Assembly (NCBI GenBank): GCA_017475035.1
Contig: JAFVGK010000152.1
Location: forward strand, 1 to 64,000
Direction of reading: 5' to 3'
DNA from: Blautia sp.
GTDB lineage: Bacteria; Bacillota; Clostridia; Lachnospirales; Lachnospiraceae
Length of the DNA stretch: 64,000 bases
Positions 1 to 64,000 of this stretch are shown here, piece after piece. Under the pieces are notes generated by a model. That model was not told the DNA's origin. It did not search any database and saw nothing but the letters and a program-made list of their open reading frames with translations. Position 1 is the first letter of the stretch. Each line of letters begins with the position of its first letter. The position numbers were made by a program, and so were the translations under genes.

Positions 1-147
1 AAATGAGCGGATTCCGAGTGGCTGTAGGTTGCTGCATGCCAGTGGCATGCGTTTAGCAACGACCGAGCCGGGAGGCGAGACGCGAGAGCAGCTCCGCTGC
101 GAAGCGATCCGTAGAATCAGGCTTTTGTCGATGCAATCATCATATGA
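1..147 (-). repeat. Dispersed repeat family A, long copy
   Basis: Reads on the minus strand as the same sequence found at 7313-7408 and, in part, 40021-40084: ATGATTGCATCGACAAAA, then CCTGATTCTACGGATCGC, then GCAGCGGAGCTGCTCTCGC, ending near CGGAATCCGCTCATTT. This copy carries about 55 extra bases (roughly 30-83) that the 7.3-kb copy lacks, including the palindrome-like GCATGCCAGTGGCATGC. Its end overlaps the C-terminal end of the uvrA-like gene. No coding function seen. Confidence 0.75.
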
Positions 148-2623
148 ACTGTCCCGTCACGCTCTCGCTGCAGACTTTTATCTTTTCAGGCGTTCCACAG
201 GCTACTATCCTCCCGCCTTCCTCCCCGCCGCCTGGTCCCATATCAATGACATAATCCGCATTCCTGATCACATCAAGGTCATGCTCTATCACAACAACGG
301 TGGCACCATTGCTGATGAGTGACCGGAAAACTCCCAGAAGTGTTTTCACGTCCAACGGGTGAAGCCCGATTGTCGGTTCATCGAACACAAAAACAGAATC
401 CTCCTGTGTTCTTCCCATTTCGCTGGCCAGTTTCAGTCTCTGAGCTTCTCCCCCTGACAGGCTCGGTGTTTCTTCACCGAGGGTCAGGTACCCAAGGCCA
501 AGATCCTGCAGAACCTTCAGCCTCGGATAAACAGTTTTCATATCCCTGCAGAAAGCAATGGCGGTATTAACATCCATTTCCATCAGTTCCGGAAGGGACT
601 TTTCGATCCCGGACTTATTTGTATATTTTACTCTGTAAGCATCCCTGGAGTACCTTGATCCCTTGCACTCAGGGCAGGGAATATCCACATCCGGAAGAAA
701 CTGGACATCAAGACTGATCGAACCCGTCCCGTCACAGACAGGACAGCGCAGGCTCCCGGTGTTATAAGAAAAGTCCCCTGCTTTCCATCCCCTGTTCTTA
801 GATTCCTTGCTGCGGCCATAGATCTTACGCAATTCGTCGTGGACATTTGCATAGGTGGCAACGGTGGAACGTACATTGATGCCGATGGGAGAAGCGTCGA
901 TCAGCTTTACATGCAGGATGCCTTCCGCTTCTATCCAGGCAACATGATCCGGCATCTTTGTCCCCGCTGTCTTTGCCGCAAGACCCGGCACCAGGCTTTC
1001 CAGCACCATCGTCGTTTTTCCGGATCCGGACACTCCGGTTACCACAGTCAGCCTTCCTTTCGGGATGCTTACATCCAGCGGTTTTACAGTATGGAGCTGT
1101 GTCGTTCTCATCCGGATACATCCAGGCCCGAATATGCTGCATGGTTCTGTATGGCGATTCAGTCCTTCCGCTCCTGAAAGGAATGGTCCGATCATGGAAC
1201 CGGGGTCTGCCATTATCTCCTCAATCGTCCCTTCTGCAATCACTCTGCCGCCATCGGCCCCGGCCTTCGGCCCCATCTCTATCAGCCAGTCAGATTCTTT
1301 CAGGATCTGGGTATCATGATCCACAAGAAGGACGGAATTCCCGTCAGCAACCAGATCATGCATAACACCATTCAGCCCGACAATATTTGCCGGATGCAGC
1401 CCGATAGAAGGTTCATCAAGCACATAGAGCACGCCCGTTGTTCTGTTCCGCACAGCTCTTGCCAGCTGCATGCGCTGCCTTTCCCCCGTTGACAGCGTGG
1501 ATGCCGCCCTGTCCAATGTAAGATAGGAAAGCCCCAGGTCCATGAGCCGTTTTGCAACCGTCTGATAGGATTCGCAGATGCTCCTCGCCATAGGCTTCAT
1601 CTCATCGGGCATGGAATCCGGCACTTTGGAAACCCAGTCCAGGGAATCCGCCAGCGTCATGGCGCAGACCTGCGCAAGGGAGATACCCTTCACTTTTGGT
1701 GTGCGTGCTTTCTCTGAGAGCCTTGTTCCGCCACAGTCAGGACATACGGAAAGCCGCAGGAACTTCTCAACGCGCTTCATGCCCTTCTCATCCTTCACCT
1801 TTGACAGGGCATTTTCGACCGTATAGATTGCATTGAAATAGGTAAAGTCCATCTCTCCGGCAGCACCATTCGTCTGATTCTGATAGATCATATGGTGTTT
1901 GACTGCCGGACCATGGAAAACCAGATCCCGCTCTTTTTCTGTCAGTTCCCTGAAGGGCACATCAGTACGGACGCCAAGTTCCCTGGCGATATCTTTCATC
2001 AATGACCACATCAGTGTCTGCCAGGGCAATACTGCGCCTTCATCTATCGACAGTGACTCATCCGGAACCAGGGTGGATTCGTCCACCACATGAACAATTC
2101 CGGTCCCATCGCAGCGAGGGCACGCTCCTTGGCTGTTAAAGGCAAGCTCCTCCGCACCGGGTCCATAGAAATGAGCCCCGCACTCCGGGCATATCATCTC
2201 CTGCTCTGCAGCCACGGCCATGGAAGGCGGCAGGTAATGCCCGTTCGGACACCTGTGGCTTCCAAGCCGGGAAAACATTAATCGGAGACTGTTCAACAAC
2301 TCCGTACCAGTTCCGAAAGTGGATCGGATGCCGGGAATTGCCGGACGCTGATGAAGGGCAAGGGATGCGGGCACGTAAAGCACCTCATCCACATCTGCCT
2401 TTGCAGCCTGTGTCATCCGCCTCCTTGTATAAGTTGACAGGGACTCCAGATAGCGTCTGGAGCCTTCTGCATACAGTACGCCCAGGGCAAGGGAGGACTT
2501 TCCCGATCCTGAAACACCGGCTATCCCGACTATTCTGTTCAGCGGGATATCAACATCAATGTTCTTCAGATTATGAACCCTTGCACCGCGTATTTTTATC
2601 TTCTTAGGAATTTCATCCTGCAT
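140..2623 (-). CDS. UvrA2-type excinuclease ABC subunit A-like ATPase
   Basis: About 827 residues with two ABC ATPase modules, as in the DNA-damage recognition protein UvrA. Module one has a Walker A (GVSGSGKS, about residue 36), a zinc-binding CPNGH/CPEC region, a divergent signature STLSTGERQR and a Walker B LYVLDEPSIGLHP. Module two has VTGVSGSGKTT, CPVCDGTG...CPEC zinc ligands, the signature PSLSGGEAQR and VFVFDEPTIGLHP. It is shorter than housekeeping UvrA (about 940 residues), which fits the class II form that lacks the UvrB-binding part and is often linked to drug or DNA-damage tolerance. I chose the ATG at 2623 because GAAGGG lies 7 nt upstream. The C-terminus runs into a family A repeat. 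Family assignment is firm; the resistance role is inferred. Confidence 0.93.
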   Translation of the reverse strand: MQDEIPKKIKIRGARVHNLKNIDVDIPLNRIVGIAGVSGSGKSSLALGVLYAEGSRRYLESLSTYTRRRMTQAAKADVDEVLYVPASLALHQRPAIPGIRSTFGTGTELLNSLRLMFSRLGSHRCPNGHYLPPSMAVAAEQEMICPECGAHFYGPGAEELAFNSQGACPRCDGTGIVHVVDESTLVPDESLSIDEGAVLPWQTLMWSLMKDIARELGVRTDVPFRELTEKERDLVFHGPAVKHHMIYQNQTNGAAGEMDFTYFNAIYTVENALSKVKDEKGMKRVEKFLRLSVCPDCGGTRLSEKARTPKVKGISLAQVCAMTLADSLDWVSKVPDSMPDEMKPMARSICESYQTVAKRLMDLGLSYLTLDRAASTLSTGERQRMQLARAVRNRTTGVLYVLDEPSIGLHPANIVGLNGVMHDLVADGNSVLLVDHDTQILKESDWLIEMGPKAGADGGRVIAEGTIEEIMADPGSMIGPFLSGAEGLNRHTEPCSIFGPGCIRMRTTQLHTVKPLDVSIPKGRLTVVTGVSGSGKTTMVLESLVPGLAAKTAGTKMPDHVAWIEAEGILHVKLIDASPIGINVRSTVATYANVHDELRKIYGRSKESKNRGWKAGDFSYNTGSLRCPVCDGTGSISLDVQFLPDVDIPCPECKGSRYSRDAYRVKYTNKSGIEKSLPELMEMDVNTAIAFCRDMKTVYPRLKVLQDLGLGYLTLGEETPSLSGGEAQRLKLASEMGRTQEDSVFVFDEPTIGLHPLDVKTLLGVFRSLISNGATVVVIEHDLDVIRNADYVIDMGPGGGEEGGRIVACGTPEKIKVCSESVTGQFI

Positions 2624-2627
2624 TGAT

Positions 2628-2773
2628 TTACCCTTCAAGCACATACTTCTCTATTACAGTCTCATCCACAAATCCTGACTTCAGCTCGCCCAGCCTTGCA
2701 TAGTGCGGCTGTCTGCCATGTGCGTCCAATGCGTCGCATCACGCCATTTCTCAACCTGAAGCAGCTCGTCACT
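2628..2773 (-). pseudogene. Remnant of antibiotic-biosynthesis-monooxygenase (ABM/YgiN-like) protein
   Basis: The minus strand encodes LLQVEKWRDATHWTHMADS in one frame and, after a frameshift near 2687, ARLGELKSGFVDETVIEKY to a stop at 2628-2630, four bases before the uvrA-like ATG. Together these resemble the C-terminal half of a putative quinol monooxygenase (E-K-W...H-x4-H...L...E-x-Y). The N-terminal half is not recognisable upstream, so the gene is truncated as well as frameshifted. Its position suggests a former operon partner of the downstream gene. The family call rests on motif memory only. Confidence 0.45.
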
Positions 2774-2951
2774 ACCGTCAGATCTCCTCCCTTCGTTCTA
2801 AGCTTATGGTAAGTGTACATCCCAGAAGCTCCCGTAGGCTTTGCCCCGTTTCATACGGCGGCGTGAGATATCCTCCGGGTTGGTACAGGTGTCTGTCATG
2901 CCTGAACCGTGTTTTTCCCGATGTGGTATTTTCCCGTCACTGCCTCGATTC
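2774..2951. other. Short non-coding stretch between remnant and methyltransferase gene
   Basis: No intact gene. The minus strand has short open stretches (for example MRIEAVTGKYHIGKNTVQA ending about 2900) that may be further decay products of a lost gene. No hairpin terminator stands out. Confidence 0.3.
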
Positions 2952-3740
2952 TCATTTAATCCCTGTCAAAACCGCCGAACCTGACAGTCCCATCCAGCCC
3001 GCTTCTGATTTCTCCATGAATTTTCCATTTGTCGTATCAATCAGCTCAACTTTCCTGTATCCCATATCCTCCAGCTTTTTGACAAAGGATTGCATGTCGC
3101 CATACTTTGCTTTCGAAAAGATATCATGAAGAGCAAAGGTTCCTCCTTTCTTCAGGGTCCGCAGAGTTTCAAGAAGGTATGCCTGCCGGTCACCGGGAAT
3201 ATTATGATAGACATAATTGCTGGTCACCGCATCAAACGTTTCATCCGCAAAGTCCAGATGTATGGCATCCCCCTGCCGGAAACTGACGTTGCTCACGCCC
3301 TCCGCTTTCGCATTTTTCTCACACAAAGACCTGCTGAAGGATGCATACTCCTTCCCCCAGCGGTCGATTCCGATCACTTCGGCTTTCGGGTTTCTCTTTG
3401 CCACAGCGATTGACAGAGCTCCGCTGCCACACCCGACATCGAGGATTTTTCCGCCATCAAGGCTGGTAATATAAGCGGCTGTTCCATCGATGATCTGTTT
3501 TGACATCTGACGCTTCCCGTTGTAATCAAACGCCCTGTAAAGCACCCGGCACCAGACTGTCACGCCAAGCAGAAGAACCGTGAGAACTGAAAACAGCACA
3601 GTCAGTACCGTCTTCAGGATTCCCGGTGAAATGAAACCCGCGCAGCCGATCATCAATGTGACAGCCAGTGCGGCAATTGTCCCTCCAAGAAACCCGCAGA
3701 CCATACCCTTTGGCATCCAGTTTTTATAATCCGGTTTCAT
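2952..3740 (-). CDS. Membrane-anchored class I SAM-dependent methyltransferase
   Basis: About 262 residues. Two hydrophobic segments near residues 12-34 and 43-65 anchor the protein, followed by a Rossmann methyltransferase domain with motif I ILDVGCGSGALS, an acidic ribose-binding region (VIGID), a GDAIHLDF motif and a post-motif aromatic region SNYVYHNIPG. It transfers a methyl group from S-adenosylmethionine to an unknown substrate, probably at the membrane face. ATG at 3740 is preferred over an upstream ATG at 3782 because AGAGGGGAAAG sits at proper spacing. It stands alone between the uvrA region and a GNAT gene. The substrate cannot be inferred. Confidence 0.85.
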   Translation of the reverse strand: MKPDYKNWMPKGMVCGFLGGTIAALAVTLMIGCAGFISPGILKTVLTVLFSVLTVLLLGVTVWCRVLYRAFDYNGKRQMSKQIIDGTAAYITSLDGGKILDVGCGSGALSIAVAKRNPKAEVIGIDRWGKEYASFSRSLCEKNAKAEGVSNVSFRQGDAIHLDFADETFDAVTSNYVYHNIPGDRQAYLLETLRTLKKGGTFALHDIFSKAKYGDMQSFVKKLEDMGYRKVELIDTTNGKFMEKSEAGWMGLSGSAVLTGIK

Positions 3741-3878
3741 ATTGATCTTTCCCCTCTTTCTGTCATCAGTCAAACTGGACATCAGCTCGACAACCGCAAT
3801 GTGGTTAGTTGCTTCAAACTCATATTATATACAACTTTCCGCAGATGACAAGAGGCAAATTGCATAATTTATTCTTTC

Positions 3879-4283
3879 TCAGCAGTTCAGCGACTTCACC
3901 ATAACCCGTTCATTCAAGACTTCGTACCCAAATTTCCGATATAGGTCATGAGCGTCTCTTGTTATCAGAATTCCACGAAGACCGGTGTATTCAGGCAGGG
4001 ATTCTATATATGAGACCAGCGCCGTCCCCAGTCCCATATGCTGATATTCTGTATCAATGATAACATCGCAGAGGTAATAGGTCGTGGCATAATCACTGAT
4101 GACTCTTGCAAAGCCGACCAGTTTATCTTCATCTTCAAGATATACTCCGTAACACGATGAGTTTTGCATGGACTTTTCGATTTGCTCTCTTGAGCGCTTA
4201 TCAGCCCAATAGGTCATCCTGAGGATCCTGATGACGTCATCAAGGTTCATTTTTTCCGCTCCATCAACGATCCTGTAGTTCAT
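3879..4283 (-). CDS. GNAT family N-acetyltransferase (134 aa)
   Basis: A single compact GNAT domain that moves an acetyl group from acetyl-CoA to an amine. The acetyl-CoA-binding region reads CDVIIDTEYQHMGLGTALV (about residues 70-90), with the Q/R-x-x-G-x-G/A pyrophosphate loop in the form HMGLGTA. The C-terminal strand DLYRKFGYEV is typical. GGAAG lies about 9 nt before the ATG. Convergent or divergent partners give no hint of the substrate; it is a free-standing gene upstream of the hybrid kinase terminator region. Family call strong, substrate unknown. Confidence 0.88.
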   Translation of the reverse strand: MNYRIVDGAEKMNLDDVIRILRMTYWADKRSREQIEKSMQNSSCYGVYLEDEDKLVGFARVISDYATTYYLCDVIIDTEYQHMGLGTALVSYIESLPEYTGLRGILITRDAHDLYRKFGYEVLNERVMVKSLNC

Positions 4284-4463
4284 TCCTCATACTTCCTTTC
4301 TGTGCATAAGATAAATGCTGACGTTTCCGGTTCCCTTTCGTTTCCTGATATCGCGTCACAGCGGGCGTTATTTAGAACTATGCTTCTTCGAGTCAACGGA
4401 GAAGGGATACGATGTGTTTTCATTCAGACGAGCCGGATGTAAAGTTAAATTTTTGCACAGATC

Positions 4464-6920
4464 CTAATGGTTCAGAAGCCCTTCCAATGTTTCAAATAAA
4501 ACGTCCGGGTCCACCGGTTTGCTCAAGTGCGCATTCAGACCTGCCTGCATACTGCGCTGAACATCCTCATCAAAGGCATTTGCCGTTAACGCTATGATGG
4601 GAACGCTCTTTGCATCAAATCTGTTGATAGCCCTGATTCTCCGGCTGGCTTCCAGCCCGTCCATTTCAGGCATCCGCATATCCATCAGAACAGCATCGTA
4701 ATAGCCCTCTTCATGTTCCTCAAACATTTCTACAGCAATACGACCGTTTTCTGCGTGGTCCACCTGTATCTCACGCATGGAGAGCACCATTATCATAATT
4801 TCTGCGTTTACTGAGATATCTTCCGCCAACAGTACTCTACGGCATCTGAGATCCGCCGTTTTCCGTACAAGCTCCGCATTCTTCTTTTTGAAAGCCTCCC
4901 TGAACTCATCAAGTACCGTCCCGGCGAAGAGCGGTTTCGCAGCAAACGTGTCCACACCTGCCGCCTTGGCTTCACCCGTAATTTCATCCCAGTTATACGA
5001 GGTAAGAATGACCACCGGCGTTTCGCTGCCCACGGCAGCTCGAATCTGTCGGGTCGTTTCTATGCCGTCCATGTCAGGCATGCGCCAATCTACCAGGATC
5101 AGGTTATAGGGCTCACGTCTGGCATGGCGGACTTTCACCATCTGCAGCCCATCTTCTCCAGACAACGCCTTTTCACAATTCACACCCACCTGGCCAAGTA
5201 CAAGCCGGGCATGTTCACATGCAATCGGATCATCATCAATCACCAATACGCACAGTTCATGGGGCCGTAAAATATTTCCCTCTTCCCCAATGTTTTTATG
5301 ATCGCTGTCGATCAGCGTGACCGTGACAGTAAATGTCGTTCCTTTTTGCTTTTCACTTTCTACTGAAATCGTTCCGTTCATCAGCTCAACGAAGCTCTTG
5401 GTGATGGCCATGCCCAGACCTGTGCTTCCAAAGCGATTTGTGCTGGAGGAATCCTCCTGACTGAATGCATCGAACAGTTTAGGAAGATACTCCTGGCTCA
5501 TCCCGATTCCGGTATCGCTGATGATAAAGCGCAGCGTGGATCTTCCGTCGAATTGCGCAATGTTTTCCACAATAAACCTGACGGTACCGCCTGACGGTGT
5601 AAACTTGACTGCGTTTCCAAGGATATTGATCATAATCTGCCGCAGCTTTATGTCATCGCCAATATAATAACCATCGACCGCGCCTTTTACAAGGCATTCA
5701 TATTCAATGCCCTTGTCTCTGCACTGGCCGCTTATAATCGTATTGACCTGGGCCAGCGTCTTAGCGAAAGAAAACTCTTCCGTCTTCACGTTTATACGAC
5801 CGGATTCGATGCGGCTCATGTCAAGAATATCGTTGATTATGCTGAGCAGATGCTGAGCTGACATCCCGATCTTCTCAACATGCTCTCGTGTCGTTTCAGA
5901 TATTCCGTGATCATTCAATATGATCCGGTCCAAACCGATGATCGCGTTCATCGGAGTGCGAATTTCATGGCTCATATTGGACAGAAAAGCTGTTTTTGCT
6001 TTGTTAGCCTGATTAGCCTCTTCCAGCGCGATACTCAGCGATTCCCGCTGTCGTGCCAGTTCCCGCATCATTTCCTTTTGGTCGGTGATGTCTATAAACA
6101 CGCCTATATACGTTATAGGCGACCCATTCGGACGGCGTATGGGTTTGCCGACAGCTCGATACCAACGATATCCGCTGTTTTTCGTCAACAGACGATATTC
6201 TACATCATATGTCTTCTGTCCTGTATAGTCGGAGATCGTTTCGTTATACTCATTCAGTACGTGGTCTTTGTCATCGGGATGCAGCAGGCCGGACCAGGAT
6301 TCCAGTACGTCAGGAAAGTCCTCCGCGCTATGATACCCGAGCATTCTTCGGAATTCGTCGCTCCAGCTGACCTTGACCATCTCGCCTGGTTCATCAAAAT
6401 CCATTGTCCATTTGCCGGATCCGAGCATTTCATGAATGGTGTCGAGAGACGCGACTTCGTTTTGCAATGCAACGTACAGAGCATCATGTTCCTTCTGTTG
6501 GGTTATGTCTATAGTCACGCCTCTATACTGCATCGGCCTGCCTTCAGGATCCCGGGACAATATTCCCATGCTGCGATACCACCGGATCGAGCCGTCCTTT
6601 CTGCAAAAGCGAAAATCATGACCCGTTGTGCTCATGGTTTTTTCATCATAAGCGCTGGCGTTCAAATCACTAAAGAGATTATCCCTGTCTTCCGGACAGA
6701 TACCCCGCACAAATGATTCTATTTCATTCGGAAAATCACTTTGGTCACTATAACCCATCAGCCTGCGGAAGCCATCGCCCCATTGCACAGATGCCACGGA
6801 GCCATCCGGCGCATAGTTGATGGCCCAGCTTCCCGCCTTCGTCAGATCGGTAAGAAGCCGGATCGTTGCGGCCTGTTCTTCTATTATTTGACTGTCCTTT
6901 TCAGTGTTTATCCAAGACAT
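4464..6920 (-). CDS. Soluble hybrid sensor histidine kinase with two PAS and two receiver domains
   Basis: 818 residues. In order: PAS/PAC one (about 25-145, ending DITQQKE), PAS/PAC two (about 165-285, ending DITDQKE), a short coiled linker, HisKA with phospho-acceptor His in SHEIRTPMNAIIG (about 320), HATPase_c with DTGIGMS and GLGMAI, then two receiver domains with phosphoacceptor Asp in ILVDWRMPDMDG and VLMDMRMPEMDG. No transmembrane segment is visible, so sensing is likely cytoplasmic through PAS ligands. No HPt domain or partner regulator lies next to it, so the phosphorelay endpoint is elsewhere. RBS AGGGAGCC precedes the ATG. Paralogous in output half to the membrane hybrid kinase at 41.6-43.2 kb. 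Confidence 0.94.
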   Translation of the reverse strand: MSWINTEKDSQIIEEQAATIRLLTDLTKAGSWAINYAPDGSVASVQWGDGFRRLMGYSDQSDFPNEIESFVRGICPEDRDNLFSDLNASAYDEKTMSTTGHDFRFCRKDGSIRWYRSMGILSRDPEGRPMQYRGVTIDITQQKEHDALYVALQNEVASLDTIHEMLGSGKWTMDFDEPGEMVKVSWSDEFRRMLGYHSAEDFPDVLESWSGLLHPDDKDHVLNEYNETISDYTGQKTYDVEYRLLTKNSGYRWYRAVGKPIRRPNGSPITYIGVFIDITDQKEMMRELARQRESLSIALEEANQANKAKTAFLSNMSHEIRTPMNAIIGLDRIILNDHGISETTREHVEKIGMSAQHLLSIINDILDMSRIESGRINVKTEEFSFAKTLAQVNTIISGQCRDKGIEYECLVKGAVDGYYIGDDIKLRQIMINILGNAVKFTPSGGTVRFIVENIAQFDGRSTLRFIISDTGIGMSQEYLPKLFDAFSQEDSSSTNRFGSTGLGMAITKSFVELMNGTISVESEKQKGTTFTVTVTLIDSDHKNIGEEGNILRPHELCVLVIDDDPIACEHARLVLGQVGVNCEKALSGEDGLQMVKVRHARREPYNLILVDWRMPDMDGIETTRQIRAAVGSETPVVILTSYNWDEITGEAKAAGVDTFAAKPLFAGTVLDEFREAFKKKNAELVRKTADLRCRRVLLAEDISVNAEIMIMVLSMREIQVDHAENGRIAVEMFEEHEEGYYDAVLMDMRMPEMDGLEASRRIRAINRFDAKSVPIIALTANAFDEDVQRSMQAGLNAHLSKPVDPDVLFETLEGLLNH

Positions 6921-6983
6921 AAAAGGCTCCCTTCATCCAGGTCGGCTTAAGCTGTACATTTTTTTGTCATTCAGGAAAGTATC

Positions 6984-7199
6984 TCAGCCCTTATCCCGCT
7001 TTTCATAGACAAGCTTGATATCATAGCCGAGCTCATCCAGCATCTTAATGAAGGTCTTGTTGACGATCTGTTCCCGTCCCTTGGTGATACGGTTCACATA
7101 TGAAAGAGTGACACCAACTTTCCCGGCAACCTCCGTCTGCGTCAAACCACTTTCTATCAATCGCATTTTCAGATCCATTTCTATGTTGTTCCGGAGCAT
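6984..7199 (-). CDS. Small Xre/Cro-type helix-turn-helix regulator
   Basis: About 71 residues consisting almost entirely of an HTH_3 fold: LKMRLIESGLTQTEVAGKV then VTLSYVNRITKGRE, where the recognition helix is VTLSYVNRI. It would bind a DNA operator as a dimer. I prefer the ATG at 7199 since GAGAGG lies 7 nt upstream; the ATG at 7205 has the site too close. It lies 60 bp upstream of the hybrid kinase on the same strand, so it may share a transcript with it. Target unknown. Confidence 0.8.
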   Translation of the reverse strand: MLRNNIEMDLKMRLIESGLTQTEVAGKVGVTLSYVNRITKGREQIVNKTFIKMLDELGYDIKLVYEKRDKG

Positions 7200-7288
7200 A
7201 TCCATACCTCTCGCATAAATCAATCTATAGCTTGATAAGTATAGCACGATCCTCTATCAGTTTCTACCTTGTAAAAGTAAAGATTTGT

Positions 7289-7408
7289 AGAATCAGGCTT
7301 TTCTCGATGCAATCATAATGATTGCATCGACAAAAGCCTGATTCTACGGATCGCTTCGCAGCGGAGCTGCTCTCGCGATCCTACAGCCACTCGGAATCCG
7401 CTCATTTT
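7289..7408. repeat. Dispersed repeat family A, inverted double copy
   Basis: Begins with an inverted repeat: AGAATCAGGCTTTTCTCGATGCAATCAT (first 20 shown in family at 118-147) immediately faced by its reverse complement at 7317-7346, then the family body CGGATCGCTTCGCAGCGGA through CGGAATCCGCTCATTT. Opposite orientation to the copy at 1-147, so the two bracket the first 7.3 kb as inverted repeats. Confidence 0.75.
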
Positions 7409-7436
7409 GCACAGAAAGATTTGCAAAGTTAAGTAT

Positions 7437-7537
7437 AAATAGTGCAAAATGGCTACTTCCTCGTGTCTGTGGGCGACCCAATCTCATGCAAAAATGAGCG
7501 AGCTCATTTTTGCATGACCTTTTGTCGCCTGAATCAT
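7437..7537. repeat. 101-bp direct repeat, left copy (family B)
   Basis: By eye identical over 101 bases to 8772-8872. Contains a 34-base perfect palindrome (7484-7517; arm TCATGCAAAAATGAGC, loop GA) and ends CCTTTTGTCGCCTGAATCAT, a tail also present at 40.1, 43.3 and 63.4 kb. Together with the right copy it brackets a GNAT gene. Confidence 0.85.
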
Positions 7538-7848
7538 CATAATATTTTCTAATAGGATAGAGGGAGGCCTGTCCGACCTCTACCCTCCGGCGGGACGGCG
7601 TTCGCCGACAGGCGAAATATTACATTACGCCGTCCCTGCCATAAAAAATATACGGCATCCGGAAGTTACCCTCCGAATACCGTAATTATACTGCTTTTAG
7701 CTGTAAGAACTTTTCACTGTCCAGCTGTTTCAGTTCTTACGTTCTTTCCAGACAGCACTGCAGTTCGTCATACAGATTCGCATCGTTTTCCATGACACTC
7801 CTGACTGGGTTATACGCTCTTGCCTTTGCCACGGAAAGATCGGAGCAA
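7538..7848. other. Non-coding stretch with two hairpins
   Basis: Contains a hairpin at about 7592-7637 (GGGACGGCGT...ACGCCGTCCC) and the terminator at 7641-7684. Between 7741 and 7848 the minus strand is open and could encode up to 18 residues from an internal ATG, but no start signal supports it. Confidence 0.4.
7641..7684 (-). terminator. Rho-independent terminator after GNAT gene
   Basis: Arms TACGGCATCCGGA (7651-7663) and TCCGAATACCGTA (7672-7684) pair with one mismatch; on the minus strand the hairpin is followed by TATATTTTTTAT. Correctly placed to end the transcript of the 7849-8610 gene. Confidence 0.7.
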
Positions 7849-8610
7849 TCAATGTGTCCTTTCCTCTCCCGACACCTCGTATACCATATATTCATGATCA
7901 TATTCATATCCCAGCTTTTCCGCCAGATGAACCGAGTGCATATTCTGGGCATCCCAACTTGGATACAAGCCTTCGTCAAGGCATCGCAAGATCAACGCGG
8001 CAGAAGCGGCAGTCGCCAGTCCTTTTCTGCGTTCTTCCTCTACCGTATCAACCTCTATCTCGATCCCTTCATTGTATCTTGTATAAGAGGATGCCCCGGC
8101 GACAATTCTCCCAGACTTCATGACAACCACACCTCTGCCGATATCCAGATATTTTTCTTTGCTCTCAAATGATGAAACGAAATCTCTTGTCACCGGATCT
8201 GACAGGCACATATCATAGATATTTTCATCAATGTCTTTTAATTCGTAACCTTCCGGCAGCCTGTCCATCAATTTATGTAACAGGTCTTTGTCAAACTTTG
8301 TATCCTTTTTGATGGCATACCGCGACATCTTCTTCGCATCCGGGAAGCAGGCCTCAATACAGTCTGCCCATTTTTCATTCTGCGGCGTCATAATAACAAA
8401 ACCATCAGGCTTATGCCTGACAAGTTCCTTATCCGGCAATCCGGCATAGAATGCAAAACATCCTGCATATGCCATCGCCGATACCGGGGAATCCAGTTCA
8501 GTAACAAATATTTTCCCCATGACTTTTTGAAGACAGGAATAGATCATCGTTTCATTCCACCCTTCGAAAACAGGTTTAACTATAGATGTATCTGCCAGTT
8601 CGTATAACAA
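7849..8610 (-). CDS. GNAT-family acetyltransferase, two-lobed (about 253 aa)
   Basis: The C-terminal lobe is a GNAT fold: GIEIEVDTVEEERRKGLAT has the R-R-K-G-L-A acetyl-CoA loop, followed by AQNMHSVHLAEKLGYEYD. The N-terminal 130 residues resemble the accessory lobe of the PF12746-type GNAT proteins. Start is TTG at 8610, supported by AGGAGG nine bases upstream; no better ATG exists. The gene and its terminator sit between two identical 101-bp repeats, which suggests movement or duplication as a unit. Acyl acceptor unknown; resistance or metabolite acetylation are both possible. Confidence 0.82.
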   Translation of the reverse strand: MLYELADTSIVKPVFEGWNETMIYSCLQKVMGKIFVTELDSPVSAMAYAGCFAFYAGLPDKELVRHKPDGFVIMTPQNEKWADCIEACFPDAKKMSRYAIKKDTKFDKDLLHKLMDRLPEGYELKDIDENIYDMCLSDPVTRDFVSSFESKEKYLDIGRGVVVMKSGRIVAGASSYTRYNEGIEIEVDTVEEERRKGLATAASAALILRCLDEGLYPSWDAQNMHSVHLAEKLGYEYDHEYMVYEVSGEERTH

Positions 8611-8668
8611 CTTTCAATACCTCCTGTGCTTTTCCTTTCGTCCAAATCAGTGAATTTCCGGACGAAAA

Positions 8669-8746
8669 CTATTTGCTGTCCGCACGAACAAAAAATGTGC
8701 TTCTGCCCGAACCTTTTCTGATGGTAAGTCCTTCCTCATTAAGCAT
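8669..8746 (-). pseudogene. Short ORF, likely 3' remnant of a truncated gene
   Basis: The minus strand is open from the repeat boundary at about 8765 to a stop at 8669. It encodes GVKKMLNEEGLTIRKGSGR then STFFVRADSK. It could start at ATG 8746 (25 residues) or be the tail of a gene interrupted by the adjacent 101-bp repeat. Not recognised as a family. Confidence 0.3.
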
Positions 8747-8771
8747 CTTCTTCACACCTTTTTTTTAAGAA

Positions 8772-8872
8772 AAATAGTGCAAAATGGCTACTTCCTCGTG
8801 TCTGTGGGCGACCCAATCTCATGCAAAAATGAGCGAGCTCATTTTTGCATGACCTTTTGTCGCCTGAATCAT
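8772..8872. repeat. 101-bp direct repeat, right copy (family B)
   Basis: Identical by eye to 7437-7537, same orientation, 1335 bp away. Palindrome arm TCATGCAAAAATGAGC repeats at 8819-8852. The right end lies 27 bp from the stop codon of the amidohydrolase gene. Confidence 0.85.
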
Positions 8873-8898
8873 ATCATCGCTCCGTGTATCAGTCAGCC

Positions 8899-10176
8899 TC
8901 AGATCAATTTGTTCAGTTCCTGTTCTACCTTTTCAAACCACTTAATCTCAGGGTTTTCAATGACCTTCCCCCTGATTGCGACCAGTTTCACATCTCGCAA
9001 TGCTTTCAGATCCTCCAGAGGATTCTTTTCAACTACGAAGAAGTCTGCGGATTTTCCAGCCTCTATGGTTCCCGTCTCATCACCTACCCCAGCGATCCGC
9101 GCATTGACAGCAGTTGCCGTGTGGATCGCAAAGGCATTGCTCACATCACAGTATTTTTGAAAATAAACAAGCTCACGCCAGAAATCATAATGTGTGATGT
9201 ATTCCACACCGGTATCCGTCCCCAGACCCACAGGAATCCCGTTATCCAGGCATGTCCTGGCGCACTCAATCACCCCATCCATAACTGTTTTCGAAGTGCT
9301 GTGGGCTGTTTCATCAAAATGAGTAACAGACGTATCGATCAGGGCATACGGGATTACAGGAGAAATCGTTGTAACCAAAGAGGCGTGATTCGCTATAAAC
9401 AACCGGATTATTTCGTCATCCGTTTTTGCCCCGTGCTCAATGGTATCAACCCCATTCTCAAGGGCAACTATAAGGCCTTCCTTGCCCTCGACATGGGCAG
9501 CAACATAAAAACCGAGCTTATGCGCCTCATCACATGCTGCCTTCACAATTTCCGGTGACATCTTTAATGCAGGCTCTCCAGACTCATCTGCGTCCATGAC
9601 ACCGCCTGTGATCATCAGCTTGATAAGATCCGGTTTACCTTCTGCAATCATTCTCACATACTCTCTTGCCATCTCAGGACTGGCTGCGGCATAGGCAAAA
9701 ACCCCGGCCATATGCCCGCTCGGAACAGAGATTGCCTTGTTGCCTGCCAGTACACGAGGGCCGGTCACCTTACCATTGTTAATCTCGTCACGAAGCCATG
9801 CATCATAGTTTTCAATTCCACCGACAGTCCGTATCGTTGTGACTCCGCTGTGCAGAGCAATCTGAGAACAGCTGATATACTTCTGTTTGAGAATCTCTCT
9901 CGCCTGCTCATTCGCTGTCAGTGTACGAATAACCTCATGAGCATTAACTGGCTTGTCCTTTGGTTCTCCGGTTCCGGGAATATGTACATGAAGATTGATC
10001 ATCCCCGGAAGAAGATAACATCCCTCAAGATCTATGACCTCGTACCCAGACAGATCATCCGTATCCGAAATGATATCCGTAATCATTTCATTTTCCACCA
10101 GTACGGTTTTTCCTGTGATCGGCTGCATGTTTTTTGTCCCGTCCAGTATAATACCATTTCGATATGCGTATTTCAT
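8899..10176 (-). CDS. Metal-dependent amidohydrolase (imidazolonepropionase/prolidase-like)
   Basis: 425 residues of the amidohydrolase superfamily. The metal-binding H-x-H is in LHVHIPG (about residue 63), and further conserved parts are GVTTIRTVGG, VAAHVEGKEG (metal His), DTIEHGAKTD (His) and PVGLGTDTG (catalytic Asp). The C-terminal composite beta-sandwich is present (IEAGKSADFFVV). It likely hydrolyses a cyclic amide or N-acyl/dipeptide substrate in the cytoplasm; there is no signal peptide. AAAGGAG lies 7 nt before ATG 10176. Monocistronic. The specific substrate cannot be read from sequence; annotation as Xaa-Pro dipeptidase in relatives is unsafe. Confidence 0.9.
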   Translation of the reverse strand: MKYAYRNGIILDGTKNMQPITGKTVLVENEMITDIISDTDDLSGYEVIDLEGCYLLPGMINLHVHIPGTGEPKDKPVNAHEVIRTLTANEQAREILKQKYISCSQIALHSGVTTIRTVGGIENYDAWLRDEINNGKVTGPRVLAGNKAISVPSGHMAGVFAYAAASPEMAREYVRMIAEGKPDLIKLMITGGVMDADESGEPALKMSPEIVKAACDEAHKLGFYVAAHVEGKEGLIVALENGVDTIEHGAKTDDEIIRLFIANHASLVTTISPVIPYALIDTSVTHFDETAHSTSKTVMDGVIECARTCLDNGIPVGLGTDTGVEYITHYDFWRELVYFQKYCDVSNAFAIHTATAVNARIAGVGDETGTIEAGKSADFFVVEKNPLEDLKALRDVKLVAIRGKVIENPEIKWFEKVEQELNKLI

Positions 10177-10581
10177 CAGTTTTCTCCTTTATAATTCAGA
10201 ACGTAATACATGAAGTCTATGTTCACAATGATAACGCGTTTCTTCACACCGATCATGTTTGCCGCGATTTTTGAAGACGCGAAGTCAGTCCTTCAGGGTA
10301 CAGCAGGATACGTCTGCTGTCAGCGTGTCCTGGAGATCCTGGCAGGTAACAGGATCAGATTTCTGCCAGAGAAAAACACATCTTTATATATTGTATTCGG
10401 TCATCCGAATTTTGCAAGATTTATTTTAACAACAAAAAAGGTTCCCACACATCTATCTTCACCCCCGTTGATCACATCTTTGGCATAGAGAGTCACAAGA
10501 ATGGTTACTTTCATGCCTGTTTCTGATACACACTGGCCAGCAGGTTCATAACCGTTCGCCTCCTCCCGTGAATTTCCCCCC
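10177..10581. other. 400-bp region without a convincing gene
   Basis: Separates the amidohydrolase from the SRP RNA. A plus-strand open stretch at 10210-10488 begins MKSMFTMITRFFTPIMF but has no good ribosome site and no recognisable family. No strong hairpin seen. Confidence 0.4.
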
Positions 10582-10610
10582 TTGACAAATCCCGCCTCCC
10601 CTTGTATAAT
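10582..10610 (+). promoter_or_regulatory. Consensus sigma-A promoter of SRP RNA
   Basis: TTGACA at 10582-10587, 17-bp spacer, TATAAT at 10605-10610: a perfect consensus in both boxes, as expected for a stable RNA gene. Start of transcription is expected near 10617. Confidence 0.9.
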
Positions 10611-10616
10611 CCACAC

Positions 10617-10880
10617 TAGCGCAGCCGGGGAGATAGCGGTGCCCTGTACCTGCAATCCGCTACAGCAGGGGTGATGCCAATCTGAGGGCTGTATCTTGTG
10701 GAGCTGCCCTCTATAAGTGGTGATGACGTCCGGGTCTCACGCAACAGAACTCTATGAACCGTGTCAGGGCAGAGATGCAGCAGCACTAAGTAGAACCTTT
10801 TGTGTGCCGTGAGGGCGCCTGGGCCGAGCTAACTGTAGAGGTAACGTCTGGGGGAGCAGTTCGAAGTGCGGCGCGCTTTT
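10617..10880 (+). ncRNA. ffs: Signal recognition particle RNA (large bacterial type, 6S-like)
   Basis: The conserved helix-8 region reads GTCAGGGCAGAGATGCAGCA then GCACTAAG, matching the SRP GUCAGG...GGA..GCAGCA..UAA core, followed by GTGTGCCGTGAGGGCGCCTGG. The 5' part TGCCCTGTACCTGCAATCCG is the Alu-like opening typical of clostridial SRP RNAs. The 5' AGCGC can pair with 3' GCGCT before a short T-run at about 10875-10882. It scaffolds Ffh for co-translational membrane targeting. Length about 260 nt fits the Gram-positive form with the Alu domain. Confidence 0.93.
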
Positions 10881-10950
10881 TATTTTGCCTTCATATACCA
10901 CTTTCCATATCGTTTTTATAGGGTTAATTGCCGTCATTGGAGGATTTTTT

Positions 10951-11778
10951 ATGCCTGAAGCCTATACTCCCACAACAGAACAGTTCAACCGTTATGAAGC
11001 CTTAAAATCTTATCTCCGAAATCTCGGTTCTGCTGCTGTCGCCTTTTCCGGCGGAGTAGACTCCACCTTTCTGTTAAAAGCCGCTTATGAAGCTCTGGGA
11101 AACAGGGTGATTGCCGTTACTGCTGTCTCCGGCCTTTTCCCCAAGCGTGAGATGGACGAGGCATCCGTTTTCTGCCGAAGCCTGGGCATCAGGCAGGTCT
11201 TATCCCCTTCAGATGAGCTGAAGATTGAAGGCTTTGCCCAAAATCCGAAGAATCGCTGTTATATCTGTAAAAAAGATCTGTTCACGAAAATCAGGCAGAT
11301 TGCCGCTGAAAACGGAGCCGCCTATGTCGTGGAAGGCTCTAATCTGGATGATAACGGTGACTATCGTCCCGGACTTCTCGCCATCGCAGAGCTTGGCATC
11401 AAAAGCCCTTTACGGGATTGTGGTTTCTGGAAGCGGGATATCCGGGTTCTCTCCCGCCATCTGGGACTTCCCACCTGGGAAAAACCCTCTTTTGCCTGCC
11501 TCGCCTCCCGCTTTGTCTATGGGGAAACTATCACCGGAGAAAAACTCTCCATGGTCGAACAGGCTGAACAGTTCCTCATTGACCTTGGTTTTCGTCAGAT
11601 GCGTGTCCGCATCCATGGTACCATGGCCCGGATTGAGCTGCTTCCCGCAGACTTCTCTAAAATCATCTCAGATGAAATCCGTATCCCCCTTATAAAACGA
11701 TTCAAAGACCTGAGATTTACCTATGTATCCATGGATCTTGCCGGATATCGTACCGGGAGCATGAACGAAGTGCTATGA
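10951..11778 (+). CDS. larE: ATP-dependent sacrificial sulfur transferase LarE
   Basis: About 275 residues. The N-terminal PP-loop FSGGVDSTFLL (about 31-41) binds ATP and adenylates a carboxylated pyridinium mononucleotide; a conserved cysteine then donates sulfur in making the nickel-pincer cofactor of lactate racemase. Cys-rich motifs RCYICKKDLF (about 100) and FACLASRFVYG (about 185) are present; the latter holds the cysteine position I expect for sulfur donation, though this is from memory. ATG 10951 follows GGAGG by 8 nt; upstream open sequence overlaps the SRP RNA end and is not used. larA, larB and larC are not in the window, so the acceptor could be another enzyme. Confidence 0.93.
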   Translation: MPEAYTPTTEQFNRYEALKSYLRNLGSAAVAFSGGVDSTFLLKAAYEALGNRVIAVTAVSGLFPKREMDEASVFCRSLGIRQVLSPSDELKIEGFAQNPKNRCYICKKDLFTKIRQIAAENGAAYVVEGSNLDDNGDYRPGLLAIAELGIKSPLRDCGFWKRDIRVLSRHLGLPTWEKPSFACLASRFVYGETITGEKLSMVEQAEQFLIDLGFRQMRVRIHGTMARIELLPADFSKIISDEIRIPLIKRFKDLRFTYVSMDLAGYRTGSMNEVL

Positions 11779-11860
11779 ATCTTCAGGCTGCTGTTTAAGT
11801 GGGACAATAAGGCACTCCCAGCCTGTATTTATAAAAAATGAAGTACCGGTAATTAAATTC

Positions 11861-11889
11861 TTGACGTATTTCCTATCTTCTATTATATT
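11861..11889 (+). promoter_or_regulatory. Probable sigma-A promoter of flavoprotein gene
   Basis: TTGACG at 11861-11866, 17-bp spacer, TATATT at 11884-11889. It leaves a 5' leader of about 195 nt before the ATG at 12090, in which I see no known riboswitch. Confidence 0.6.
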
Positions 11890-12089
11890 TTAGAATAGAA
11901 TATATGCCGAATCAGAATCTTTTCTCACGCATTCCCTTCATTACTTTCCCGTCATCATTTGTCAATGCGTTTTCCTTCGGCAGATAATTCCCGGTTTTGA
12001 TTCTGCTTCTTATTTCATTTGCAACTGCTGCAGATCTGCACCGCTGTCAGCATTTGCATTCACACCACCAAAATCATAGGAGGATTTCC

Positions 12090-14090
12090 ATGGCTAACAC
12101 AATCAGCAGAAAAGACTTTCTCAAAGGCGCACTTGCTTCTACTGCAACCATCGCAGCTGCCAGCGTTCTGGGTCCTGTCGCTTTCGCAGAGGAAGCAGCA
12201 GGTGAGGCGATCTATATCCCCGGTACTTACACCGGCACCGCTCAGGGGATCGAAAGCACCGTTACGGTTACGATGACATTTGATGAAACTTCCATTACAG
12301 ACGTCCAGATCGACGTATCCGCAGAGACAGCCAGCATCGGCGCTGTGATCGGTGATGAAATGGCTGCAAAGATCCTGGAAGCACAGTCCGCAGAGGTAGA
12401 TGCTGTCGCAGGAGCATCCATCACCTCTCAGGCTGTTTCCGCTGCCGCAGCAAAATGTATTGCGCAGGCGAAGGGCGAATCCATCGAAGAGGGCGGTTTC
12501 AAGCTCGATGAAGGCAGTGATGAAGACTGGCTCGGGCAGGAACCGGAGGTTTCCGAAGACATGATCACCGATACCTGGGAAACCGACATCCTGATCGTCG
12601 GTGCCGGCAACGGCGGCATGTGCGCGGCTGCCTACGCTGCACAGAACGGCCTCAATTTCCGCATTATTGAGCAGAATTCCGTCGTTCAGGATACCCGTCA
12701 CTGGTACGGCGCCATCGACAGCTCCGAAGGCCTGAAAGCCGGCGTCACCGTTAACCGCAAGAAACTTCTGAGCGAAATCAGCCGTTACGCTTCCGGCAAG
12801 TGCAGCCATAAGGTTGTAAATACCTGGATCAACGAGTCCGCCGCCATGCATGACTTTGTTTCCGGCATTCTGGAAAGTGATCCTTATAACTATTCCTGCA
12901 TCTTTACCGCCGGTGAAGAAGCCCGCTGGCCGGAGAGCGAGGATTCCACGGACTACATGTTCCCGGAGCAGGAGCATACCTATCGCGGGGCAGAGAAACC
13001 ACGTAACATCGTCTTCCAGGAGTATATTGAGGGTCTTGGCTACAGCATCGACTTCAATACCAGCCTTGTCAAGCTTGAAAAGGATGATTCCGGCCGCGTG
13101 ACCGGCGCGATCGCACAGCTTACCGAAAGTGGAGACCTCGTCCGCATCAATGCCGCAAACGGCGTTCTTCTTGCCTGCGGTGGATATCCGGGCAACCCGT
13201 ATATGATGCAGCAGCTGGATCCGCTCGGCACCTCCGTCACGACAGCCTGCAGCTACAGCCCCGCTGACAAGGGTTATGGCATCCGTGCCGCTGTATGGGC
13301 AGGCGCTTCCCTTGACGCAGAAGCCGCTCCGATGCTCTTTGACCGCGGTCTGGTCGCTCCCGGAGTAGATGCCGGCTATGTTGACAGCCCCGCTTCCTAT
13401 GGCGGAAAAGCCTTCCCCGGCACAGTTCGTCAGTATAACCCCGGTACCCAGCCTTTCCTGAAGGTAAACCGTCGAGGCGAGCGTTTCGCAAATGAGTCCG
13501 GCCCGTATAACGATATCCTTTACTCTGCCGCACAGCAGCCGGGACATGTTTATGCCCAGATCCATGACGCAAATTACTTTGAGGACATCCAGCGCTTCCA
13601 CACCATCGGCTGCTCCGCCCAGTCCAGAAATATCCCCGGATACATGGATGATATGCTGAAGCAGTATGTCGAGGAAGGACTGATCTTCCAGGCTGACACT
13701 CTTGAAGAGCTGGCTGACAAGCTCGGCTTCGACGCAGATGCAAAAGAGACCTTCCTTGCTACTGTCGAGCGCTACAATGAAATCTATGACGCTCAGGATG
13801 ACACCGACTTCGGCAAGATGGCTCCGCGTCTTTCCGAAATCCGCACCGCTCCGTTCTACGGACTGTGGCTCGGCGCTTCTCTTCTGACTACCGAACAGGG
13901 TATCGCCATCAATGAAAAGACCCAGGCTCTGGATGCTGACCGCAACCCGATCGAAGGTCTTTATATCACCGGCGATATGTCCGGTTCCTTCTTCGCCAAT
14001 AACTATCCGTGCCTGATGCCCGGCATCGCCTGCGGCAGAACTCTGACCTTCGCGATCAAGGCAATCAAGCAGATGGGCGGCCTGGAATAA
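12090..14090 (+). CDS. Exported FMN/FAD-dependent fumarate-reductase-type flavoprotein
   Basis: About 666 residues. The N-terminus ISRKDFLKG plus a hydrophobic Ala stretch ending AFAEE is a Tat-like export signal, with Arg-Lys instead of the twin Arg. An FMN-binding domain follows (about 35-125); DAVAGASITSQAV matches the ApbE-type motif D-x-x-[SA]-G-A-[ST]-x-T in which the Thr receives covalent FMN. Then comes an FAD_binding_2 domain, starting with DILIVGAGNGGMCAAAYA (about 165) and ending GLYITGDMSGSFFANNYP with a final GIACGRTLTFAIKA helix. Such enzymes reduce fumarate, urocanate or other enoates outside the membrane as electron sinks. ATG 12090 follows AGGAGG. The substrate is undetermined. 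Confidence 0.92.
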   Translation: MANTISRKDFLKGALASTATIAAASVLGPVAFAEEAAGEAIYIPGTYTGTAQGIESTVTVTMTFDETSITDVQIDVSAETASIGAVIGDEMAAKILEAQSAEVDAVAGASITSQAVSAAAAKCIAQAKGESIEEGGFKLDEGSDEDWLGQEPEVSEDMITDTWETDILIVGAGNGGMCAAAYAAQNGLNFRIIEQNSVVQDTRHWYGAIDSSEGLKAGVTVNRKKLLSEISRYASGKCSHKVVNTWINESAAMHDFVSGILESDPYNYSCIFTAGEEARWPESEDSTDYMFPEQEHTYRGAEKPRNIVFQEYIEGLGYSIDFNTSLVKLEKDDSGRVTGAIAQLTESGDLVRINAANGVLLACGGYPGNPYMMQQLDPLGTSVTTACSYSPADKGYGIRAAVWAGASLDAEAAPMLFDRGLVAPGVDAGYVDSPASYGGKAFPGTVRQYNPGTQPFLKVNRRGERFANESGPYNDILYSAAQQPGHVYAQIHDANYFEDIQRFHTIGCSAQSRNIPGYMDDMLKQYVEEGLIFQADTLEELADKLGFDADAKETFLATVERYNEIYDAQDDTDFGKMAPRLSEIRTAPFYGLWLGASLLTTEQGIAINEKTQALDADRNPIEGLYITGDMSGSFFANNYPCLMPGIACGRTLTFAIKAIKQMGGLE

Positions 14091-14157
14091 TTGTTTGTTG
14101 TTGAGCCGCCCGTCACCGACAGGTGACATCTTCCTTTGGGCAGCTCTGAGATAAGAA

Positions 14158-14200
14158 AAGCGGGTAATACCCTGGTTTTACCAGGGTATTACCCGCTTTT
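14158..14200 (+). terminator. Strong terminator after flavoprotein gene
   Basis: Sixteen-base arms GCGGGTAATACCCTGG and CCAGGGTATTACCCGC around a five-base loop, then TTTT. Perfect pairing; flanking A-run also lets it act for the minus-strand gene that ends at 14293. Confidence 0.9.
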
Positions 14201-14292
14201 CTGTTCTACAGGAATCGTTCGAAAACGAACGGTGAATGCTGCCTGTCTTTTTTACAATTTGCTGTCAGCCGGCACTTCTTCCGTCTTTATCT

Positions 14293-15597
14293 TTATGCAG
14301 CCGGCGTTTGTGTCGGTGCTTTTGTCGGAGATCCCGTCGCTGTCGCAGAAGCCGCAGGTGTTGTTTCCGCCGCTTTCTGCACAGACGGGGAAGCTGACGG
14401 CCTTGGGCTCGATGTCGGCTTCGGCGTATTTGTCGGAACCGGTGTACTTGTCGGAACCGGTGTATTTGTCGGGGCCGGCGTGTTTGTCGGGGTTGGTGTA
14501 TTCGTTGGCACCGGCGTGTTCGTCGGCGTCGGTGTGTTCGTCGGTACCGGACTCGGCGTATTCGTCGGTATTGGTGTGTTCGTCGGGGCCGGTGTATTCG
14601 TCGGGGTCGGACTCGGCGTGTTCGTTGGCGTCGGTGTGTTCGTCGGCGTTGGTGTATTCGTCGGCGTTGGTGTATTCGTCGGCGTTGGTGTATTCGTCGG
14701 CGTTGGTGTATTCGTCGGCGTTGGTGTATTCGTCGGCGTCGGACTCGGCGTGTTCGTTGGCGTCGGTGTATTTGTCGGCGTCGGTGTGTTCGTCGGCGTT
14801 GGTGTATTCGTCGGCGTCGGGCTCGGCGTGTTCGTCGGTGTCGGTGTGTTCGTCGGCGTTGGTGTATTTGTCGGGGTCGGCGTGTTCGTCGGCGTTGGCG
14901 TGTTCGTCGGCGTCGGCGTTGGTGTATTTGTCGGGGTCGGGCTCGGCGTGTTCGTCGGCGTTGGCGTATTCGTCGGCGTCGGGCTCGGCGTGTTCGTCGG
15001 CGTTGGTGTATTCGTCGGCGTCGGGCTCGGCGTATTTGTCGGCGTCGGCTTCGGCTCCTCCGCAAAGATAACGCACTTGTACGTATTGTCTTTATAGAAC
15101 GCGCTGATGACAGCCTTTCCCGTATCAAAAGCCCTCAGGGTGACTTTATTGCCAGCCTGGTACATGATCCTCACGATCTCCGGATTGGAACTCTCCCATA
15201 CAATCCCATCCTTCTCCCCGCACAAAAGCTCCAGTTCCATCATGCTGTCTCTTGCCATTCCGGCTGTGGAACGGCTCATCTGCACGGTTCTTACCGTCAG
15301 AGTACACTTTTTCTTCTGGTCACCGCATCTGGCAATGATGGTGGCGGTACCTGACTTTAAGGCAAAAATCCTGCCCTTCCTGTTAACCTTAGCCACCTCT
15401 TTGTCACTGGAAGACCATCTTACTTCTCCGTCAAATCCCGTTGTTTTCATTTTATATGAATTTCCGGCATACAAAGTAAGTTCTTTCCTGGAAATCTTCG
15501 GGCCGTTCTCCTCAGCCGCTCCCGTAAAAGCAAATAAAGCAGAAACAAGCAGGCTCATAAGAATCAGCAGCATACACAGATGTCTCTTCTTTTTCAT
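14293..15597 (-). CDS. Secreted Big2-domain surface protein with Pro-Thr repeat stalk
   Basis: 434 residues. A signal peptide ([21 protein letters not shown]...) is followed by a Big_2 immunoglobulin-like domain (about 30-105: [50 protein letters not shown]), a second weaker Ig-like region, then about 200 residues of near-perfect [11 protein letters not shown] repeats and a Pro/Ser/Ala tail ending TQTPAA. No LPxTG motif or C-terminal membrane helix is present, so attachment to the nearby sortase is not supported. GGAGG lies 7 nt before ATG 15597. Likely an extended wall or matrix protein; the repeat number could vary between strains. Confidence 0.85.
14420..15055 (-). repeat. Coding minisatellite for PTNTP stalk
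   Basis: About 630 bp made of 12- and 18-base units reading, on the plus strand, GTCGGCGTTGGTGTATTC and close variants. All three frames on both strands stay open through it, giving spurious VGVGVF and [11 protein letters not shown] polypeptides. Confidence 0.9.
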
Positions 15598-15720
15598 CGT
15601 TACCTCCATGATCATAAAAAAGAATACATAAACTCATCATGTGATATCATAATATCAGCCAAAGTATACCAAAATTCATAGCACAATGCCATAAATATTT
15701 CTAAAAAAGTTCAGGATGGC

Positions 15721-16287
15721 TTAGGCCTCCGTTCCCAAAAGCCCGATCTCCGCGGCATAAGGTTTCATTCCTTCGATGCAGATTTCAGCGACTTCCTTCA
15801 CATCCATGCCGAGCATCTCGCAGCCTTTCTGGATTAAAGCCCTGTCACATTTCGCCGCAAACCTCTTATCCTTGAACTTTTTCATAAAGCTCTTGACCTC
15901 CAGGTCCGTGATTCCTTTCGGGCGCATCCTTGCGCAGGCTTCAATAATCCCGGTCAGTTCATCCACTGTGAACAGGCTCTTCTCCATATTTGTGATTGGT
16001 TCCACATCCGTACAGATGCCATATCCATGGCTCAGTATCGCCCTGACATCCTCCTCAGAAACCCCTGCTGCCAGCAGCGGCTCCTTTGTGTGCGCCAGGT
16101 GCTCCTCCGGATATTTCTCATAATCATAATCATGCAGATATCCGATTGCCCTCCAATGCTCCTCATCTTCCCCGAAATGCCTGGCCATCGCTCCCATCGC
16201 CGCCATCACATTCGTAGAATGGATAATCAGATGCGGCTCTGTCACCATCTCTGCATTGATTTCCTTTGCCCGCTCCAATGTCAGCAT
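15721..16287 (-). CDS. HD-domain hydrolase
   Basis: 188 residues. The HD metal site is spread over HLIIHSTNVMAAMGAMARHF (first His), AIGYLHDYDYE (His-Asp), LAHTKE and ILSHGYG. Such proteins hydrolyse phosphate esters or nucleotides with a divalent metal; the substrate is unknown. AAGGAGGAAAAGC precedes the ATG. It lies alone between the Big2 gene and the sortase gene, on the same strand; about 80 bp separates it from the sortase. Confidence 0.85.
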   Translation of the reverse strand: MLTLERAKEINAEMVTEPHLIIHSTNVMAAMGAMARHFGEDEEHWRAIGYLHDYDYEKYPEEHLAHTKEPLLAAGVSEEDVRAILSHGYGICTDVEPITNMEKSLFTVDELTGIIEACARMRPKGITDLEVKSFMKKFKDKRFAAKCDRALIQKGCEMLGMDVKEVAEICIEGMKPYAAEIGLLGTEA

Positions 16288-16368
16288 GCTTTTCCTCCTT
16301 CTGTATCCAATTGCTTTTTTCTGATTGTTTTTCCGCCTGTTATTTTCTGATTGTTTTTTAAGTGTTCT

Positions 16369-17349
16369 TTACCAATCATCCTCCAGGTCGTCTTCCTCCC
16401 AGTTATCGTTATTACCGCCGATATTCTCTTTCCCGGTTTCAGTTCCTGTCACAGGCCCGCCGAACAGCTTCTCGTCCTCTTTCTCCCATTGCTCGAGATG
16501 CTTTCTTCTGCGCTTCCCTCCGGTAAGCATATCCCACAGGAAGATAATGAGCAGCACCGGCCCGCCCATACACAGGGCAACGATATACCGGTTGATTTCC
16601 TGCGCGTCTGCCACGGCAATAATCGGATCAGGATCTCCGAAATTACGGATTCTTTTTCCCCGCACCAAAAGACGATGCGTATTAATGCCGTAGGGCGTAC
16701 AGGTCACAAGGGTACACCAGTCTTTTTTCTGGTTGATGTCCAGCTCCTCCATCTCATCCGGCAGAACCACCGAAATTTTATTCACCTGATAGGTCCTCAC
16801 CTCATTCAGCACGCGGATAATAAAGACATCCCCTTCCTTCAGCTTATCCAGATTCGTAAACAGCTTTGCGGAAGGCAGACCTCTGTGCCCGGAAACAACG
16901 GCGTGTGTTCCCTTGCCCCCAATCGGCAGAGAGCTTCCCACGAGATGCCCGATGGCGACCTGAAGCACCTCTTCATCCGTACCGTGATAAATAGGCAGGT
17001 TGACGTTAATGCTCGGGATCTCAATATAGCCCATGATACCAGTCCCGGTAATATCGAGAATGGAATTATATTTCTTCTTTTCCTCTTCGGTAGGCGACCA
17101 GCGGCTTCCGCCTTTTTTTAACAACGCCTTGTTGTAAGCCTTTGCCGCTTTCCACATTTTTGTATAATTTTCCTCGGGAATCTCCGCAACGGCTTCCACG
17201 TAGCTTGCAATCGCCTTGGACTGATGGAAATTGTTCCAATAGTCCGCAAAAGACGGGTAGGAAATCAGTCCCAAACCGACGAGCAAAATCAGCACCAGCA
17301 AAAAGGTACTTCCGCTGCCCTTTTTCACTTTTCTTTTCTCAGAAGCCAT
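16369..17349 (-). CDS. Class C sortase
   Basis: 326 residues with an N-terminal transmembrane segment (about 15-33), the sortase beta-barrel, and a second C-terminal transmembrane segment (ALCMGGPVLLIIFLWDML) as in pilus-type class C enzymes, then a charged cytosolic tail ending in acidic residues. Catalytic residues are His in AVVSGHRGLPSA, Cys in TLVTCTPYG and Arg in HRLLVRGKR. The residues before the first strand may form the usual lid. Class C sortases polymerise pilins by isopeptide bonds, yet no pilin gene or LPxTG protein is present within the window. GGCGGG precedes ATG 17349. Confidence 0.93.
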   Translation of the reverse strand: MASEKRKVKKGSGSTFLLVLILLVGLGLISYPSFADYWNNFHQSKAIASYVEAVAEIPEENYTKMWKAAKAYNKALLKKGGSRWSPTEEEKKKYNSILDITGTGIMGYIEIPSINVNLPIYHGTDEEVLQVAIGHLVGSSLPIGGKGTHAVVSGHRGLPSAKLFTNLDKLKEGDVFIIRVLNEVRTYQVNKISVVLPDEMEELDINQKKDWCTLVTCTPYGINTHRLLVRGKRIRNFGDPDPIIAVADAQEINRYIVALCMGGPVLLIIFLWDMLTGGKRRRKHLEQWEKEDEKLFGGPVTGTETGKENIGGNNDNWEEDDLEDDW

Positions 17350-17431
17350 AGCTCTGCCCGCCTTTCCGGTTTAACGCATCATCTGAAAATTTCAGCATGA
17401 ATAATACTTCTCTATTCTGTAAAAACATCTC

Positions 17432-18784
17432 TCAGCGCCCATTTCCGGTTTTATCCAGTTCCGGCCAGATCGTCAGACGCATTGTCACGAAACAGGCTGT
17501 GCCGCCGATCACGTTGGATATCGGTTCCGCCATAAAAACCCCGTCCGTGCCCCATCCAAACAGATATGGCAGGGCAAAGGTCAGCGGCACCACCAGGACC
17601 GCCTTGCGCAGCAGGCTGAAAAAAATCGTCCGGCGTTTTTTGTTAAGCGCTTTAAATACCGTTTGTCCGCTGTACTGCAGCGTCTGGAAAACAAAGGCAA
17701 AGAAATACAGATGCAGCGCCCTGGAGCACTCCTGTACAAGCTCCGGGTCAGTACTGAAGATCCGCACAAAAAACCGCGGATGAAAAAACAGCAGAAGCCA
17801 CATCGTTACGGTATAAGAAAAACACAAGGCAACCATGAGCCTGATCGCCCGCTTGACATTCTCCGGCCTCGCGGCCCCGTAATTATAGCTGATAACCGGC
17901 GAAGTCCCCTCTGTCAAAGCCATCACCGGAGTGTCCAAAATCGAACGGACCGAAGAGACGATAGTCATAATCGATACATAAGCCGCCCCGCCAAAATGCA
18001 TCAGAACGTTATTGCATGAAATCTGCACCAGGGAATTCGTCGCCTGCATGATAAAGGGTGAAAGTCCAAGGCTCATGATTTCTCCGGCATAAGGAAAGCG
18101 AAAAGCGATCCGGACCGGGAACTCATTTTCTTTTCCCAGCAGAAACTTCAGCGTCACGATCAACGCCAGAAACTGGGAAATAACGGTCGCGATCGCCGCC
18201 CCTTCCACCCCGAGACCCAGCCTGAAAATAAACAGGGGATCCAGAATAAGATTTGCCCCGGCGCCGACCATTACCGCAATCATACTGACGGAGGAGTATC
18301 CCTGGGCGTTGATGAAGGGACTCATGCCCGCGCTGATCATCAGAGGAAGCGTCCCCGGCAGATAAAACCGCAGGTATGATAACGATGTCGGAAGCTCCGC
18401 ATCCGTCGCCCCAAAAAGCCGGAGCAGATTTCCCCCAAAGATTTCCCCCAGGGCAAAAATGATCATCGCCGTCAGAAGCAGCAGCCGCAGAGCCGTGTTT
18501 TGCAGGTCATCCGCCCGCTTCCGCTCTTTTTTTCCAAGAGCGATCGCGAAAAGCGGCGCCCCGCCCATACCATACATATTGGTAAAGGCGGCGATAATCA
18601 TAATCACCGGAAAGCATAGTCCCACCGCCCCAAGGGCAGCCGTGCCGGCTCCGGGAATCCTTCCGATATAGACTCTGTCTACAATGCTGTAAAGCAGGTT
18701 CAGCACCTGCGCTACCAAAAGCGGAAAAGCTGTCTGCAGGATATTCTGCGTCAGTCCGCCCCGCTCAAAATCCACTTTTTTCAT
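17432..18784 (-). CDS. MATE family multidrug efflux transporter
   Basis: 450 residues with twelve predicted membrane helices arranged in two MatE repeats. The first starts FPLLVAQVLNLLYSIVDRVYIG and the second around LGLSPFIMQATNSLVQISCNN. It exports cationic drugs or metabolites by Na+ or H+ antiport. Its start overlaps the stop of the upstream 18781-19242 gene by four bases (ATGA), so the two are translationally coupled. The stop codon lies about 80 bp before the sortase promoter region on the same strand. Substrate is not deducible. Confidence 0.93.
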   Translation of the reverse strand: MKKVDFERGGLTQNILQTAFPLLVAQVLNLLYSIVDRVYIGRIPGAGTAALGAVGLCFPVIMIIAAFTNMYGMGGAPLFAIALGKKERKRADDLQNTALRLLLLTAMIIFALGEIFGGNLLRLFGATDAELPTSLSYLRFYLPGTLPLMISAGMSPFINAQGYSSVSMIAVMVGAGANLILDPLFIFRLGLGVEGAAIATVISQFLALIVTLKFLLGKENEFPVRIAFRFPYAGEIMSLGLSPFIMQATNSLVQISCNNVLMHFGGAAYVSIMTIVSSVRSILDTPVMALTEGTSPVISYNYGAARPENVKRAIRLMVALCFSYTVTMWLLLFFHPRFFVRIFSTDPELVQECSRALHLYFFAFVFQTLQYSGQTVFKALNKKRRTIFFSLLRKAVLVVPLTFALPYLFGWGTDGVFMAEPISNVIGGTACFVTMRLTIWPELDKTGNGR

Positions 18785-19242
18785 ATGAGGCTGACTCCAA
18801 GAGCGCTCGCGGACATCATAATCACGCCTGCCAAAAGGACACCCAGCATTACCGCGATAATTGTCGGGACAAAATCCATATCCAGGATACTCGCAGCCAG
18901 AGTGCCCGTCCAGGCACCCGTGCCGGGGAGGGGGATTCCAACGAATAACAGAAGTGCCAGGAATAATCCCCTTCCGGCTTTTGCGGTCAGCTTCTCGCCG
19001 CCCTTCTTACCCTTTTCCAGACAGAATGTAAAAAATCTGCCGATCAGCGGCTTATCCTTGCCCCACTCCAGCACCTTACGCGCGAACAGATAGATGAGAG
19101 GCACGGGAACCATATTTCCGATAATACAGACAATATAAGATTTCATGATGGGCATACCCAGGATCTGGGAAACCGGTATCGCGCCTCGAAGTTCAATTAA
19201 CGGTACCATGGAGATAAAAAAAATCTTGAGATAATTTAACAT
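18781..19242 (-). CDS. Small multidrug export protein family (COG2426) membrane protein
   Basis: 153 residues with about four membrane segments. Family hallmarks are ISMVPLIELRGAIP at the N-terminus, GNMVPVPLIYLFARKV, and a GIPLPGTGAWTG loop. Function in the family is uncertain despite its drug-export name; the PLPGTGAW element recalls DedA-like or undecaprenyl-carrier transporters. The four-base overlap with the MATE gene implies joint expression. GAAAGGAAAAGC precedes the ATG. Confidence 0.85.
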   Translation of the reverse strand: MLNYLKIFFISMVPLIELRGAIPVSQILGMPIMKSYIVCIIGNMVPVPLIYLFARKVLEWGKDKPLIGRFFTFCLEKGKKGGEKLTAKAGRGLFLALLLFVGIPLPGTGAWTGTLAASILDMDFVPTIIAVMLGVLLAGVIMMSASALGVSLI

Positions 19243-19278
19243 GCTTTTCCTTTCTTTCGGAACTGCCGCAGAACAAAA

Positions 19279-20400
19279 TCAGCTTCCTTCATAGCTTCGC
19301 AGCAGCTCCTCGAGCTGTGCGTATGTTTCCAAAGTATTCGCTTCCCTGCGCAAAGAAGAAGAATGCTTCATCCCGGCGGTGTACCAGGCGATATGCTTCC
19401 GCATCTGCCGCATCCCGGCTGCTTCGCCGCTGTATTCGATCACCAGACGGGCATGGCGCAGGATCATTTCCATAACCTCCTGTGTACCCGGCACGCCGCA
19501 GTTCCCCGGATCATCCCCGGTTGACCGCGCAGTCAGGATTTCCTCATTATCTGCGGTTTCACGCTTCCCCCGGTTGATTTCGAGCCTGATCTTCTTCCTG
19601 TCGGCTGAAGTCCCGGACTGCTCGCCGGCAATATCTGTCACATTCTCTCCCGGGGATATCTCTCCCAGCCCCACAGACAGCTGCCGGAAAATCCACGGAT
19701 TCCCCCTCGCTGCCCGCCCGGCCATAACGGCATCACATCCGGTCTGCTCCATCATCGCTTTTGCCGAGGCCAGTGATACCACGTCTCCGTTTCCGATCAC
19801 GGGGATCGTAACCGCCTCCTTCACCCGGCGGATTGCCTCCCAGTCAGCCTTTCCCGAATAATATTGCTGCCGGGTACGCCCATGCACGGCAATCGCCGCG
19901 GCGCCTGCCGCCTCTGCCCGCCTGGCAATTTCCGCCGGATCCACCGGGCTTCCCTCAAAGCCGATCCGCATTTTCACCGTCACCGGTTTCTTCGTGTTTC
20001 GCGACACAGCTGCGACAATCCGTTCGATCAGCTCAGGATCCTTCAGAAGAGCGGAACCTTCTCCGTTATTTACCACCTTTGGTACCGGACAACCCATGTT
20101 CAGATCCAGGATATCAAAAGGCTCCGGGTCTATCATCGCGGCAACCTCCCCCATGAGCTCCGGCTCTTTCCCAAACAGCTGAAGCGAAACCGGATGCTCC
20201 GCAGGGGAAACCCGCATCAATTCCTTCGTATGTTGATTGTGATAGGAGATCGCCTTGGCGCTGACCATTTCCATACAGATCAGCCCTGCTCCCTGTTCCT
20301 TGCACAGGGATCGGAATGCCAGATCCGTCACCCCGGCCATCGGCGCCAATACGGATCTGTTCGGGATCACCACATCACCAATCTTCCATTCTCTTGTCAT
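19279..20400 (-). CDS. dusB: tRNA-dihydrouridine synthase (DusB type)
   Basis: About 373 residues from ATG 20400 (an upstream ATG at 20445 is possible). The FMN TIM barrel is clear: SVLAPMAGVTDLAFR at the start, LNMGCPVPKVVNNGEGSALL with the catalytic Cys of GCP, KMRIGF, AIAVHGRTRQQYYSG, IPVIGNGDVVS and DAVMAGRAARGNPWIF. The C-terminal helical domain contains RKHIAWYTAG. It reduces specific uridines in tRNA with NADPH. A region of about 60 residues (roughly 250-310) rich in Gly, Asp and Arg is inserted before the C-terminal domain compared with usual DusB proteins (about 320 residues). The role of the insertion is unknown. Confidence 0.93.
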   Translation of the reverse strand: MTREWKIGDVVIPNRSVLAPMAGVTDLAFRSLCKEQGAGLICMEMVSAKAISYHNQHTKELMRVSPAEHPVSLQLFGKEPELMGEVAAMIDPEPFDILDLNMGCPVPKVVNNGEGSALLKDPELIERIVAAVSRNTKKPVTVKMRIGFEGSPVDPAEIARRAEAAGAAAIAVHGRTRQQYYSGKADWEAIRRVKEAVTIPVIGNGDVVSLASAKAMMEQTGCDAVMAGRAARGNPWIFRQLSVGLGEISPGENVTDIAGEQSGTSADRKKIRLEINRGKRETADNEEILTARSTGDDPGNCGVPGTQEVMEMILRHARLVIEYSGEAAGMRQMRKHIAWYTAGMKHSSSLRREANTLETYAQLEELLRSYEGS

Positions 20401-20778
20401 CTGCCTCAAAAACTCCTGATTTTCCTCTATCCATTCAGCCTGCACACATCACATCTTTAATATTGAGTATACAGTTCCTTTTTTTGTTCGATAATCTGTG
20501 TCTTAGTATAGCACAGAACTGGCTCTTTGGCGAGAATTTTTCCAAGGATCCGTAATTTAGAGCCTCATTCGCAGCAGTGCCGACTCCAATCCCTGAGTTC
20601 TTACAATCACTTGCAATTCCCTCGTTTCAATGGTAGGATAAACGTACACTGATTTTATCCTTGTGAATGCGATAAACTGCCGTTTCGTTTCGGATTGGAA
20701 GAGAAGCGCGTTCACTCAGCTGACCGGTAAACATTTACGTTGCCGGGTATAATTTCATTTTTCGAAAGGAAACATACG
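20401..20778. other. Divergent intergenic region
   Basis: Lies between dusB (minus) and the esterase (plus). Contains an imperfect inverted repeat GGATAAACG...TTTATCC around 20635-20665 and no gene. Promoters for both sides should be here, but I cannot place them with confidence. Confidence 0.4.
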
Positions 20779-22344
20779 ATGAAAAAATCGGAAATCCAAC
20801 TGCCCGCGCTCTTCAGTGACAACATGGTAATGCAGCGTGACAAGCCGCTTCGCGTCTGGGGCGAAGCGACAGAAGAGATTGCAAAGGTTCGGATTACTCT
20901 TGGAGAAGCATCTGCCGAGGCAGAGATCATCGACGGCCATTTCATGGCAGAGCTTCCGCCGCAGCCCGCTTCTGTCGGCCTTAACCTTGCCATTTTCGCA
21001 AATGAGGAGACTGACCCGCAGCTCATCCTCAGAAACGTCGCCCTCGGCGATGTCTACCTTGCGTGCGGTCAGTCCAATATGGAATATTTTCTGCGCTATG
21101 ACGCGCATTGGCAGGATATCAGGGAGAGCAGGCCGGATCCGGACATACGCATGTTCAATGTTCCCCGCATCAGCTTTGAGGGTTCCCCATATACCCATGC
21201 CGAGGACAGCGGTTTCTGGTTCATAAAAGGCCACCCTGCCCTCGACGTTTTTTCCGCTCCCGGCTACACTTTCGCCAGGGAGCTGAAAAAACATATTGAC
21301 ATTCCCTTCGGCATCATAGGCTGCAACTGGGGCGGCACCCCTGCCTGTGCCTGGATCGAGGAATCCTACCTCAGAGACGAGCCCCTGAATGTTTTTATGA
21401 AGGAATATGAAGCGGAGCTTGCTGCCTGGGATCCTGACGAACTGCGTGAAGCCAGCCTGAAAGGCATGGCTTTTGAAAATTCGTACCGCCATGAGCTGGA
21501 ATGGCGTGTCATGATGTACGGCCTTTCCTATAAAGAGCAGCTCTTATGGATGAAGGAACACGCCAAGGATCCCGTATTCCCCGTAGGTCCCTATCACCAT
21601 TACCGCCCCTGCGGTCTGTACCATACCATGATCGAGACCATCGCTCCCTTCGCCGCGAAGGGGATCCTCTGGTATCAGGGGGAATCCGACAGCGGCCACG
21701 CAGAGATCTATGATCAGACGATGAAAGCCCTGATTCAGTGTTTCCGGGACACCTTCCGGGATCCTGCTCTCCCCTTCCTCTTCGTTCAGCTCGCTCCCTT
21801 TGAACGTTGGCTGGACTGCACCGGAGATGACTATCCTGCAGTCCGCCGCAGTCAGGATATCGCCGCCCATGCAGAGACAAACGCCTGGATGACCTGTATC
21901 ATGGACATCGGGGACAAAGACGACATCCATCCCAAGCGCAAGCAGGAAGTAGGCGAACGTCTCGCTCTTCTTGCCAGAGGCCACGTCTACGGAGAAGATA
22001 TCCTCTGTGACCCGCCGGAATTCAACTATGCTTCCTGGGATGGCAGGGTGCTCCGCCTTCATTTCCTCCATGCCGAAGGCGGGCTGCTGATCGGGGAGAA
22101 TGCCGCTGCCTGCCTGAAGCTCGAGACCAGCTGTCAAGACGGGGTTCCTGACGGATCCCCGGCTGTCATTCGCCGTCTCTATACCGAGGATGACACCCTC
22201 TGCGTGGAATTGCTGCCGCAGGATCAGGAACATGATCAGTTGTCATTTTCTTTCGCCGAAGCACCTTATTGTGAAGTCAGAATCTGGAACCAGGCACACC
22301 TGCCTGTGAAGCCGTTCCACGGGATGCAGGGCAGAACCCGTTGA
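20779..22344 (+). CDS. Sialate O-acetylesterase, SGNH type
   Basis: About 521 residues. Catalytic blocks are LACGQSNMEYFL (Ser nucleophile, about residue 98), GCNWGGTPACAWIE, ILWYQGESDSGHAEIY (oxyanion Gly/Gln) and DDIHPKRKQEVGERL (Asp-x-x-His). The enzyme removes O-acetyl groups from sialic acid or related sugars such as xylan units. No signal peptide is visible, so it probably acts on imported sugars in the cytoplasm. ATG 20779 follows AAAGGAAA. Four-base proximity to the next gene's frame implies an operon with yqeG-like gene at 22365. Confidence 0.9.
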   Translation: MKKSEIQLPALFSDNMVMQRDKPLRVWGEATEEIAKVRITLGEASAEAEIIDGHFMAELPPQPASVGLNLAIFANEETDPQLILRNVALGDVYLACGQSNMEYFLRYDAHWQDIRESRPDPDIRMFNVPRISFEGSPYTHAEDSGFWFIKGHPALDVFSAPGYTFARELKKHIDIPFGIIGCNWGGTPACAWIEESYLRDEPLNVFMKEYEAELAAWDPDELREASLKGMAFENSYRHELEWRVMMYGLSYKEQLLWMKEHAKDPVFPVGPYHHYRPCGLYHTMIETIAPFAAKGILWYQGESDSGHAEIYDQTMKALIQCFRDTFRDPALPFLFVQLAPFERWLDCTGDDYPAVRRSQDIAAHAETNAWMTCIMDIGDKDDIHPKRKQEVGERLALLARGHVYGEDILCDPPEFNYASWDGRVLRLHFLHAEGGLLIGENAAACLKLETSCQDGVPDGSPAVIRRLYTEDDTLCVELLPQDQEHDQLSFSFAEAPYCEVRIWNQAHLPVKPFHGMQGRTR

Positions 22345-22364
22345 ACAATAGACGAGGACAATCT

Positions 22365-22910
22365 ATGTTATCCTTATTTTATCCCGGCGCTTATGCAGAG
22401 GATGTCTTTTCCATCAATTATGAAAAGCTTCTTGAAAAAGGCTATCAGGCTCTCATTTTTGACATCGACAACACAGTTGTCCCCCACGGAGCGGATTCCA
22501 CTCCTGAAGTGGACGATCTTTTTCACCGGATCCGGGACATCGGCCTGAAAACATGCCTGCTCTCCAACAATGACGAAGAGCGCGTCAGACGATTTTGCAA
22601 AAATATAGAAACCCTGTATATCTGCGATGCGGATAAGCCAAAGAAAACCGGCCTGTTTAAAGCCCTGGATCTGCTTCAGGTGCCAAAGGAAAAAGCGGTT
22701 CTCATCGGGGATCAGGTCTTTACCGATATCTTCTGCGCCAACCGCTGTCATGTGGACAGCATCCTTGTCAGATTCATCGGGTACTACACCGAGACAGACA
22801 TCGGCCGTCGGAGGAAACTGGAACAGTTCATCCTGAAGGCTTACTCCCGCAGCCGCCGATACCAGGCCAGGCTGGGAGACTGCGTATCCCTTGGCAAGAA
22901 GCCGGCATGA
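22365..22910 (+). CDS. YqeG family HAD-IIIA phosphatase
   Basis: 181 residues. HAD motif I is LIFDIDNTVVPHGA, motif II CLLSNNDEER, Lys in ADKPKKTG, and motif III VLIGDQVFTDIFCANR. Members are cytoplasmic phosphatases; B. subtilis YqeG sits with ribosome-assembly genes and related PGP phosphatases act on phosphatidylglycerophosphate. ATG 22365 with GAGGA upstream is preferred to an in-frame TTG at 22341 that overlaps the esterase stop. The neighbouring esterase is 20 bp upstream. Substrate remains uncertain. Confidence 0.92.
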   Translation: MLSLFYPGAYAEDVFSINYEKLLEKGYQALIFDIDNTVVPHGADSTPEVDDLFHRIRDIGLKTCLLSNNDEERVRRFCKNIETLYICDADKPKKTGLFKALDLLQVPKEKAVLIGDQVFTDIFCANRCHVDSILVRFIGYYTETDIGRRRKLEQFILKAYSRSRRYQARLGDCVSLGKKPA

Positions 22911-22960
22911 TAGTATGATTGCGACATGATTCCGCAGTAAAATCGTGCGCATACTATACG

Positions 22961-23035
22961 TTGGCTCAATGTCTTCGGATGCCGCTTCTGCCGCTTCGGA
23001 AGCCGAGCTGCAGAAGCGGCAGAAGCAGTCTCCCA
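22961..23035 (-). repeat. Dispersed repeat family C, copy 1
   Basis: Minus-strand reading: hairpin arms GCTTCTGCCGCTTC and its complement, then GGCATCCGAAGACATTGAGC. This is the only copy not followed by a same-strand ribosome site and gene; it lies between two plus-strand genes. Confidence 0.7.
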
Positions 23036-23096
23036 TACATAGCGCTGCACATATCAACCAGGCAATTTCCCCAAATCAGGAAAGGAAACAAAACCC

Positions 23097-23927
23097 ATGC
23101 TATGGAATAAGTCAAAGAATTTCTGCGATATCAGTCCTACAACCTATGCCATCTCACAGCAAAAGGAGATCATCAAACGCCATCTGCAGGATTTTCTCGG
23201 AAAAGACCGATATGCTGCCTCCCACACGCAGGAGAAGCTTCCTGTCATTGTTGCTTCCCATGACTCCCGGCTTCTCAAGCGTGGTCCCGGTATCGACCCT
23301 GTTTTGCAGGAAAATAAGGCGGTAAATATCCGGCTTGCATGCAAGGAGCTCAACGGCCTGATCATCCATCCGGGCGAAACCTTTTCCTTTTGGAAAACCG
23401 TGGGAAAAACCTCCCGTTCCAGAGGATATATGGACGGGCGCGTGATCGTTGCCGGCCAGCTGCAGCCGGGCATCGGCGGAGGCTTATGCAATCTGTCCAA
23501 TACGATTCACCTTCTGATTCTGGAAAGCCCCCTGACTGTCACGGAATTTCACCATCATTCCGATGCCCTGGCTCCCGATGAAGGTCCCAGGGTTCCTTTC
23601 AGCACCGGCACCAGCGTCAGCTACAACAATATCGATTACCGGGTGCGCAACGACACGGATCAGGATTTCCAGCTTCTTCTGTGGTGTGACGAAGACCGCC
23701 TGTACGGAGAGCTCCGGTCAGAAAAAGAAATACCCTGGGCTTACCGGCTGGTGGAAGAAGGACATCATTTCCATCAGGAAGGAGAAAAATACTATCGTAT
23801 CTCAAAAATATACCGGGAAACCATAGAAAAGGACACCCAAAAAGTCATAGAAAAAAAGCTCCTTCTGGATAATCATTCCGAGGTCATGTACGACCCCGCC
23901 CTGATCCCGAAGGAGCTGATCCGCTGA
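23097..23927 (+). CDS. VanW family protein
   Basis: 276 residues, a YoaR/VanW-type domain with NGLIIHPGETFSFWKTVG, GRVIVAGQLQPGIGGGLCN, LSNTIHLLILESPL and a histidine cluster FHHHSDAL. VanW occurs in some vancomycin-resistance clusters and many clostridial genomes, but its activity is not established. There is no signal peptide or membrane helix here, unlike the larger wall-associated forms. AGGAAAGGA lies upstream of ATG 23097. It follows yqeG on the same strand after a family C repeat. Confidence 0.9.
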   Translation: MLWNKSKNFCDISPTTYAISQQKEIIKRHLQDFLGKDRYAASHTQEKLPVIVASHDSRLLKRGPGIDPVLQENKAVNIRLACKELNGLIIHPGETFSFWKTVGKTSRSRGYMDGRVIVAGQLQPGIGGGLCNLSNTIHLLILESPLTVTEFHHHSDALAPDEGPRVPFSTGTSVSYNNIDYRVRNDTDQDFQLLLWCDEDRLYGELRSEKEIPWAYRLVEEGHHFHQEGEKYYRISKIYRETIEKDTQKVIEKKLLLDNHSEVMYDPALIPKELIR

Positions 23928-23943
23928 TGAAAAGAGCTGCGGC

Positions 23944-24615
23944 TCACCGCATCACATAATCATATACCTTATCCACCTGTTCCGCAAAGGAACCCCCGAA
24001 CCGATTTTCAAAAAAACCTCCCCCGATCGTAAAAGACCACGGAGAAACAGACCTGATTTCATCCAGGCGCTCCCAGCTGTTGACGCTTCCGGCGACGCAG
24101 ACGGGAGCGTCTAAGCGGCTGACCACCTCCCGGTTCAGCGCCGCCCCGTCTCCCGTATAACGGTATCCCAACAGGTCGATTCCGTAAACTCCTTTCTGCA
24201 GATATTCCCTGGCTTCCCGGATCATCCCTTCCGCCGTTCCGTTCAGAACGGAAGGCCGTTCCGTCACCTCTCCGATAAACGGGACATAGCAAAGGCCCTG
24301 TTCCCGGCAGAATTCAAGCACCGAGTCAAAATACAACGTTCCCAGCAGATAATCGACCCCGCACTCTGCCGCCATCCTGGCTCCGTCCAGGCCTTCCTTC
24401 TCAGTATAGGCCACCACTTCAAGGCCGGTTTTCTTGCCGCATGCTTTCATATCCGCATAAAGCCGTTTCATTTTATCAATCGGAAGTCCCTCTTCCTTAA
24501 ACCCCCAGTATTTTGCCTTCGTTTCTCTGCATGTCTCAAATATCTCCGGCGCGTTGGCAACCGTACGGTCATGATGAGTAAGCATGACAATCAGCTCCGG
24601 CTTATTATTTTTCAT
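23944..24615 (-). CDS. Unrecognised conserved protein, probable TIM barrel
   Basis: 223 residues that I cannot place in a named family. Strand-like segments at regular spacing (PELIVMLTHHD, AKYWGFKEEGLP, LEVVAYTEKE, VDYLLGTLYF, LCYVPFIGEV, YGIDLLGYRY, APVCVAGSVNS, WSFTIGGGFFE) look like the eight strands of a beta/alpha barrel with a GG phosphate-loop at the C-terminal end, as in HisA/TrpF/PriA relatives. Conserved-looking H-H-D near the N-terminus and E/D residues at strand ends could be catalytic. ATG 24615 with AAGGAGAG at four bases is well supported. Convergent with vanW, alone on its strand. Confidence 0.75.
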   Translation of the reverse strand: MKNNKPELIVMLTHHDRTVANAPEIFETCRETKAKYWGFKEEGLPIDKMKRLYADMKACGKKTGLEVVAYTEKEGLDGARMAAECGVDYLLGTLYFDSVLEFCREQGLCYVPFIGEVTERPSVLNGTAEGMIREAREYLQKGVYGIDLLGYRYTGDGAALNREVVSRLDAPVCVAGSVNSWERLDEIRSVSPWSFTIGGGFFENRFGGSFAEQVDKVYDYVMR

Positions 24616-24730
24616 AAAACTCTCCTTAATATCTCGCCTTTCCCTGATCTTTTCGACCCGTGCGGCAACCGTATGATGCCATGTCATGACTGAATGTATC
24701 CAGGCAGAACATCACATGCTTACCAATTTT

Positions 24731-24780
24731 CCGGTCTTTTTGTCCGGCCGCGCCTGTCAGAAAAAGTTCACATAGAAAGC
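24731..24780. repeat. Dispersed repeat family D, copy 1
   Basis: CCGGTCTTTTTGTCCGGCCG followed by a CCTGTCAGAAAAAGTTCACA stretch; 85 percent or so matched by 46439-46489 by eye. No function known. Confidence 0.6.
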
Positions 24781-24834
24781 ATTTAGCATGGACAGCTTCT
24801 CTGTCTGAATCACGTGAAATGCAGACATTTCCCG

Positions 24835-25284
24835 TTAAAAATAATACATGCACACCGCTACCAGGATTCCAAGAGCGGAGCCGGCCACAACCTGCCGCTG
24901 GGTATGGCCCACAAACTCCTTGAGCGTCTCCTCCGGCGTATACTCGCCGCTTCCCATAGCCTCAAAAAGCTCAAGCATGTCATTGATGATCCTTGCCTGC
25001 TTCCCTGTTTCCTGGCGCACGCCCCTGGCATCATGCATGACGATCAGAGCCGTGACAATCGCGAGGGCAAACAACGGGGAATCCCAGCCGCAATGCAGCC
25101 CGATCGAAACGGCAATCGCGGAAATGATCGCCGAGTGGCTGCTGGGCATGCCTCCGTCTCCAAGGAGCCGCTCCCATACCAGTTGTTTATTGATAATATA
25201 AAAAATGATGGTCTTTGCCACCTGCGAGATCAGCCATGCGGCACATCCCGCTAACAAAACTTCATTCTGCAGTAACGCTGACAT
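24835..25284 (-). CDS. Divergent PAP2 family membrane protein (YuiD-like)
   Basis: 149 residues with about four membrane helices. The acid-phosphatase-like motif GGMPSSHSA (about 45) and the family-specific DARGVRQETGKQA are present, with a late HTQRQVVAGSALG. Related to PAP2 phosphatases but only part of the canonical triad is present. Probably acts on a lipid phosphate at the membrane; this is inferred from the family. GAGAAAAGAGAG precedes the ATG at 25284. Confidence 0.9.
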   Translation of the reverse strand: MSALLQNEVLLAGCAAWLISQVAKTIIFYIINKQLVWERLLGDGGMPSSHSAIISAIAVSIGLHCGWDSPLFALAIVTALIVMHDARGVRQETGKQARIINDMLELFEAMGSGEYTPEETLKEFVGHTQRQVVAGSALGILVAVCMYYF

Positions 25285-25369
25285 TGGTTTCTCTCTTTTC
25301 TCCCCATCTATAATTGTGCCGACGAAAGCCTGAAACTCCGATAGGCGCTTATTTTGCCCGGATTCGATC

Positions 25370-25648
25370 CTACCCCAGGATTTCTATACTTGCAATATAT
25401 CTTCTGTTCAGGATCATGATATGCGTTGTTTCGGTCTCTTCGATCTTCTCCTTCATCAACCCTTTCATCACTTCCCGTTTCACCCGTTTCTTCTCAATCA
25501 CAAGCTCCCGCTCATTCTCCTCGATCACTTTCCCGATGATCCCGTCACTGCTGGCTGCGCCTCCCATCGCTCTGATGTCGCTCGAATCTCTGTCATACAG
25601 GCCGTAGGTTGCGCTCTTTATCAAAACCTTTCTTCCTGTCAGCTGCAT
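25370..25648 (-). CDS. Hypothetical small protein (92 aa)
   Basis: I do not recognise this protein. From ATG 25648 (GGGGGGTGA nine bases upstream; another ATG at 25687 is possible) it encodes 92 residues with MQLTGRKVLIKSATYGLYD at the start, a strongly charged middle rich in Glu, Lys and Arg (ENERELVIEKKRVKREVM) likely to be helical, and a C-terminal THIMILNRRYIASIEIL strand pair. No signal or membrane segment. Fifteen-odd bases of separation are absent; it stands alone. Confidence 0.55.
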   Translation of the reverse strand: MQLTGRKVLIKSATYGLYDRDSSDIRAMGGAASSDGIIGKVIEENERELVIEKKRVKREVMKGLMKEKIEETETTHIMILNRRYIASIEILG

Positions 25649-25826
25649 CTGATTCACCCCCCTGTGGACGTCTTTCCCTGATTTCATTTGTCATCGCCCA
25701 TTGTAGCATAAATTGACAGTTTTATACACATTTTTTTGCAGATCCGTTTCTATCTGCGGCTCAAAAGCGTTATAGTTCACTGCTCAGCCGTAAAAGGCTG
25801 AGTCTGCTTTATCCATGTATTATCTC

Positions 25827-25855
25827 TTGACTTTTCGACTGCAATACATTACTAT
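25827..25855 (+). promoter_or_regulatory. Probable promoter of TAXI-TRAP operon
   Basis: TTGACT at 25827-25832, 17-bp spacer, TACTAT at 25850-25855; leader of about 42 nt to ATG 25904 with GGAGG. Confidence 0.65.
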
Positions 25856-25903
25856 AGCACAGTAGGCAAAGATACACATATCTTTTTTTATGGAGGTTAT
25901 ATC

Positions 25904-26860
25904 ATGAAAAAGAGATTATTAGCAACCGTAGTCGCCGGAATCATGGCTGTCGCAGGGATGACAGCATCTGTCAGCGCCGCAAGCCTTACCCTTGCTACAG
26001 GCGGAACCACCGGGACCTATTATGCTGTCGGCGGTGTTCTCGCGACTGTACTCAATCCGGTTCTTGACGGCACTTCTCTTACCGTCACTTCCACCGGCGC
26101 TTCGAAAGCAAACATCCAGATCCTTGATGATGAAGACGCTGAGCTGGCTATCGTGCAGAACGATGTCATGTATTACGCTTATACCGGTTCCGATCTTTTC
26201 GAAGCAGAGGGTGCATACGATTCCTTCTCCACAGTCGCCGGATTATATGATGAGACCGTACAGATTATCACCTGCGACAGCTCCATCGCCTCAGTAGCCG
26301 ACCTTGCGGGAAAGACCGTTTCCGTCGGTGACGCAGGTTCCGGTGTTGAATTCAACGCAAAGCAGGTTCTGGAAGCCTATGATATGAGCTTTGACGACAT
26401 CAAGGTTGTAAACGCTTCCTTCGGAGATTCCGCTGACAGCCTCAAAGACGGCAAGATCGACGCAGCATTCGTCGTTGCCGGCGCTCCCACCACAGCAGTC
26501 GTAGATCTGGCTACCGTAAAGGACATCAGCCTTGTACAGCTTGACGAAGAGCACATCGAGAAGCTTCAATCCAAATATGATTTCTACACCAGCACCGTGA
26601 TCCCGGCAGGTACCTATAAGGGAGTCGATGAGGACGCCCTGACGGTTTCCGTCCGCGCTACCCTGATCGCTTCCAACGAGGTTGATGAGGATACGATCTA
26701 CAACCTTATCTCTTCCATGTTTGAGCACAAGGATGACCTGGTCGCCGGTCACGCAAAGTTTGAATTCCTGAATCTGGAAGATGCGGTAAAGGGCATCACT
26801 GTTCCTTTCCATCCGGGCGCAGCAAAATACTATGCGGAACAGGGTATCGAAGTCGAGTAA
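25904..26860 (+). CDS. TAXI family TRAP transporter solute-binding protein
   Basis: 318 residues. Signal peptide MKKRLLATVVAGIMAVAGM... ends SVSAAS with an SPase I-type site and no lipobox Cys. The mature protein starts LTLATGGTTGTYYAVGG, the TAXI hallmark, followed by QNDVMYYAYTG, SVGDAGSGVEFNAKQVL and VAGAPTTAV. It captures a carboxylate (possibly glutamate or a dicarboxylate) for the fused TRAP permease downstream. The stop overlaps the next start by 29 bases, so the two are coupled. Lack of a lipid anchor is odd for a monoderm. Confidence 0.93.
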   Translation: MKKRLLATVVAGIMAVAGMTASVSAASLTLATGGTTGTYYAVGGVLATVLNPVLDGTSLTVTSTGASKANIQILDDEDAELAIVQNDVMYYAYTGSDLFEAEGAYDSFSTVAGLYDETVQIITCDSSIASVADLAGKTVSVGDAGSGVEFNAKQVLEAYDMSFDDIKVVNASFGDSADSLKDGKIDAAFVVAGAPTTAVVDLATVKDISLVQLDEEHIEKLQSKYDFYTSTVIPAGTYKGVDEDALTVSVRATLIASNEVDEDTIYNLISSMFEHKDDLVAGHAKFEFLNLEDAVKGITVPFHPGAAKYYAEQGIEVE

Positions 26861-27407
26861 TCCGAAAGTCCGCGGCATAGCCTTATCTGCGGCAGCCATG
26901 ACTCTGATTCTATCGGTTCTGGCTGCCGCCTTCTTATTTCACGGAAGCCGCGGATATCTTGTCCTCGAAAATTTCAAAACCGGAGAAATCTATCAGCGTT
27001 TTCCGATGAAAATCGGGGATACCTTTAGTATCGGCTTTATACATTCGGTCAACAAAAGTCCCGTAACGGATTTCTATGAGATCCGCAAGGATGGCATTTA
27101 TGTGGTAAAGACCGTATATTACGGCTTCGGCGCAGGCGTCCAGACAGAACTGGGGGAAGGGCAGACCCTCACCTACGGCGAGGACGGCAGCATGATCATC
27201 ACCGGGTTTGAACAGAAAATGGACAACCTGGTCTATTTTGTCGGCACCGTCTCCGATCACACGCTGACCCTTTATGAAAAGAACAGAAATACCCCGTCAG
27301 ACGTTCCCCCTCCATCCGGGATATCCGCGGAGAAAAAGCAGGAAATCAGCCTGCGTTCGCTATGCGGGAAAAGCGCCATGGTGCGCTTTAGTTTTACCGA
27401 ATCCTGA
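26832..27407 (+). CDS. DUF1850 domain protein of TAXI-TRAP operon
   Basis: 191 residues. An N-terminal membrane anchor (about 14-36) is followed by the DUF1850 fold: FKTGEIYQRFPMKIGDTFSI, GFIHSVNKSPVTDFYEI and YYGFGAGVQTELGEG. The family nearly always lies between a TAXI binding protein and the fused permease, as here, but its role in transport is unknown. It may interact with the binding protein outside the membrane. Start ATG 26832 lies inside the end of the upstream gene. Confidence 0.9.
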   Translation: MRNRVSKSSNPKVRGIALSAAAMTLILSVLAAAFLFHGSRGYLVLENFKTGEIYQRFPMKIGDTFSIGFIHSVNKSPVTDFYEIRKDGIYVVKTVYYGFGAGVQTELGEGQTLTYGEDGSMIITGFEQKMDNLVYFVGTVSDHTLTLYEKNRNTPSDVPPPSGISAEKKQEISLRSLCGKSAMVRFSFTES

Positions 27408-27454
27408 TTTTCGGGCGTATCCTATCAATGTTCAAAAGCTAAGGAATATACTTT

Positions 27455-29449
27455 ATGGAAGATTTAAAAAATACGACTTCTCCCGGAACAGTTCCGGAAG
27501 ACACGGCTTCCGCGGACATCGGTTCCCAGGCTGACGTCGATGAGATTATGAAAAAGTTTGACCGTGAGTCAAACATCCGTCCCTGGGAAGGAATCCCCGG
27601 CTACGTGGTCAAGGCGGCCATGGCTTTATTTTCCGTGTTCATGATCTACATGAACCTGTTTACCGTATGGGATGAACGCATCCGTCGTCCTCTGTTTCTC
27701 GGCATCGTCATCCTCTTTGTCTTTATTCTGTTTCCGGCGCGTAAATCCGGCGGCCGTGCTCAAAAAGTCAATCACATCCCGATCCCGGATATCATCATCG
27801 CCTGCGCCGGCGCAGGGAGCTTTTTCTATTTTGTCGCGAACAACCGTACGATTATCGACCATGCGACAAGAATTACGACCCTGGAAATCTGGCTTGGCGT
27901 CATCGGCATCCTGGTTCTTGCCGAATGCTGCCGCAGGGTTACCGGTATCCCGATTCTCGTCGTAGCCGGCTGCTTTGTGATTTACGCTTTTTCTACGGGC
28001 AATCATCTCGATACCATCGAAGGCTGGTATAAGATTCTCCGTAAGGTGATCTATAATCTGTTTTATACCACGACGGGCGTCATCGGGACTCCCATCGGCG
28101 TATGCAGCACTTACATCGTGCTCTTCATCATCTTCGGCGCTTTCCTTGAGGCAACCGGCATCGCTGATTTCTTTATCCAATGCGCAAACTGCATCGCAGG
28201 CTCCGCATCCGGCGGTCCGGCTAAGGTTGCCGTTATTTCCTCCGCTCTGTGCGGTATGGTTTCCGGCTCCAGCGTGGGCAATACGGTTACAACCGGATCC
28301 GTCACGATCCCGATGATGAAAAAGACCGGCTATCCCGGAGAATTTGCCGGCGCCGTGGAGGCTGCCGCTTCCACAGGCGGGCAGATCATGCCGCCGATCA
28401 TGGGCGCGGCTGCCTTCTTGATGGCTGAAATGGTCGGCGTTCCATATTCCAATATCGTTGTACGGGCTATCCTCCCGGCCGTACTGTACTTCATCGGCAT
28501 TTTCCTGATGGTGCATCTTCGCGCGCAGCGCCTCGGCCTCAAGGGTATTTCCAGGGAAAGCCTGCCGAAGGCAAAAATGATCCTTCCTAAGATTTATCTC
28601 CTGATCCCGCTTGCAGCTCTGGTTTATCTGATTGTCGCGGGTTATACCATGAGCCGTTCCGCGATCCTGGCTACTTTGCTGTGCATCGTTGTCAGTATGT
28701 TTGACAAGGATCACCGGATGAGCTTCCGGAAGTTTATCGACGCCCTGGAGACCGGTGCAAAGAATACCTTAAGCATCGCTGTCGCCTGCGGTATCGCAGG
28801 CATCATCGCCGGCGTCGTGACGATGACCGGGCTGGGGCAGTTCTTTATCTCCGCCATCGTAAGCGTCTCTCACGGAAACCTGATGATTGCGCTGTTCCTG
28901 ACCATGCTTTGCTGCATCGTCCTCGGAATGGGCGTACCTACTACGGCAACCTATATCATCATGGCCACCACCTGTGCTCCGATCCTGACCACAGGAATGG
29001 GACTGAACAGCATCTGTGCCAGCATGTTCGTTTTCTACTTCGGCATCGTCGCTGACATCACGCCGCCGGTTGCCCTGGCTGCCTATGCAGGATCCGCTAT
29101 TGCAAAATCCGACCCGATGCGTACTGCATTTAACGCAACCAAGCTGGCAATCGCGGCTTTCCTGATCCCCTATATGTTCTGCCTGAATCCTGCCATGCTG
29201 CTGATTGATACCACTGCTTCCGAGTTTACCATCATTATCATCACCAGCGTCGTAGGTATGTATGCCATTGCCGCGGCACTGGAGGGCTATATGCTGACCG
29301 TCTTAAATCCTTTCCTCCGTGTCATTCTGCTGGCTGCAGGCCTGATGCTGATCTACCCGGGTTCTCTTACCGATATCATCGGTACGGCAATCGTCATCGC
29401 TATGTTTATCATCGAGATCGGCATGCGTAAAACAAAAAAACAGAGCTGA
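27455..29449 (+). CDS. TRAP transporter permease, fused DctQ-DctM (TAXI type)
   Basis: 664 residues, about 16 membrane helices. The N-terminal part resembles DctQ, and the DctM part carries VCSTYIVLFIIFGAFLEATG, CGMVSGSSVGNTVTTGSVT, ASTGGQIMPPIMGAAAFLMA and LGMGVPTTATYIIMATTCAP, all typical of the fused 4TM/12TM TAXI-TRAP membrane component. It drives uptake with a Na+ or H+ gradient. AAGGAATATACTTT before ATG 27455. Completes the operon 25904-29449. Confidence 0.95.
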   Translation: MEDLKNTTSPGTVPEDTASADIGSQADVDEIMKKFDRESNIRPWEGIPGYVVKAAMALFSVFMIYMNLFTVWDERIRRPLFLGIVILFVFILFPARKSGGRAQKVNHIPIPDIIIACAGAGSFFYFVANNRTIIDHATRITTLEIWLGVIGILVLAECCRRVTGIPILVVAGCFVIYAFSTGNHLDTIEGWYKILRKVIYNLFYTTTGVIGTPIGVCSTYIVLFIIFGAFLEATGIADFFIQCANCIAGSASGGPAKVAVISSALCGMVSGSSVGNTVTTGSVTIPMMKKTGYPGEFAGAVEAAASTGGQIMPPIMGAAAFLMAEMVGVPYSNIVVRAILPAVLYFIGIFLMVHLRAQRLGLKGISRESLPKAKMILPKIYLLIPLAALVYLIVAGYTMSRSAILATLLCIVVSMFDKDHRMSFRKFIDALETGAKNTLSIAVACGIAGIIAGVVTMTGLGQFFISAIVSVSHGNLMIALFLTMLCCIVLGMGVPTTATYIIMATTCAPILTTGMGLNSICASMFVFYFGIVADITPPVALAAYAGSAIAKSDPMRTAFNATKLAIAAFLIPYMFCLNPAMLLIDTTASEFTIIIITSVVGMYAIAAALEGYMLTVLNPFLRVILLAAGLMLIYPGSLTDIIGTAIVIAMFIIEIGMRKTKKQS

Positions 29450-29512
29450 CAGTTTTACGGCTTTCAGTTCTTTGATCAAGACACCGCGCATTCTTACACA
29501 AAGAAATCATCG

Positions 29513-29550
29513 CGTCGGAATTAAGCCGCTTACGCGGCTTAATTCCGACG
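29513..29550. other. Perfect 17-bp inverted repeat after TRAP operon
   Basis: Arms CGTCGGAATTAAGCCGC and GCGGCTTAATTCCGACG around TTAC. There is no T-run on either side, so it is not a canonical intrinsic terminator; it may stabilise the operon's 3' end or act as a protein-binding site. Confidence 0.7.
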
Positions 29551-29632
29551 TGGGAAAAGAAGCAAAACACAAACGTTCTGGCTGTTAAAGATAACAATCA
29601 GCTATCATCCTTTATAAAGGGAGGAACCAGAC

Positions 29633-30229
29633 ATGGCAGAAAACAAAAAGCTGCCGATCATCACGGTCAGCAGTGAATACGGTGCCGGAGGACGCTCCGT
29701 TGCGCGAAGCCTTTCCGAGCGCCTCGGTATCGAATTTTATGATATCGATTTTATCAAACTTACCGCAAAAGTCAGCGGATTTTCAGAAGAAGACATTCGC
29801 CGCGAAGGAGAAGATCTGAGCGAATTAGCGAAATTTCTGGATCGCTTTTTAAGCACCACTTCCGCTGTCAGTTCCTATGATACCATTTTCCAGGCACAGC
29901 GGGAAGTCGTCCTGCAGCTGGCCAAAAAGCCCTGCATCATTGTAGGCCGCTGCTCCAACATCATCCTTCGGGAGGAAGGGATCCCTTCCTTCGATATTTT
30001 CCTGCACGCGGACAAGGAGCATCGCCTGAAATGCGCCGCAGAACTTGCGGAAAACGGAAAAGTCGACCTGGAAAAGTATCTTGAGCGCCGCGATCACAAC
30101 CGCAATACCTATTACAGAACCTATACCCATCATGAGATGGGTGCCTACAAGGATTATACGATCTGCCTTGATACCGGTACCATCGGGATCGACCGGAGCG
30201 TTGACCTCCTGCTGCAGATTCTGCAGTAA
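29633..30229 (+). CDS. Cytidylate kinase-like family protein
   Basis: 198 residues with a P-loop in the form ITVSSEYGAGGRSVARSLS (about 10-28), followed by GIEFYDIDFI and CIIVGRCSNIIL. Related to Cmk but the P-loop S-x-x-Y-G-A-G-G-R-S is the variant of the PF13189 group, whose substrates are unknown. An arginine-rich lid region DHNRNTYYRTY lies late in the protein. GGGAGGAACC precedes the ATG. Monocistronic, ended by the hairpin at 30252-30299. Confidence 0.88.
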   Translation: MAENKKLPIITVSSEYGAGGRSVARSLSERLGIEFYDIDFIKLTAKVSGFSEEDIRREGEDLSELAKFLDRFLSTTSAVSSYDTIFQAQREVVLQLAKKPCIIVGRCSNIILREEGIPSFDIFLHADKEHRLKCAAELAENGKVDLEKYLERRDHNRNTYYRTYTHHEMGAYKDYTICLDTGTIGIDRSVDLLLQILQ

Positions 30230-30251
30230 GGATCTATACCGGAAATGAAAA

Positions 30252-30302
30252 ACAAGCCGGATGAGTCAGGAGATACAGCCCCTGACTCATCCGGCTTGTT
30301 CT
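30252..30302 (+). terminator. Bidirectional terminator
   Basis: Nineteen-base arms (ACAAGCCGGATGAGTCAGG and complement) with a ten-base loop; T-rich on both outgoing sides (TTGTTC plus, TTGTTTTTC minus). Placed between converging genes. Confidence 0.85.
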
Positions 30303-30358
30303 ATTCCATGACTGCATCGGCAGCAGCCTGCTTCCTATAAATGGCGCAGGCTTCCTCC

Positions 30359-30931
30359 TTAGTTTCTTCCGCGTTTCATAAAGGCTTCCGTCTCCCGCAT
30401 GATCATCTCCATATTCCGGATATCCTGGATCAGATCCCTGCTCTCCAGGGAATGATTGGCATCGGGTATCCGAAAACAGGGATATCCTTTCTCCGCCGCA
30501 AGCGAAGCAATCCGGCTTTCCTTTCCGCCTGCCCACGGATCATCGTCCCCGGTAAACACAACGGCATCCGCGCAGGGAAAAAGAAAGGTTTCATCCAGCG
30601 GCGTGTACAGCACCAGCCGTATGCGGCCTTTCACCGGACTTTCCGACGCGATCTGCGCCGCGGCAATTGTGCCGATGCTTTTGCCGACAAACAGAATCTC
30701 CTCATATGCCGTGAAATCCGTATCCGCAAGCATCTGCCTGGACTGCTCCAGCGCAATCAGGAAGGATTGTTCCATCCTCCCCCTGTCTCCGCGCACCTTC
30801 GGCGGAAAACCTGTATAAGGCAAAAGCCTGATCTCATATCCCAGGTTCATCGCAAGCCTTCGGCTGTAATGCATCAAGGGTTTGTCCACCGTATAACCGA
30901 TCCCCGGGAAAAACACTGCCAGTCTGCTCAT
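30359..30931 (-). CDS. Alpha/beta-hydrolase-like protein
   Basis: 190 residues. The core looks like an alpha/beta hydrolase: RLAVFFPGIGYTVDKPLMHY near the N-terminus, nucleophile elbow EEILFVGKSIGTIAAAQIA (Ser in GKSIG), Asp in FTGDDDPW, and final His in PDANHSLES. It probably hydrolyses an ester or similar small substrate in the cytoplasm. GTG at 30970 overlaps the upstream stop as GTGA and could be used by coupling, but ATG 30931 has GGGGG upstream. It follows the nucleotidyltransferase gene, likely in one operon. Confidence 0.8.
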   Translation of the reverse strand: MSRLAVFFPGIGYTVDKPLMHYSRRLAMNLGYEIRLLPYTGFPPKVRGDRGRMEQSFLIALEQSRQMLADTDFTAYEEILFVGKSIGTIAAAQIASESPVKGRIRLVLYTPLDETFLFPCADAVVFTGDDDPWAGGKESRIASLAAEKGYPCFRIPDANHSLESRDLIQDIRNMEMIMRETEAFMKRGRN

Positions 30932-30966
30932 TTTATTTTTGCTACCCCCATTTCCCTTTTCTTTCC

Positions 30967-31998
30967 TCACACGAGGTTTTCTGTCTCCCCCATTACGACA
31001 CGACGGTTGATCCCTTCGACCAATGCTTCGATCTTCTCCATATCCGGCCGTTCCGGCAGACGACTGTTTTTTTCCGCCTCGGCAAAGCGGGTTTCATAGT
31101 CTGAGACAATCTCATAAAACTCAGGAATAAAAACGCCGTCCCTCATATAATCCCCGTTTCTGATACTCCGCAAAAGCTTCAGGTCCTCCGGCGGTCTGTG
31201 GGTCCTGATCTCCGATCTCGCAAGAATATCGATTCCCATCATAAAAAGCCGTACCAGATGCATGGCATGCTTATTCAGGTGCTTCTCGTCCTTCGGGACC
31301 TCCCTTCTGCCGATCTTATCATAATCGCGGACCACGGAATTCAGGGAATTCATCATCTCATTATATCTGCGCAGAGGGAAATGCCGAAAGGAAGCATCCA
31401 GGAAAATCTCCTGTTCCAGCCCTTCTGTCTGTGCCGTATCGATATACAGCTTCGCGTCTGTCCCGCTGCCGTCGTCATATCGACTGTTAAAGTCATTGAG
31501 GGCATTCTGCACGGATTTGATCATATGCCGCTCCCGCTGCGGCTGATCCATGGAATCCCTGGCAATGGCATTCTGGAGCCGGCGGAGCTGGGCCTGCGCA
31601 TAATGGCCAAAAGATGCCGCTGCCCGCATCGATAAAAAGATTTCCCGCTGATCCAGCAGTTCCTGCCCGATCCCGGTCCTGACCGGGTACTGGTCCTCAT
31701 CCAGTCCCAGGATCTCTATCGTGTTTGGATTACAATTGCGAAGCAGGGTGACAATCCTGTTAAAAGAGTAAATCACCGTATCTGTCTTTTTATCCTCAAA
31801 CTGATCAAAAGATGTCAGGCCGATCAGGTCGGAAGGAAAATTCAGCGTGATACCGCGGAAATCCACGTCACTGTCCTCCACGTTCGTTCCGTACCCATAG
31901 CTTCCTCCCACGCCCAAAAGGATCAGCCTGTTTCCCAGATGTGGATCCGTGCGGAGAAAATCATACTCCGGCGCATCTATGAAAGCCTTAAAATCCAT
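30967..31998 (-). CDS. Predicted nucleotidyltransferase (COG3541, pol-beta superfamily)
   Basis: 343 residues. The minimal nucleotidyltransferase signature is LGVGGSYGYGTNVEDSDVD, where GS-x8-D-x-D provides metal-binding aspartates, followed by FRGITLNFP. The remainder is helical, with EILGLDEDQY and a long Arg-rich helix QAQLRRLQNAIARDS. Family members likely attach AMP or another nucleotide to an unknown acceptor. GGAGAGGAGTGGTGC precedes the ATG. The GTGA overlap with the hydrolase-like gene downstream suggests joint action. Confidence 0.88.
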   Translation of the reverse strand: MDFKAFIDAPEYDFLRTDPHLGNRLILLGVGGSYGYGTNVEDSDVDFRGITLNFPSDLIGLTSFDQFEDKKTDTVIYSFNRIVTLLRNCNPNTIEILGLDEDQYPVRTGIGQELLDQREIFLSMRAAASFGHYAQAQLRRLQNAIARDSMDQPQRERHMIKSVQNALNDFNSRYDDGSGTDAKLYIDTAQTEGLEQEIFLDASFRHFPLRRYNEMMNSLNSVVRDYDKIGRREVPKDEKHLNKHAMHLVRLFMMGIDILARSEIRTHRPPEDLKLLRSIRNGDYMRDGVFIPEFYEIVSDYETRFAEAEKNSRLPERPDMEKIEALVEGINRRVVMGETENLV

Positions 31999-32299
31999 TG
32001 CACCACTCCTCTCCGGCTGCTGAACTAACAGTTTCTGTGTTTCGAAAAATGATACAGCAATCTATATCCGATAACGTAAACGGCTGCCGATCATTCAGAG
32101 TATAACGGGTGAACGCGCTCCCCAGTCCAATCCGCAGCGGCAGTTCATCGCGTTCACGAGTATAACATGATTTTTTCTTCTTGGAAAGAGACTGATTGCA
32201 GCTTCGGATGCGCAGCAGCCGCATAAAGCACAGCGCGGATTTTGCGAATGCCGTTGGTATCGGTCACTTCAGTAACCGCACAGGTCGAATTTTTAAATA

Positions 32300-32352
32300 A
32301 AAAAAACAACGGCATAGTAGCAGTGAGTTTCACTACGCCGTTGCTTTTTTTG
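32300..32352. terminator. Hairpin with T-runs both ways
   Basis: Stem CAACGGC...GCCGTTG with a longer TAGTA/TACTA extension, T7 on the plus side and A-run (T on minus) on the other. Probably ends the minus-strand transcript of neither adjacent gene clearly; bidirectional by composition. Confidence 0.6.
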
Positions 32353-32399
32353 AGTGAATAGACGCCTGACAAGGCAGTCAGACTCAGGAACCATCCTGA

Positions 32400-33260
32400 T
32401 CAGTTCAGCTGATATACCTCAGCGCTCTGCCTGCCAAAGCTCAAAGCAGCTTCATGGCTGTCAAAGAAAATGTCCACATGCCCGTACGGTGTACCGCGAT
32501 CCTCGACCGTATAGACAACGCCATTGATCAACAGTTGTGTTCCGAACGGTACGCCATACATGGCAACGGTCCTGCCTGCGGTCGGAGTCGTACCGGAAGC
32601 CGTGACGTTGTCCGCCACGCCGCAGCACTGGGCGCAGCTGCAGTAGCCGGTCAAAGTGAAGGTTCCGAGATACGTCGCATTATCCGTGGAATACGAGGCA
32701 TTTTTGCTGCTGTCGTCGTAGTCGTCCTCTTCATCGTAATCATAGTCGTCGTACTCATCTTCATAATCATCGTAATAGCTGTCGTCGTCATCATAATCAT
32801 CGTAATAACTGTCGTCATCGTCGTCATAATCATCGTAATAGCTGTCGTCATCATCATAATCATAATAACTGTCATCGTCATCATAATCGTAATCGTCGTA
32901 ATCGTCGTAATCGTCATCATAATCATAATCATCGTCATAGTAATCGTCATCATAATCGTAATCACCGTCATACTCATATGTATAACCATCTACCGTGACG
33001 CATTCCGCCCATACGTAATAACAGTCTCCCTTATGATAGATCTCATACCAGCCCTCATCCGGACCATATGTGATCAGAACATCCTCGCCCGGCTCCAGAA
33101 TATCCACAATCTCGGCCTTCTTAGAGGCATATGACCGGACATTCACCTCATCATTAATCACACCCGTTTTGGCGAAAACGGTCAATGAGCAGAGTAAAAT
33201 CCCCGCCAGCATCCCTGCCGTGAGCAGAAGGCTTCGGTAAAACTGTTTATTTGTACGCAT
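32400..33260 (-). CDS. Secreted SH3b and 3D-domain wall protein with Asp/Tyr linker
   Basis: 286 residues. Signal peptide MRTNKQFYRSLLLTAGMLAG...VFA, SH3_3 domain (about 33-90: GVINDEVNVRSYASKKAEIV, DVLITYGPDEGWYEIYHKGD), then about 100 residues almost only Asp and Tyr, then a 3D domain (about 205-286) with FTLTGYCSCAQCCG, TPTAGRTVAM, VEDRGTPYGHVDIFF and EAALSFG. The 3D domain is named for three Asp residues, as in Rpf-like and MltA-type murein hydrolases (YocH, YuiC). It probably cleaves or binds peptidoglycan. GGAGA precedes ATG 33260. Confidence 0.9.
   Translation of the reverse strand: MRTNKQFYRSLLLTAGMLAGILLCSLTVFAKTGVINDEVNVRSYASKKAEIVDILEPGEDVLITYGPDEGWYEIYHKGDCYYVWAECVTVDGYTYEYDGDYDYDDDYYDDDYDYDDDYDDYDDYDYDDDDSYYDYDDDDSYYDDYDDDDDSYYDDYDDDDSYYDDYEDEYDDYDYDEEDDYDDSSKNASYSTDNATYLGTFTLTGYCSCAQCCGVADNVTASGTTPTAGRTVAMYGVPFGTQLLINGVVYTVEDRGTPYGHVDIFFDSHEAALSFGRQSAEVYQLN
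32718..32965 (-). repeat. Asp/Tyr-coding low-complexity repeat
   Basis: Tandem units of the form DDDSYYDDYD coded mainly by GAC/GAT and TAC/TAT. The opposite strand reads as spurious IIVVVI stretches. Confidence 0.85.
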
Positions 33261-33508
33261 CGCAACAATCTCCTTTTCTTATCTCACCGGCTTCGGCATG
33301 TCTTACATACCATGAAGCCTGTATCCATCTGCCATAATAACAATCTATGATTCCGGCGCAATGTATCCTTGCTCTGCTGCAAGCCCGTCTGCAGGGGACA
33401 GAACTTTTCGACACGGCCCGTTATGCTTTCCCTTCCGATTTTTTTCAGGGACTCTCCTGACAGATGTTTCAAACCTTTTAATAAATATTACATTTTTGTT
33501 ACGGCGAT

Positions 33509-33537
33509 ATTATAAACAGATTTCCAATCTTTGTCAA
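33509..33537 (-). promoter_or_regulatory. Consensus sigma-A promoter of 3D gene
   Basis: Minus strand TTGACA (33532-33537), 17-bp spacer, TATAAT (33509-33514). Confidence 0.85.
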
Positions 33538-33598
33538 GCCCTTTTTAGGATGTATGGGGCAGCGCTGCTATGAATCCCCCCGGGTATCGGCTGCCACG

Positions 33599-33644
33599 AA
33601 AAAAAACGGCTTCGCAGCCTTATATACTCCGGCTGCGAAACCGT
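33599..33644 (-). terminator. Terminator of COG2984-type ABC operon
   Basis: Arms ACGGCTTCGCAGCC and GGCTGCGAAACCGT with one mismatch; minus strand continues with T8. About 100 nt after the ATPase stop. Confidence 0.85.
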
Positions 33645-33741
33645 CCCTGTTATTTCAGTAAATTCCGGTAAAAACATCAGGTTTTTGTCGTCATAATACC
33701 CGGATGCGTAATTTCGGAAAGCCGCATCCGCATTGCGGGAT

Positions 33742-34527
33742 TTACGACAGCAGCATCCTGTCGTTATCGAGCTGCCGTCCTGCTTCCTGCTTAAAGGCCG
33801 CGAGAAGATCCTCTACCGTCATGGCTTCTCTCTCTTTTCCGCTCACGTCCAGGATAATCCTCCCCCGGTTCATCATGATCGTCCGGTTTCCCAGCTCCAG
33901 AGCCGACTGCATATTATGGGTAACCATCAGACAGGTCAGCTTGTGTTCTTTCACAATCGCCTGGGTGAGAGAGAGCACCTTTTCAGCCGCGCCGGGGTCA
34001 AGAGCTGCCGTATGCTCATCCAGCATGAGAAGCTTCGGAGGATTGAGGGTAGCCATCATCAGGGTCAGAGCCTGCCTCTGTCCGCCGGAAAGAAGACCGA
34101 CCGGCTGGGATAGCCGGTCCTCCAGCCCCATATTCAGCTGGGCGAGATTTTCACGAAAGCGTTTTCTGTCAGCCGCGGAAATATGGGACAGCCAGCCGCC
34201 GTGTCCTGCCGCCAGGGTAAGGTTCTCCTCAATCGTCATCCCCGGCGCCGTACCCAGCATAGGATCCTGAAAAAGACGGCCGATCTGGCGGGAGCGCACA
34301 TAAGGCGGCGTCATGGTAATATCCTTCCCGTCCAGGATAATCTGGCCTTCATCCGTGTAAAAGCTTCCGGAAACAGCATTGAGCATGGTTGACTTCCCGG
34401 CGCCATTCGCGCCGATAATCGTAATAAAGTCCTGATCCGGCACGGAAAGAGACAGCCTGTCCAACGCCAGCTTTGCATTCGCGGTTCCCGGATTAAAGGT
34501 TTTGGAGATGGATCTCAATTCCAGCAT
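33742..34527 (-). CDS. ABC transporter ATP-binding protein (COG1101, TrpZ-like)
   Basis: 261 residues. Walker A IGANGAGKSTMLNA, Q-loop RLFQDPMLG, signature LLSGGQRQALTLM (GGQRQA form typical of COG1101), Walker B LLMLDEHTAALDP with unusual His after Glu, and switch His MVTHNMQ. It powers import by the adjacent membrane protein and binding protein. ATG 34527 overlaps the permease frame end; a family C repeat lies just upstream and inside the permease C-terminus. Third gene of the operon SBP-permease-ATPase. Confidence 0.93.
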   Translation of the reverse strand: MLELRSISKTFNPGTANAKLALDRLSLSVPDQDFITIIGANGAGKSTMLNAVSGSFYTDEGQIILDGKDITMTPPYVRSRQIGRLFQDPMLGTAPGMTIEENLTLAAGHGGWLSHISAADRKRFRENLAQLNMGLEDRLSQPVGLLSGGQRQALTLMMATLNPPKLLMLDEHTAALDPGAAEKVLSLTQAIVKEHKLTCLMVTHNMQSALELGNRTIMMNRGRIILDVSGKEREAMTVEDLLAAFKQEAGRQLDNDRMLLS

Positions 34528-35627
34528 CAGTCCACCTCCTCACATAACGCAGTCCTGTGCGTTGACTCAATGTCTTCGGATGACGTTTTTGCTGCTTCGG
34601 CAGTTGGGCTGCCCGGGACAGAATCAGTCTCCTTTTCTTCTGCTTCCGTTTTCTTTCCGCCCTTTGTTTCAGAAGCGTACTGTTCCGGCCGGACACTTTG
34701 GGAAGACATTCCTCCCGCCCCCGCCCTGTGCTGATATTTTCTTTTCAGCAGCGGAATCCGGCTCTTAAAGTAAGGACCGGCAATCGCGATAATCACGATC
34801 ACAGCAGAAACGAGCCGCAGCATATAAGCCGGAAGGTTAAACCGCAGAGCGATCGTATAGACCAGCCGGAATACAAAAGCGCCTGCCACAGCGCCGACCG
34901 CCCTGGTACCGATCCTGCCGCGTCCCAGAAACGCCCTGCCGATCAGCAGAGACGCCAGCGCGATCGTAACCATGCCCTGGCCGATATCGATATTCACCGA
35001 CTTTCTGGACTGTGCAAGAAGGCAGCCGGAAAGCCCTGTAAATGAATTTGAGATACAAAGGCCAACGATCGTGGTAAATGCCGGGTTAATGGAAGAAGCC
35101 CGAACCATATCCGGGTTGTCCCCCGTCGCCCGGATCGCAAGTCCCAGCCTTGTCTGCAGGAACAGGACGAGAAAGACGATGACCAGAACGACAAAAATCA
35201 GAGCGATCACAGTCCGATACTGGCCGGAAAGGAAGGTTCCTTCACAGAGGCCCTTCATTTTCGTGAAAATGGTATCCGTCTTGTTCATGTTCAGCAGAGA
35301 GGCATTTCCCATGAGGGCGATATTGACGGAATACAGTCCCGTATTCACGATAATCCCGGCAAGCAGGGAGTTAATCCCCATCTTTGTCTGGAGAAACGCC
35401 GTCACAAAGCCTGAGCACACGCCCGCCCCCATGGCTGCGGGAATGGACAGGTACGGATGTCCGGAAATGGCAACCACCGCCCCCACAACGGCGCCCAGGG
35501 TAAAGCAGCCGTCCGTGGAAAGATCGCAGACATTCAGCATCGTATAGCTCAGAAACAGGGCCAATACAGTCAGCGCACTGATCAGCCCAAGCTCCAGCGC
35601 TGTTTGAATTAATCCGATGATTTCCAT
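34527..35627 (-). CDS. ABC transporter permease (COG4120, TrpY-like) with repeat-derived tail
   Basis: 366 residues. The first 295 or so hold about eight membrane helices of the BPD_transp_2 type (LGLISALTVLALFLSYTML, DGCFTLGAVVGAVVA, LLAGIIVNTGLYSVNIALMG, TRLGLAIRATGDNP). The remaining 70 residues are hydrophilic and low complexity, and the last part (AEAAKTSSEDIESTHRTAL) is encoded by family C repeat 2, so the natural C-terminus was extended by the repeat. It forms the channel for the neighbouring binding protein. ATG 35627 is seven bases from the upstream stop. Confidence 0.92.
   Translation of the reverse strand: MEIIGLIQTALELGLISALTVLALFLSYTMLNVCDLSTDGCFTLGAVVGAVVAISGHPYLSIPAAMGAGVCSGFVTAFLQTKMGINSLLAGIIVNTGLYSVNIALMGNASLLNMNKTDTIFTKMKGLCEGTFLSGQYRTVIALIFVVLVIVFLVLFLQTRLGLAIRATGDNPDMVRASSINPAFTTIVGLCISNSFTGLSGCLLAQSRKSVNIDIGQGMVTIALASLLIGRAFLGRGRIGTRAVGAVAGAFVFRLVYTIALRFNLPAYMLRLVSAVIVIIAIAGPYFKSRIPLLKRKYQHRAGAGGMSSQSVRPEQYASETKGGKKTEAEEKETDSVPGSPTAEAAKTSSEDIESTHRTALCEEVD
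34540..34640 (-). repeat. Dispersed repeat family C, copy 2
   Basis: Reads on the minus strand as hairpin (CTGTCCCGGGCAGCCC...GCAGCAAAAACGTC side arms), GTCATCCGAAGACATTGAG with variation (ACGTCATCCGAAGACATTGA), then the GAGGAGG site of the ATPase gene 34527. Confidence 0.7.
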
Positions 35628-35633
35628 TATTCT

Positions 35634-36650
35634 TTAATCTCCAAAGCTCTCAGCCGTTGTAATCGGCACAACCTGGGTGCAGTATGGAGAAAAAATTTCC
35701 GCAACTTCGTCGTAAGAAAGCCCCAGCGCCTCACAGATCTCCGTATTAACTGTCGCGGTACCATTATCAAAGGTTTTGACCGGAACTGTGCCGGGATCCT
35801 TTTCATTCAACAGGATATCCGCCACCATGTCAGCAGTTTCCCTGCCGAGGTTTGCATAATCAACTCCGTATCCCAGGAAGGCTCCGTTTAAAGCAAAAGA
35901 ATCTGCTCCGGCAAAATGCGGAATCCCGGCCTCTGCAAGTGTCTCGTAGATAGAGAGTTCAGCTGTCATAACCGTATTGTCAGACGGTGTAAAGATGGCG
36001 TCCACCTTGTCGGCGACAGCCGCTTCTGCAGCCAGTCCAACCTCGTCAATGCTGGTACCGGTATATTCCTTATAGGACACGCCCTTTTCATCCAGAAATG
36101 CCTTGGCTTCGCGAATGGCTGTTGTAGAAGCGTCCTGTCCTACGTCATATAAAAGACCAACCTTTGCCGTATCCGGATTAAGGGCAAAAATCAGGTTCAT
36201 GATCGCATTGGTATCCAGATAGTCAGAAGTTCCGGTAATGTTGGCGCCGGGTGCTTCCATCGTATCCACCACTCCGGCTCCCTCCGGATCCGATACCGCG
36301 GCAAAGACGACCGGCGTACCGCTCTCCTCTGTGATCCCCTGCATCGACATGGCCACAGGCGTGGCGATACCGACCATGAGATCGACCTTGTCCGCCTCAA
36401 AGTTCGCGATGATCTGGGAAAGAACATTCGCGTCGGCATTGCAGTTGTCATAATCAATCTGGAAGCTGACTCCCTCTTCCCCGGCAATCTCGTCCAGGCG
36501 GGACTGGATATTTTCCACAATCTGATTTAAGGATGCGTCATCCACATAATTGCAGATGCCGATCCGGTAAGAAGCGGCCTCCTCTGCCGTTGCCCCGATC
36601 GGGCAAAGTGCCACAGCTCCTGCCACAAGTGCCGCAAATACTTTCTTCAT
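35634..36650 (-). CDS. ABC transporter substrate-binding protein (COG2984, TrpX-like)
   Basis: 338 residues of the PF04392 family: signal peptide MKKVFAALVAGAVALCPIG...ATAEE, then YRIGICNYVDDASLNQIVE, TPVAMSMQG, PVVFAAVSDPEGAGVV, GLLYDVGQDASTTAI and DAIFTPSDNTVMTA. Family members bind aromatic or other small organic ligands; TrpX in streptococci is a tryptophan/tyrosine-type protein. No T-box leader was found upstream, so the ligand is open. The leader's Cys is not in a lipobox. GGAGGAAAAGAATC precedes the ATG. Confidence 0.9.
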   Translation of the reverse strand: MKKVFAALVAGAVALCPIGATAEEAASYRIGICNYVDDASLNQIVENIQSRLDEIAGEEGVSFQIDYDNCNADANVLSQIIANFEADKVDLMVGIATPVAMSMQGITEESGTPVVFAAVSDPEGAGVVDTMEAPGANITGTSDYLDTNAIMNLIFALNPDTAKVGLLYDVGQDASTTAIREAKAFLDEKGVSYKEYTGTSIDEVGLAAEAAVADKVDAIFTPSDNTVMTAELSIYETLAEAGIPHFAGADSFALNGAFLGYGVDYANLGRETADMVADILLNEKDPGTVPVKTFDNGTATVNTEICEALGLSYDEVAEIFSPYCTQVVPITTAESFGD

Positions 36651-36855
36651 GATTCTTTTCCTCCATGATGCATGATAATTCTCAGGGTCTGTTTAGAATC
36701 GATCCCGGTTTTGATCCGGACGCATAAAGCTCCTGCTTTCCGAATCCTTTGTTTCTATAATGTAACGGGAAAACTCCCGGCTTCATTCTTTCCTTACTCA
36801 TAGCCGCGCCGCAAGGATGCGGCAGGTCACATAGATTCAGCGTCAAGCCATAACG

Positions 36856-37755
36856 TTACAGAATCTCAATCTCATAGCACCAGACGAATTCCTCTTTTGC
36901 ATCCAGTGTATTGATATCGGGTTTTTCACTAAGCAGACCACTGTATTCATAGTTATCCGCCCTTCCGGCCCAAGGCTCCAGGCAGACAAAAGGCGCTCTC
37001 GGCGCAGCCCAGATCCCGTAATTGGAAAAACCAGTTCCCCGCAGCTCTACATACGGCTCATCGTCCGGAAGCAGCACACGCGCCTTTTCAATCTGACCGC
37101 CGTCAAACACAAGCGCGTCCCTGTCAAAGGTATGTTCCGCGATCACCTCATCACCGTCCCGCAAAGTGTCCAGCGCATAGCAGCCATCCTTCAAAGCCAG
37201 CGTATAAGTCTTTGGCATCACAGTACCGCTTCCGGCGGGATCGATGAGATGATAGGTCAGGCTTTCTTTTCCTTCAAAGAAAAGAGAGCATTCTCCGTAC
37301 CGGTCGGCCGGCAGCGCGAAAGCGGGATGGCCGCCGATGGCGAAATACATCGTCTCCTCGGAAGGATTTTCCACCTCCCAGCAGACCTTCAGTATTCTGC
37401 CTTCCAGGCTGTGCGATACCCGCAGCACGAAAGCAAACGGATAGCTTTCCAATGTACTCTCATTAGAACACAGTTCATGTACCACTTTTGCGGTCTCTGT
37501 CCCGACGCAGGCAAATATCAGGTCTCTCGCAAATCCATGCTGGGAGGACCGCCACTCTTTCCCTTTGATGCGGTATACATTCTGCCAATGCTTCCCTACA
37601 TTCGGAAACAGGATCGGGGCATGTCTCGGCCAGAACGCGGGATCCGCCTGCCACATAACCTCCCGTTTCTTCTTCTTGTCAAAAATACTGATCAGCTCCG
37701 CGCCTTTGTCTGCGATCTGCACGCGCAGATCTTCATTTTCCATCGTATGTATCAT
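36856..37755 (-). CDS. Aldose 1-epimerase family protein (LacX-like)
   Basis: 299 residues with the galactose-mutarotase fold: DKGAELISIFDKKKKREVMW near the start, FPNVGKHWQNVYRIKGKEW, SSQHGFARDLIF (catalytic-type His), FAIGGHPAFALP and CLEPWAGRADNY (Glu base region). It interconverts sugar anomers in the cytoplasm; LacX-like members lack a defined sugar. ATG 37755 is chosen for AAGGGAGAG five bases upstream, over ATG 37803. Monocistronic. Sugar unknown. Confidence 0.9.
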   Translation of the reverse strand: MIHTMENEDLRVQIADKGAELISIFDKKKKREVMWQADPAFWPRHAPILFPNVGKHWQNVYRIKGKEWRSSQHGFARDLIFACVGTETAKVVHELCSNESTLESYPFAFVLRVSHSLEGRILKVCWEVENPSEETMYFAIGGHPAFALPADRYGECSLFFEGKESLTYHLIDPAGSGTVMPKTYTLALKDGCYALDTLRDGDEVIAEHTFDRDALVFDGGQIEKARVLLPDDEPYVELRGTGFSNYGIWAAPRAPFVCLEPWAGRADNYEYSGLLSEKPDINTLDAKEEFVWCYEIEIL

Positions 37756-38245
37756 GAAGACTCTCCCTTCTAAGGAACCAGCCCAAATAAAAAGGTCAGT
37801 CATATGATCCGATTAATCGGGAAAGATTCCTTAATCATGATATCACCCAACCCCTGATTCTGCGGATCGCTTTGCCGCAAAGCCGCACGTGCTTCCCACC
37901 TCCCGGCCCGTCTGCCGCGAAGGGCCTCCTGAGGGCGCTTTTGCTGCGCCGCCGGGATGCGGCAGCCTGCAGTCACCTGGAATCCGCTGTCCTACATCTT
38001 ACCACAAAGCAGCCGCTATCGCAATCAAATAAAAATCATACACGGAATATGTCAGTATTCCGGGCGCCGGCATCAGACGGAAAGCCCGGTGTCAAAACAG
38101 CTGCCCTGAACTGTTGCATTTTCGTTATTAATTTATAAAAAAACGGTACTTTATATTTGACATTGCCGTATTTTGTTGTAATAATTAAACCGTCTTCTGT
38201 CTACCGATTATTTCGTTTTTCATTTTTTGAAAGGAAGGTATCGTT
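37756..38245. other. Intergenic region with a diverged family A repeat
   Basis: Around 37855-37996 the sequence CCTGATTCTGCGGATCGC...CTGCAGTCACCTGGAATCCG parallels family A with GC-rich inserted material between. Then the promoter at 38157. No gene. Confidence 0.55.
38157..38185 (+). promoter_or_regulatory. Promoter of broken FnIII gene
   Basis: TTGACA (38157-38162), 17-bp spacer, AATAAT (38180-38185), then AAAGGAAGG before ATG 38246. Confidence 0.6.
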
Positions 38246-38660
38246 ATGAAAAAGCGACATTTATCCTTGCTTGTGACCATCATCCTTTCCTTGTGCCTTG
38301 CCGGCAGCGCTTTTGCCGCTGAAGCCTGGGATCTGTTCGGGTCTGAATCCGGATCCGAAAGTCTCGATATGGTTTCGCAGGATCAGGATGACACAGATGC
38401 CGGCCAGGCTCCATCAGACTGGACAGATCTGTTTGGATCCGGAGCTGTTGAAGAGATATCAGATCCAGTATTCCAGAAAGAAAAATTTCTCCTCCGGAAA
38501 TATTGTCAGCACAATAACGAAGAATTCCACAACTTCTTTGACCCTGACCGGCCTCGCCTCCGGCTCCACCTACTATGTACGTATCCGTACATTTAAGAAG
38601 GTATCCGGAAAGACATACTACTCCGCATGGTCTGCGGTCAAAAGCGCAAAAATAAAATAA
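38246..38660 (+). pseudogene. Broken secreted fibronectin-III protein
   Basis: Frame one encodes a signal peptide MKKRHLSLLVTIILSLCLAG plus about 65 acidic residues (SDWTDLFGSGAV...), then goes off-family. The +1 frame from about 38450 encodes RYQIQYSRKKNFSSG, TTSLTLTGLASGSTYYVRI and RTFKKVSGKTYYSAWS then VKSAKIK to a stop at 38660: the C-terminal half of a clostridial FnIII domain. A frameshift and probably an internal deletion near 38440-38470 fused the two. Promoter and ribosome site remain, so a truncated secreted peptide may still be made. Confidence 0.7.
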
Positions 38661-38715
38661 ACGCAGAACCGCAGCGCAGGATCCGGCCGGAAAGGAATCT
38701 TTGGAACGATCCTGA

Positions 38716-38754
38716 AAAAGACGGCTCCCTGATCTTCAGGGAGCCGTCTTTTTT
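38716..38754 (+). terminator. Terminator after broken FnIII gene
   Basis: AAAGACGGCTCCCTGA / TCAGGGAGCCGTCTTTTTT; perfect stem, T6, A-run also allows minus direction. Confidence 0.9.
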
Positions 38755-38996
38755 ATGGCAGAGGCGGCGCAACGTAATGTTTCGCCTGTCGATGAACGCC
38801 GCACCGCCGGAGAGTAAAGCCTGGACAGACCTCCCCCTGCTCTGCCGGCCATGACTGGCCAAAAAAAAAACTTTTTCATTGTCCGTTTATTTCCACAATG
38901 GTTATGGGATAATAAGTCTGACATCAGGAACACGGATTTATGATTCCGGTTCCAAAAGCTTATAGTAAGATAATTATGAATGGAAAGGAGTCGGTC

Positions 38997-39134
38997 ATGA
39001 TGACGAGCTATGGGATGAGGATTCGATTCAATTATGGACACTACGAAGTATATGGAGAAGATGGCGAGTTTCTGGAGAGCTGCGACACCTATGAAGAGGC
39101 ACAGCGCGTCATCGACTGCGGCACCATCGACTGA
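38997..39134 (+). CDS. Tiny protein, 45 aa, acidic
   Basis: From ATG 38997 with AAAGGAG eight bases before: MMTSYGMRIRFNYGHYEVY then GEDGEFLESCDTYEEAQRVI. Not recognised. It has a beta-hairpin-like start (RIRFNYGHYEVYGEDGEF) and a helical end, suggesting a compact fold. The next small gene, 155 bp downstream, has the same E-V-[FY]-[GD]-E-x-[DG]-G-E-[LF] core, so the two may be distant relatives. Confidence 0.55.
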   Translation: MMTSYGMRIRFNYGHYEVYGEDGEFLESCDTYEEAQRVIDCGTID

Positions 39135-39288
39135 GGACACATGCAGAATCTGATTTATATCCGGCAGCGGATATGTCTGCCGATCTGCTCAACGTATGAC
39201 GAATGAAAGCGCTTCTCTGCCAGTCTGAAAGCGGCAGTTCATTGCGGCAGTTCATTGCGTTCACGAAAGTGGTTAAAGGGGAGGTATC

Positions 39289-39447
39289 ATGATGAAGGGA
39301 TCAAAGGCAATACGCACACATTTGGAGTTTGATGATTTTGGGGAATATGTAGAGGTTTTTGATGAAGCGGATGGGGAGCTCTTCTTTGTCGAAACACCTG
39401 TCAGGCATACTGACCCGGACATGAATCGGTGCTTCACAGCTGCCTGA
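39289..39447 (+). CDS. Tiny protein, 52 aa, acidic
   Basis: ATG 39289 (or 39292) follows GGGGAGG by five bases. The product MMKGSKAIRTHLEFDDFGE then YVEVFDEADGELFFVETPVR has a strand-turn-strand core like the neighbouring 45-aa protein. Stop TGA at 39445-39447, followed by the strong terminator at 39505-39553. Function unknown. Below usual gene-length cut-offs, but start signal and terminator support it. Confidence 0.5.
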   Translation: MMKGSKAIRTHLEFDDFGEYVEVFDEADGELFFVETPVRHTDPDMNRCFTAA

Positions 39448-39504
39448 CGCAGCGTTTCAGGTATTTTTTTCGACCTGTGCGGCGACCGTACGTATGTGAT
39501 GTCA

Positions 39505-39553
39505 GGAGCTGTGCAAAAAGTACCTTCTGTATAGGTTATTTTTGCACAGCTCC
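39505..39553 (+). terminator. Long-stem hairpin terminator
   Basis: Fifteen-base arms GGAGCTGTGCAAAAA / TTTTTGCACAGCTCC with a 19-base loop. The A/T ends can serve as a bidirectional terminator for converging small genes. Confidence 0.75.
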
Positions 39554-39617
39554 TTATGACTGGATTTATCCGGGAGAACATCGCATACTTACGAGGCACC
39601 CATCAGGCCGGTTTATT

Positions 39618-39833
39618 TTAATACTCTGTGGGTATCTGCTCTTTCTGTACCATTTCTTTGAAAATTCTCAGATCCTCTTCATTCCGGATCACCATCACTT
39701 CCTCGAAACGCTTCGTCGAGCGGATCTTAAATCCGCCTACCCGCTCTCCGTTACAGATACTTTGATGAATGACGGGTGTTTTTTCCTTTTCGTCATATGC
39801 CAACGGTTTCACTTTCTTTTTCCCGAACATCAC
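39618..39833 (-). CDS. Small conserved-looking protein (71 aa)
   Basis: Starts MMFGKKKVKPLAYDEKEKT, then PVIHQSICNGERVGGFKIR and VMVIRNEEDLRIFKEMVQK. Basic N-terminus, acidic helical C-terminus, no membrane segment. I recognise the pattern from clostridial genomes as an unnamed small protein but cannot give a function. GAGAGGGGGATATGTG precedes the ATG, a strong ribosome site. Monocistronic. Confidence 0.65.
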   Translation of the reverse strand: MMFGKKKVKPLAYDEKEKTPVIHQSICNGERVGGFKIRSTKRFEEVMVIRNEEDLRIFKEMVQKEQIPTEY

Positions 39834-39987
39834 ATATCCCCCTCTCTAAAGGAAAATGAGTAAAGACAGCTATTCTGAACAAAAGTATAGGACAATCATG
39901 ATAAAAAATCAAAATAAATTTCTCTTCTGAAAATATTCCGTCAGCGGATCGTCGTTATATATACCAGTTACACAAGTCAGTTTTCTC

Positions 39988-40016
39988 TTGATTGTTGTAT
40001 GTCTTTATCGTATACT
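39988..40016 (+). promoter_or_regulatory. Promoter of sugar kinase with repeat-bearing leader
   Basis: TTGATT (39988-39993), 17-bp spacer, TATACT (40011-40016). Start expected near 40023, so family A and B repeats at 40021-40147 lie inside the 5' leader of the kinase mRNA. Confidence 0.7.
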
Positions 40017-40020
40017 ATGA

Positions 40021-40147
40021 TTGCATCGTCAAAACCTGATTCTACGGATCGCTTCGCAGCGGAGCTGCTCTCGCGATCCTGCAGCCGCTCTCTCATGCAA
40101 AATGAGCGAGCTCATTTTTGCATGACCTTTTGTCGCCTGAATCATAC
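40021..40147. repeat. Composite of family A and family B repeats
   Basis: ATGATTGCATCGTCAAAACC starts a shortened family A body (to about 40084), joined directly to family B (TCATGCAAAATGAGCGAGCT... to CGCCTGAATCAT at 40147). Confidence 0.75.
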
Positions 40148-40265
40148 TATGACTGACGAATGCAAATGCGGGATTATCAGCTGTATTTTTGTCAGGGAAC
40201 CCATTCGCCCGGCACGGATTTTTATGCCGCATTCATCATAAATGATCACAAGAAGGAGAATCGAT

Positions 40266-41297
40266 ATGTCTAACGAAAAGAGAAGCTTCGATCTACTGTC
40301 CCTCGGAGAAATCCTCCTGCGTCTTTCGCCTCCGGGTAATGAACGTATCGTCAGTGGTCCTACATTCCAGAAGCAGGTCGGCGGCGCAGAGCTGAATGTC
40401 GTCTCCGGCGCTTCCCTCCTTGGACTTCGTACCGGTATCATCTCCAAGCTGCCCGCCAATTCCCTTGGCACCTACGCCAAGAACCAGGTTCGTTTCTGCG
40501 GCGTCAGCGACGATTATCTCATCTATGACAAATCCAGGGAAGCCAGGCTTGGCATCTATTTCTATGAGAGCGGGGCTTTTCCGAGAAAGCCGGCTGTCGT
40601 TTATGACAGAAGATCTGCCTCCTTTGTCAGCCTGACGCCGGACGAGCTGCCCGAGGGCATCTATGACTCCACCAGATGTTTCCACACCAGCGGCATCACC
40701 ATGGCGTTATCCCAGACTACCCGCAGCACGGCCGTCGAATTGATCAAGCGTTTTAAAGAGCACGGCGCATTGATCTCCTTCGATGTGAATTTCCGCGGTA
40801 ATCTCTGGTCCGGCGCAGAGGCAAAGGAGTGTATCGAGCAGATTCTTCCCTATGTGGACATCTTCTTCTGCTCAGAGGATACAGCGAAGCTCACCTTCCT
40901 CGTGGAAGGAGATATCTACCAGATAATGAAGGATTTCACAAAAAAATACGATCTTAAGATCATGGCTTCCACCCAGCGTATTGTACACAGCCCCAAGGTT
41001 CATTCCTTTGGTTCCGTAATCTATCGCGCGGACGAAGATACCTTCTACGAAGAAGAACCATACAGAAATATCGAGGTCGTAGACCGCATCGGCAGCGGAG
41101 ACGCCTACATATCCGGCGCCTTGTACGGCCTTCTTTCCTCCGATTTTGACTGCCGCAGAGCCCTCGAATACGGCAATGCCTGCAGTTCCGTGAAGAATAC
41201 GATTCCCGGAGACCTTCCCTCCTGCGATTATCAGGAAATCACCCAGATCATCAAAAACCATCATGCCGAAGGCTTCCAGTCTGAGATGGATCGCTGA
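40266..41297 (+). CDS. PfkB-family sugar kinase, 2-keto-3-deoxygluconate kinase-like
   Basis: 343 residues. PfkB/ribokinase signatures are FQKQVGGAELNVVSGASLLG (substrate side, about 37-56) and DRIGSGDAYISGALYG (about 275-290), the latter with the anion hole and catalytic Asp. Overall similarity in my reading is to KdgK: LLSLGEILLRLSPPGNERI opening. It would phosphorylate 2-keto-3-deoxygluconate or a related sugar acid for the Entner-Doudoroff or pectin/uronate routes. AAGGAG precedes ATG 40266. No aldolase gene is adjacent, so the substrate is not confirmed. Confidence 0.88.
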   Translation: MSNEKRSFDLLSLGEILLRLSPPGNERIVSGPTFQKQVGGAELNVVSGASLLGLRTGIISKLPANSLGTYAKNQVRFCGVSDDYLIYDKSREARLGIYFYESGAFPRKPAVVYDRRSASFVSLTPDELPEGIYDSTRCFHTSGITMALSQTTRSTAVELIKRFKEHGALISFDVNFRGNLWSGAEAKECIEQILPYVDIFFCSEDTAKLTFLVEGDIYQIMKDFTKKYDLKIMASTQRIVHSPKVHSFGSVIYRADEDTFYEEEPYRNIEVVDRIGSGDAYISGALYGLLSSDFDCRRALEYGNACSSVKNTIPGDLPSCDYQEITQIIKNHHAEGFQSEMDR

Positions 41298-41610
41298 AGA
41301 ATGGATCATTGTGAATCATTGGATCATTAAAGATCATAGCGTCCGGTTTCCCTGTGGATATTTTCTTGTATATGCGTATATCAATCATGTAAGACAAAGC
41401 TGAACAAGCCGCGACAGACAGACCAAAAGGCTGAACGTAGTATGACGTGAAGCCGGACTCACTGCAAACCACAGCTTTCAAAGCTGCTGCCTGATCGCTG
41501 CTGAATATGCGTGCCTTCTTGAATAAAAGAGAAAAGTGGAAATAAAAAAGGAAGAGCTGTCCTCTTCCTTTTTTATTTTATTATTTTATTATGGCAGGGG
41601 AGCGGGCTTT
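41298..41610. other. Convergent intergenic region
   Basis: Between kinase (plus) and hybrid histidine kinase (minus). Contains the terminator at 41543-41578; no gene seen. Confidence 0.5.
41543..41578. terminator. Bidirectional terminator
   Basis: AAAAAAGGAAGAG / CTCTTCCTTTTTT, five-base loop, T-runs in both directions, between convergent genes. Confidence 0.85.
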
Positions 41611-43233
41611 TCAGTTTCCCAGAATCTCCCCGATGGTTTCCATCATTTTCTCAATGTCCAGCGGTTTGGCAATATGTCCCTGCATTCCCGCGGCTGCGGC
41701 TGCCTCCTCATCTTCCTTGAAAGCATTGGCCGTCATGGCAATGATGGGAATTTCTGCCAGCCGCGGTTCTTTTAAAGCACGGATTTTCCTGGCTGCGGTA
41801 TATCCATCCATCACCGGCATCTGGATATCCATCAGGATCAGGTCATAATATCCGGGAGCCGATTTTGAAACCGTATCAACCGCTTCTTGCCCGTCTTCTG
41901 CCGTCTCTACCTCAAATCCTGTCTGGGAAAGAATGAGGATGGCAATTTCCCGGTTCACCTCATTATCCTCTACCAGCAGAACCCTGTGTCTGGAGAAATC
42001 TTTCTGTTCAGCTGCCTTCTCCTTTGCTTCCCCTTCAGAGGTAATGGGCAGCTCCAGGGAAATCAGAAAGACCGTCCCCTTACCCTGTTCGCTCTGGGCC
42101 GTGATCTCACCGCCCATCATCTCCACGATATTTTTTGTGATCGCCATGCCAAGCCCGGTTCCCTGGGTTTTGCTGACCGTCGATGTACGCTCCCGCTCAA
42201 AGGGGATAAAAATATGTTCCGCAAACTCCTGGCTCATCCCAATCCCATTGTCCGCGATCCGGAAGAAATATTTACCGAAATCCGTCTCCTGGCTCGTCTC
42301 TTCTGTTCCGGCTATCGCTTTCTCAGGTTCAGTGCTTCTCGCCTCAGGTACTTCTGTTGCGATTTTACCCGTTTTCGTCTCTGCCCCCTGGATGCTTTCT
42401 GTAATGGATACTGCTTCTTCCGCTCCGGATTCTCCTGCTCCTGCCTGCCACACCTGAAAGGAGACGGTTCCCCCTTTCTGCGTAAACTTACAGGCATTTC
42501 CCAGGATATTCATCAAAGCCCGGTCTATCTGGTTTTTGTCGCACAGAACCCATTCATTTTTCAGGTCACACTTCAGGGTGAAATGAATCCCTTTCTCTGT
42601 CATCTGCGACAGCATCAGGTCGTAGACCTGACCTGCAGCTTCAGAAAGATTGATATTCTCAGGAAACAGTTCCACCTTGCCGCTCTCAATCCGGCTCATT
42701 TCCAGAACATCATTGACAATCGCCAGCAGCTGATGTCCTGCCCGCTCAATTTTCCCTAAATACTCCCGCATCTTCTCCTCAGAAGAGGCGCCCTGATTTG
42801 CCAGGGTAGTATATCCGATAATCGCGTTCAGCGGCGTCCGGATGTCATGGGACATATTAGACAGAAAAAACGTCTTCGCTCTGTTTGCCTCTTCCGCAGC
42901 TGTCAGCCGGGATTCCAGTCTTTCATTTTCCACAATCCGGTAAGCGATCCTGCGAATCAGGCTCAGAATCACAGCAACAAAAATACTCCCGCCAAACAGG
43001 ATCCCGGCCACAATCAGATCCGGATATCCGATTAATGTTACAGCGATATAACCTGCCAGAAATAAAACAAGCAGGATGATCGGGATATTCAACGCGCTTT
43101 TCTCCTGCTGCCAATCTCCTCGTTTCTGTATATGGCGGGCAAACCGAACATATTGAATAATATTCCAGACCATCAGGACGATGCCGATATAAAGCATGCT
43201 ATAGATCAATAGTTTCTGCATCTTCTGCCACAC
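41611..43233 (-). CDS. Membrane hybrid sensor histidine kinase
   Basis: 540 residues. Three membrane segments (about 8-28, 48-68, 72-92) form a small sensor without an evident extracellular domain. Then HisKA with SHDIRTPLNAIIGY, HATPase_c with ADNGIGMSQEF and GTGLGMAITKNIVE, and a single receiver domain with LILMDIQMPVMDG. About 55 acidic, Ala/Glu/Thr-rich residues are inserted between the ATPase N box and G1 box (roughly 250-305), which is unusual. Output would pass to a separate protein through the receiver. GGAAAAAGGTGTGG lies before the start. Alone on its strand. Confidence 0.92.
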   Translation of the reverse strand: MWQKMQKLLIYSMLYIGIVLMVWNIIQYVRFARHIQKRGDWQQEKSALNIPIILLVLFLAGYIAVTLIGYPDLIVAGILFGGSIFVAVILSLIRRIAYRIVENERLESRLTAAEEANRAKTFFLSNMSHDIRTPLNAIIGYTTLANQGASSEEKMREYLGKIERAGHQLLAIVNDVLEMSRIESGKVELFPENINLSEAAGQVYDLMLSQMTEKGIHFTLKCDLKNEWVLCDKNQIDRALMNILGNACKFTQKGGTVSFQVWQAGAGESGAEEAVSITESIQGAETKTGKIATEVPEARSTEPEKAIAGTEETSQETDFGKYFFRIADNGIGMSQEFAEHIFIPFERERTSTVSKTQGTGLGMAITKNIVEMMGGEITAQSEQGKGTVFLISLELPITSEGEAKEKAAEQKDFSRHRVLLVEDNEVNREIAILILSQTGFEVETAEDGQEAVDTVSKSAPGYYDLILMDIQMPVMDGYTAARKIRALKEPRLAEIPIIAMTANAFKEDEEAAAAAGMQGHIAKPLDIEKMMETIGEILGN

Positions 43234-43568
43234 CTTTTTCCTAACGTTGACATGGATTTAACCGCTCTTGGAACACTGGTTTTCCATTTTCATGTTCCAT
43301 ACCTGTTTTCGATTCCCTCAGAATGATTCTGCGCTCAATCTCATACCCCAAAAAGCGTGCTCCTTTTGGCATAGCCCTTTGCCGCCTGAATCATCAAAAG
43401 ATTGCAGGTAAAGTTTACTACCAGCCGCCTGCAAAGTCAAGATAACCCAAAAAAACACGTTCGATGTTCTTCACCTCACATCGAACGTGTTTACATAACC
43501 GGGTCCTTTCGGGATTCCGCTTTACGAAAGGGAATCCCGAGCCCTCATTTCATATTACTTATGATATT
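43234..43568. other. Region with degenerate family B repeat and terminator
   Basis: About 43335-43397 resembles family B (CAATCTCATACCCC... CCTTTGCCGCCTGAATCATC). The terminator for the opp operon follows at 43449-43492. Confidence 0.55.
43449..43492 (-). terminator. Terminator of opp operon
   Basis: Arms AAACACGTTCGATGT and ACATCGAACGTGTTT; minus strand ends with T7. About 75 nt after the oppA stop. Confidence 0.88.
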
Positions 43569-45161
43569 TTATGCCAATACCATGTCTTTAAAATACAGAT
43601 TCCACAGCCAGGAAGCATTCATTGTAAAGCCCTTGTATTTTTTATTGCAGGTAGCCTGTCGGTTCGGGTAGTTCAAAAATACATAGGGACAATCCTCGTT
43701 TACAATATCCATCACCTGCCCAAGCAGAATCGTGCGTTCCCTTTGATCCGTACAGGCAGAAGCCTCCGTAACCAGTCGGTCCACCTCTTCATTGGAATAC
43801 GCGGCGGAATTAGAGCCGCCTTCCCCTGTGTAATATCCGGCAACCAGAGGCTCTATATTTGCGGCAAGATCCGGATAATCCGCTTCCCATCCTGCCATAA
43901 TCATATCGTAATCCCGGTAACCGTCCGCGTCAAAGATCTCACCGAACTGGTAAGCCGTATGTTCATCCGCCGAGACACGCTCCAGTTCCACATCGATCCC
44001 GATCTCCTTCAGCGCTTCCTGAATATAAAGGGCCATGGAATAGCGCAGAGAATTCTCTGTAATAATCATATTGCAGCTAAAGCCGTCCGGATAGGAGGAT
44101 TCCGCCAGATACGCTTTTGCCGCTTCCGGGTCATAGCTGATGTAGGACGCCTGATCCAGGTAAGCCTTCCATCCCTCCTCATCCGCGGCAAACAGGACCT
44201 CGCTTCCGGGCAGACAGCCGCCCTTTTGACCCGCTTCCTCGACAATATAATCCTGGATAGCCCCCAGATCGATTGCTGCCGTAATGGCTTTGCGCACATT
44301 CACATCATTAAAAGGCTCCCTCTGCGTATTGAACGCAAGGAAGGTAATACCCGCGGTCGCGACATCCTGCACATCCAGGTTCTCATCAGCCTTCAGGGTA
44401 TCGAGCATGTCAGAAGGAGTTGCCGGCGTGAAATCTACTTCCCCGGTCTGCAAAGCAAGGACTCTCTGGGTATCGTCCTGGATGACTTTATAAACAAGGG
44501 TATCCATTTCCAGCTTCTGGTCTTTGTCCCAGTAGTTTTCATTTCTCCTGAGAACCACTTCCCTGCCGCCGGACCAGCTTTCATAAACATAAGGGCCTGT
44601 TCCCATCAGTCCGCCCTGGGCAGTGCCGAAATCATCCGCATGCTCTTCATAATATGCTTTACTGATCACATGGGCTGCCGTCGTTCCGGGAACATACTGC
44701 CAGGTCGCGTAGGGCTCCTTCAGATGAACGGTCAGTTCCCAGTCCCCGGTCTGTTCCAGCGAATCCACCGCGTCAAACATCCAGCTCAGGTAAGAGCCTT
44801 GTTCCGGATCCATATTTCTGCCCAGGGAAAAGAGCACATCATCCATCGTCATCGGCGATCCGTCGGAGAAGCACACATCTTCGCGGATCTGGTAAACGTA
44901 CGTCAGATCATCCACGACCTCCCAGCTTGACGCAAGAAGAGGCTGCAGCTGATTGTTTACGTCAAACTGCAGCAGCCCCTGCGTGATCTGGTTGATCACC
45001 GGATTTGTCGTAAAGTCATAGGCAAAAATCGGATCGAGGGCTACAATGTCGCTGTCAAGAGCGATGGTCAGCGTGTGATCATCATCCGCGGCATACACGC
45101 CGCTCACGAGCAAGGCAGAAACGACAAGTGTCAACATGGTGCGTGTAAAATTGCGTTTCAA
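43569..45161 (-). CDS. oppA: Oligopeptide ABC transporter substrate-binding protein
   Basis: About 530 residues, SBP family 5. The start is TTG 45161: AAAGGAGGT lies six bases upstream and the resulting LKRNFTRTMLTLVVSALLV signal peptide is sensible. The signal ends YAADDD with no lipobox Cys. Mature hallmarks: DSDIVALDPIFAYDFTTNP, VYQIREDVCFSDGSPMTMDD, GTGPYVYESWSGGREVVLRR and NDVNVRKAITAAIDLGAIQ. It binds peptides for OppBCDF. Being last in the operon and separately initiated is unusual; SBP genes often lead. Confidence 0.93.
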   Translation of the reverse strand: MKRNFTRTMLTLVVSALLVSGVYAADDDHTLTIALDSDIVALDPIFAYDFTTNPVINQITQGLLQFDVNNQLQPLLASSWEVVDDLTYVYQIREDVCFSDGSPMTMDDVLFSLGRNMDPEQGSYLSWMFDAVDSLEQTGDWELTVHLKEPYATWQYVPGTTAAHVISKAYYEEHADDFGTAQGGLMGTGPYVYESWSGGREVVLRRNENYWDKDQKLEMDTLVYKVIQDDTQRVLALQTGEVDFTPATPSDMLDTLKADENLDVQDVATAGITFLAFNTQREPFNDVNVRKAITAAIDLGAIQDYIVEEAGQKGGCLPGSEVLFAADEEGWKAYLDQASYISYDPEAAKAYLAESSYPDGFSCNMIITENSLRYSMALYIQEALKEIGIDVELERVSADEHTAYQFGEIFDADGYRDYDMIMAGWEADYPDLAANIEPLVAGYYTGEGGSNSAAYSNEEVDRLVTEASACTDQRERTILLGQVMDIVNEDCPYVFLNYPNRQATCNKKYKGFTMNASWLWNLYFKDMVLA

Positions 45162-45364
45162 ATCTGTACCTCCTTTTGATAAATAAATTCGTGCGCATGC
45201 CATAAAACCTATAATTCACAGAGCTTCACGGCCCTGGAATTTTTAAACCTTTTAAATGCAGATCATTACCGTTCCGGACTGAAAGGGGAGCACGTCCATT
45301 CGTCATACGCTGAACAGGCCGGCAGACATTCCGATCTGTGAAGTCACCGCACAGGTCGTAACTT

Positions 45365-46390
45365 TTACCCTGCCTGGTATAAATGACAGGCCGCATGATG
45401 TCCGGGACTGATCTTTACAGCCTCCGGCTTTTTCTCCCTGCACACCGCCGTGGCGTAACGGCATCTCCCCGCAAACGCACAGCCCTTCGGCAGGTCGATA
45501 GCGCTGGGAAGCTCACCCGAAAGGACAATCCTCTCTTTTTCTTCATCGGGATGAGTTTTGGGAATCGAGGAGAGCAAGGCCTGTGTATACGGATGCGCCG
45601 GATGGGAAAACAGTTCCCCGGCCGGCGCGGTTTCCACGATCTCCCCCAGATACATGACTCCGATCGTATCGCAGATATGCTCTACCACCGTCATCTCATG
45701 AGAAATAAAAAGCATTGTCAATTTCATTTGCTTTTTCAGATCTATGATAAGATTTAAAATCTGAGCCTGCACCGATACATCCAGGGCAGAAACAGGCTCG
45801 TCCGCCACAATGAAGCGCGGAGCGGGAAGCAGAGCGCGGGCGAAGGCGAGCCGCTGAAGCTGTCCGCCCGAAAGCTCCTGCGGCCTTCTCTCCAGCATTT
45901 CATCCGGCAGCCGGATGACTTCCATCAGCTCCTTTATGCGCGCGTCCGTATTTTCCCGGGACAGACCGCAGACCTTTCCCGCTTCTGCCAGGGCGTCTCC
46001 GAGTCTTTGCCTTTGGTCAAAGGATGAATAAGGATTCTGAAAAACCATCTGCATCCTGGGGCGGTATGGCTTCAGTTCTCTCCTCCCAAGGGACGAAAGA
46101 TCCTTTCCCTCAAACAGCAGTCTGCCCTCCGTTAAGGGAAACAGCCTGAGCAGGGCACGTCCCAATGTCGATTTGCCGCAACCGCTCTCACCGACTACCC
46201 CGAAAATCTCCCCTTCATGCACCCTCAGGGAGACGCCGTTCACCGCCTTCAGCGTTTTGTTTCTTTTCCCGGCAAAGGAATTACCCATGGTATAGTATTT
46301 TTTAATCCCCGCAGCGTCCACTATGACAGAGGCATTCCCTTTATCCGGTTTTTCTGTTTCGGACTGCGCAAGCGTCTTTTTCGATTCCAC
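45365..46390 (-). CDS. oppF: Oligopeptide ABC transporter ATP-binding protein (OppF type)
   Basis: 341 residues from GTG 46390, supported by GAGAGGGGAAAC. Walker A GVVGESGCGKSTLGRALL, signature ELSGGQLQRLAFARAL, Walker B FIVADEPVSALDVS, switch LFISHEMTVVEHI, and the C-terminal oligo_HPY zinc/Cys region CAFAGRCRYATAVC. One of two nucleotide-binding subunits of the peptide importer. The stretch between it and oppD (46391-46494) holds family D repeat copy 2 and one end of the 26-bp inverted repeat. Confidence 0.94.
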   Translation of the reverse strand: MESKKTLAQSETEKPDKGNASVIVDAAGIKKYYTMGNSFAGKRNKTLKAVNGVSLRVHEGEIFGVVGESGCGKSTLGRALLRLFPLTEGRLLFEGKDLSSLGRRELKPYRPRMQMVFQNPYSSFDQRQRLGDALAEAGKVCGLSRENTDARIKELMEVIRLPDEMLERRPQELSGGQLQRLAFARALLPAPRFIVADEPVSALDVSVQAQILNLIIDLKKQMKLTMLFISHEMTVVEHICDTIGVMYLGEIVETAPAGELFSHPAHPYTQALLSSIPKTHPDEEKERIVLSGELPSAIDLPKGCAFAGRCRYATAVCREKKPEAVKISPGHHAACHLYQAG

Positions 46391-46409
46391 GTTTCCCCTC
46401 TCATCTAAG

Positions 46410-46435
46410 AATTGCCACGTAAATAAATGGATCAA
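46410..46435. repeat. 26-bp inverted repeat, left end
   Basis: Exact reverse complement of 49918-49943 (core CCATTTATTTACGTGGCAAT on the minus strand); with one mismatch the match extends to about 32 bases. The pair brackets oppD, oppC, oppB. Confidence 0.85.
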
Positions 46436-46438
46436 TCT

Positions 46439-46489
46439 GCCGGTCTTTTTGTACGGCTTCACCTGTCAAAAAAAGTTCACATAGTAAAG
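46439..46489. repeat. Dispersed repeat family D, copy 2
   Basis: CCGGTCTTTTTGTACGGC...CCTGTCAAAAAAAGTTCACA; relative of 24731-24780. Confidence 0.6.
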
Positions 46490-46494
46490 CAATC

Positions 46495-47475
46495 TCAGTT
46501 ACATAATCCATCCTGATGCATCGTACACTCCGTCCAATGTCCCGGTGAGATTTCTATCGCCTTCGGCTTGCTTCGGCAGCGCTCCGACCGCTCAGAACAA
46601 CGTTCATAAAAAGCGCAGCCCTCTTCTTTTTCATAAAGCTGCGGAGGAATACCGGGAATCGTCGGCAGATATTCTCCCGTCTTGCCCGTCCCCGGGATGC
46701 TGCGAATCAGCGCCCGGGTGTAAGGGTGCGCAGCCCGGTCAAAAAGCTCCTTCACACAAGCCGTCTCCACAATGCGGCCGGCATACATCACCGAGACACG
46801 GCTGCAGATTTCAGCAACAATCCCGAAATTATGAGTAATCAGAAGGACGCTCATGCCAAGCTCGCCTGCCAGATCCTTCAAAAGGGACAGCACCTGGGCC
46901 TGAATCGTGACATCCAATGCCGTCGTGGGTTCATCAGCGATCAGAAGTGAAGGACGTGTCGAGATGGCAATCGCAATCATCACCCTCTGCTGAAGACCCC
47001 CGCTCAATTCATGGGGATATTGACCATACCTCTTTCCGGCAGGATAAATCCCCACGCGTTCCAGCAAAGACAGGGTTTGTTTCCTGGCTTCCTTTGCGGA
47101 TATTTTCTCGTGCTGGCGGATGGTCTCTTCGATCTGCTCTCCCACCGTAAACAACGGGTTCAGAGAAGCGGCCGGATCCTGAAAAATCATCGCGATCCTT
47201 TTTCCTCGAATGGAAGCCATCTCCCGGTTAGATAATTTCAGCAAATCCCTTCCCTCAAACAGGATCTCACCCCTGATCCGGGAACGCTTTTCATCCAGCA
47301 GATGAAGGATCGTCCTGGCTGTCATGGTTTTCCCGCAGCCGCTCTCCCCGACCAGGCCATGGATTTCGCCTCTGCCAAGCTTTAAATTGACTCCTCCCAG
47401 GGCATAGACAATTCCTCTCGGAGACATCAGATCCACCGTCAGCTCCCGGATTTCAAGCAGATCCGTTTCCGGCAT
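46495..47475 (-). CDS. oppD: Oligopeptide ABC transporter ATP-binding protein (OppD type)
   Basis: 326 residues. Walker A GLVGESGCGKTMTARTIL, signature ELSGGLQQRVMIAIAI, Walker B LLIADEPTTALDVT, switch LLITHNFGIVAEI, and C-terminal CAFYERCSERSERC region. Works with OppF at the OppBC channel. GGAGGTGAGGGG precedes the ATG; the upstream gene ends 56 bp away with a short family C segment between. Confidence 0.94.
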   Translation of the reverse strand: MPETDLLEIRELTVDLMSPRGIVYALGGVNLKLGRGEIHGLVGESGCGKTMTARTILHLLDEKRSRIRGEILFEGRDLLKLSNREMASIRGKRIAMIFQDPAASLNPLFTVGEQIEETIRQHEKISAKEARKQTLSLLERVGIYPAGKRYGQYPHELSGGLQQRVMIAIAISTRPSLLIADEPTTALDVTIQAQVLSLLKDLAGELGMSVLLITHNFGIVAEICSRVSVMYAGRIVETACVKELFDRAAHPYTRALIRSIPGTGKTGEYLPTIPGIPPQLYEKEEGCAFYERCSERSERCRSKPKAIEISPGHWTECTMHQDGLCN

Positions 47476-47493
47476 CCCCTCACCTCCTCCCTA

Positions 47494-47545
47494 AACGAAG
47501 TTATGTACGCTGACTCAATGTCCACGGATGACTATTCTTCAAAAG
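47494..47545 (-). repeat. Dispersed repeat family C, copy 3 (partial)
   Basis: Minus reading GTCATCCGTGGACATTGAG, CGTACATAACTTCGTTTAGG, then GGAGGAGGTGAGGGGATG of oppD. The hairpin half is missing where oppC coding begins. Confidence 0.65.
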
Positions 47546-48419
47546 CCGGCAGTTCTCTCTGCGACGGCTCAATATACTGGTGGATCCCGTCGCTGAACAG
47601 ATTCAGGGAAACGACCGTCAGAATAATCGCCAGGCCGGGCGCCAGGGCAAGAAGCGGATTTTGCAGAAGGAAGTTCCGCCCCTCGTCCAGCATCGCCCCC
47701 CAGTCAGCGACAGGCGGCTGTACGCCCAGTCCCAGAAAACTCAGGGAGGCCAGATCCAGGATCGCATATGCCAGATCCAGGGTGAGCTGAACCAGAACCG
47801 TGGACACACAGTTCGGAAAAATATGCAGAAAAATGACTCTTGCGTCGGAATAGCCGATGGACAGGCAAGCCTCCACATAAGTCTTTTGCTTTTCCACCAG
47901 GGTCAGGGAACGTACAAGTCTTGTGATCATCGGCACATAGACGATGCCAAGGGCGAGAATCGCGTTTCCGATCCCCCGTCCGAAACCCGCTACGAAAACG
48001 AACGCAAGCAAAAGCGATGGAAAAGACAACAGCACATCACAGCACCTGCCGATCAGACTGTCCACGAATCCGCCGTAATAACCGGACCAAAGCCCCAACG
48101 GCACTCCTATGAATACCGAAACCGCCACCACGCCAATGGCGCTCAGCAGCGTCGTCCTGCCTCCGTACAGAAGCCGTGTCAGAAGATCCCTGCCCACCTT
48201 GTCCGCTCCAAGCAGATGCCGCGCCGACGGAAGTGCCAGGGAATCCGCGAGATTCTGGCGGGTCGGCTCATAAGGAGAAAGAACCGGTGCCAGGGCACAG
48301 GCAAAGATGATCCCTCCCAGAATCAACAGGGCAGCGATAACGGTAGAGGTAAACAGCCTTCCCTCCTTCCGTCTTTTGGTCCGGAGCATCGGGCGATGCC
48401 AGAACATCCGTGTTTTCAT
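47532..48419 (-). CDS. oppC: Oligopeptide ABC transporter permease (OppC type)
   Basis: 295 residues, about six membrane helices and the BPD_transp_1 EAA loop EACLSIGYSDARVIFLHIFP. The N-terminal OppC_N region ends LGADKVGRDLLTRLLYGGRT. Pairs with OppB. GGGGAGG lies about 13 bases before the ATG; a family C repeat occupies the gap to oppB. Confidence 0.93.
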   Translation of the reverse strand: MKTRMFWHRPMLRTKRRKEGRLFTSTVIAALLILGGIIFACALAPVLSPYEPTRQNLADSLALPSARHLLGADKVGRDLLTRLLYGGRTTLLSAIGVVAVSVFIGVPLGLWSGYYGGFVDSLIGRCCDVLLSFPSLLLAFVFVAGFGRGIGNAILALGIVYVPMITRLVRSLTLVEKQKTYVEACLSIGYSDARVIFLHIFPNCVSTVLVQLTLDLAYAILDLASLSFLGLGVQPPVADWGAMLDEGRNFLLQNPLLALAPGLAIILTVVSLNLFSDGIHQYIEPSQRELPAFEE

Positions 48420-48439
48420 CTTTTATGATATTCCTCCCC

Positions 48440-48535
48440 TTCATAAAGCAGTTTTTTGCATGCTGACTCTATGTATTTCCGGATGACGATTTTGCTGCCC
48501 CGGCAATCGGGACGCCTCAGGCAAAATCATTCTCC
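48440..48535 (-). repeat. Dispersed repeat family C, copy 4
   Basis: Hairpin arms GATTTTGCCTGAGG / ...GGGGCAGCAAAATC flanking GTCCCGATTGC, then GTCATCCGGAAATACATAGA and ribosome site of oppC. The hairpin overlaps the last bases of oppB. Confidence 0.7.
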
Positions 48536-49483
48536 TCTTCCCTCATTGCCGTAACGGATCCTCGGGTCAATCAAGGCATACACGATATCCACCGCCAGAT
48601 TCATCAACGCAAAAAAGGTCACCAGCATCAGGGTAATGCCCTGCACCACCGGATAATCGGAAGCCTTGATCCCAGAGATCAGCACATCCCCGATGCCGCC
48701 CAGGGCAAACACATTTTCCACAAGCACAGCCCCGACGATCATTGTCCCGATCTGGATGCTGGCTACGGTGATTACGGGAATCAACGTGTTTTTCAGACAA
48801 TGCTTCAATACCACCTTATGAAAGGGCAGACCTTTGGCGACAGCAGCTGCGGCGTAATCCGACTGCAGCTGTGTAATCATATTATTGCGGGTAGTTCTTG
48901 CAATCAAGGCTACCATGCTGAATCCTAAAGCCAGGGAAGGCAGGAAAAGATATCTGAGATTTTCGAGAAATGTTTTTCCTGTACCGAAGGAAGGAAACCA
49001 TCGCAGACGAAGGGCAAAGATCAGACTCAGCACAATCCCTGTCAGAAACACGGGAGATGCGACCAAGACCAGAGACAGAACAGACAATGCACGATCCAGA
49101 AGAGTGTTTCGCTTTACCGCGCAGATGATCCCAATGGGCAAAGCCAGAGCCAAAGCCAGCACGGTACTCATGAAAACAAGCTGCAGCGTTGTCGGAAGGC
49201 GGTCAGCGATTAATGTGGTCACCGGCTGTTTTTTGTCAAAGCTGTCTCCCAGATCTCCTCTCACCGCCCCGGTAATCCAGATCCCATACTGCTCCGGCAA
49301 AGACTTATCAAGATGGTACTGCCTGATCAATGCCGCCCTCGTCTCTTCGCTGATCCTTCTTCCCCGCGTCATAGAAGCGATCGGGTCGGAAGGCGTCATC
49401 CGGATCAGAACAAAAATCAGCACCGACGCTGCAAGAAGGACGAGAATCATCTGTGCAAGGCGCCTGACAATAAAAGAAAACAT
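48527..49483 (-). CDS. oppB: Oligopeptide ABC transporter permease (OppB type)
   Basis: 318 residues. OppB_N opening RRLAQMILVLLAASVLIFVL, then LIRQYHLDKSLPEQYGIWIT and the EAA-like loop AAAVAKGLPFHKVVLKHCLKN. About six helices. First gene of the opp operon; GGGGGAGGGAAGAG precedes the ATG. The leader includes a promoter-proximal hairpin (49549-49585). Confidence 0.93.
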   Translation of the reverse strand: MFSFIVRRLAQMILVLLAASVLIFVLIRMTPSDPIASMTRGRRISEETRAALIRQYHLDKSLPEQYGIWITGAVRGDLGDSFDKKQPVTTLIADRLPTTLQLVFMSTVLALALALPIGIICAVKRNTLLDRALSVLSLVLVASPVFLTGIVLSLIFALRLRWFPSFGTGKTFLENLRYLFLPSLALGFSMVALIARTTRNNMITQLQSDYAAAAVAKGLPFHKVVLKHCLKNTLIPVITVASIQIGTMIVGAVLVENVFALGGIGDVLISGIKASDYPVVQGITLMLVTFFALMNLAVDIVYALIDPRIRYGNEGRGE

Positions 49484-49544
49484 TCTCTTCCCTCCCCCGA
49501 ATCATATGGCTGCACCGGCAAAAGCCTGATTCTGCATCATATAC

Positions 49545-49585
49545 AAAAAGGTATACACGTAATGCGAAACACCGGTGTATACCTT
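49545..49585 (-). terminator. Promoter-proximal hairpin-T-run (attenuator candidate)
   Basis: Minus strand AAGGTATACAC...GTGTATACCTTTTTG immediately follows the opp promoter start site (about 49597). It could cut most transcripts short, or end transcription from thiT-tatD. Confidence 0.65.
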
Positions 49586-49603
49586 GTCATTTTCTTAAAT
49601 GAA

Positions 49604-49633
49604 ATTATATGATAGCCTTGCGCTTTTTGTCAA
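49604..49633 (-). promoter_or_regulatory. Consensus promoter of opp operon
   Basis: Minus strand TTGACA (49628-49633), 18-bp spacer, TATAAT (49604-49609). Confidence 0.8.
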
Positions 49634-49639
49634 TACCTT

Positions 49640-49945
49640 GGTAACGGGGTAAATCAGAAGGTAAACGGAGCGTTACTGTTCACGGTCTAACCTTCCCCGC
49701 GCGCGAGGTGAATGATACCCTGGAAATGACCATCCGCAGGCGTCAGTACTTAGTGAGTGCAAGCCAAAGGCAGATTCCTGTTAATGGCTTAGGATAGCCG
49801 CGAAAATAAATGGAATAAGTCTCACAGGATAAATCACTGTAGGCGAGGCGGGGGAGGAAGTCGATGCGGGCATCGACGACCGACGACAACGAAGCATACA
49901 GTGATTCAGACGCGAGAATTGATCCATTTATTTACGTGGCAATCC
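49640..49945. ncRNA. Structured non-coding element (candidate RNA or mobile repeat)
   Basis: About 300 bp with no gene. Outer arms AAAATAAATGGA (49804) and TCCATTTATTT (49924) pair; inner AATCACTGTA / TACAGTGATT pair; the tip is a perfect GTCGATG-CGGG-CATCGAC hairpin with GGCGAGGCGGGGGAGGAA and CGACCGACGACAACGAAGC flanks. Upstream part carries GTCAGTACTTAGTGAGTGC and GTTACTGTTCACGG. The terminal 26 bases recur inverted at 46410. Not recognised as a named RNA family. Confidence 0.45.
49918..49943. repeat. 26-bp inverted repeat, right end
   Basis: Partner of 46410-46435; also forms the outer arm of the structured element. Confidence 0.85.
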
Positions 49946-50704
49946 TTAGTCTTTCGACTGAAGAAAAGCTCTGAGATTTTCCTGAACCTGTTCTGCCAGT
50001 TCTTCCGGATCCTGCTGTCTTTGGGCAGCGCAGCAGGATAAGGATCGAAGAAGGGTCTCCCGGGGCTGCGCTTCTGCTTCGCCTGTCGCATGAATTCCCC
50101 CTTTACGGTCGGCCCATTCCACAGCGTTCATTCCGTCTGTCTCAATTAACAGTCTGTCGGACCGGATCTGACGGGCAAGCGATTGTGTGGTTTTGTTCCA
50201 GAGGACATCAGGGCCGATGGAAAACCAGCAGTCCATCTTTTCATATTGTTCGAACCACAGATCACAGGAGTACCAATGTACCAGATAACGGTTCGGGCAG
50301 CTTCGTAAGATGGAAGCGATTTCTGCTTCTTGTCCTTTTGTATGAAGGATCACGGGTTTATTCAGTTCAGCAGCCCGCTCCAACTGCCGGATAAAAACCT
50401 GCCGCTGCAGGTGGAGATCGATCCGGCACCAGACACTGTCCATCCCGATTTCCCCAATTACCTTTACCATGGGGAACAGGTCCAGCATTTTTTCCACCGG
50501 CTCCTCCAAGCTGTGCCAGGGATGAAGGCCGGCGGTGACCTGGACCCAGGGAAGAAGGGCAGGATGTGAGTGCAGACAGCCGGTCAGAGAGTCGTATTGA
50601 GCGCTGGTCTTTGCACATACCAGGGAAAACACTTTCTGATTTTTTCTTGTCTCCAGATCTTCCGGTCCAAGCCAGTGAGTGTGCGCGTCGTAAATTCTGT
50701 CCAT
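49946..50704 (-). CDS. TatD-family hydrolase coupled to thiT
   Basis: 252 residues. Metal ligands follow the TatD pattern: DAHTHW, TAGLHPWH, GEIGMDSVW, ILHTKGQEAE, LVHWYSCDLW and IETDGMNAVEW. TatD-like enzymes are metal-dependent DNases or other phosphoesterases or amidases. ATG 50704 overlaps the thiT stop as TGATG, so it is translated with thiT under the TPP riboswitch. A thiamine-salvage or precursor-processing role is an inference from this coupling alone. Confidence 0.88.
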   Translation of the reverse strand: MDRIYDAHTHWLGPEDLETRKNQKVFSLVCAKTSAQYDSLTGCLHSHPALLPWVQVTAGLHPWHSLEEPVEKMLDLFPMVKVIGEIGMDSVWCRIDLHLQRQVFIRQLERAAELNKPVILHTKGQEAEIASILRSCPNRYLVHWYSCDLWFEQYEKMDCWFSIGPDVLWNKTTQSLARQIRSDRLLIETDGMNAVEWADRKGGIHATGEAEAQPRETLLRSLSCCAAQRQQDPEELAEQVQENLRAFLQSKD

Positions 50705-51255
50705 CAGTCTTTCCTTTGATCGGCAAAGAATCCAGGAAGAGCGCGGCTGAGAATCAGACAGACGATAAAGCAGGCGATTGTACTGGGAAGCATGTATGAG
50801 CCATTATAGACTACAGAGAAAAGAGTCGCGTTTGCGTACGTTCTGCCAAACAGTTCTGTGGGTTCAATAATTTTATAAATGGTGATGCCGCTGATGAAAT
50901 GGATGAGAAATCTTCCGGCGCAGCCGATCAGAGCCCCGATGGGAAGACTGGCTTTTCTGGTACGTCCGCACATGAAGCCTGCCAATCCTACTGCTGCGTA
51001 AGCGACGAAGTAATCAAGGAAAAATGAAGCAAGATTAATGGCAAAACCACCTGCCAGAAAATACTTTAATGCACCAAAAACAGCCCCGGTGGCAATCCCC
51101 CATCCCAGTCCCCAGCGGACCGAAAATACGATGAGAGGAACCATGCAGAAATTAATGGAGCCAGCCTGCAAAAACTGTATCTTGAAATAACTCAGGACGA
51201 TTGCCGCGGCAATCATAAGTCCTCCTTCTGCGATGCGTCTGGTGTTCTGGTTCAT
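50704..51255 (-). CDS. thiT: Energy-coupling thiamine transporter S component ThiT
   Basis: 183 residues, six membrane helices. IAEGGLMIAAAIVLSYFKI at the N-terminus, VFSVRWGLGWGIATGAVFG, and CAGRFLIHFISGITIYKI with the His/Ser thiamine-binding region match ThiT. It captures thiamine and is powered by a shared EcfAAT module encoded elsewhere. ATG 51255 has AAGGAGG nine bases before it; an in-frame ATG at 51300 is less likely. A TPP riboswitch precedes it, confirming the ligand. Confidence 0.95.
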   Translation of the reverse strand: MNQNTRRIAEGGLMIAAAIVLSYFKIQFLQAGSINFCMVPLIVFSVRWGLGWGIATGAVFGALKYFLAGGFAINLASFFLDYFVAYAAVGLAGFMCGRTRKASLPIGALIGCAGRFLIHFISGITIYKIIEPTELFGRTYANATLFSVVYNGSYMLPSTIACFIVCLILSRALPGFFADQRKD

Positions 51256-51326
51256 GTGTTTGTCCTCCTTACTTGTGGATTGAATCATAGGTCCAGGCAA
51301 TGGCGGCTGGTGTTTTCAGCAGAAAA

Positions 51327-51354
51327 AGAAAAAAGCACCTGCGTACGCAGATGC
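51327..51354 (-). terminator. Terminator of TPP riboswitch expression platform
   Basis: GCATCTGCGTACGCAGGTGC then TTTTTTCTTTTT on the minus strand, between the aptamer and thiT. Confidence 0.85.
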
Positions 51355-51371
51355 CATGAAAGCTCCTATAC

Positions 51372-51466
51372 TCGTCCGCATTCCTACGCCGGCATTACCC
51401 GGATCAGGTATGAGGGATCAGGTTGAACTTTACCTGTCTCAGCCGAATTTCATCAGCACCCCTTGC
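51372..51466 (-). promoter_or_regulatory. TPP (thiamine pyrophosphate) riboswitch
   Basis: Minus strand shows GGGGTGCTGATG, GGCTGAGA, AACCTGATCCC, ACCTGATCCGGGTAATGCC and GGCGTAGGAATGCGGACG, all THI-box blocks in order. TPP binding should favour the following terminator and lower thiT-tatD expression. Confidence 0.95.
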
Positions 51467-51658
51467 AACTCAGATTGTATTGTAATCCTTTGTCTTGAAG
51501 AAAGCAAGCTTTTTTTTTCCAGAGCCGTTCCTTTATGAGAAATCCAGGTGTTACTATTCACGCCTTTTTGGGTAAGCGGGAGGATAAACTCCGCCTTATT
51601 AGCGGATCCTCCTTTTTTTCTAACCCTGAAAATCCTGAATTGTAAAGAAACTCTGATG

Positions 51659-51688
51659 TTGACCGTTCAAGCCCCTTCGCGTTACAAT
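51659..51688 (+). promoter_or_regulatory. Promoter of WYL regulator
   Basis: TTGACC (51659-51664), 18-bp spacer, TACAAT (51683-51688). Confidence 0.6.
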
Positions 51689-51755
51689 GATTTCAAAGAC
51701 AACTCCTGAAAGCGAAAGGTAACTGTGTTTTGTGTTCATAAAAGGAAATCAAAAT

Positions 51756-52736
51756 ATGGCCGAAGAGAGAATGGGGATTTTATATCTGATGAGAATCTTA
51801 CTCGAAGAGACAGATCCCGCACATCCGATGAATGCCGCGCAATTGATGGAACGGATGACAAACCGGTACAGCATAGGCTGTGACCGCAAGACGCTTTATG
51901 CCAACATCCGGCGCCTGCAGGAATTTGGCCTGGATATCGGGCAAAAGAAAGGAAGAAGCTTCGGCTATTATATCAAAAGCAGAGATTTCGACCTCCCGGA
52001 ATTGAAGCTTCTTGTGGATGCCGTGCAATCTTCAAGATTTATTACCAAAGAAAGATCTGAAGAGTTGATCAAAAAGCTGGAGAAACAGACCAGCCAGGAA
52101 AACGCAAGACAGCTGCAGCGGCAGGTCTTTATCTATAACCGGGTCAAAGCGGACAATAACGCGATTTATGAAAATGTCGACACGATCCATGCCGCCATCC
52201 ACGAAAACCGGCAGATCCTGTTCCGATATTGTGAATGGAGCATGGAGAAAAAGCTGGTCCAGAAAAAAAACGGCGCAGACTATCGGGTTTCCCCCTGGGC
52301 TCTGGCCTGGACAGACGAGAAGTACTATCTCGTGGCCTACGATGCGGCGGCGGGCATCATCAAGCATTATCGCGTCGATAAAATGCAGCAGGTCCGTCTT
52401 GATGAAAAAGAGCGTATGGGAAAAGAGCATTTCGATCATTTTGACCTGGCAGCTTATTCCCGGAAAACCTTTGGCATGTACGGAGGCAAAGATGTCCGGC
52501 TGAAGCTTCAGGCCAGCCGGGAACTGGCCGGCGTGGTCATTGACCGTTTTGGCCAGGACGTGATGATGATCCCGCAGAAGGATGGGACGTTTTCCTTTAC
52601 CGTCACTGTCCAGATCAGCCCCCAGTTCTTCGGCTGGCTGACCGGCATCGGAAAGGGAATCCGTATCCTCTGGCCCAAAGACGCCGCCGAAGCCTATCAG
52701 GCTTATCTGCGGGACATCCTGGAATCTTTATCCTGA
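51756..52736 (+). CDS. WYL-domain transcriptional regulator
   Basis: 326 residues. N-terminal winged HTH (about 1-75; CDRKTLYANIRRLQEFGLDI is the recognition region), then a WYL domain with VSPWALAWTDEKYYLVAYD (Tyr in place of the name-giving Trp) and HYRVDKMQQVRLDE, then a WCX-like C-terminus. WYL proteins sense small ligands or nucleic acids and control stress, defence or metabolism genes. AAAGGA precedes ATG 51756. It faces away from thiT; target unknown. Confidence 0.9.
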   Translation: MAEERMGILYLMRILLEETDPAHPMNAAQLMERMTNRYSIGCDRKTLYANIRRLQEFGLDIGQKKGRSFGYYIKSRDFDLPELKLLVDAVQSSRFITKERSEELIKKLEKQTSQENARQLQRQVFIYNRVKADNNAIYENVDTIHAAIHENRQILFRYCEWSMEKKLVQKKNGADYRVSPWALAWTDEKYYLVAYDAAAGIIKHYRVDKMQQVRLDEKERMGKEHFDHFDLAAYSRKTFGMYGGKDVRLKLQASRELAGVVIDRFGQDVMMIPQKDGTFSFTVTVQISPQFFGWLTGIGKGIRILWPKDAAEAYQAYLRDILESLS

Positions 52737-52910
52737 CATATACTCATGAACGCAATTATACTCCCGTTTTATTTTGAACACACCGAACGTTCACTCGTTA
52801 TATGATAATCGTATCGGGAGACATTTACGTGATCGAGTATAATTTACGGACAAAACGATAAACGATATTCCCGCGAAACAGATTGCCGGGGATTTTTATC
52901 CGAATATGCT

Positions 52911-54014
52911 TCAGGTCCGGATCTTCAGCTGATCCTGCACGTCCCCTCCACCAAAAACAAGGAATTCCCGGATACTCAGACTTACCTCTCCACCGACCCT
53001 GTGATTCCGATAAGCGTACCCGTCCGCAATCACCCGGACCTCTGCCTTGCCTACCCGGATCCGCAGATCTGTAACGTCTCCGAGATAATACATTCTTTCA
53101 ATCTTTCCACGGATACCGCCGTTTGAACCGGCCTGATCTCCGTTCCCGTTCTTTCCGTCCTCAAGCAGAATGTTCTCCGGCCGTATGGCAATCTGCACGG
53201 CTCCGGTCTGTTTCATTTCCGGATAAGAAAGCTCTGCTTCCCAGTCTGTGACATGGACGCTCCCGTCCTTCGCCGTCCCCCGGAAGAACTCTACCTTTCC
53301 CAGGAAATCCGCGACAAAGGGATTCTCCGGGTGATTATATATCTCCTCCGGAGAGCCCGACTGCTGGACGATGCCGTTGTTGATCAGAAAGATCCTGTCG
53401 CTCATCGCCATGGCTTCTGTCTGGTCATGGGTTACATAAACTACGGTAATACCAAGGGATTTTGTAATATCTTTAATCTCAAAGCGCATGGTTTCCCTTA
53501 ACTTTGCGTCCAGATTCGACAACGGTTCATCCAGAAGCAAAAGCTTCGGCCGGGCAAGCAAGGCCCTTGCCAGAGCCACTCTCTGCTGCTGTCCGCCGGA
53601 AAGCTGGTTCGGCAGCCGGTCCGCGTACTGGGAAAGATGCACCACCTCCAGGATATGGGTAACCCGCTCCTTAATCTCCGCTTTGGCAGTCTTTTTGATC
53701 TGCAATGGATAAGCAACATTGTTAAACACCGTCATGTGCGGCCAGACCGCATATGACTGGAAAACCATGCCGATATCTCTTTGTTCCGGGGCAACAAAGG
53801 TCTTCGGCCCGGACACCATCCTTTCATCAATCCAGATCTCACCGGTTGTAGGAATCTCAAAACCCGCAATCATTCTGAGTATTGTCGTTTTCCCACAGCC
53901 GGAGGGTCCCAGCAGAGTGACAAATTCACCGTCCTGAAACACTTCATTAAATTCTTTGAGCACCTGGACATTTTCATAGCTCTTTGTCAGATTCTTAATG
54001 GTAACGCTGGACAT
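52911..54014 (-). CDS. ABC transporter ATP-binding protein, Fe3+/FbpC type
   Basis: 367 residues. Walker A LGPSGCGKTTILRMIAG, signature QLSGGQQQRVALARALL, Walker B LLLLDEPLSNLDAKLRE, switch VVYVTHDQTEAMAM, then a TOBE domain with IAIRPENILLEDG. ATG 54014 with GGGAGGAGGC is clearly the start; upstream in-frame sequence is family C repeat. It is the last gene of an SBP-permease-ATPase operon resembling ferric-ion or other small-solute importers. Confidence 0.93.
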   Translation of the reverse strand: MSSVTIKNLTKSYENVQVLKEFNEVFQDGEFVTLLGPSGCGKTTILRMIAGFEIPTTGEIWIDERMVSGPKTFVAPEQRDIGMVFQSYAVWPHMTVFNNVAYPLQIKKTAKAEIKERVTHILEVVHLSQYADRLPNQLSGGQQQRVALARALLARPKLLLLDEPLSNLDAKLRETMRFEIKDITKSLGITVVYVTHDQTEAMAMSDRIFLINNGIVQQSGSPEEIYNHPENPFVADFLGKVEFFRGTAKDGSVHVTDWEAELSYPEMKQTGAVQIAIRPENILLEDGKNGNGDQAGSNGGIRGKIERMYYLGDVTDLRIRVGKAEVRVIADGYAYRNHRVGGEVSLSIREFLVFGGGDVQDQLKIRT

Positions 54015-54024
54015 AGCCGCCTCC

Positions 54025-54092
54025 TCCCAAAACGAAGCTTTGTACTTTGACTCAATATTTTCGGATGACGATTTGCTGTCGTAAAAATCAGT
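54025..54092 (-). repeat. Dispersed repeat family C, copy 5
   Basis: GCAAATCGTCATCCGAAAAT, ATTGAGTCAAAGTACAAAGC, TTCGTTTTGGGAGGAGGC. Shortened hairpin (GATTTTTACGACAGCAAATC). Confidence 0.7.
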
Positions 54093-54097
54093 CTCCT

Positions 54098-56542
54098 TTA
54101 AATCGAGAATTCTCCCTTCGTCAAACGGTTCAGCACAAAGTTCAAAACAACAACGACCAGCAGAATGCCCGCAGCCATCGCGCACGCCTGGGGCTGGCTG
54201 GTAAACGTCCAGTACTGGAACAGCTGGAAGCCGATCGTCTTTGTATTTGTCGAATACAGAAGGGTCGTCATCGAAAGCTCATAAAAGCTCGGTATAAAGA
54301 TCAAAAACCATCCCGCCGCAATCGATGGGAAAATCAACGGCCCCGTAATCCGGAACATTGTCCGCAGCCAGCTTGCGCCGGAAATCTGCGAGCATTCCTC
54401 CAGAGAAACATGTATCTGAGACATCGCCGAAACCACCGTACGCATACCCATCATCAGATATTTGATCAGGTAGGCAATGATCAGAATCGAGGCCGTCCCG
54501 TAAATATTTATGCCGAACTTTCCGCGCATTGTCATGATCAGACCCAGGGCAATAACAACGGACGGGGTTCCGGAGCCCAGTGTGATCAAAAAGTCCGGAA
54601 TCTTTCTCCCCCGGATCTTTGTCCTCTGAAGCAGGTAGCTCATGGTACAGGAAATCACGATTCCAATGGTCGCCGTGATAATTCCGAAAATCAGGGAATT
54701 CTTCATGCACATCAGCGTCTCATTTCTCGCGAGAGCTTTCCACTGTGTGAGCGTAAAATTCCCCTTCGTCCAGAGCGTCTTTCCCACATCTGTCTTAAAG
54801 GACGTGGACAGAACCGTGAGAAACGGAATCACGACGGCAATCAGGGCAAACAACGTAACCAGCAGGGTAAGCGGCCAGCGCCACTTGCGCAAATCCACAA
54901 TATTGGGCTTTGTCGATTTGCCGGACACCGTGATATATTGCCTTTTTGCGACAACGAAATCGGAAACATACAGCACAAAAATCGCGATAACGATCAGAAA
55001 TACCGCCAGTCCTGTGGCGTCATTGATTCCCTGTACGCCAAGGCCATTGTATTCGATAATCCTTGTCGTAACCGTATGTATGTTTCCCGGCGCCCCGATA
55101 ATCGACGGAATTCCGTAACAGCTCGCGGCACAGACAAATACCAGCAGGGCGCCGGCGATCAGCGACGGGGTCATCATGGGCAAAGTGATGCGCAGTACGG
55201 TCGTAAAGGGACTCGCGCCTGAAACCCTCGATGCTTCCTCCAGGGAAGGATCCATCTTTTCCATGGATCTGGAAATCGTAATAAACGCATAGGGAAAATA
55301 AAAGGTTGTCAGTACCCAGATCAATCCGCCCAGAGAATAAATATTTAACGGTCCCTGGGAAATGTTCAGGTGAAACAGCCGGCGTATCAGCAGATTGATG
55401 GTTCCCACGTTTTTATTCAGCAGCCGCAGCCAGGCCATGGCTCCGACATAAGGCGGCACCATATAGGTAAGGACAAACAAGGAGCGGAAAAATTTCCGGC
55501 CGTACATGTTTGTCCTGCCCACCAGCCAGGCCAGCGGAAAGGCAATCAATGTTCCCAGGGCCATGGTGCTGGTGGCAGCGATCGTCGTATTGGTCAGAGC
55601 CTGCCAGTTCATCTTATAGGTATACAGGCGGCGGAAGGTCTCCAGGGAAAAGCTTCCCTCCGGGAAAAACGCTTTCACGACCATATAGATGAGAGGCAGC
55701 AGCTGAAAGAGAAGCAGAAAATCCACAATCACAAGGATCAGGATCCACTTAAAATCCATCCTCCAGCTCCGGTCCGCCTTCAGCAGGAAAAAGAGCAGCA
55801 GCGTGTCCAGAAGCAGCAAAAGTCCAAAAAGCACTACCGTGCGTCCATGGCGGATGACCCATGCGCTGACCGGGGAAATCTCCCCCGTCACCACCTGACT
55901 CATCACCTCGACCGCGCCTTCACCCTTCCCAACTGCGCGGGTAAAGGCAAGAGAGGTATCCTTGTTCAAGACCGTGGCGTTTTCGTTGGAAAAAGCCAGA
56001 AACGCCTGCATCAGCATGGCCGTATCCGCCCCGGTCAGGGCGGGAATCTCAGAGAGCACCGGGTCTGTATCCACCTCTTCTTTCGACGCCAGAAGCTTAA
56101 GCATATGATCCTCGGCTTCCTCCCGGTTTTTAACCGCGGCCAGGGATTTTCTCTGGGAACTCGATATTTTCTTTCTGGAATAAGAATAGGTCATGGAAAG
56201 CAGCTTCCAGATTTGCGGATCTGAATATTCCTCCAGCCCGGCAATCTCACAGCCCCATTCATCTGCCAGCAGCGTTCTCGCCGTATCAGCGCAGCCCGCC
56301 TGCACCGCCTCATCTGCCCGGGACAAAGCCGGCGCAATCACATTTTTATACAATGCGTCCGCTTCTTTTCCAAGAGCAAGCGCCTGACTGAAGGCATCAT
56401 CCGTAGAAAAAGAGGAGCTTCCAGCCGTGCGGATCCCATTCACTCCAAAGGCTGTCAGGAAGACCGAAAAAGCAAGAAAAACTCCAAGGAAGATAAGAAT
56501 AACGATTTTGCCGCGGTTCACCTGCGGCCTTGCCTGATTCAT
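54098..56542 (-). CDS. Fused ABC permease (FbpB-like) with extra N-terminal external domain
   Basis: 814 residues. Residues 1-240 are not part of the usual permease: a membrane helix (12-33), an external helical domain rich in Ala/Glu/Asp (about 40-225), and a second helix (VVLFGLLLLLDTLLLFFLLK). Residues 265-814 hold two BPD_transp_1 halves with about 12 helices, each with an EAA loop (LEEASRVSGASPFTTVLRIT; LEECSQISGASWLRTMFRIT). The fused two-half layout fits Fe3+ FbpB. The external domain may help dock the binding protein. The upstream hairpin 56590-56637 separates it from the SBP gene. Confidence 0.92.
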   Translation of the reverse strand: MNQARPQVNRGKIVILIFLGVFLAFSVFLTAFGVNGIRTAGSSSFSTDDAFSQALALGKEADALYKNVIAPALSRADEAVQAGCADTARTLLADEWGCEIAGLEEYSDPQIWKLLSMTYSYSRKKISSSQRKSLAAVKNREEAEDHMLKLLASKEEVDTDPVLSEIPALTGADTAMLMQAFLAFSNENATVLNKDTSLAFTRAVGKGEGAVEVMSQVVTGEISPVSAWVIRHGRTVVLFGLLLLLDTLLLFFLLKADRSWRMDFKWILILVIVDFLLLFQLLPLIYMVVKAFFPEGSFSLETFRRLYTYKMNWQALTNTTIAATSTMALGTLIAFPLAWLVGRTNMYGRKFFRSLFVLTYMVPPYVGAMAWLRLLNKNVGTINLLIRRLFHLNISQGPLNIYSLGGLIWVLTTFYFPYAFITISRSMEKMDPSLEEASRVSGASPFTTVLRITLPMMTPSLIAGALLVFVCAASCYGIPSIIGAPGNIHTVTTRIIEYNGLGVQGINDATGLAVFLIVIAIFVLYVSDFVVAKRQYITVSGKSTKPNIVDLRKWRWPLTLLVTLFALIAVVIPFLTVLSTSFKTDVGKTLWTKGNFTLTQWKALARNETLMCMKNSLIFGIITATIGIVISCTMSYLLQRTKIRGRKIPDFLITLGSGTPSVVIALGLIMTMRGKFGINIYGTASILIIAYLIKYLMMGMRTVVSAMSQIHVSLEECSQISGASWLRTMFRITGPLIFPSIAAGWFLIFIPSFYELSMTTLLYSTNTKTIGFQLFQYWTFTSQPQACAMAAGILLVVVVLNFVLNRLTKGEFSI

Positions 56543-56583
56543 ACGTTCACCTCACAGTGTATTTTTTCTATCCTTACCGGAAA

Positions 56584-56637
56584 AAAGATAAGGGAATGGT
56601 CAACCTGTCAGTGCGCTGACAGGAAAACCATCCCCTT
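56584..56637 (-). terminator. Intergenic hairpin after binding-protein gene
   Basis: Arms AAGGGAATGGT / ACCATCCCCTT around an inner CCTGTCAG/CTGACAGG hairpin; minus strand ends TATCTTTTTT. Typical for reducing downstream expression relative to the SBP. Confidence 0.7.
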
Positions 56638-56682
56638 GTCGTTAGAATCTCATCTCATCCGAGTTCCGGCTTCCATAAATGA

Positions 56683-57729
56683 TTATTCAGAGATGGTGAC
56701 CGCTTCCTGGAATCTGGTACGGATCTCTTCACGGTCATGATAGCACCGCTCCCAGTCGACTCCGATATCTTTGGAGATCAGTTCATCCGTATCGATGGAA
56801 TCATAAGGAACTTCCTTCATGCCGGCAAGAACGCTGTGCATATATCCCGCCAGGATATACTTCTGGCCGGCTTCGCTGAGGAACCATTTCGTAACGGCCT
56901 CGCAAGCCTCAAGATTCGCGTTTGCGCTCTTGTCCTCGGCGATAGTCATCACTGTGCTGGGAATCAGGATTACGCCGTCATCCGGATAAATGACCTCGAT
57001 CTTGGAGCCATCCTCCTTGCGGGCGCGCAGCACAGACTCTTCAAGAATCATGATCTCCTTGCATTCCCCTGTCTGAAGCTTTGCCAGAGCCGTGGAGCCG
57101 GACTCGATCATGACCTGGTTCTTCCCGAGGGCGTCAAAATACTCATATCCATACTTATCAGAAAGCGCGACAATCGCAGCCATCGCTGTGCCGGAGGTAA
57201 GCGGGTCGCTCATGGAAATCAGACCCTTCATGCTCTCATCCTCAGCAAACTCCTTAAACGTATGCGGTACCTCATCCTCGCCGTACAGCTCCGGATTGTA
57301 AGCAAGAACCATATTTAAGGTACGGGCCGGATACCAGTATCCTTCCTCATCATACTCAAAACGAAGCAATTCATCCGGATTCTCGATTTCCATCTGCTCC
57401 AGATAACCATACTCCTTCAGCTCCAGGGAATAAGCCGGCTCCGCAACCAGCAGCATATCACAGCTGAGGACGCCGTTTAAGTCATCCCCCATCTCCCCCG
57501 CCAGCTTCGTCTGCAGAGAACCTGTCCCGCCATAGAAAAACTCTACCTCAAGATTTGGAAACTCTTCCTTCAAAGCCTCTGTCATCATATCAATCGCAAA
57601 CTGATACATCGAGGTATAGATCACGATCTTTCCTTCAATATCCTCGTTGTCTGCCTCCATCGCGGACGTCGTGACAGCCCCATGGGTCAGAAGCAGCATA
57701 GCGAGCGCAAATGATAACAATCTTTTCAT
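56683..57729 (-). CDS. Extracellular solute-binding protein (Fe3+-type, SBP family 1)
   Basis: 348 residues. Signal MKRLLSFALAMLLLTHGAVT... ends SAMEA, without a lipobox Cys. The mature fold: KIVIYTSMYQFAIDMMTEAL, NLEVEFFYGGTGSLQTKLAG, PARTLNMVLAYNPELYGED and DPLTSGTAMAAIVALSDKYG. Resembles FbpA/AfuA ferric-binding proteins; anion or phosphonate ligands are other options. GGGAGGGC precedes ATG 57729. First gene of the operon with fused permease and ATPase. Confidence 0.92.
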   Translation of the reverse strand: MKRLLSFALAMLLLTHGAVTTSAMEADNEDIEGKIVIYTSMYQFAIDMMTEALKEEFPNLEVEFFYGGTGSLQTKLAGEMGDDLNGVLSCDMLLVAEPAYSLELKEYGYLEQMEIENPDELLRFEYDEEGYWYPARTLNMVLAYNPELYGEDEVPHTFKEFAEDESMKGLISMSDPLTSGTAMAAIVALSDKYGYEYFDALGKNQVMIESGSTALAKLQTGECKEIMILEESVLRARKEDGSKIEVIYPDDGVILIPSTVMTIAEDKSANANLEACEAVTKWFLSEAGQKYILAGYMHSVLAGMKEVPYDSIDTDELISKDIGVDWERCYHDREEIRTRFQEAVTISE

Positions 57730-57806
57730 TTTGATGCCCTCCCAAGCATAACGTGAATAACAGTTGGATTCCCGCAAAGCTGAATGAGCCTTTGCTTCCG
57801 GTTAAA

Positions 57807-57835
57807 ATATTATCATGCTCATATTTTTTTGTCAA
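57807..57835 (-). promoter_or_regulatory. Promoter of Fe3+-type ABC operon
   Basis: Minus strand TTGACA (57830-57835), 17-bp spacer, TAATAT (57807-57812). Confidence 0.75.
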
Positions 57836-57857
57836 TTGAAGTGCTTTCCTTTTTATG

Positions 57858-58019
57858 CTATGATTGCATCGACAAAATCGTCATCCGAAGACATTGAAAC
57901 TTCATTTTGGGAGGAGACATATTTTGCCCACGGCTGCGTTTTTTGCAGGCGTGGCTGCAAAATAGGCATCCGTGACCATTGAGTCAAAGTACAAAACTTC
58001 GTTTTGAAAGGAGTTTTTC
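57858..58019 (+). repeat. Dispersed repeat family C, tandem copies 6a and 6b
   Basis: First ATGATTGCATCGACAAAA (family A tip) joined to TCGTCATCCGAAGACATTGA and CTTCATTTTGGGAGGAG. Then a hairpin ATTTTGCCCACGGCTGC ... GGCTGCAAAAT, GGCATCCGTGACCATTGAGT and ACTTCGTTTTGAAAGGAG before ATG 58022. Two partial units in tandem, both ending in a ribosome-site-like sequence. Confidence 0.75.
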
Positions 58020-58021
58020 AT

Positions 58022-58567
58022 ATGGAATTATATCAAGGCAGACCGGAAAGCACCGAAGGCAGGCTTCCCAGGGAAATACGAACCTATGATTTTCTTGACA
58101 GCCTGAAGATCCCGTACCTGCGGACAGACCACGAGCCGGCCAACAACATGGAAGCCTGCAACGAAATCGACGCGGTACTTGGCGTACTCATCTGCAAAAA
58201 CCTGTTTTTGTGCAACCGTCAGAAAACAAGTTTTTATCTTCTGATGATGCCCGGGGATAAAAAATTCAAAACCAAGGAGCTTTCGAGTCAGATCGGATCT
58301 GCCCGTCTCTCCTTTGCCGATCCGGATGCCATGCTCAGATACCTGGACATCGAGCCGGGCGCCGTGAGCATCATGGGACTCATGAATGACAAAAACCATG
58401 ACATTCAGCTTCTGATCGATGAGGATGTCCTCAAAGACGAATATCTGGGCTGCCACCCCTGCGTCTGTACCTCCAGTCTCAGGCTGAAAACAAAAGACGT
58501 GATTGACAAATATCTCCCGGCAACCGGGCATGCCTACCGCCTGGTTCACCTGGTCGGAGAGGATTAA
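58022..58567 (+). CDS. YbaK/ProX-type aminoacyl-tRNA deacylase
   Basis: 181 residues, YbaK/EbsC fold: IPYLRTDHEPANNMEACNEI, CKNLFLCNRQKTSFYLLMM, TKELSSQIGSARLSFADPD and DIEPGAVSIMGLMNDKNHDI. Related to free-standing ProXp/PrdX proteins that hydrolyse mischarged Ala- or Cys-tRNA(Pro). The catalytic Lys is plausibly in CKN. GAAAGGAG from a family C repeat is its ribosome site. Twenty-odd bases before the diguanylate cyclase gene, so they may be co-transcribed. Confidence 0.9.
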   Translation: MELYQGRPESTEGRLPREIRTYDFLDSLKIPYLRTDHEPANNMEACNEIDAVLGVLICKNLFLCNRQKTSFYLLMMPGDKKFKTKELSSQIGSARLSFADPDAMLRYLDIEPGAVSIMGLMNDKNHDIQLLIDEDVLKDEYLGCHPCVCTSSLRLKTKDVIDKYLPATGHAYRLVHLVGED

Positions 58568-58585
58568 CGCAAGAAAGGTACTGTT

Positions 58586-59716
58586 ATGAACCTTCAGGCT
58601 ACTATCACCGTCAATATCATCGGTGTTTTTCTGGCTGTCATCACCTGGGTCAACAGCCACATCGTCCGTGAAAGGCAATCGCTGGATGACATCCTCTTTT
58701 CCGTCATGCTGTTTATATCGGGTTCCTCCTGTATTGTCGAACCCATCACCTTTCTGATCGACGGCAGGGTCTTTCCGGGTGCTTTCCTGATCAGCCGTGT
58801 GACAAATACCTGGCTTTATCTGGGCAGCAGCTCCATCTCCCTGATCTGGTGCCTTTTTGTGGATCACAAGCTGTATCAGAACACCAGGCGGCTTCGCAGG
58901 GTTTATGCCCCGGCCATCGCTGTCGGTGTCATCGGCTGGCTCGCCACTTTAGGGAACGTCTGGGGAAATTACTTTTTCTCCTTTGACGCACAGAATACGT
59001 ATCACAGGGAGCCATATGGCTATATTATGTTCGCATTGCCGATCATATATTCTGTCATCAGCATTATAACTGTTTACAAAGCCAGAAAAGAATTCGGTGA
59101 CCTTCGGTTTTTCCCGGTCTGGTCTTTTTTAACCCCGTTTTTCCTGGGCATGGGCGTCCAGACTCTGGTTTATGGCATCTCTGTGGCCTGGTGCTCTGTG
59201 TCCATAGGACTTGCGGTTCTTTTTATGAGCCTTCAGAACGAACTGGTCTATCGGGATCCCCTGACCGGACTTTATAATCGCAATTACCTGAACTATGTCC
59301 TGAAATCCACCGGCTGGAATCGTGCAGGCCGTCATGGCGGCATCATGATTGATCTGGATTTCTTCAAAATCATCAACGATACCTATGGCCATACCAGCGG
59401 AGACAATGCTCTCTGTGACGTCGCAGACCTGCTGCAGGCCTGCCTTCCGGAAAAAAGCCTTGCTTTCCGCTATGCCGGGGATGAGTTTATCCTGCTTTTT
59501 GACGCGTCTGAAGAGGAGGAAATCCTTGCCGTCGAGAACCGGATCCAGGCTTCCCTCGATGATTTTAACGCGCAAAAGAAACGGCCCTATCATTTGTCCC
59601 TGTCCATGGGGCACAGCTGCTTTCTTCCCGGCACCCACGACGCCGACAGTTTCCTGACAGCAATGGATAAGAGTATGTACGAAAACAAACGAAAGCATCA
59701 TGAGGCCGCAGAGTAA
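58586..59716 (+). CDS. Membrane GGDEF diguanylate cyclase
   Basis: 376 residues. About six or seven membrane helices in the first 205 residues, then a GGDEF domain (about 215-370): DPLTGLYNRNYLNY, GIMIDLDFFKIINDTYGHTS and active-site loop RYAGDEFILLF, where Ala replaces the first Gly; such AGDEF forms are often active. No RxxD inhibitory site is visible just upstream. Makes c-di-GMP from GTP; sensed signal unknown. The neighbouring tad genes make a surface-pilus link plausible but unproven. Confidence 0.92.
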   Translation: MNLQATITVNIIGVFLAVITWVNSHIVRERQSLDDILFSVMLFISGSSCIVEPITFLIDGRVFPGAFLISRVTNTWLYLGSSSISLIWCLFVDHKLYQNTRRLRRVYAPAIAVGVIGWLATLGNVWGNYFFSFDAQNTYHREPYGYIMFALPIIYSVISIITVYKARKEFGDLRFFPVWSFLTPFFLGMGVQTLVYGISVAWCSVSIGLAVLFMSLQNELVYRDPLTGLYNRNYLNYVLKSTGWNRAGRHGGIMIDLDFFKIINDTYGHTSGDNALCDVADLLQACLPEKSLAFRYAGDEFILLFDASEEEEILAVENRIQASLDDFNAQKKRPYHLSLSMGHSCFLPGTHDADSFLTAMDKSMYENKRKHHEAAE

Positions 59717-59741
59717 TGCAGCGGCAAAAGCTGTCTCCTGC

Positions 59742-60407
59742 TTATTCAGCTGCTGCGCCGGAGTCAGCTGACGCAGCCGGTTCTTTCAGCGAAATCTTTA
59801 AATCCGGCGCAAGCGAGCAGGGAATCACATCCTCAAAAGAATACAGGTGCAGACCCGTATCCTCTCTCTCCCGGTCAAATATGAAGACCGCGATGTTTTT
59901 CTGTTCCGGGTAAATAAGCCAGTATTCCCGCACGCCGGCAAGGTAATATTTATTCAGCTTAATCACATCATCCCTGCCCCGCGACGAAGGCGACAGGATT
60001 TCCACCACCCAGTCCGGCGCGCCATGACATCCTTTTTCATCCAGCTTCCCGGTATCGCAGACCACAATCAGATCCGGTTCGAGATAAACCTTGTCATCGT
60101 CGAAAGGATAGACCGCAAAGGGTGGGATATAGACTTCACACTTGCTTCCGTGTGATTTCAGATAATGCGCCACCTGGAAAAACAGTTCCCCGTTAATCCT
60201 TTGATGCGTACGGGAGGGAGCCGCCATATAATAGATTTTTCCGTCAATCAGCTCCGCCCTGACTCCCTCCGGCAGCGCATAGATATCCTCTATTGTATAG
60301 ATTCTCTCCTGGGTTTTCCGCGCATATGCAGCCGCAGGTTCACAAATTCCCGGCATGTCTGAGCGACCGGCATTATTTTTCTTTGTCTCGTATAAATCCT
60401 GATGCAT
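59742..60407 (-). CDS. Uma2 family (DUF820) restriction-endonuclease-fold protein
   Basis: 221 residues from ATG 60407 (AGGAGG upstream in a family C repeat; in-frame sequence further up is the repeat). PD-(D/E)xK nuclease-like core: LEPDLIVVCDTGKLDEKG, APDWVVEILSPSSRGRDD, KYYLAGVREYWLIYPEQKN. Common in clostridia and cyanobacteria, function unknown. N-terminal AYARKTQERIYTIEDIYAL is typical. Confidence 0.88.
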   Translation of the reverse strand: MHQDLYETKKNNAGRSDMPGICEPAAAYARKTQERIYTIEDIYALPEGVRAELIDGKIYYMAAPSRTHQRINGELFFQVAHYLKSHGSKCEVYIPPFAVYPFDDDKVYLEPDLIVVCDTGKLDEKGCHGAPDWVVEILSPSSRGRDDVIKLNKYYLAGVREYWLIYPEQKNIAVFIFDREREDTGLHLYSFEDVIPCSLAPDLKISLKEPAASADSGAAAE

Positions 60408-60419
60408 ATTCCCACTTTC

Positions 60420-60510
60420 CTCCTGAAACGAAGCTTTGCAGGTTGACCCCATGTCTTCGGCTGACGATTTTGCGGCTCCGGCAGCCGGGGCTGCCGAAGG
60501 CAAAATCAGC
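60420..60510 (-). repeat. Dispersed repeat family C, copy 7
   Basis: Minus reading: GATTTTGCCTTCGGCAGCCC / ...GGAGCCGCAAAATC hairpin, GTCAGCCGAAGACATGGGGT, CAAAGCTTCGTTTCAGGAGG, then ATG 60407. Confidence 0.75.
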
Positions 60511-60596
60511 TTCCTGTATTATGCCCGTTTATTTGAGTATATTCTTTCTTTATTCTAGCACTTGCCTGGTAACTGTCAAGAAATCGTTTTTCCTTT

Positions 60597-61613
60597 TTAT
60601 GCCCCATAAAATCCCATAAATGCGGGAACCATAACGATGGCCATCACCACTGCCATCATCATAATCATGGGAAGAAGCAGCTTCGTCGAGGCAACCTCCC
60701 CGAGGATCCTCGCCTTTCTTTTTCTCTCATCCCAGGCTTCGATGGATTCCTTCTCCAGAAGCTCGCTCAGCTGCCGGCTCCCTTTCTGCAGATTCTGAAC
60801 CAGCAAAGTGGCAAGCGTCTTATATCTGACCTGCCCGCACCGCTCCCCGAACCGGTAATATGCTTCTGCTTCCGACATACCTCCATCCATCTCATAGCAG
60901 GTTGTCATCACTTCTTCATAAGCAATGCTGATCCTTTCTTCCTTCTTTTTCTGATAATCTCCTGCCATCTTATAAAAAGCATTTCTTACATTCATCCCCG
61001 CCTGAACAAGCAAAGTAAATTTCATAATCAGCTCGGGATATTCATACAGAAGCTGTTCCCTTCTCTTCTGCTCTGCCCCGGCCTGTTCCCTTCCCTTTAG
61101 AAGCAGCACCGCCGCGGCAGCGATCAGAAACATTCCCGCCAGAAATTCTCCGGAATGATCTGCCGGCCTGGTCCAGCGATATGTCTTTCCTTCCCATTCC
61201 GGCGGCAGATAATAATACTCTCCGTCCTCCATCGACAGGTTAAATTCCGTCATCATCTGGTCAAACGCCATTCTATCCTGTTCTTCTTCACTCGGTTCGT
61301 AAGGCGTCCCGGTCTCCTCTTTTTCCAGCTGCGGCACGTCGACCGTCACTTTAACCGGTTCTCCGCCGTCTATGGAAAGCATAAAGGTTTCATCGTAGGC
61401 GTCGTCCTCCCGCACCATCCGGAAATCCTCCGGAAGAGACGTATCCGCGGACTGCAGGGTTACGATCATTCCCAGGGCGTTTCCAGCAACTGCCACAAAC
61501 AAAAACAGTTTCCTGGTTTTCTCATCAAAATATTCTTTCCCGGGCAGCACCCCGGTCTGAAAGCCCAGAAAAGCTGCCGCCGTCAATAGAAAAATCATGA
61601 TATGCAGCATCAT
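60597..61613 (-). CDS. Type II secretion F-family protein, TadC-like
   Basis: 338 residues. N-terminal helix, external acidic region (LEKEETGTPYEPSEEEQD), a second membrane helix (AGMFLIAAAAVLLLKG), then the T2SSF core with LIMKFTLLVQAGMNVRNAF, RFGERCGQVRYKTLATLLVQ and C-terminal LPMIMMMAVVMAIVMVPAF. It is an inner-membrane platform of the Tad pilus together with TadB. It has a longer external N-terminal part than usual TadC. Follows tadB by about 108 bp. Confidence 0.88.
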   Translation of the reverse strand: MMLHIMIFLLTAAAFLGFQTGVLPGKEYFDEKTRKLFLFVAVAGNALGMIVTLQSADTSLPEDFRMVREDDAYDETFMLSIDGGEPVKVTVDVPQLEKEETGTPYEPSEEEQDRMAFDQMMTEFNLSMEDGEYYYLPPEWEGKTYRWTRPADHSGEFLAGMFLIAAAAVLLLKGREQAGAEQKRREQLLYEYPELIMKFTLLVQAGMNVRNAFYKMAGDYQKKKEERISIAYEEVMTTCYEMDGGMSEAEAYYRFGERCGQVRYKTLATLLVQNLQKGSRQLSELLEKESIEAWDERKRKARILGEVASTKLLLPMIMMMAVVMAIVMVPAFMGFYGA

Positions 61614-61720
61614 CTGTCAATCCACCTTCTTTCAAACTTTCCTGATTATTTACGCCGCACAGGCAGCATCATTCCGCAATAAATCAGTGAACATACTTTT
61701 TTTCAACGGTTCCTCAGCAA

Positions 61721-62671
61721 TCAGACTTCAATATCCACGATCCGTCTTCCCAGCCACCAGGAAAGAGCGTACACCCCCAGACAGGCGCTCATGACGCCGA
61801 CGCCCAGGGCATTGCCGTACAGCACATCCAGAAATCCCGGCGAGGTCAGCTTTAAGTACAGGATGATTCCGATCGGCATCATGCTCATGATCGACTGCTC
61901 GTACTTCTTGGCGCTGACCGTCGCCGCAATTTCCTTTTTCACCTCAATTTTGTCTCCCAGCATTCTTCCCACCTTTTGAAGAATCAGACTCATATCGCCT
62001 CCGGTACGTTTTGCGGTGTAAAACACGGCGGCGAAGTTTTCGATATCCTCCGCTCCTGTCCTGTTTCCCAGATCCATAAACAGATCTTCGATGGGCACGC
62101 TCAGATACAGCTGGTTTTCCATATAATGAAACTCCTCGAGAATATCGGTTCCGGAAGGATACAGCTTCTCCAGATCCCTCGTACAGGCGCAAAGAGCGTT
62201 TTCCACGGAATACCCTGCCTGAACCGCGATATTCAAGGCGACCAGCGCATCACGGAAATGTTCATTGATCAGCCGTTTCCTTCTTATCATACGGCTCATT
62301 CTCTCATGCCGTACATATAAAACAGCTGCCGGGATTACAATCAGCATCATATACAAAGACCTGTAAAACAGATAGTCCAGCAAAGCACAGGCAGCGAGAC
62401 ACTTTCCCAGGACTTCCGCCCACTCCCCGGCGGTAAAGACATACACATCATATCTGCGGGGTTCATCTCCATTCCTTTTATAGGATTCACCGGGAGTTTT
62501 TTCCCTCCCATCCGATTGCCTGATCCGGTCAGACCGGTTTCCTGTCCCTGAGGTTTTGTTATCCTCCTGCGGCCCTGCAGGAGGTGCCTTATGCCCGAAC
62601 AAAGAAGTAAATCCGGGAGTAATGCTCCCCTCTCTTTTTTTCTTTTCCTTGTTTTCTGTCTGACGCTTCAA
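61721..62671 (-). CDS. Type II secretion F-family protein, TadB-like
   Basis: 316 residues with a charged 65-residue N-terminus, then helices and the T2SSF core DALVALNIAVQAGYSVENAL, LYLSVPIEDLFMDLGNRTG, YTAKRTGGDMSLILQKVG. Pairs with TadC to form the Tad pilus platform. Start is TTG 62671 with AAGGAGG upstream inside a family C repeat. No tadA ATPase, pilin or prepilin peptidase gene is present nearby, so the pair is isolated. Confidence 0.86.
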   Translation of the reverse strand: MKRQTENKEKKKREGSITPGFTSLFGHKAPPAGPQEDNKTSGTGNRSDRIRQSDGREKTPGESYKRNGDEPRRYDVYVFTAGEWAEVLGKCLAACALLDYLFYRSLYMMLIVIPAAVLYVRHERMSRMIRRKRLINEHFRDALVALNIAVQAGYSVENALCACTRDLEKLYPSGTDILEEFHYMENQLYLSVPIEDLFMDLGNRTGAEDIENFAAVFYTAKRTGGDMSLILQKVGRMLGDKIEVKKEIAATVSAKKYEQSIMSMMPIGIILYLKLTSPGFLDVLYGNALGVGVMSACLGVYALSWWLGRRIVDIEV

Positions 62672-62991
62672 AATAATATTTACCTCCTTCCAAAACGGAA
62701 TTTTTACATTGACTGAATGTCTTCGGATGATGATTTTGCTGCTTTGTCAATTGGACTGGCGGAAACAAAATCGAAAAAACAAATCACAGTGGAAATCAGC
62801 AGATCAAAAGACTTGTGATCAGGAAGAAATGCCTCTACATAGAATAACCTGAATATACACCGGGGTATCAGCCATGTCTATGACAGATCTTGTCGAAATG
62901 TGGCAGATTTGATTTTTTGCTGTATAATCGCTAAATTTTCCGAATAAAATAAGCACAGGTTTGTGTATATTCGCCAAACCTGTGCTCCTTA
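62672..62991. other. Intergenic region with family C copy 8
   Basis: Family C at 62685-62775: GATTTTGTTTCCGCC / GCTTTGTCAAAATC-like arms, ATCATCCGAAGACATTCAGT, ribosome site of tadB. Beyond 62780 no feature is evident. Confidence 0.6.
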
Positions 62992-63294
62992 TCATGCTTT
63001 CTCTTCTTCCTCGTCCGTTTTCATTTTTTTCCTGGTTTTCCGTTCCCAGGACTTCAGATAAGCCTGCCGCCTCTGAAGCATTTCCTCCGTATCCGGAGCC
63101 TTCTGAATCTCAACAATCTTGTCTATTGAAACTCCCAATACCTGCCCCAGATCATCAATGGTCTGCAAAGTCACATTCCGATTGTGCTTGAGCGCGTCTG
63201 TCGTTCCTCTTGAAAAACCAAAAAATGTCTGCAGGGCATAGGTCGTTATTCCCTGCTCTTTCATCGTGTTCCATAACGGGTCGTAGTTAAACAT
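62992..63294 (-). CDS. Small Xre-type helix-turn-helix regulator
   Basis: 100 residues. HTH region: LWNTMKEQGITTYALQTFF, GFSRGTTDALKHNRNVTLQ, TIDDLGQVLGVSIDKIVEI, the short HTH_26 type, then a Lys/Arg/Glu-rich tail. ATG 63294 has AAGGAGAGG ten bases upstream. Divergent from the 63586 gene; the shared region has two palindromes that could be its operators, implying autoregulation. Confidence 0.82.
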   Translation of the reverse strand: MFNYDPLWNTMKEQGITTYALQTFFGFSRGTTDALKHNRNVTLQTIDDLGQVLGVSIDKIVEIQKAPDTEEMLQRRQAYLKSWERKTRKKMKTDEEEEKA

Positions 63295-63365
63295 GATGCG
63301 ATCCTCTCCTTCATAAACACACGACGATATCGTCAGATCCGTATTTCCGGTAATTCCGGTAATTA

Positions 63366-63441
63366 GGTTTCGAAACCGGTTTACCACCCCATTATATTGA
63401 GATTACATTATTCTGACCATACCCTATATAATGGGTATACT
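63366..63441 (+). promoter_or_regulatory. Divergent promoter region with operator-like palindromes
   Basis: Perfect palindrome GGTTTCGAAACC (63366-63377) and inverted arms ATACCC-N8-GGGTAT (63419-63438), the latter overlapping a TATACT minus-ten box (63436-63441). Confidence 0.6.
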
Positions 63442-63442
63442 A

Positions 63443-63475
63443 TGATACAGGCGGCAAAAGGTCATATAAAAGGGA
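63443..63475. repeat. Family B repeat end
   Basis: ATGATACAGGCGGCAAAAGG TCATATAAAAGG: reverse-complement-like end of family B, directly after the minus-ten box. Confidence 0.55.
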
Positions 63476-63585
63476 GCCCGCAATCTTTCTGTTCACAATG
63501 AGCGGGGTACGGGTGGCATCACTTCCGCCGAACGGGGAATAATACAGAATCATAAAGCGGATCCGGCAGAAAGGAAATAAGAAAC

Positions 63586-63789
63586 GTGGCTCATTTAAGT
63601 TCCGATGAAATTACCAGAATTGCTGAGAAGCTGGAATATGATGAGGTTTTCAGCAGATTTGAAGAACAGGTGATCAGGCATTTGCAGATCTGCCCCATAT
63701 GCCGGGACAGAATCGGAGAAGCGTTGAACGCATTGGAAAAAGATCCGGATTTATCCCGAAAAGTGAAAAATAAACCAGACAGGGAGTGA
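63586..63789 (+). CDS. Small Cys/His protein (67 aa), zinc-finger-like
   Basis: Start is GTG 63586 with AAAGGAAATAAG upstream; 67 residues. MAHLSSDEITRIAEKLEYD helix, then RHLQICPICRDRIGEAL, whose H-x3-C-x2-C arrangement resembles the zinc motif of zf-HC2/anti-sigma proteins. No membrane helix follows, so it may be a soluble regulator or a remnant. No partner sigma factor is adjacent. Confidence 0.55.
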   Translation: MAHLSSDEITRIAEKLEYDEVFSRFEEQVIRHLQICPICRDRIGEALNALEKDPDLSRKVKNKPDRE

Positions 63790-63870
63790 CATTCCGACTC
63801 ATTTGCATTATCCTTAGCGGGACATCCCTTATTACCTGATCCGGATAATACCGGCGCAGGGAAGCGGACG
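63781..63870 (+). promoter_or_regulatory. TPP-riboswitch-like element with atypical 5' half
   Basis: Plus strand TTACCTGATCCGGATAATAC, CCGGCGCAGGGAAGCGG is the THI-box 3' half, comparable with the clear riboswitch at 51.4 kb. The 5' half has GGGAGTG but CGACTCAT instead of the CTGAGA that contacts the pyrimidine. A CCTCCT/AGGAGG hairpin with T6 follows at about 63896-63922. Confidence 0.6.
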
Positions 63871-63922
63871 TTTATGTTTTTTACGGCGAAGCTCCCCTCC
63901 TTATGCTTATAGGAGGTTTTTT

Positions 63923-63976
63923 ATGTCCTGCCGTATCAAACGCGATCGGATATGTAAAAAACAGGCGTCATCCTGA
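63923..63976 (+). CDS. Possible 17-residue ORF at window end
   Basis: ATG after AGGAGGTTTTTT encodes MSCRIKRDRICKKQASS and stops. The ribosome site lies within the hairpin that follows the riboswitch-like element. May be a leader peptide or chance; the regulated gene probably lies beyond the window. Confidence 0.25.
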   Translation: MSCRIKRDRICKKQASS

Positions 63977-64000
63977 TACTGTAAAAAAATCGCAGCCCCA

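Follow-up and report, generated by a model that had tools for sequence, protein, structure and literature searches.

The 64,000-nucleotide stretch of Blautia sp. DNA analysed here (hereafter called the window) carries copies of a repeat of about 93 bp that is very probably a non-autonomous, strand-specific, mobile palindromic DNA element. It appears to insert 3' of GGAG, and because it ends in GGAGGAG the Shine-Dalgarno sequence would be regenerated. Insertion just 5' of a start codon normally damages a gene. This repeat seems to settle exactly before starts and to repair the ribosome site on arrival, leaving the gene readable. If so, it is a natural selfish element that rewrites a genome's translation signals and protein tails, it adds another lineage besides Rickettsia with in-frame palindromic inserts, and it raises a concrete question: which enzyme moves the repeat?

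A preliminary description had reported a hairpin, a conserved block and a GGAGG at eight loci in the window, seven of them running into the start of a same-strand gene. A profile search found nine copies at these eight loci (Table 1), seven of which are on the minus strand; 57858 alone is on the plus strand, and it is a tandem pair (57867-58013) whose second copy has a different hairpin. The block is present at all eight. Its core, GTCATCCGAAGACATTGAG, was matched at seven places in the window (≤4 mismatches), against a mean of 0.1 matches per window in ten mononucleotide-shuffled windows; the 48440 copy, whose core is interrupted by an insertion, was detected by repeat and profile searches. 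The hairpin proved less uniform than described: the exact arms GATTTTGC and GCAAAATC occur together only at 48440 and 60420, and the hairpin is gone or shortened in the 47494 copy, the 54025 copy and the first 57858 copy. Three loci (47494, 54025, 60420) and the second 57858 copy have an exact CTTCGTTT; the right end of the 22961 copy, with CTTCGTTT and GGAGG, is missing. At every locus except 22961, the profile ends 6 to 15 nt 5' of a same-strand start codon. The gene labels given earlier agree with Pfam, which identifies an ABC ATPase, an OppD-type ATPase with oligo_HPY, an OppC-type permease, ABC_tran with TOBE_2, tRNA_edit (YbaK-like) and Uma2; the T2SSF match of the TadB-like gene falls below the curated cut-off. 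By Pfam, these genes share no function. Their position makes the block a putative source of the ribosome site, as the preliminary description had proposed.

Table 1. Copies of the repeat in the window and the genes they adjoin
Position	Strand	Copy	Gene for which the copy is a putative ribosome site	Left side and overlaps
22953..23035	-	Hairpin intact, right end missing	No same-strand gene behind
34536..34634	-	Full length	ABC ATPase gene 33742-34527	Doubles as in-frame C-terminal tail (ETDSVPGSPTAEAAKTSSEDIESTHRTALCEE) of permease gene 34527-35627
47484..47541	-	Left-shortened	OppD-type gene 46495-47475	Contains TAG stop of OppC-type gene 47532-48419
48438..48537	-	Full length, core insertion	OppC-type gene 47532-48419	Left end holds TGA stop of permease gene 48527-49483
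54021..54099	-	Internal hairpin deletion; left limit set by eye	ABC_tran/TOBE_2 gene 52911-54014
57867..57916	+	Left-shortened first member of tandem pair		Abuts TATGATTGCATCGACAAAA, which terminates a separate MITE-like repeat
57911..58013	+	Second tandem copy, type-2 hairpin (GCCCACGGC...)	YbaK-like gene 58022-58567
60417..60516	-	Full length	Uma2 gene 59742-60407
62683..62772	-	Without left GGAGAC edge	TadB-like (T2SSF) gene 61721-62671

Across the genome, 145 matches to the 23-nt core were found at ≤3 mismatches (none with the reversed control), and we estimate about 235 copies in all. Enrichment before start codons is strong. In 845 kb of the genome, a same-strand start codon lies -5 to 20 nt from the GGAGGAG end in 72 of the 123 copies. 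The corresponding share is 1.0% for random positions, 3.9% for random positions between genes and 6.5% (509/7872) for GGAG sites; these counts come from our own simple ORF caller, on stretches mostly picked because they hold copies. The other 51 copies, with no start within 20 nt, include some first members of tandem pairs and some copies inside genes. The next gene is on the same strand for 117/123 copies, and copy midpoints are intergenic (108) or sense within a gene (15), never antisense. On the window's contig, 16 of 145 predicted genes start right behind a copy, and elsewhere a UMP-kinase-like gene does likewise. The upstream gene stops inside the copy in 15/123 cases, five of them near full length, a count that includes left-shortened copies for which the left limit was extrapolated.

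The repeat has a single orientation and two sharp edges. On the left, GGAG is followed directly by ACTGATTTTG (91 copies, the GGAG being conserved at 82-90% per base); on the right, TTTTG meets the terminal GGAGGAG (108 copies). Between these edges is a hairpin with a 16 bp stem, the left arm of which is complementary to the right arm and also to the core. At the foot of the type 1 hairpin is AAAATCGTCAT, replaced by AGTC in type 2 and CGGGTC in type 4, and several unrelated hairpins have identical edges. Terminal inverted repeats were not found: the best alignment of the left end with the reversed right end gives 8/15 matches, equalled by 27% of shuffles. As regards a target-site duplication, GGAG occurs on both edges, and deviations from it on the left and right are uncorrelated (Fisher p 0.25). 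Fifteen pairs of neighbouring copies are spaced 81-107 nt apart, with joints that are GGAG or GGAGGAG. The type-1 insert is 31 codons long and open in two of three frames, the type 2 insert in one frame only, and a TGA is present near the element's left end.

The reading frame stays open through nine copies that lie within genes and a further five at the ends of genes, although one of the read-through ORFs is only 53 residues long. The interrupted genes, confirmed by Pfam, include a helicase (HelD), CobB and a permease. Same-genus genomes have no insert at the orthologous sites, in 29/29 cases for HelD and 29/29 for CobB, and the permease/ATPase junction in the window is empty in 13/13 relatives read. 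Conversely, three sites occupied in other species are empty in this genome, one of these resting on a 28% match. Because the relatives are only about 70% identical, the insertion points are exact by protein length only, and no within-species polymorphism was visible. The earlier suggestion of mobility is supported by the unoccupied orthologous sites, the tandem copies, the copies that sit in frame within genes and the occupation of other sites in other species.

Could the copies have spread without transposition, through gene conversion or segmental duplication of leaders, that is, by recombination between ribosome sites? Most copies do end in ribosome-site-like purines, and an enzyme was not found, as recombination would have it. 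Nevertheless, we regard this as very improbable: both edges are equally sharp, the same edges occur on several unrelated hairpins, and copies sit mid-gene in HelD, CobB and others.

The preliminary description had raised the possibility of an RNA element controlling translation in cis or in trans. As a cis-regulatory leader RNA, the repeat would pair its left arm with either the right arm or the core, and the switch between these two hairpins would gate the GGAGG and hence the translation of a regulon. Its place before starts and the double complementarity of the left arm are consistent with this. Moreover, across six hairpin types 44/54 arm-core pairs are matched, a value reached by 4/720 permutations, with segments chosen by eye and with type 3 failing to pair in that register (2/9). 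Within a family, however, no compensation was detectable. We compared 69 type-1 copies (74 aligned rows less five: three type-2 rows, one type-3 row and one crossing a locus end) with 500 shuffles for three sets of pairs. In the main hairpin 86.0% of cells are paired, where the shuffles average 85.4 (sd 0.4) and 38 reach the observed value; the second hairpin has 75.9 versus 75.3 (107/500 reach it); and arm-core pairing is 80.7 versus 81.0 (410/500). RNAalifold predicted no structure from the 74 type-1 rows, and a hairpin at -17.6 from 13 type-2 rows.

The regulatory-RNA reading is therefore unsupported, because pairing in the hairpin does not exceed that of shuffled copies and copies lie in frame inside genes. 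Hairpin-less copies still precede genes, three such copies being in the window, and the genes behind the window's copies have no common function; of 64 same-genus genomes, 4 carry the family, as does RUG12864, and an Rfam match is absent. A leader RNA is, in our view, improbable. From one family to another the hairpin and core have been matched anew, but among the old copies of a single family the match is not kept, so the double match of the arm more likely serves the moving form than the host mRNA.

For the mobile DNA element we suggest the following mechanism. Insertion would be one-way and directly 3' of GGAG. The left edge would retain the old GGAG, the GGAGGAG of the element would become the new ribosome site, and the TGA near the left end could terminate the upstream gene. 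Where GGAG lies within a gene, often in Glu-Glu codons, an open insert would add a peptide such as TDFVFGSPTAEAAKSSSEDIESTYKTSFWEE. A Shine-Dalgarno sequence would be the best-tolerated place for insertion at GGAG, and copies would for that reason pile up before genes; as the right end offers GGAG again, later copies could land there and form tandem pairs. We infer movement as DNA and translation from the new site, and take GGAG to be the probable target rather than the place where inserts survive.

A step by a single-strand (Y1/HUH) transposase would explain the fixed orientation, the absent terminal inverted repeats and the GGAG at both edges, though we hold such a step to be somewhat unlikely. 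A fuller version, in which a domesticated Y1 transposase cuts and pastes a single-stranded hairpin beside GGAG as in REP/RAYT systems, is likewise doubtful. The hairpin right behind a fixed tetranucleotide, the one orientation and the lack of terminal inverted repeats all speak for it, as do RAYT-like genes in two carriers, G081 and G032. However, the Y1 gene of the element's own genome (G000) is a single fragment at a contig end; none was found in G062 and G088, these drafts being incomplete; and eight stretches around Y1 genes (seven RAYT-like and the own fragment) hold no copy. Y1 genes occur in 40/64 genus genomes versus 4 for the element, and the tag is GGAG rather than GTAG. Reverse transcriptase was found in three of five carriers with no linkage to the element, and no IS608-like guide sequence was convincing by eye. 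In the carrier genomes, neither search (Y1_Tnp, reverse transcriptase) gave a mobilising enzyme linked to the element.

How does the repeat compare with known families? It behaves like REP, RPE and MITE repeats, but does not match the tags of those families that we tested. RPEs are small palindromic repeats with no known transposase; they lie between genes and, unusually often, in frame within protein genes that are unrelated to each other (PMC10969869, PMC2229807, PMC3733652). Our repeat shares both locations and likewise has no known enzyme. However, RPEs are described as 105-150 bp long with terminal inverted repeats and a CGTC tag (the tag in PMC3733652), whereas this repeat is about 93 bp, lacks terminal inverted repeats, is fixed behind GGAG and ends in a ribosome site.

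REPs are described as high-copy hairpins behind a conserved GTAG tetranucleotide, in single or paired units, some within genes (PMC3733652, PMC8266576). The same can be said of this repeat, except that the tetranucleotide is GGAG, the unit of about 93 bp has a second conserved half, copies precede starts whereas REPs follow genes, and linkage to a RAYT is absent. CGTC-tagged REPs resemble it in having no known dedicated transposase, and type 1 has AAAATCGTCAT at its hairpin foot; their published description gives 8-9 bp stems, 4-5 nt loops and a CCA-like tail, as against a 16 bp stem here, a comparison made by eye between type consensus and published description. BOX, RUP, ERIC and other MITE-like repeats are also small, interspersed and non-autonomous, and can alter expression or form ORFs, but differ from this repeat in its lack of terminal inverted repeats. 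The available parts of PMC3049150 and PMC2229807 do not describe a ribosome-site end or target for them. Nor do the accessible passages of PMC3049150, PMC10969869, PMC3733652, PMC8266576 or PMC2229807 describe a repeat that terminates in a ribosome site or homes to one, and a term search of PMC2817692 gave no hit, the coverage being that of openly available papers.

Database searches agree with the earlier statement that no named family matches. Within the window, Rfam had no hit reaching the gathering threshold at these loci, and none over the loci at E up to 10 across 47300-62900. The exact core is absent from GTDB genome_contigs. A phage origin was rejected, as the exact core and the exact right end are both absent from IMG/VR. 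A half-matching copy in G081 (L234), considered as a possible autonomous form, is a decayed copy before a dehydrogenase-like gene.

Tentatively, the repeat may represent a class of Shine-Dalgarno-homing mobile elements with unrecognised machinery. The GGAGGAG end, stop codon and open frames would then have evolved to make insertion near-harmless at the densest, most essential operon sites. In related genomes several hairpin families would have come to occupy these same edges, and on the one fully counted contig the repeat would provide about one gene in ten with its ribosome site. Related elements with different, re-matched hairpins are present in four further draft genomes.

The eight window loci that the preliminary description held to share one block are indeed all copies of a single repeat of about 93 bp, which we read as a non-autonomous mobile element inserted 3' of GGAG. 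Seven of the eight lie on the minus strand. A majority consensus over 69 copies, AGGAG ACTGATTTTGTCTTCGGCAGCCCAACTGCCGAAGCAGCAAAATC GTCATCCGAAGACATTGAGTCAACGTACAAAACTTCGTTnTGGGAGGAG, runs from a hairpin through a 23-nt core and a small second hairpin to GGAGGAG. A profile search finds nine copies in the window.

Features of the window, with positions in nucleotides
Feature	Position	Strand	Remark
Copy	34536-34634	minus	full-length
Copy	48438-48537	minus	full-length
Copy	60417-60516	minus	full-length
Copy	locus 47494	minus	hairpin wholly or largely gone
Copy	locus 54025	minus	hairpin wholly or largely gone
Copy	locus 22961	minus	right end missing
Tandem pair of copies	57867-58013	plus	second member with a different hairpin (type 2)
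TGA stop	48527		inside a copy
TAG stop	47532		inside a copy
Permease	34527-35627		final residues before VD are 32 element residues
Additional permease residues	34650-34740		about 30 C-terminal residues ahead of the element, without counterpart in relatives
Rfam Clostridiales-1 RNA (RF01699)	7312-7535		Rfam match at 7339-7536
Further matches to 7312-7535	8768-8871, 40015-40144, 2-143
Direct-repeat array	14414-15103		18- and 24-bp repeats, in ORF region 14252-15076
Low-complexity repeat	32688-32987		in ORF 32400-33260; probably acidic/aromatic codon repeats
TPP riboswitch	51364-51473	minus

The draft genome to which the window belongs (G000; 5.08 Mb, 200 contigs, 93.6% complete, 5% contamination) contains 145 core matches at three or fewer mismatches and none to the reversed pattern. 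We searched 845 kb of it by profile (E<1e-3), made up of the window's whole contig and another 34 stretches, the majority of which were picked for holding core matches. This sample holds 123 copies spanning the core and 76 core seeds, and we estimate a genome total of about 235 copies by extrapolation (145 x 123/76). A covariance model matches at least 150 sites in the genome. A query of type 2, which has the same edges as the main form (type 1), gave 44 matches, two of them short pieces; 40 candidates were scored.

The edges of the repeat are sharply defined. On the left (91 copies) GGAG is followed by ACTGATTTTG, and the bases preceding GGAG are near-random, bar one or two that are A-rich. 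On the right (108 copies) TTTTG GGAGGAG is followed by G/A and A, just as GGAG is in 264 ordinary ribosome sites. Fifteen neighbouring pairs 81-107 nt apart are joined by GGAG or GGAGGAG, as expected of a newcomer choosing either overlapping GGAG. Departures from GGAG at the left and right edges do not correlate with each other, so GGAG may be either a duplicate of the target or part of the element.

Most copies sit close to gene starts, as called by a simple ORF finder of our own. A same-strand start codon lies -5 to 20 nt from the copy end in 72 of the 123 copies; in the same DNA the rate is 1.0% at random positions, 3.9% at random positions between genes and 6.5% at GGAG sites. For 117 copies, the gene that follows has the same orientation as the copy. 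Midpoints are intergenic in 108 cases, within a gene in sense in 15, and never antisense. On the contig of the window, which alone was sampled in full, a start directly follows 16 of 21 copies, which amounts to 16 of 145 predicted genes. Elsewhere in the genome a copy precedes a UMP-kinase-like gene (AA_kinase in Pfam) that we read as PyrH. Genes upstream are also affected: three window copies supply two stops and one protein tail.

Moreover, open reading frames pass through nine copies within genes and five at gene ends. Host genes recognised in Pfam encode a UvrD-like helicase, which we read as HelD; CobB, which holds three copies in tandem; a 2-hydroxyglutaryl-CoA dehydratase D-component fused to a BadF-type ATPase, where two copies use different frames; a permease; and a DUF2264 protein. 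Two of three frames are open in the type-1 consensus and one in type 2; two open frames are not unusual in so short a sequence.

Three of the occupied sites are empty in relatives. The HelD insert is missing from all 29 relatives read, and the length of HelD is consistent with 31 codons gained behind ATG GAG in the inferred ancestral DNA. The CobB linker measures 12-38 residues in all 29 relatives read but 126-134 in the G000 protein, an excess greater than three copies account for. The permease/ATPase junction at 34527 is short and element-free in 13 of 13 relatives read. In the reverse comparison, we looked in the 845 kb for 19 genes that lie behind copies in three same-genus carriers (G062, G081, G032). 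For three of them the start could be located, and in each case the element is lacking there; one of the three is a 28% match only. Separately, two species, in stretches of G081 (L122) and G032 (L113), have a copy ahead of the same gene (N-terminus GLYDPSFEHDNCGIGAIIDVEG), presumably glutamate-synthase-like; this is either an old insertion in common or one target hit twice.

The repeat behaves like the REP, RPE and MITE kinds, and in-frame insertion is a feature that it has in common with RPE. Our tests found neither the GTAG tag and RAYT linkage of REP nor a CGTC-type stem, and none of the terminal inverted repeats of a MITE. In the portions of the literature that our search covered, no repeat is reported to end in, or home to, a ribosome site.

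In type 1, main-hairpin, second-hairpin and left-arm/core pairs are preserved no better than in shuffles, as might be seen in decaying, inert copies. Pairing percentages do exceed slid controls, inevitably so because the structure was derived from the consensus. Longer, well-matched stems occur in a few copies, which fits stem renewal in moving copies. The picture differs between types. Near-identical copies in RUG12864 (G088) have a different hairpin, and their core CCGAGAACA matches their own left arm TGTTCTCGG. Over six types, 44 of 54 arm-core pairs match, a score reached by 4 of 720 core permutations.

Y1 transposases are natural suspects for the mover, but among the carrier genomes, which are all drafts, G000 holds only a Y1 fragment and none was found in G062 and G088. 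In G081 and G032, the surroundings of the RAYT-like genes contain no copy. Reverse transcriptase is absent from two of the five carriers. One RAYT-like gene of G032 (stretch L214, 296-1081) lies between its own short palindromes around AACCAGGG..., possibly a separate REP system.

Carriers are few. They number four among 64 same-genus genomes (G000, G062, G032 and G081), and the core pattern is missing from all 24 genomes from the same order but other genera. A search of GTDB representatives for the exact right end gives seven loci in three records, every one titled uncultured Lachnospiraceae: five loci are in RUG12864, and the other records are RUG12865 and RUG12824, with hits identical to those of G032 and G081, respectively. 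We take RUG to denote rumen. RUG12864 has 18 model matches, and three of its five contigs stop 62 to 66 bases past the right end of the match, as if the assembly had broken at near-identical copies.

A second repeated sequence is present in the window. The RF01699-type sequence has ends, ATGATTGCATCGACAAAAG and CTTTTGTCGCCTGAATCAT, that are near inverted repeats, and it looks MITE-like. A 225-nt query finds 42 matched pieces of it within the 845 kb, and the repeat copy at 57858 is joined to the end of one such sequence.
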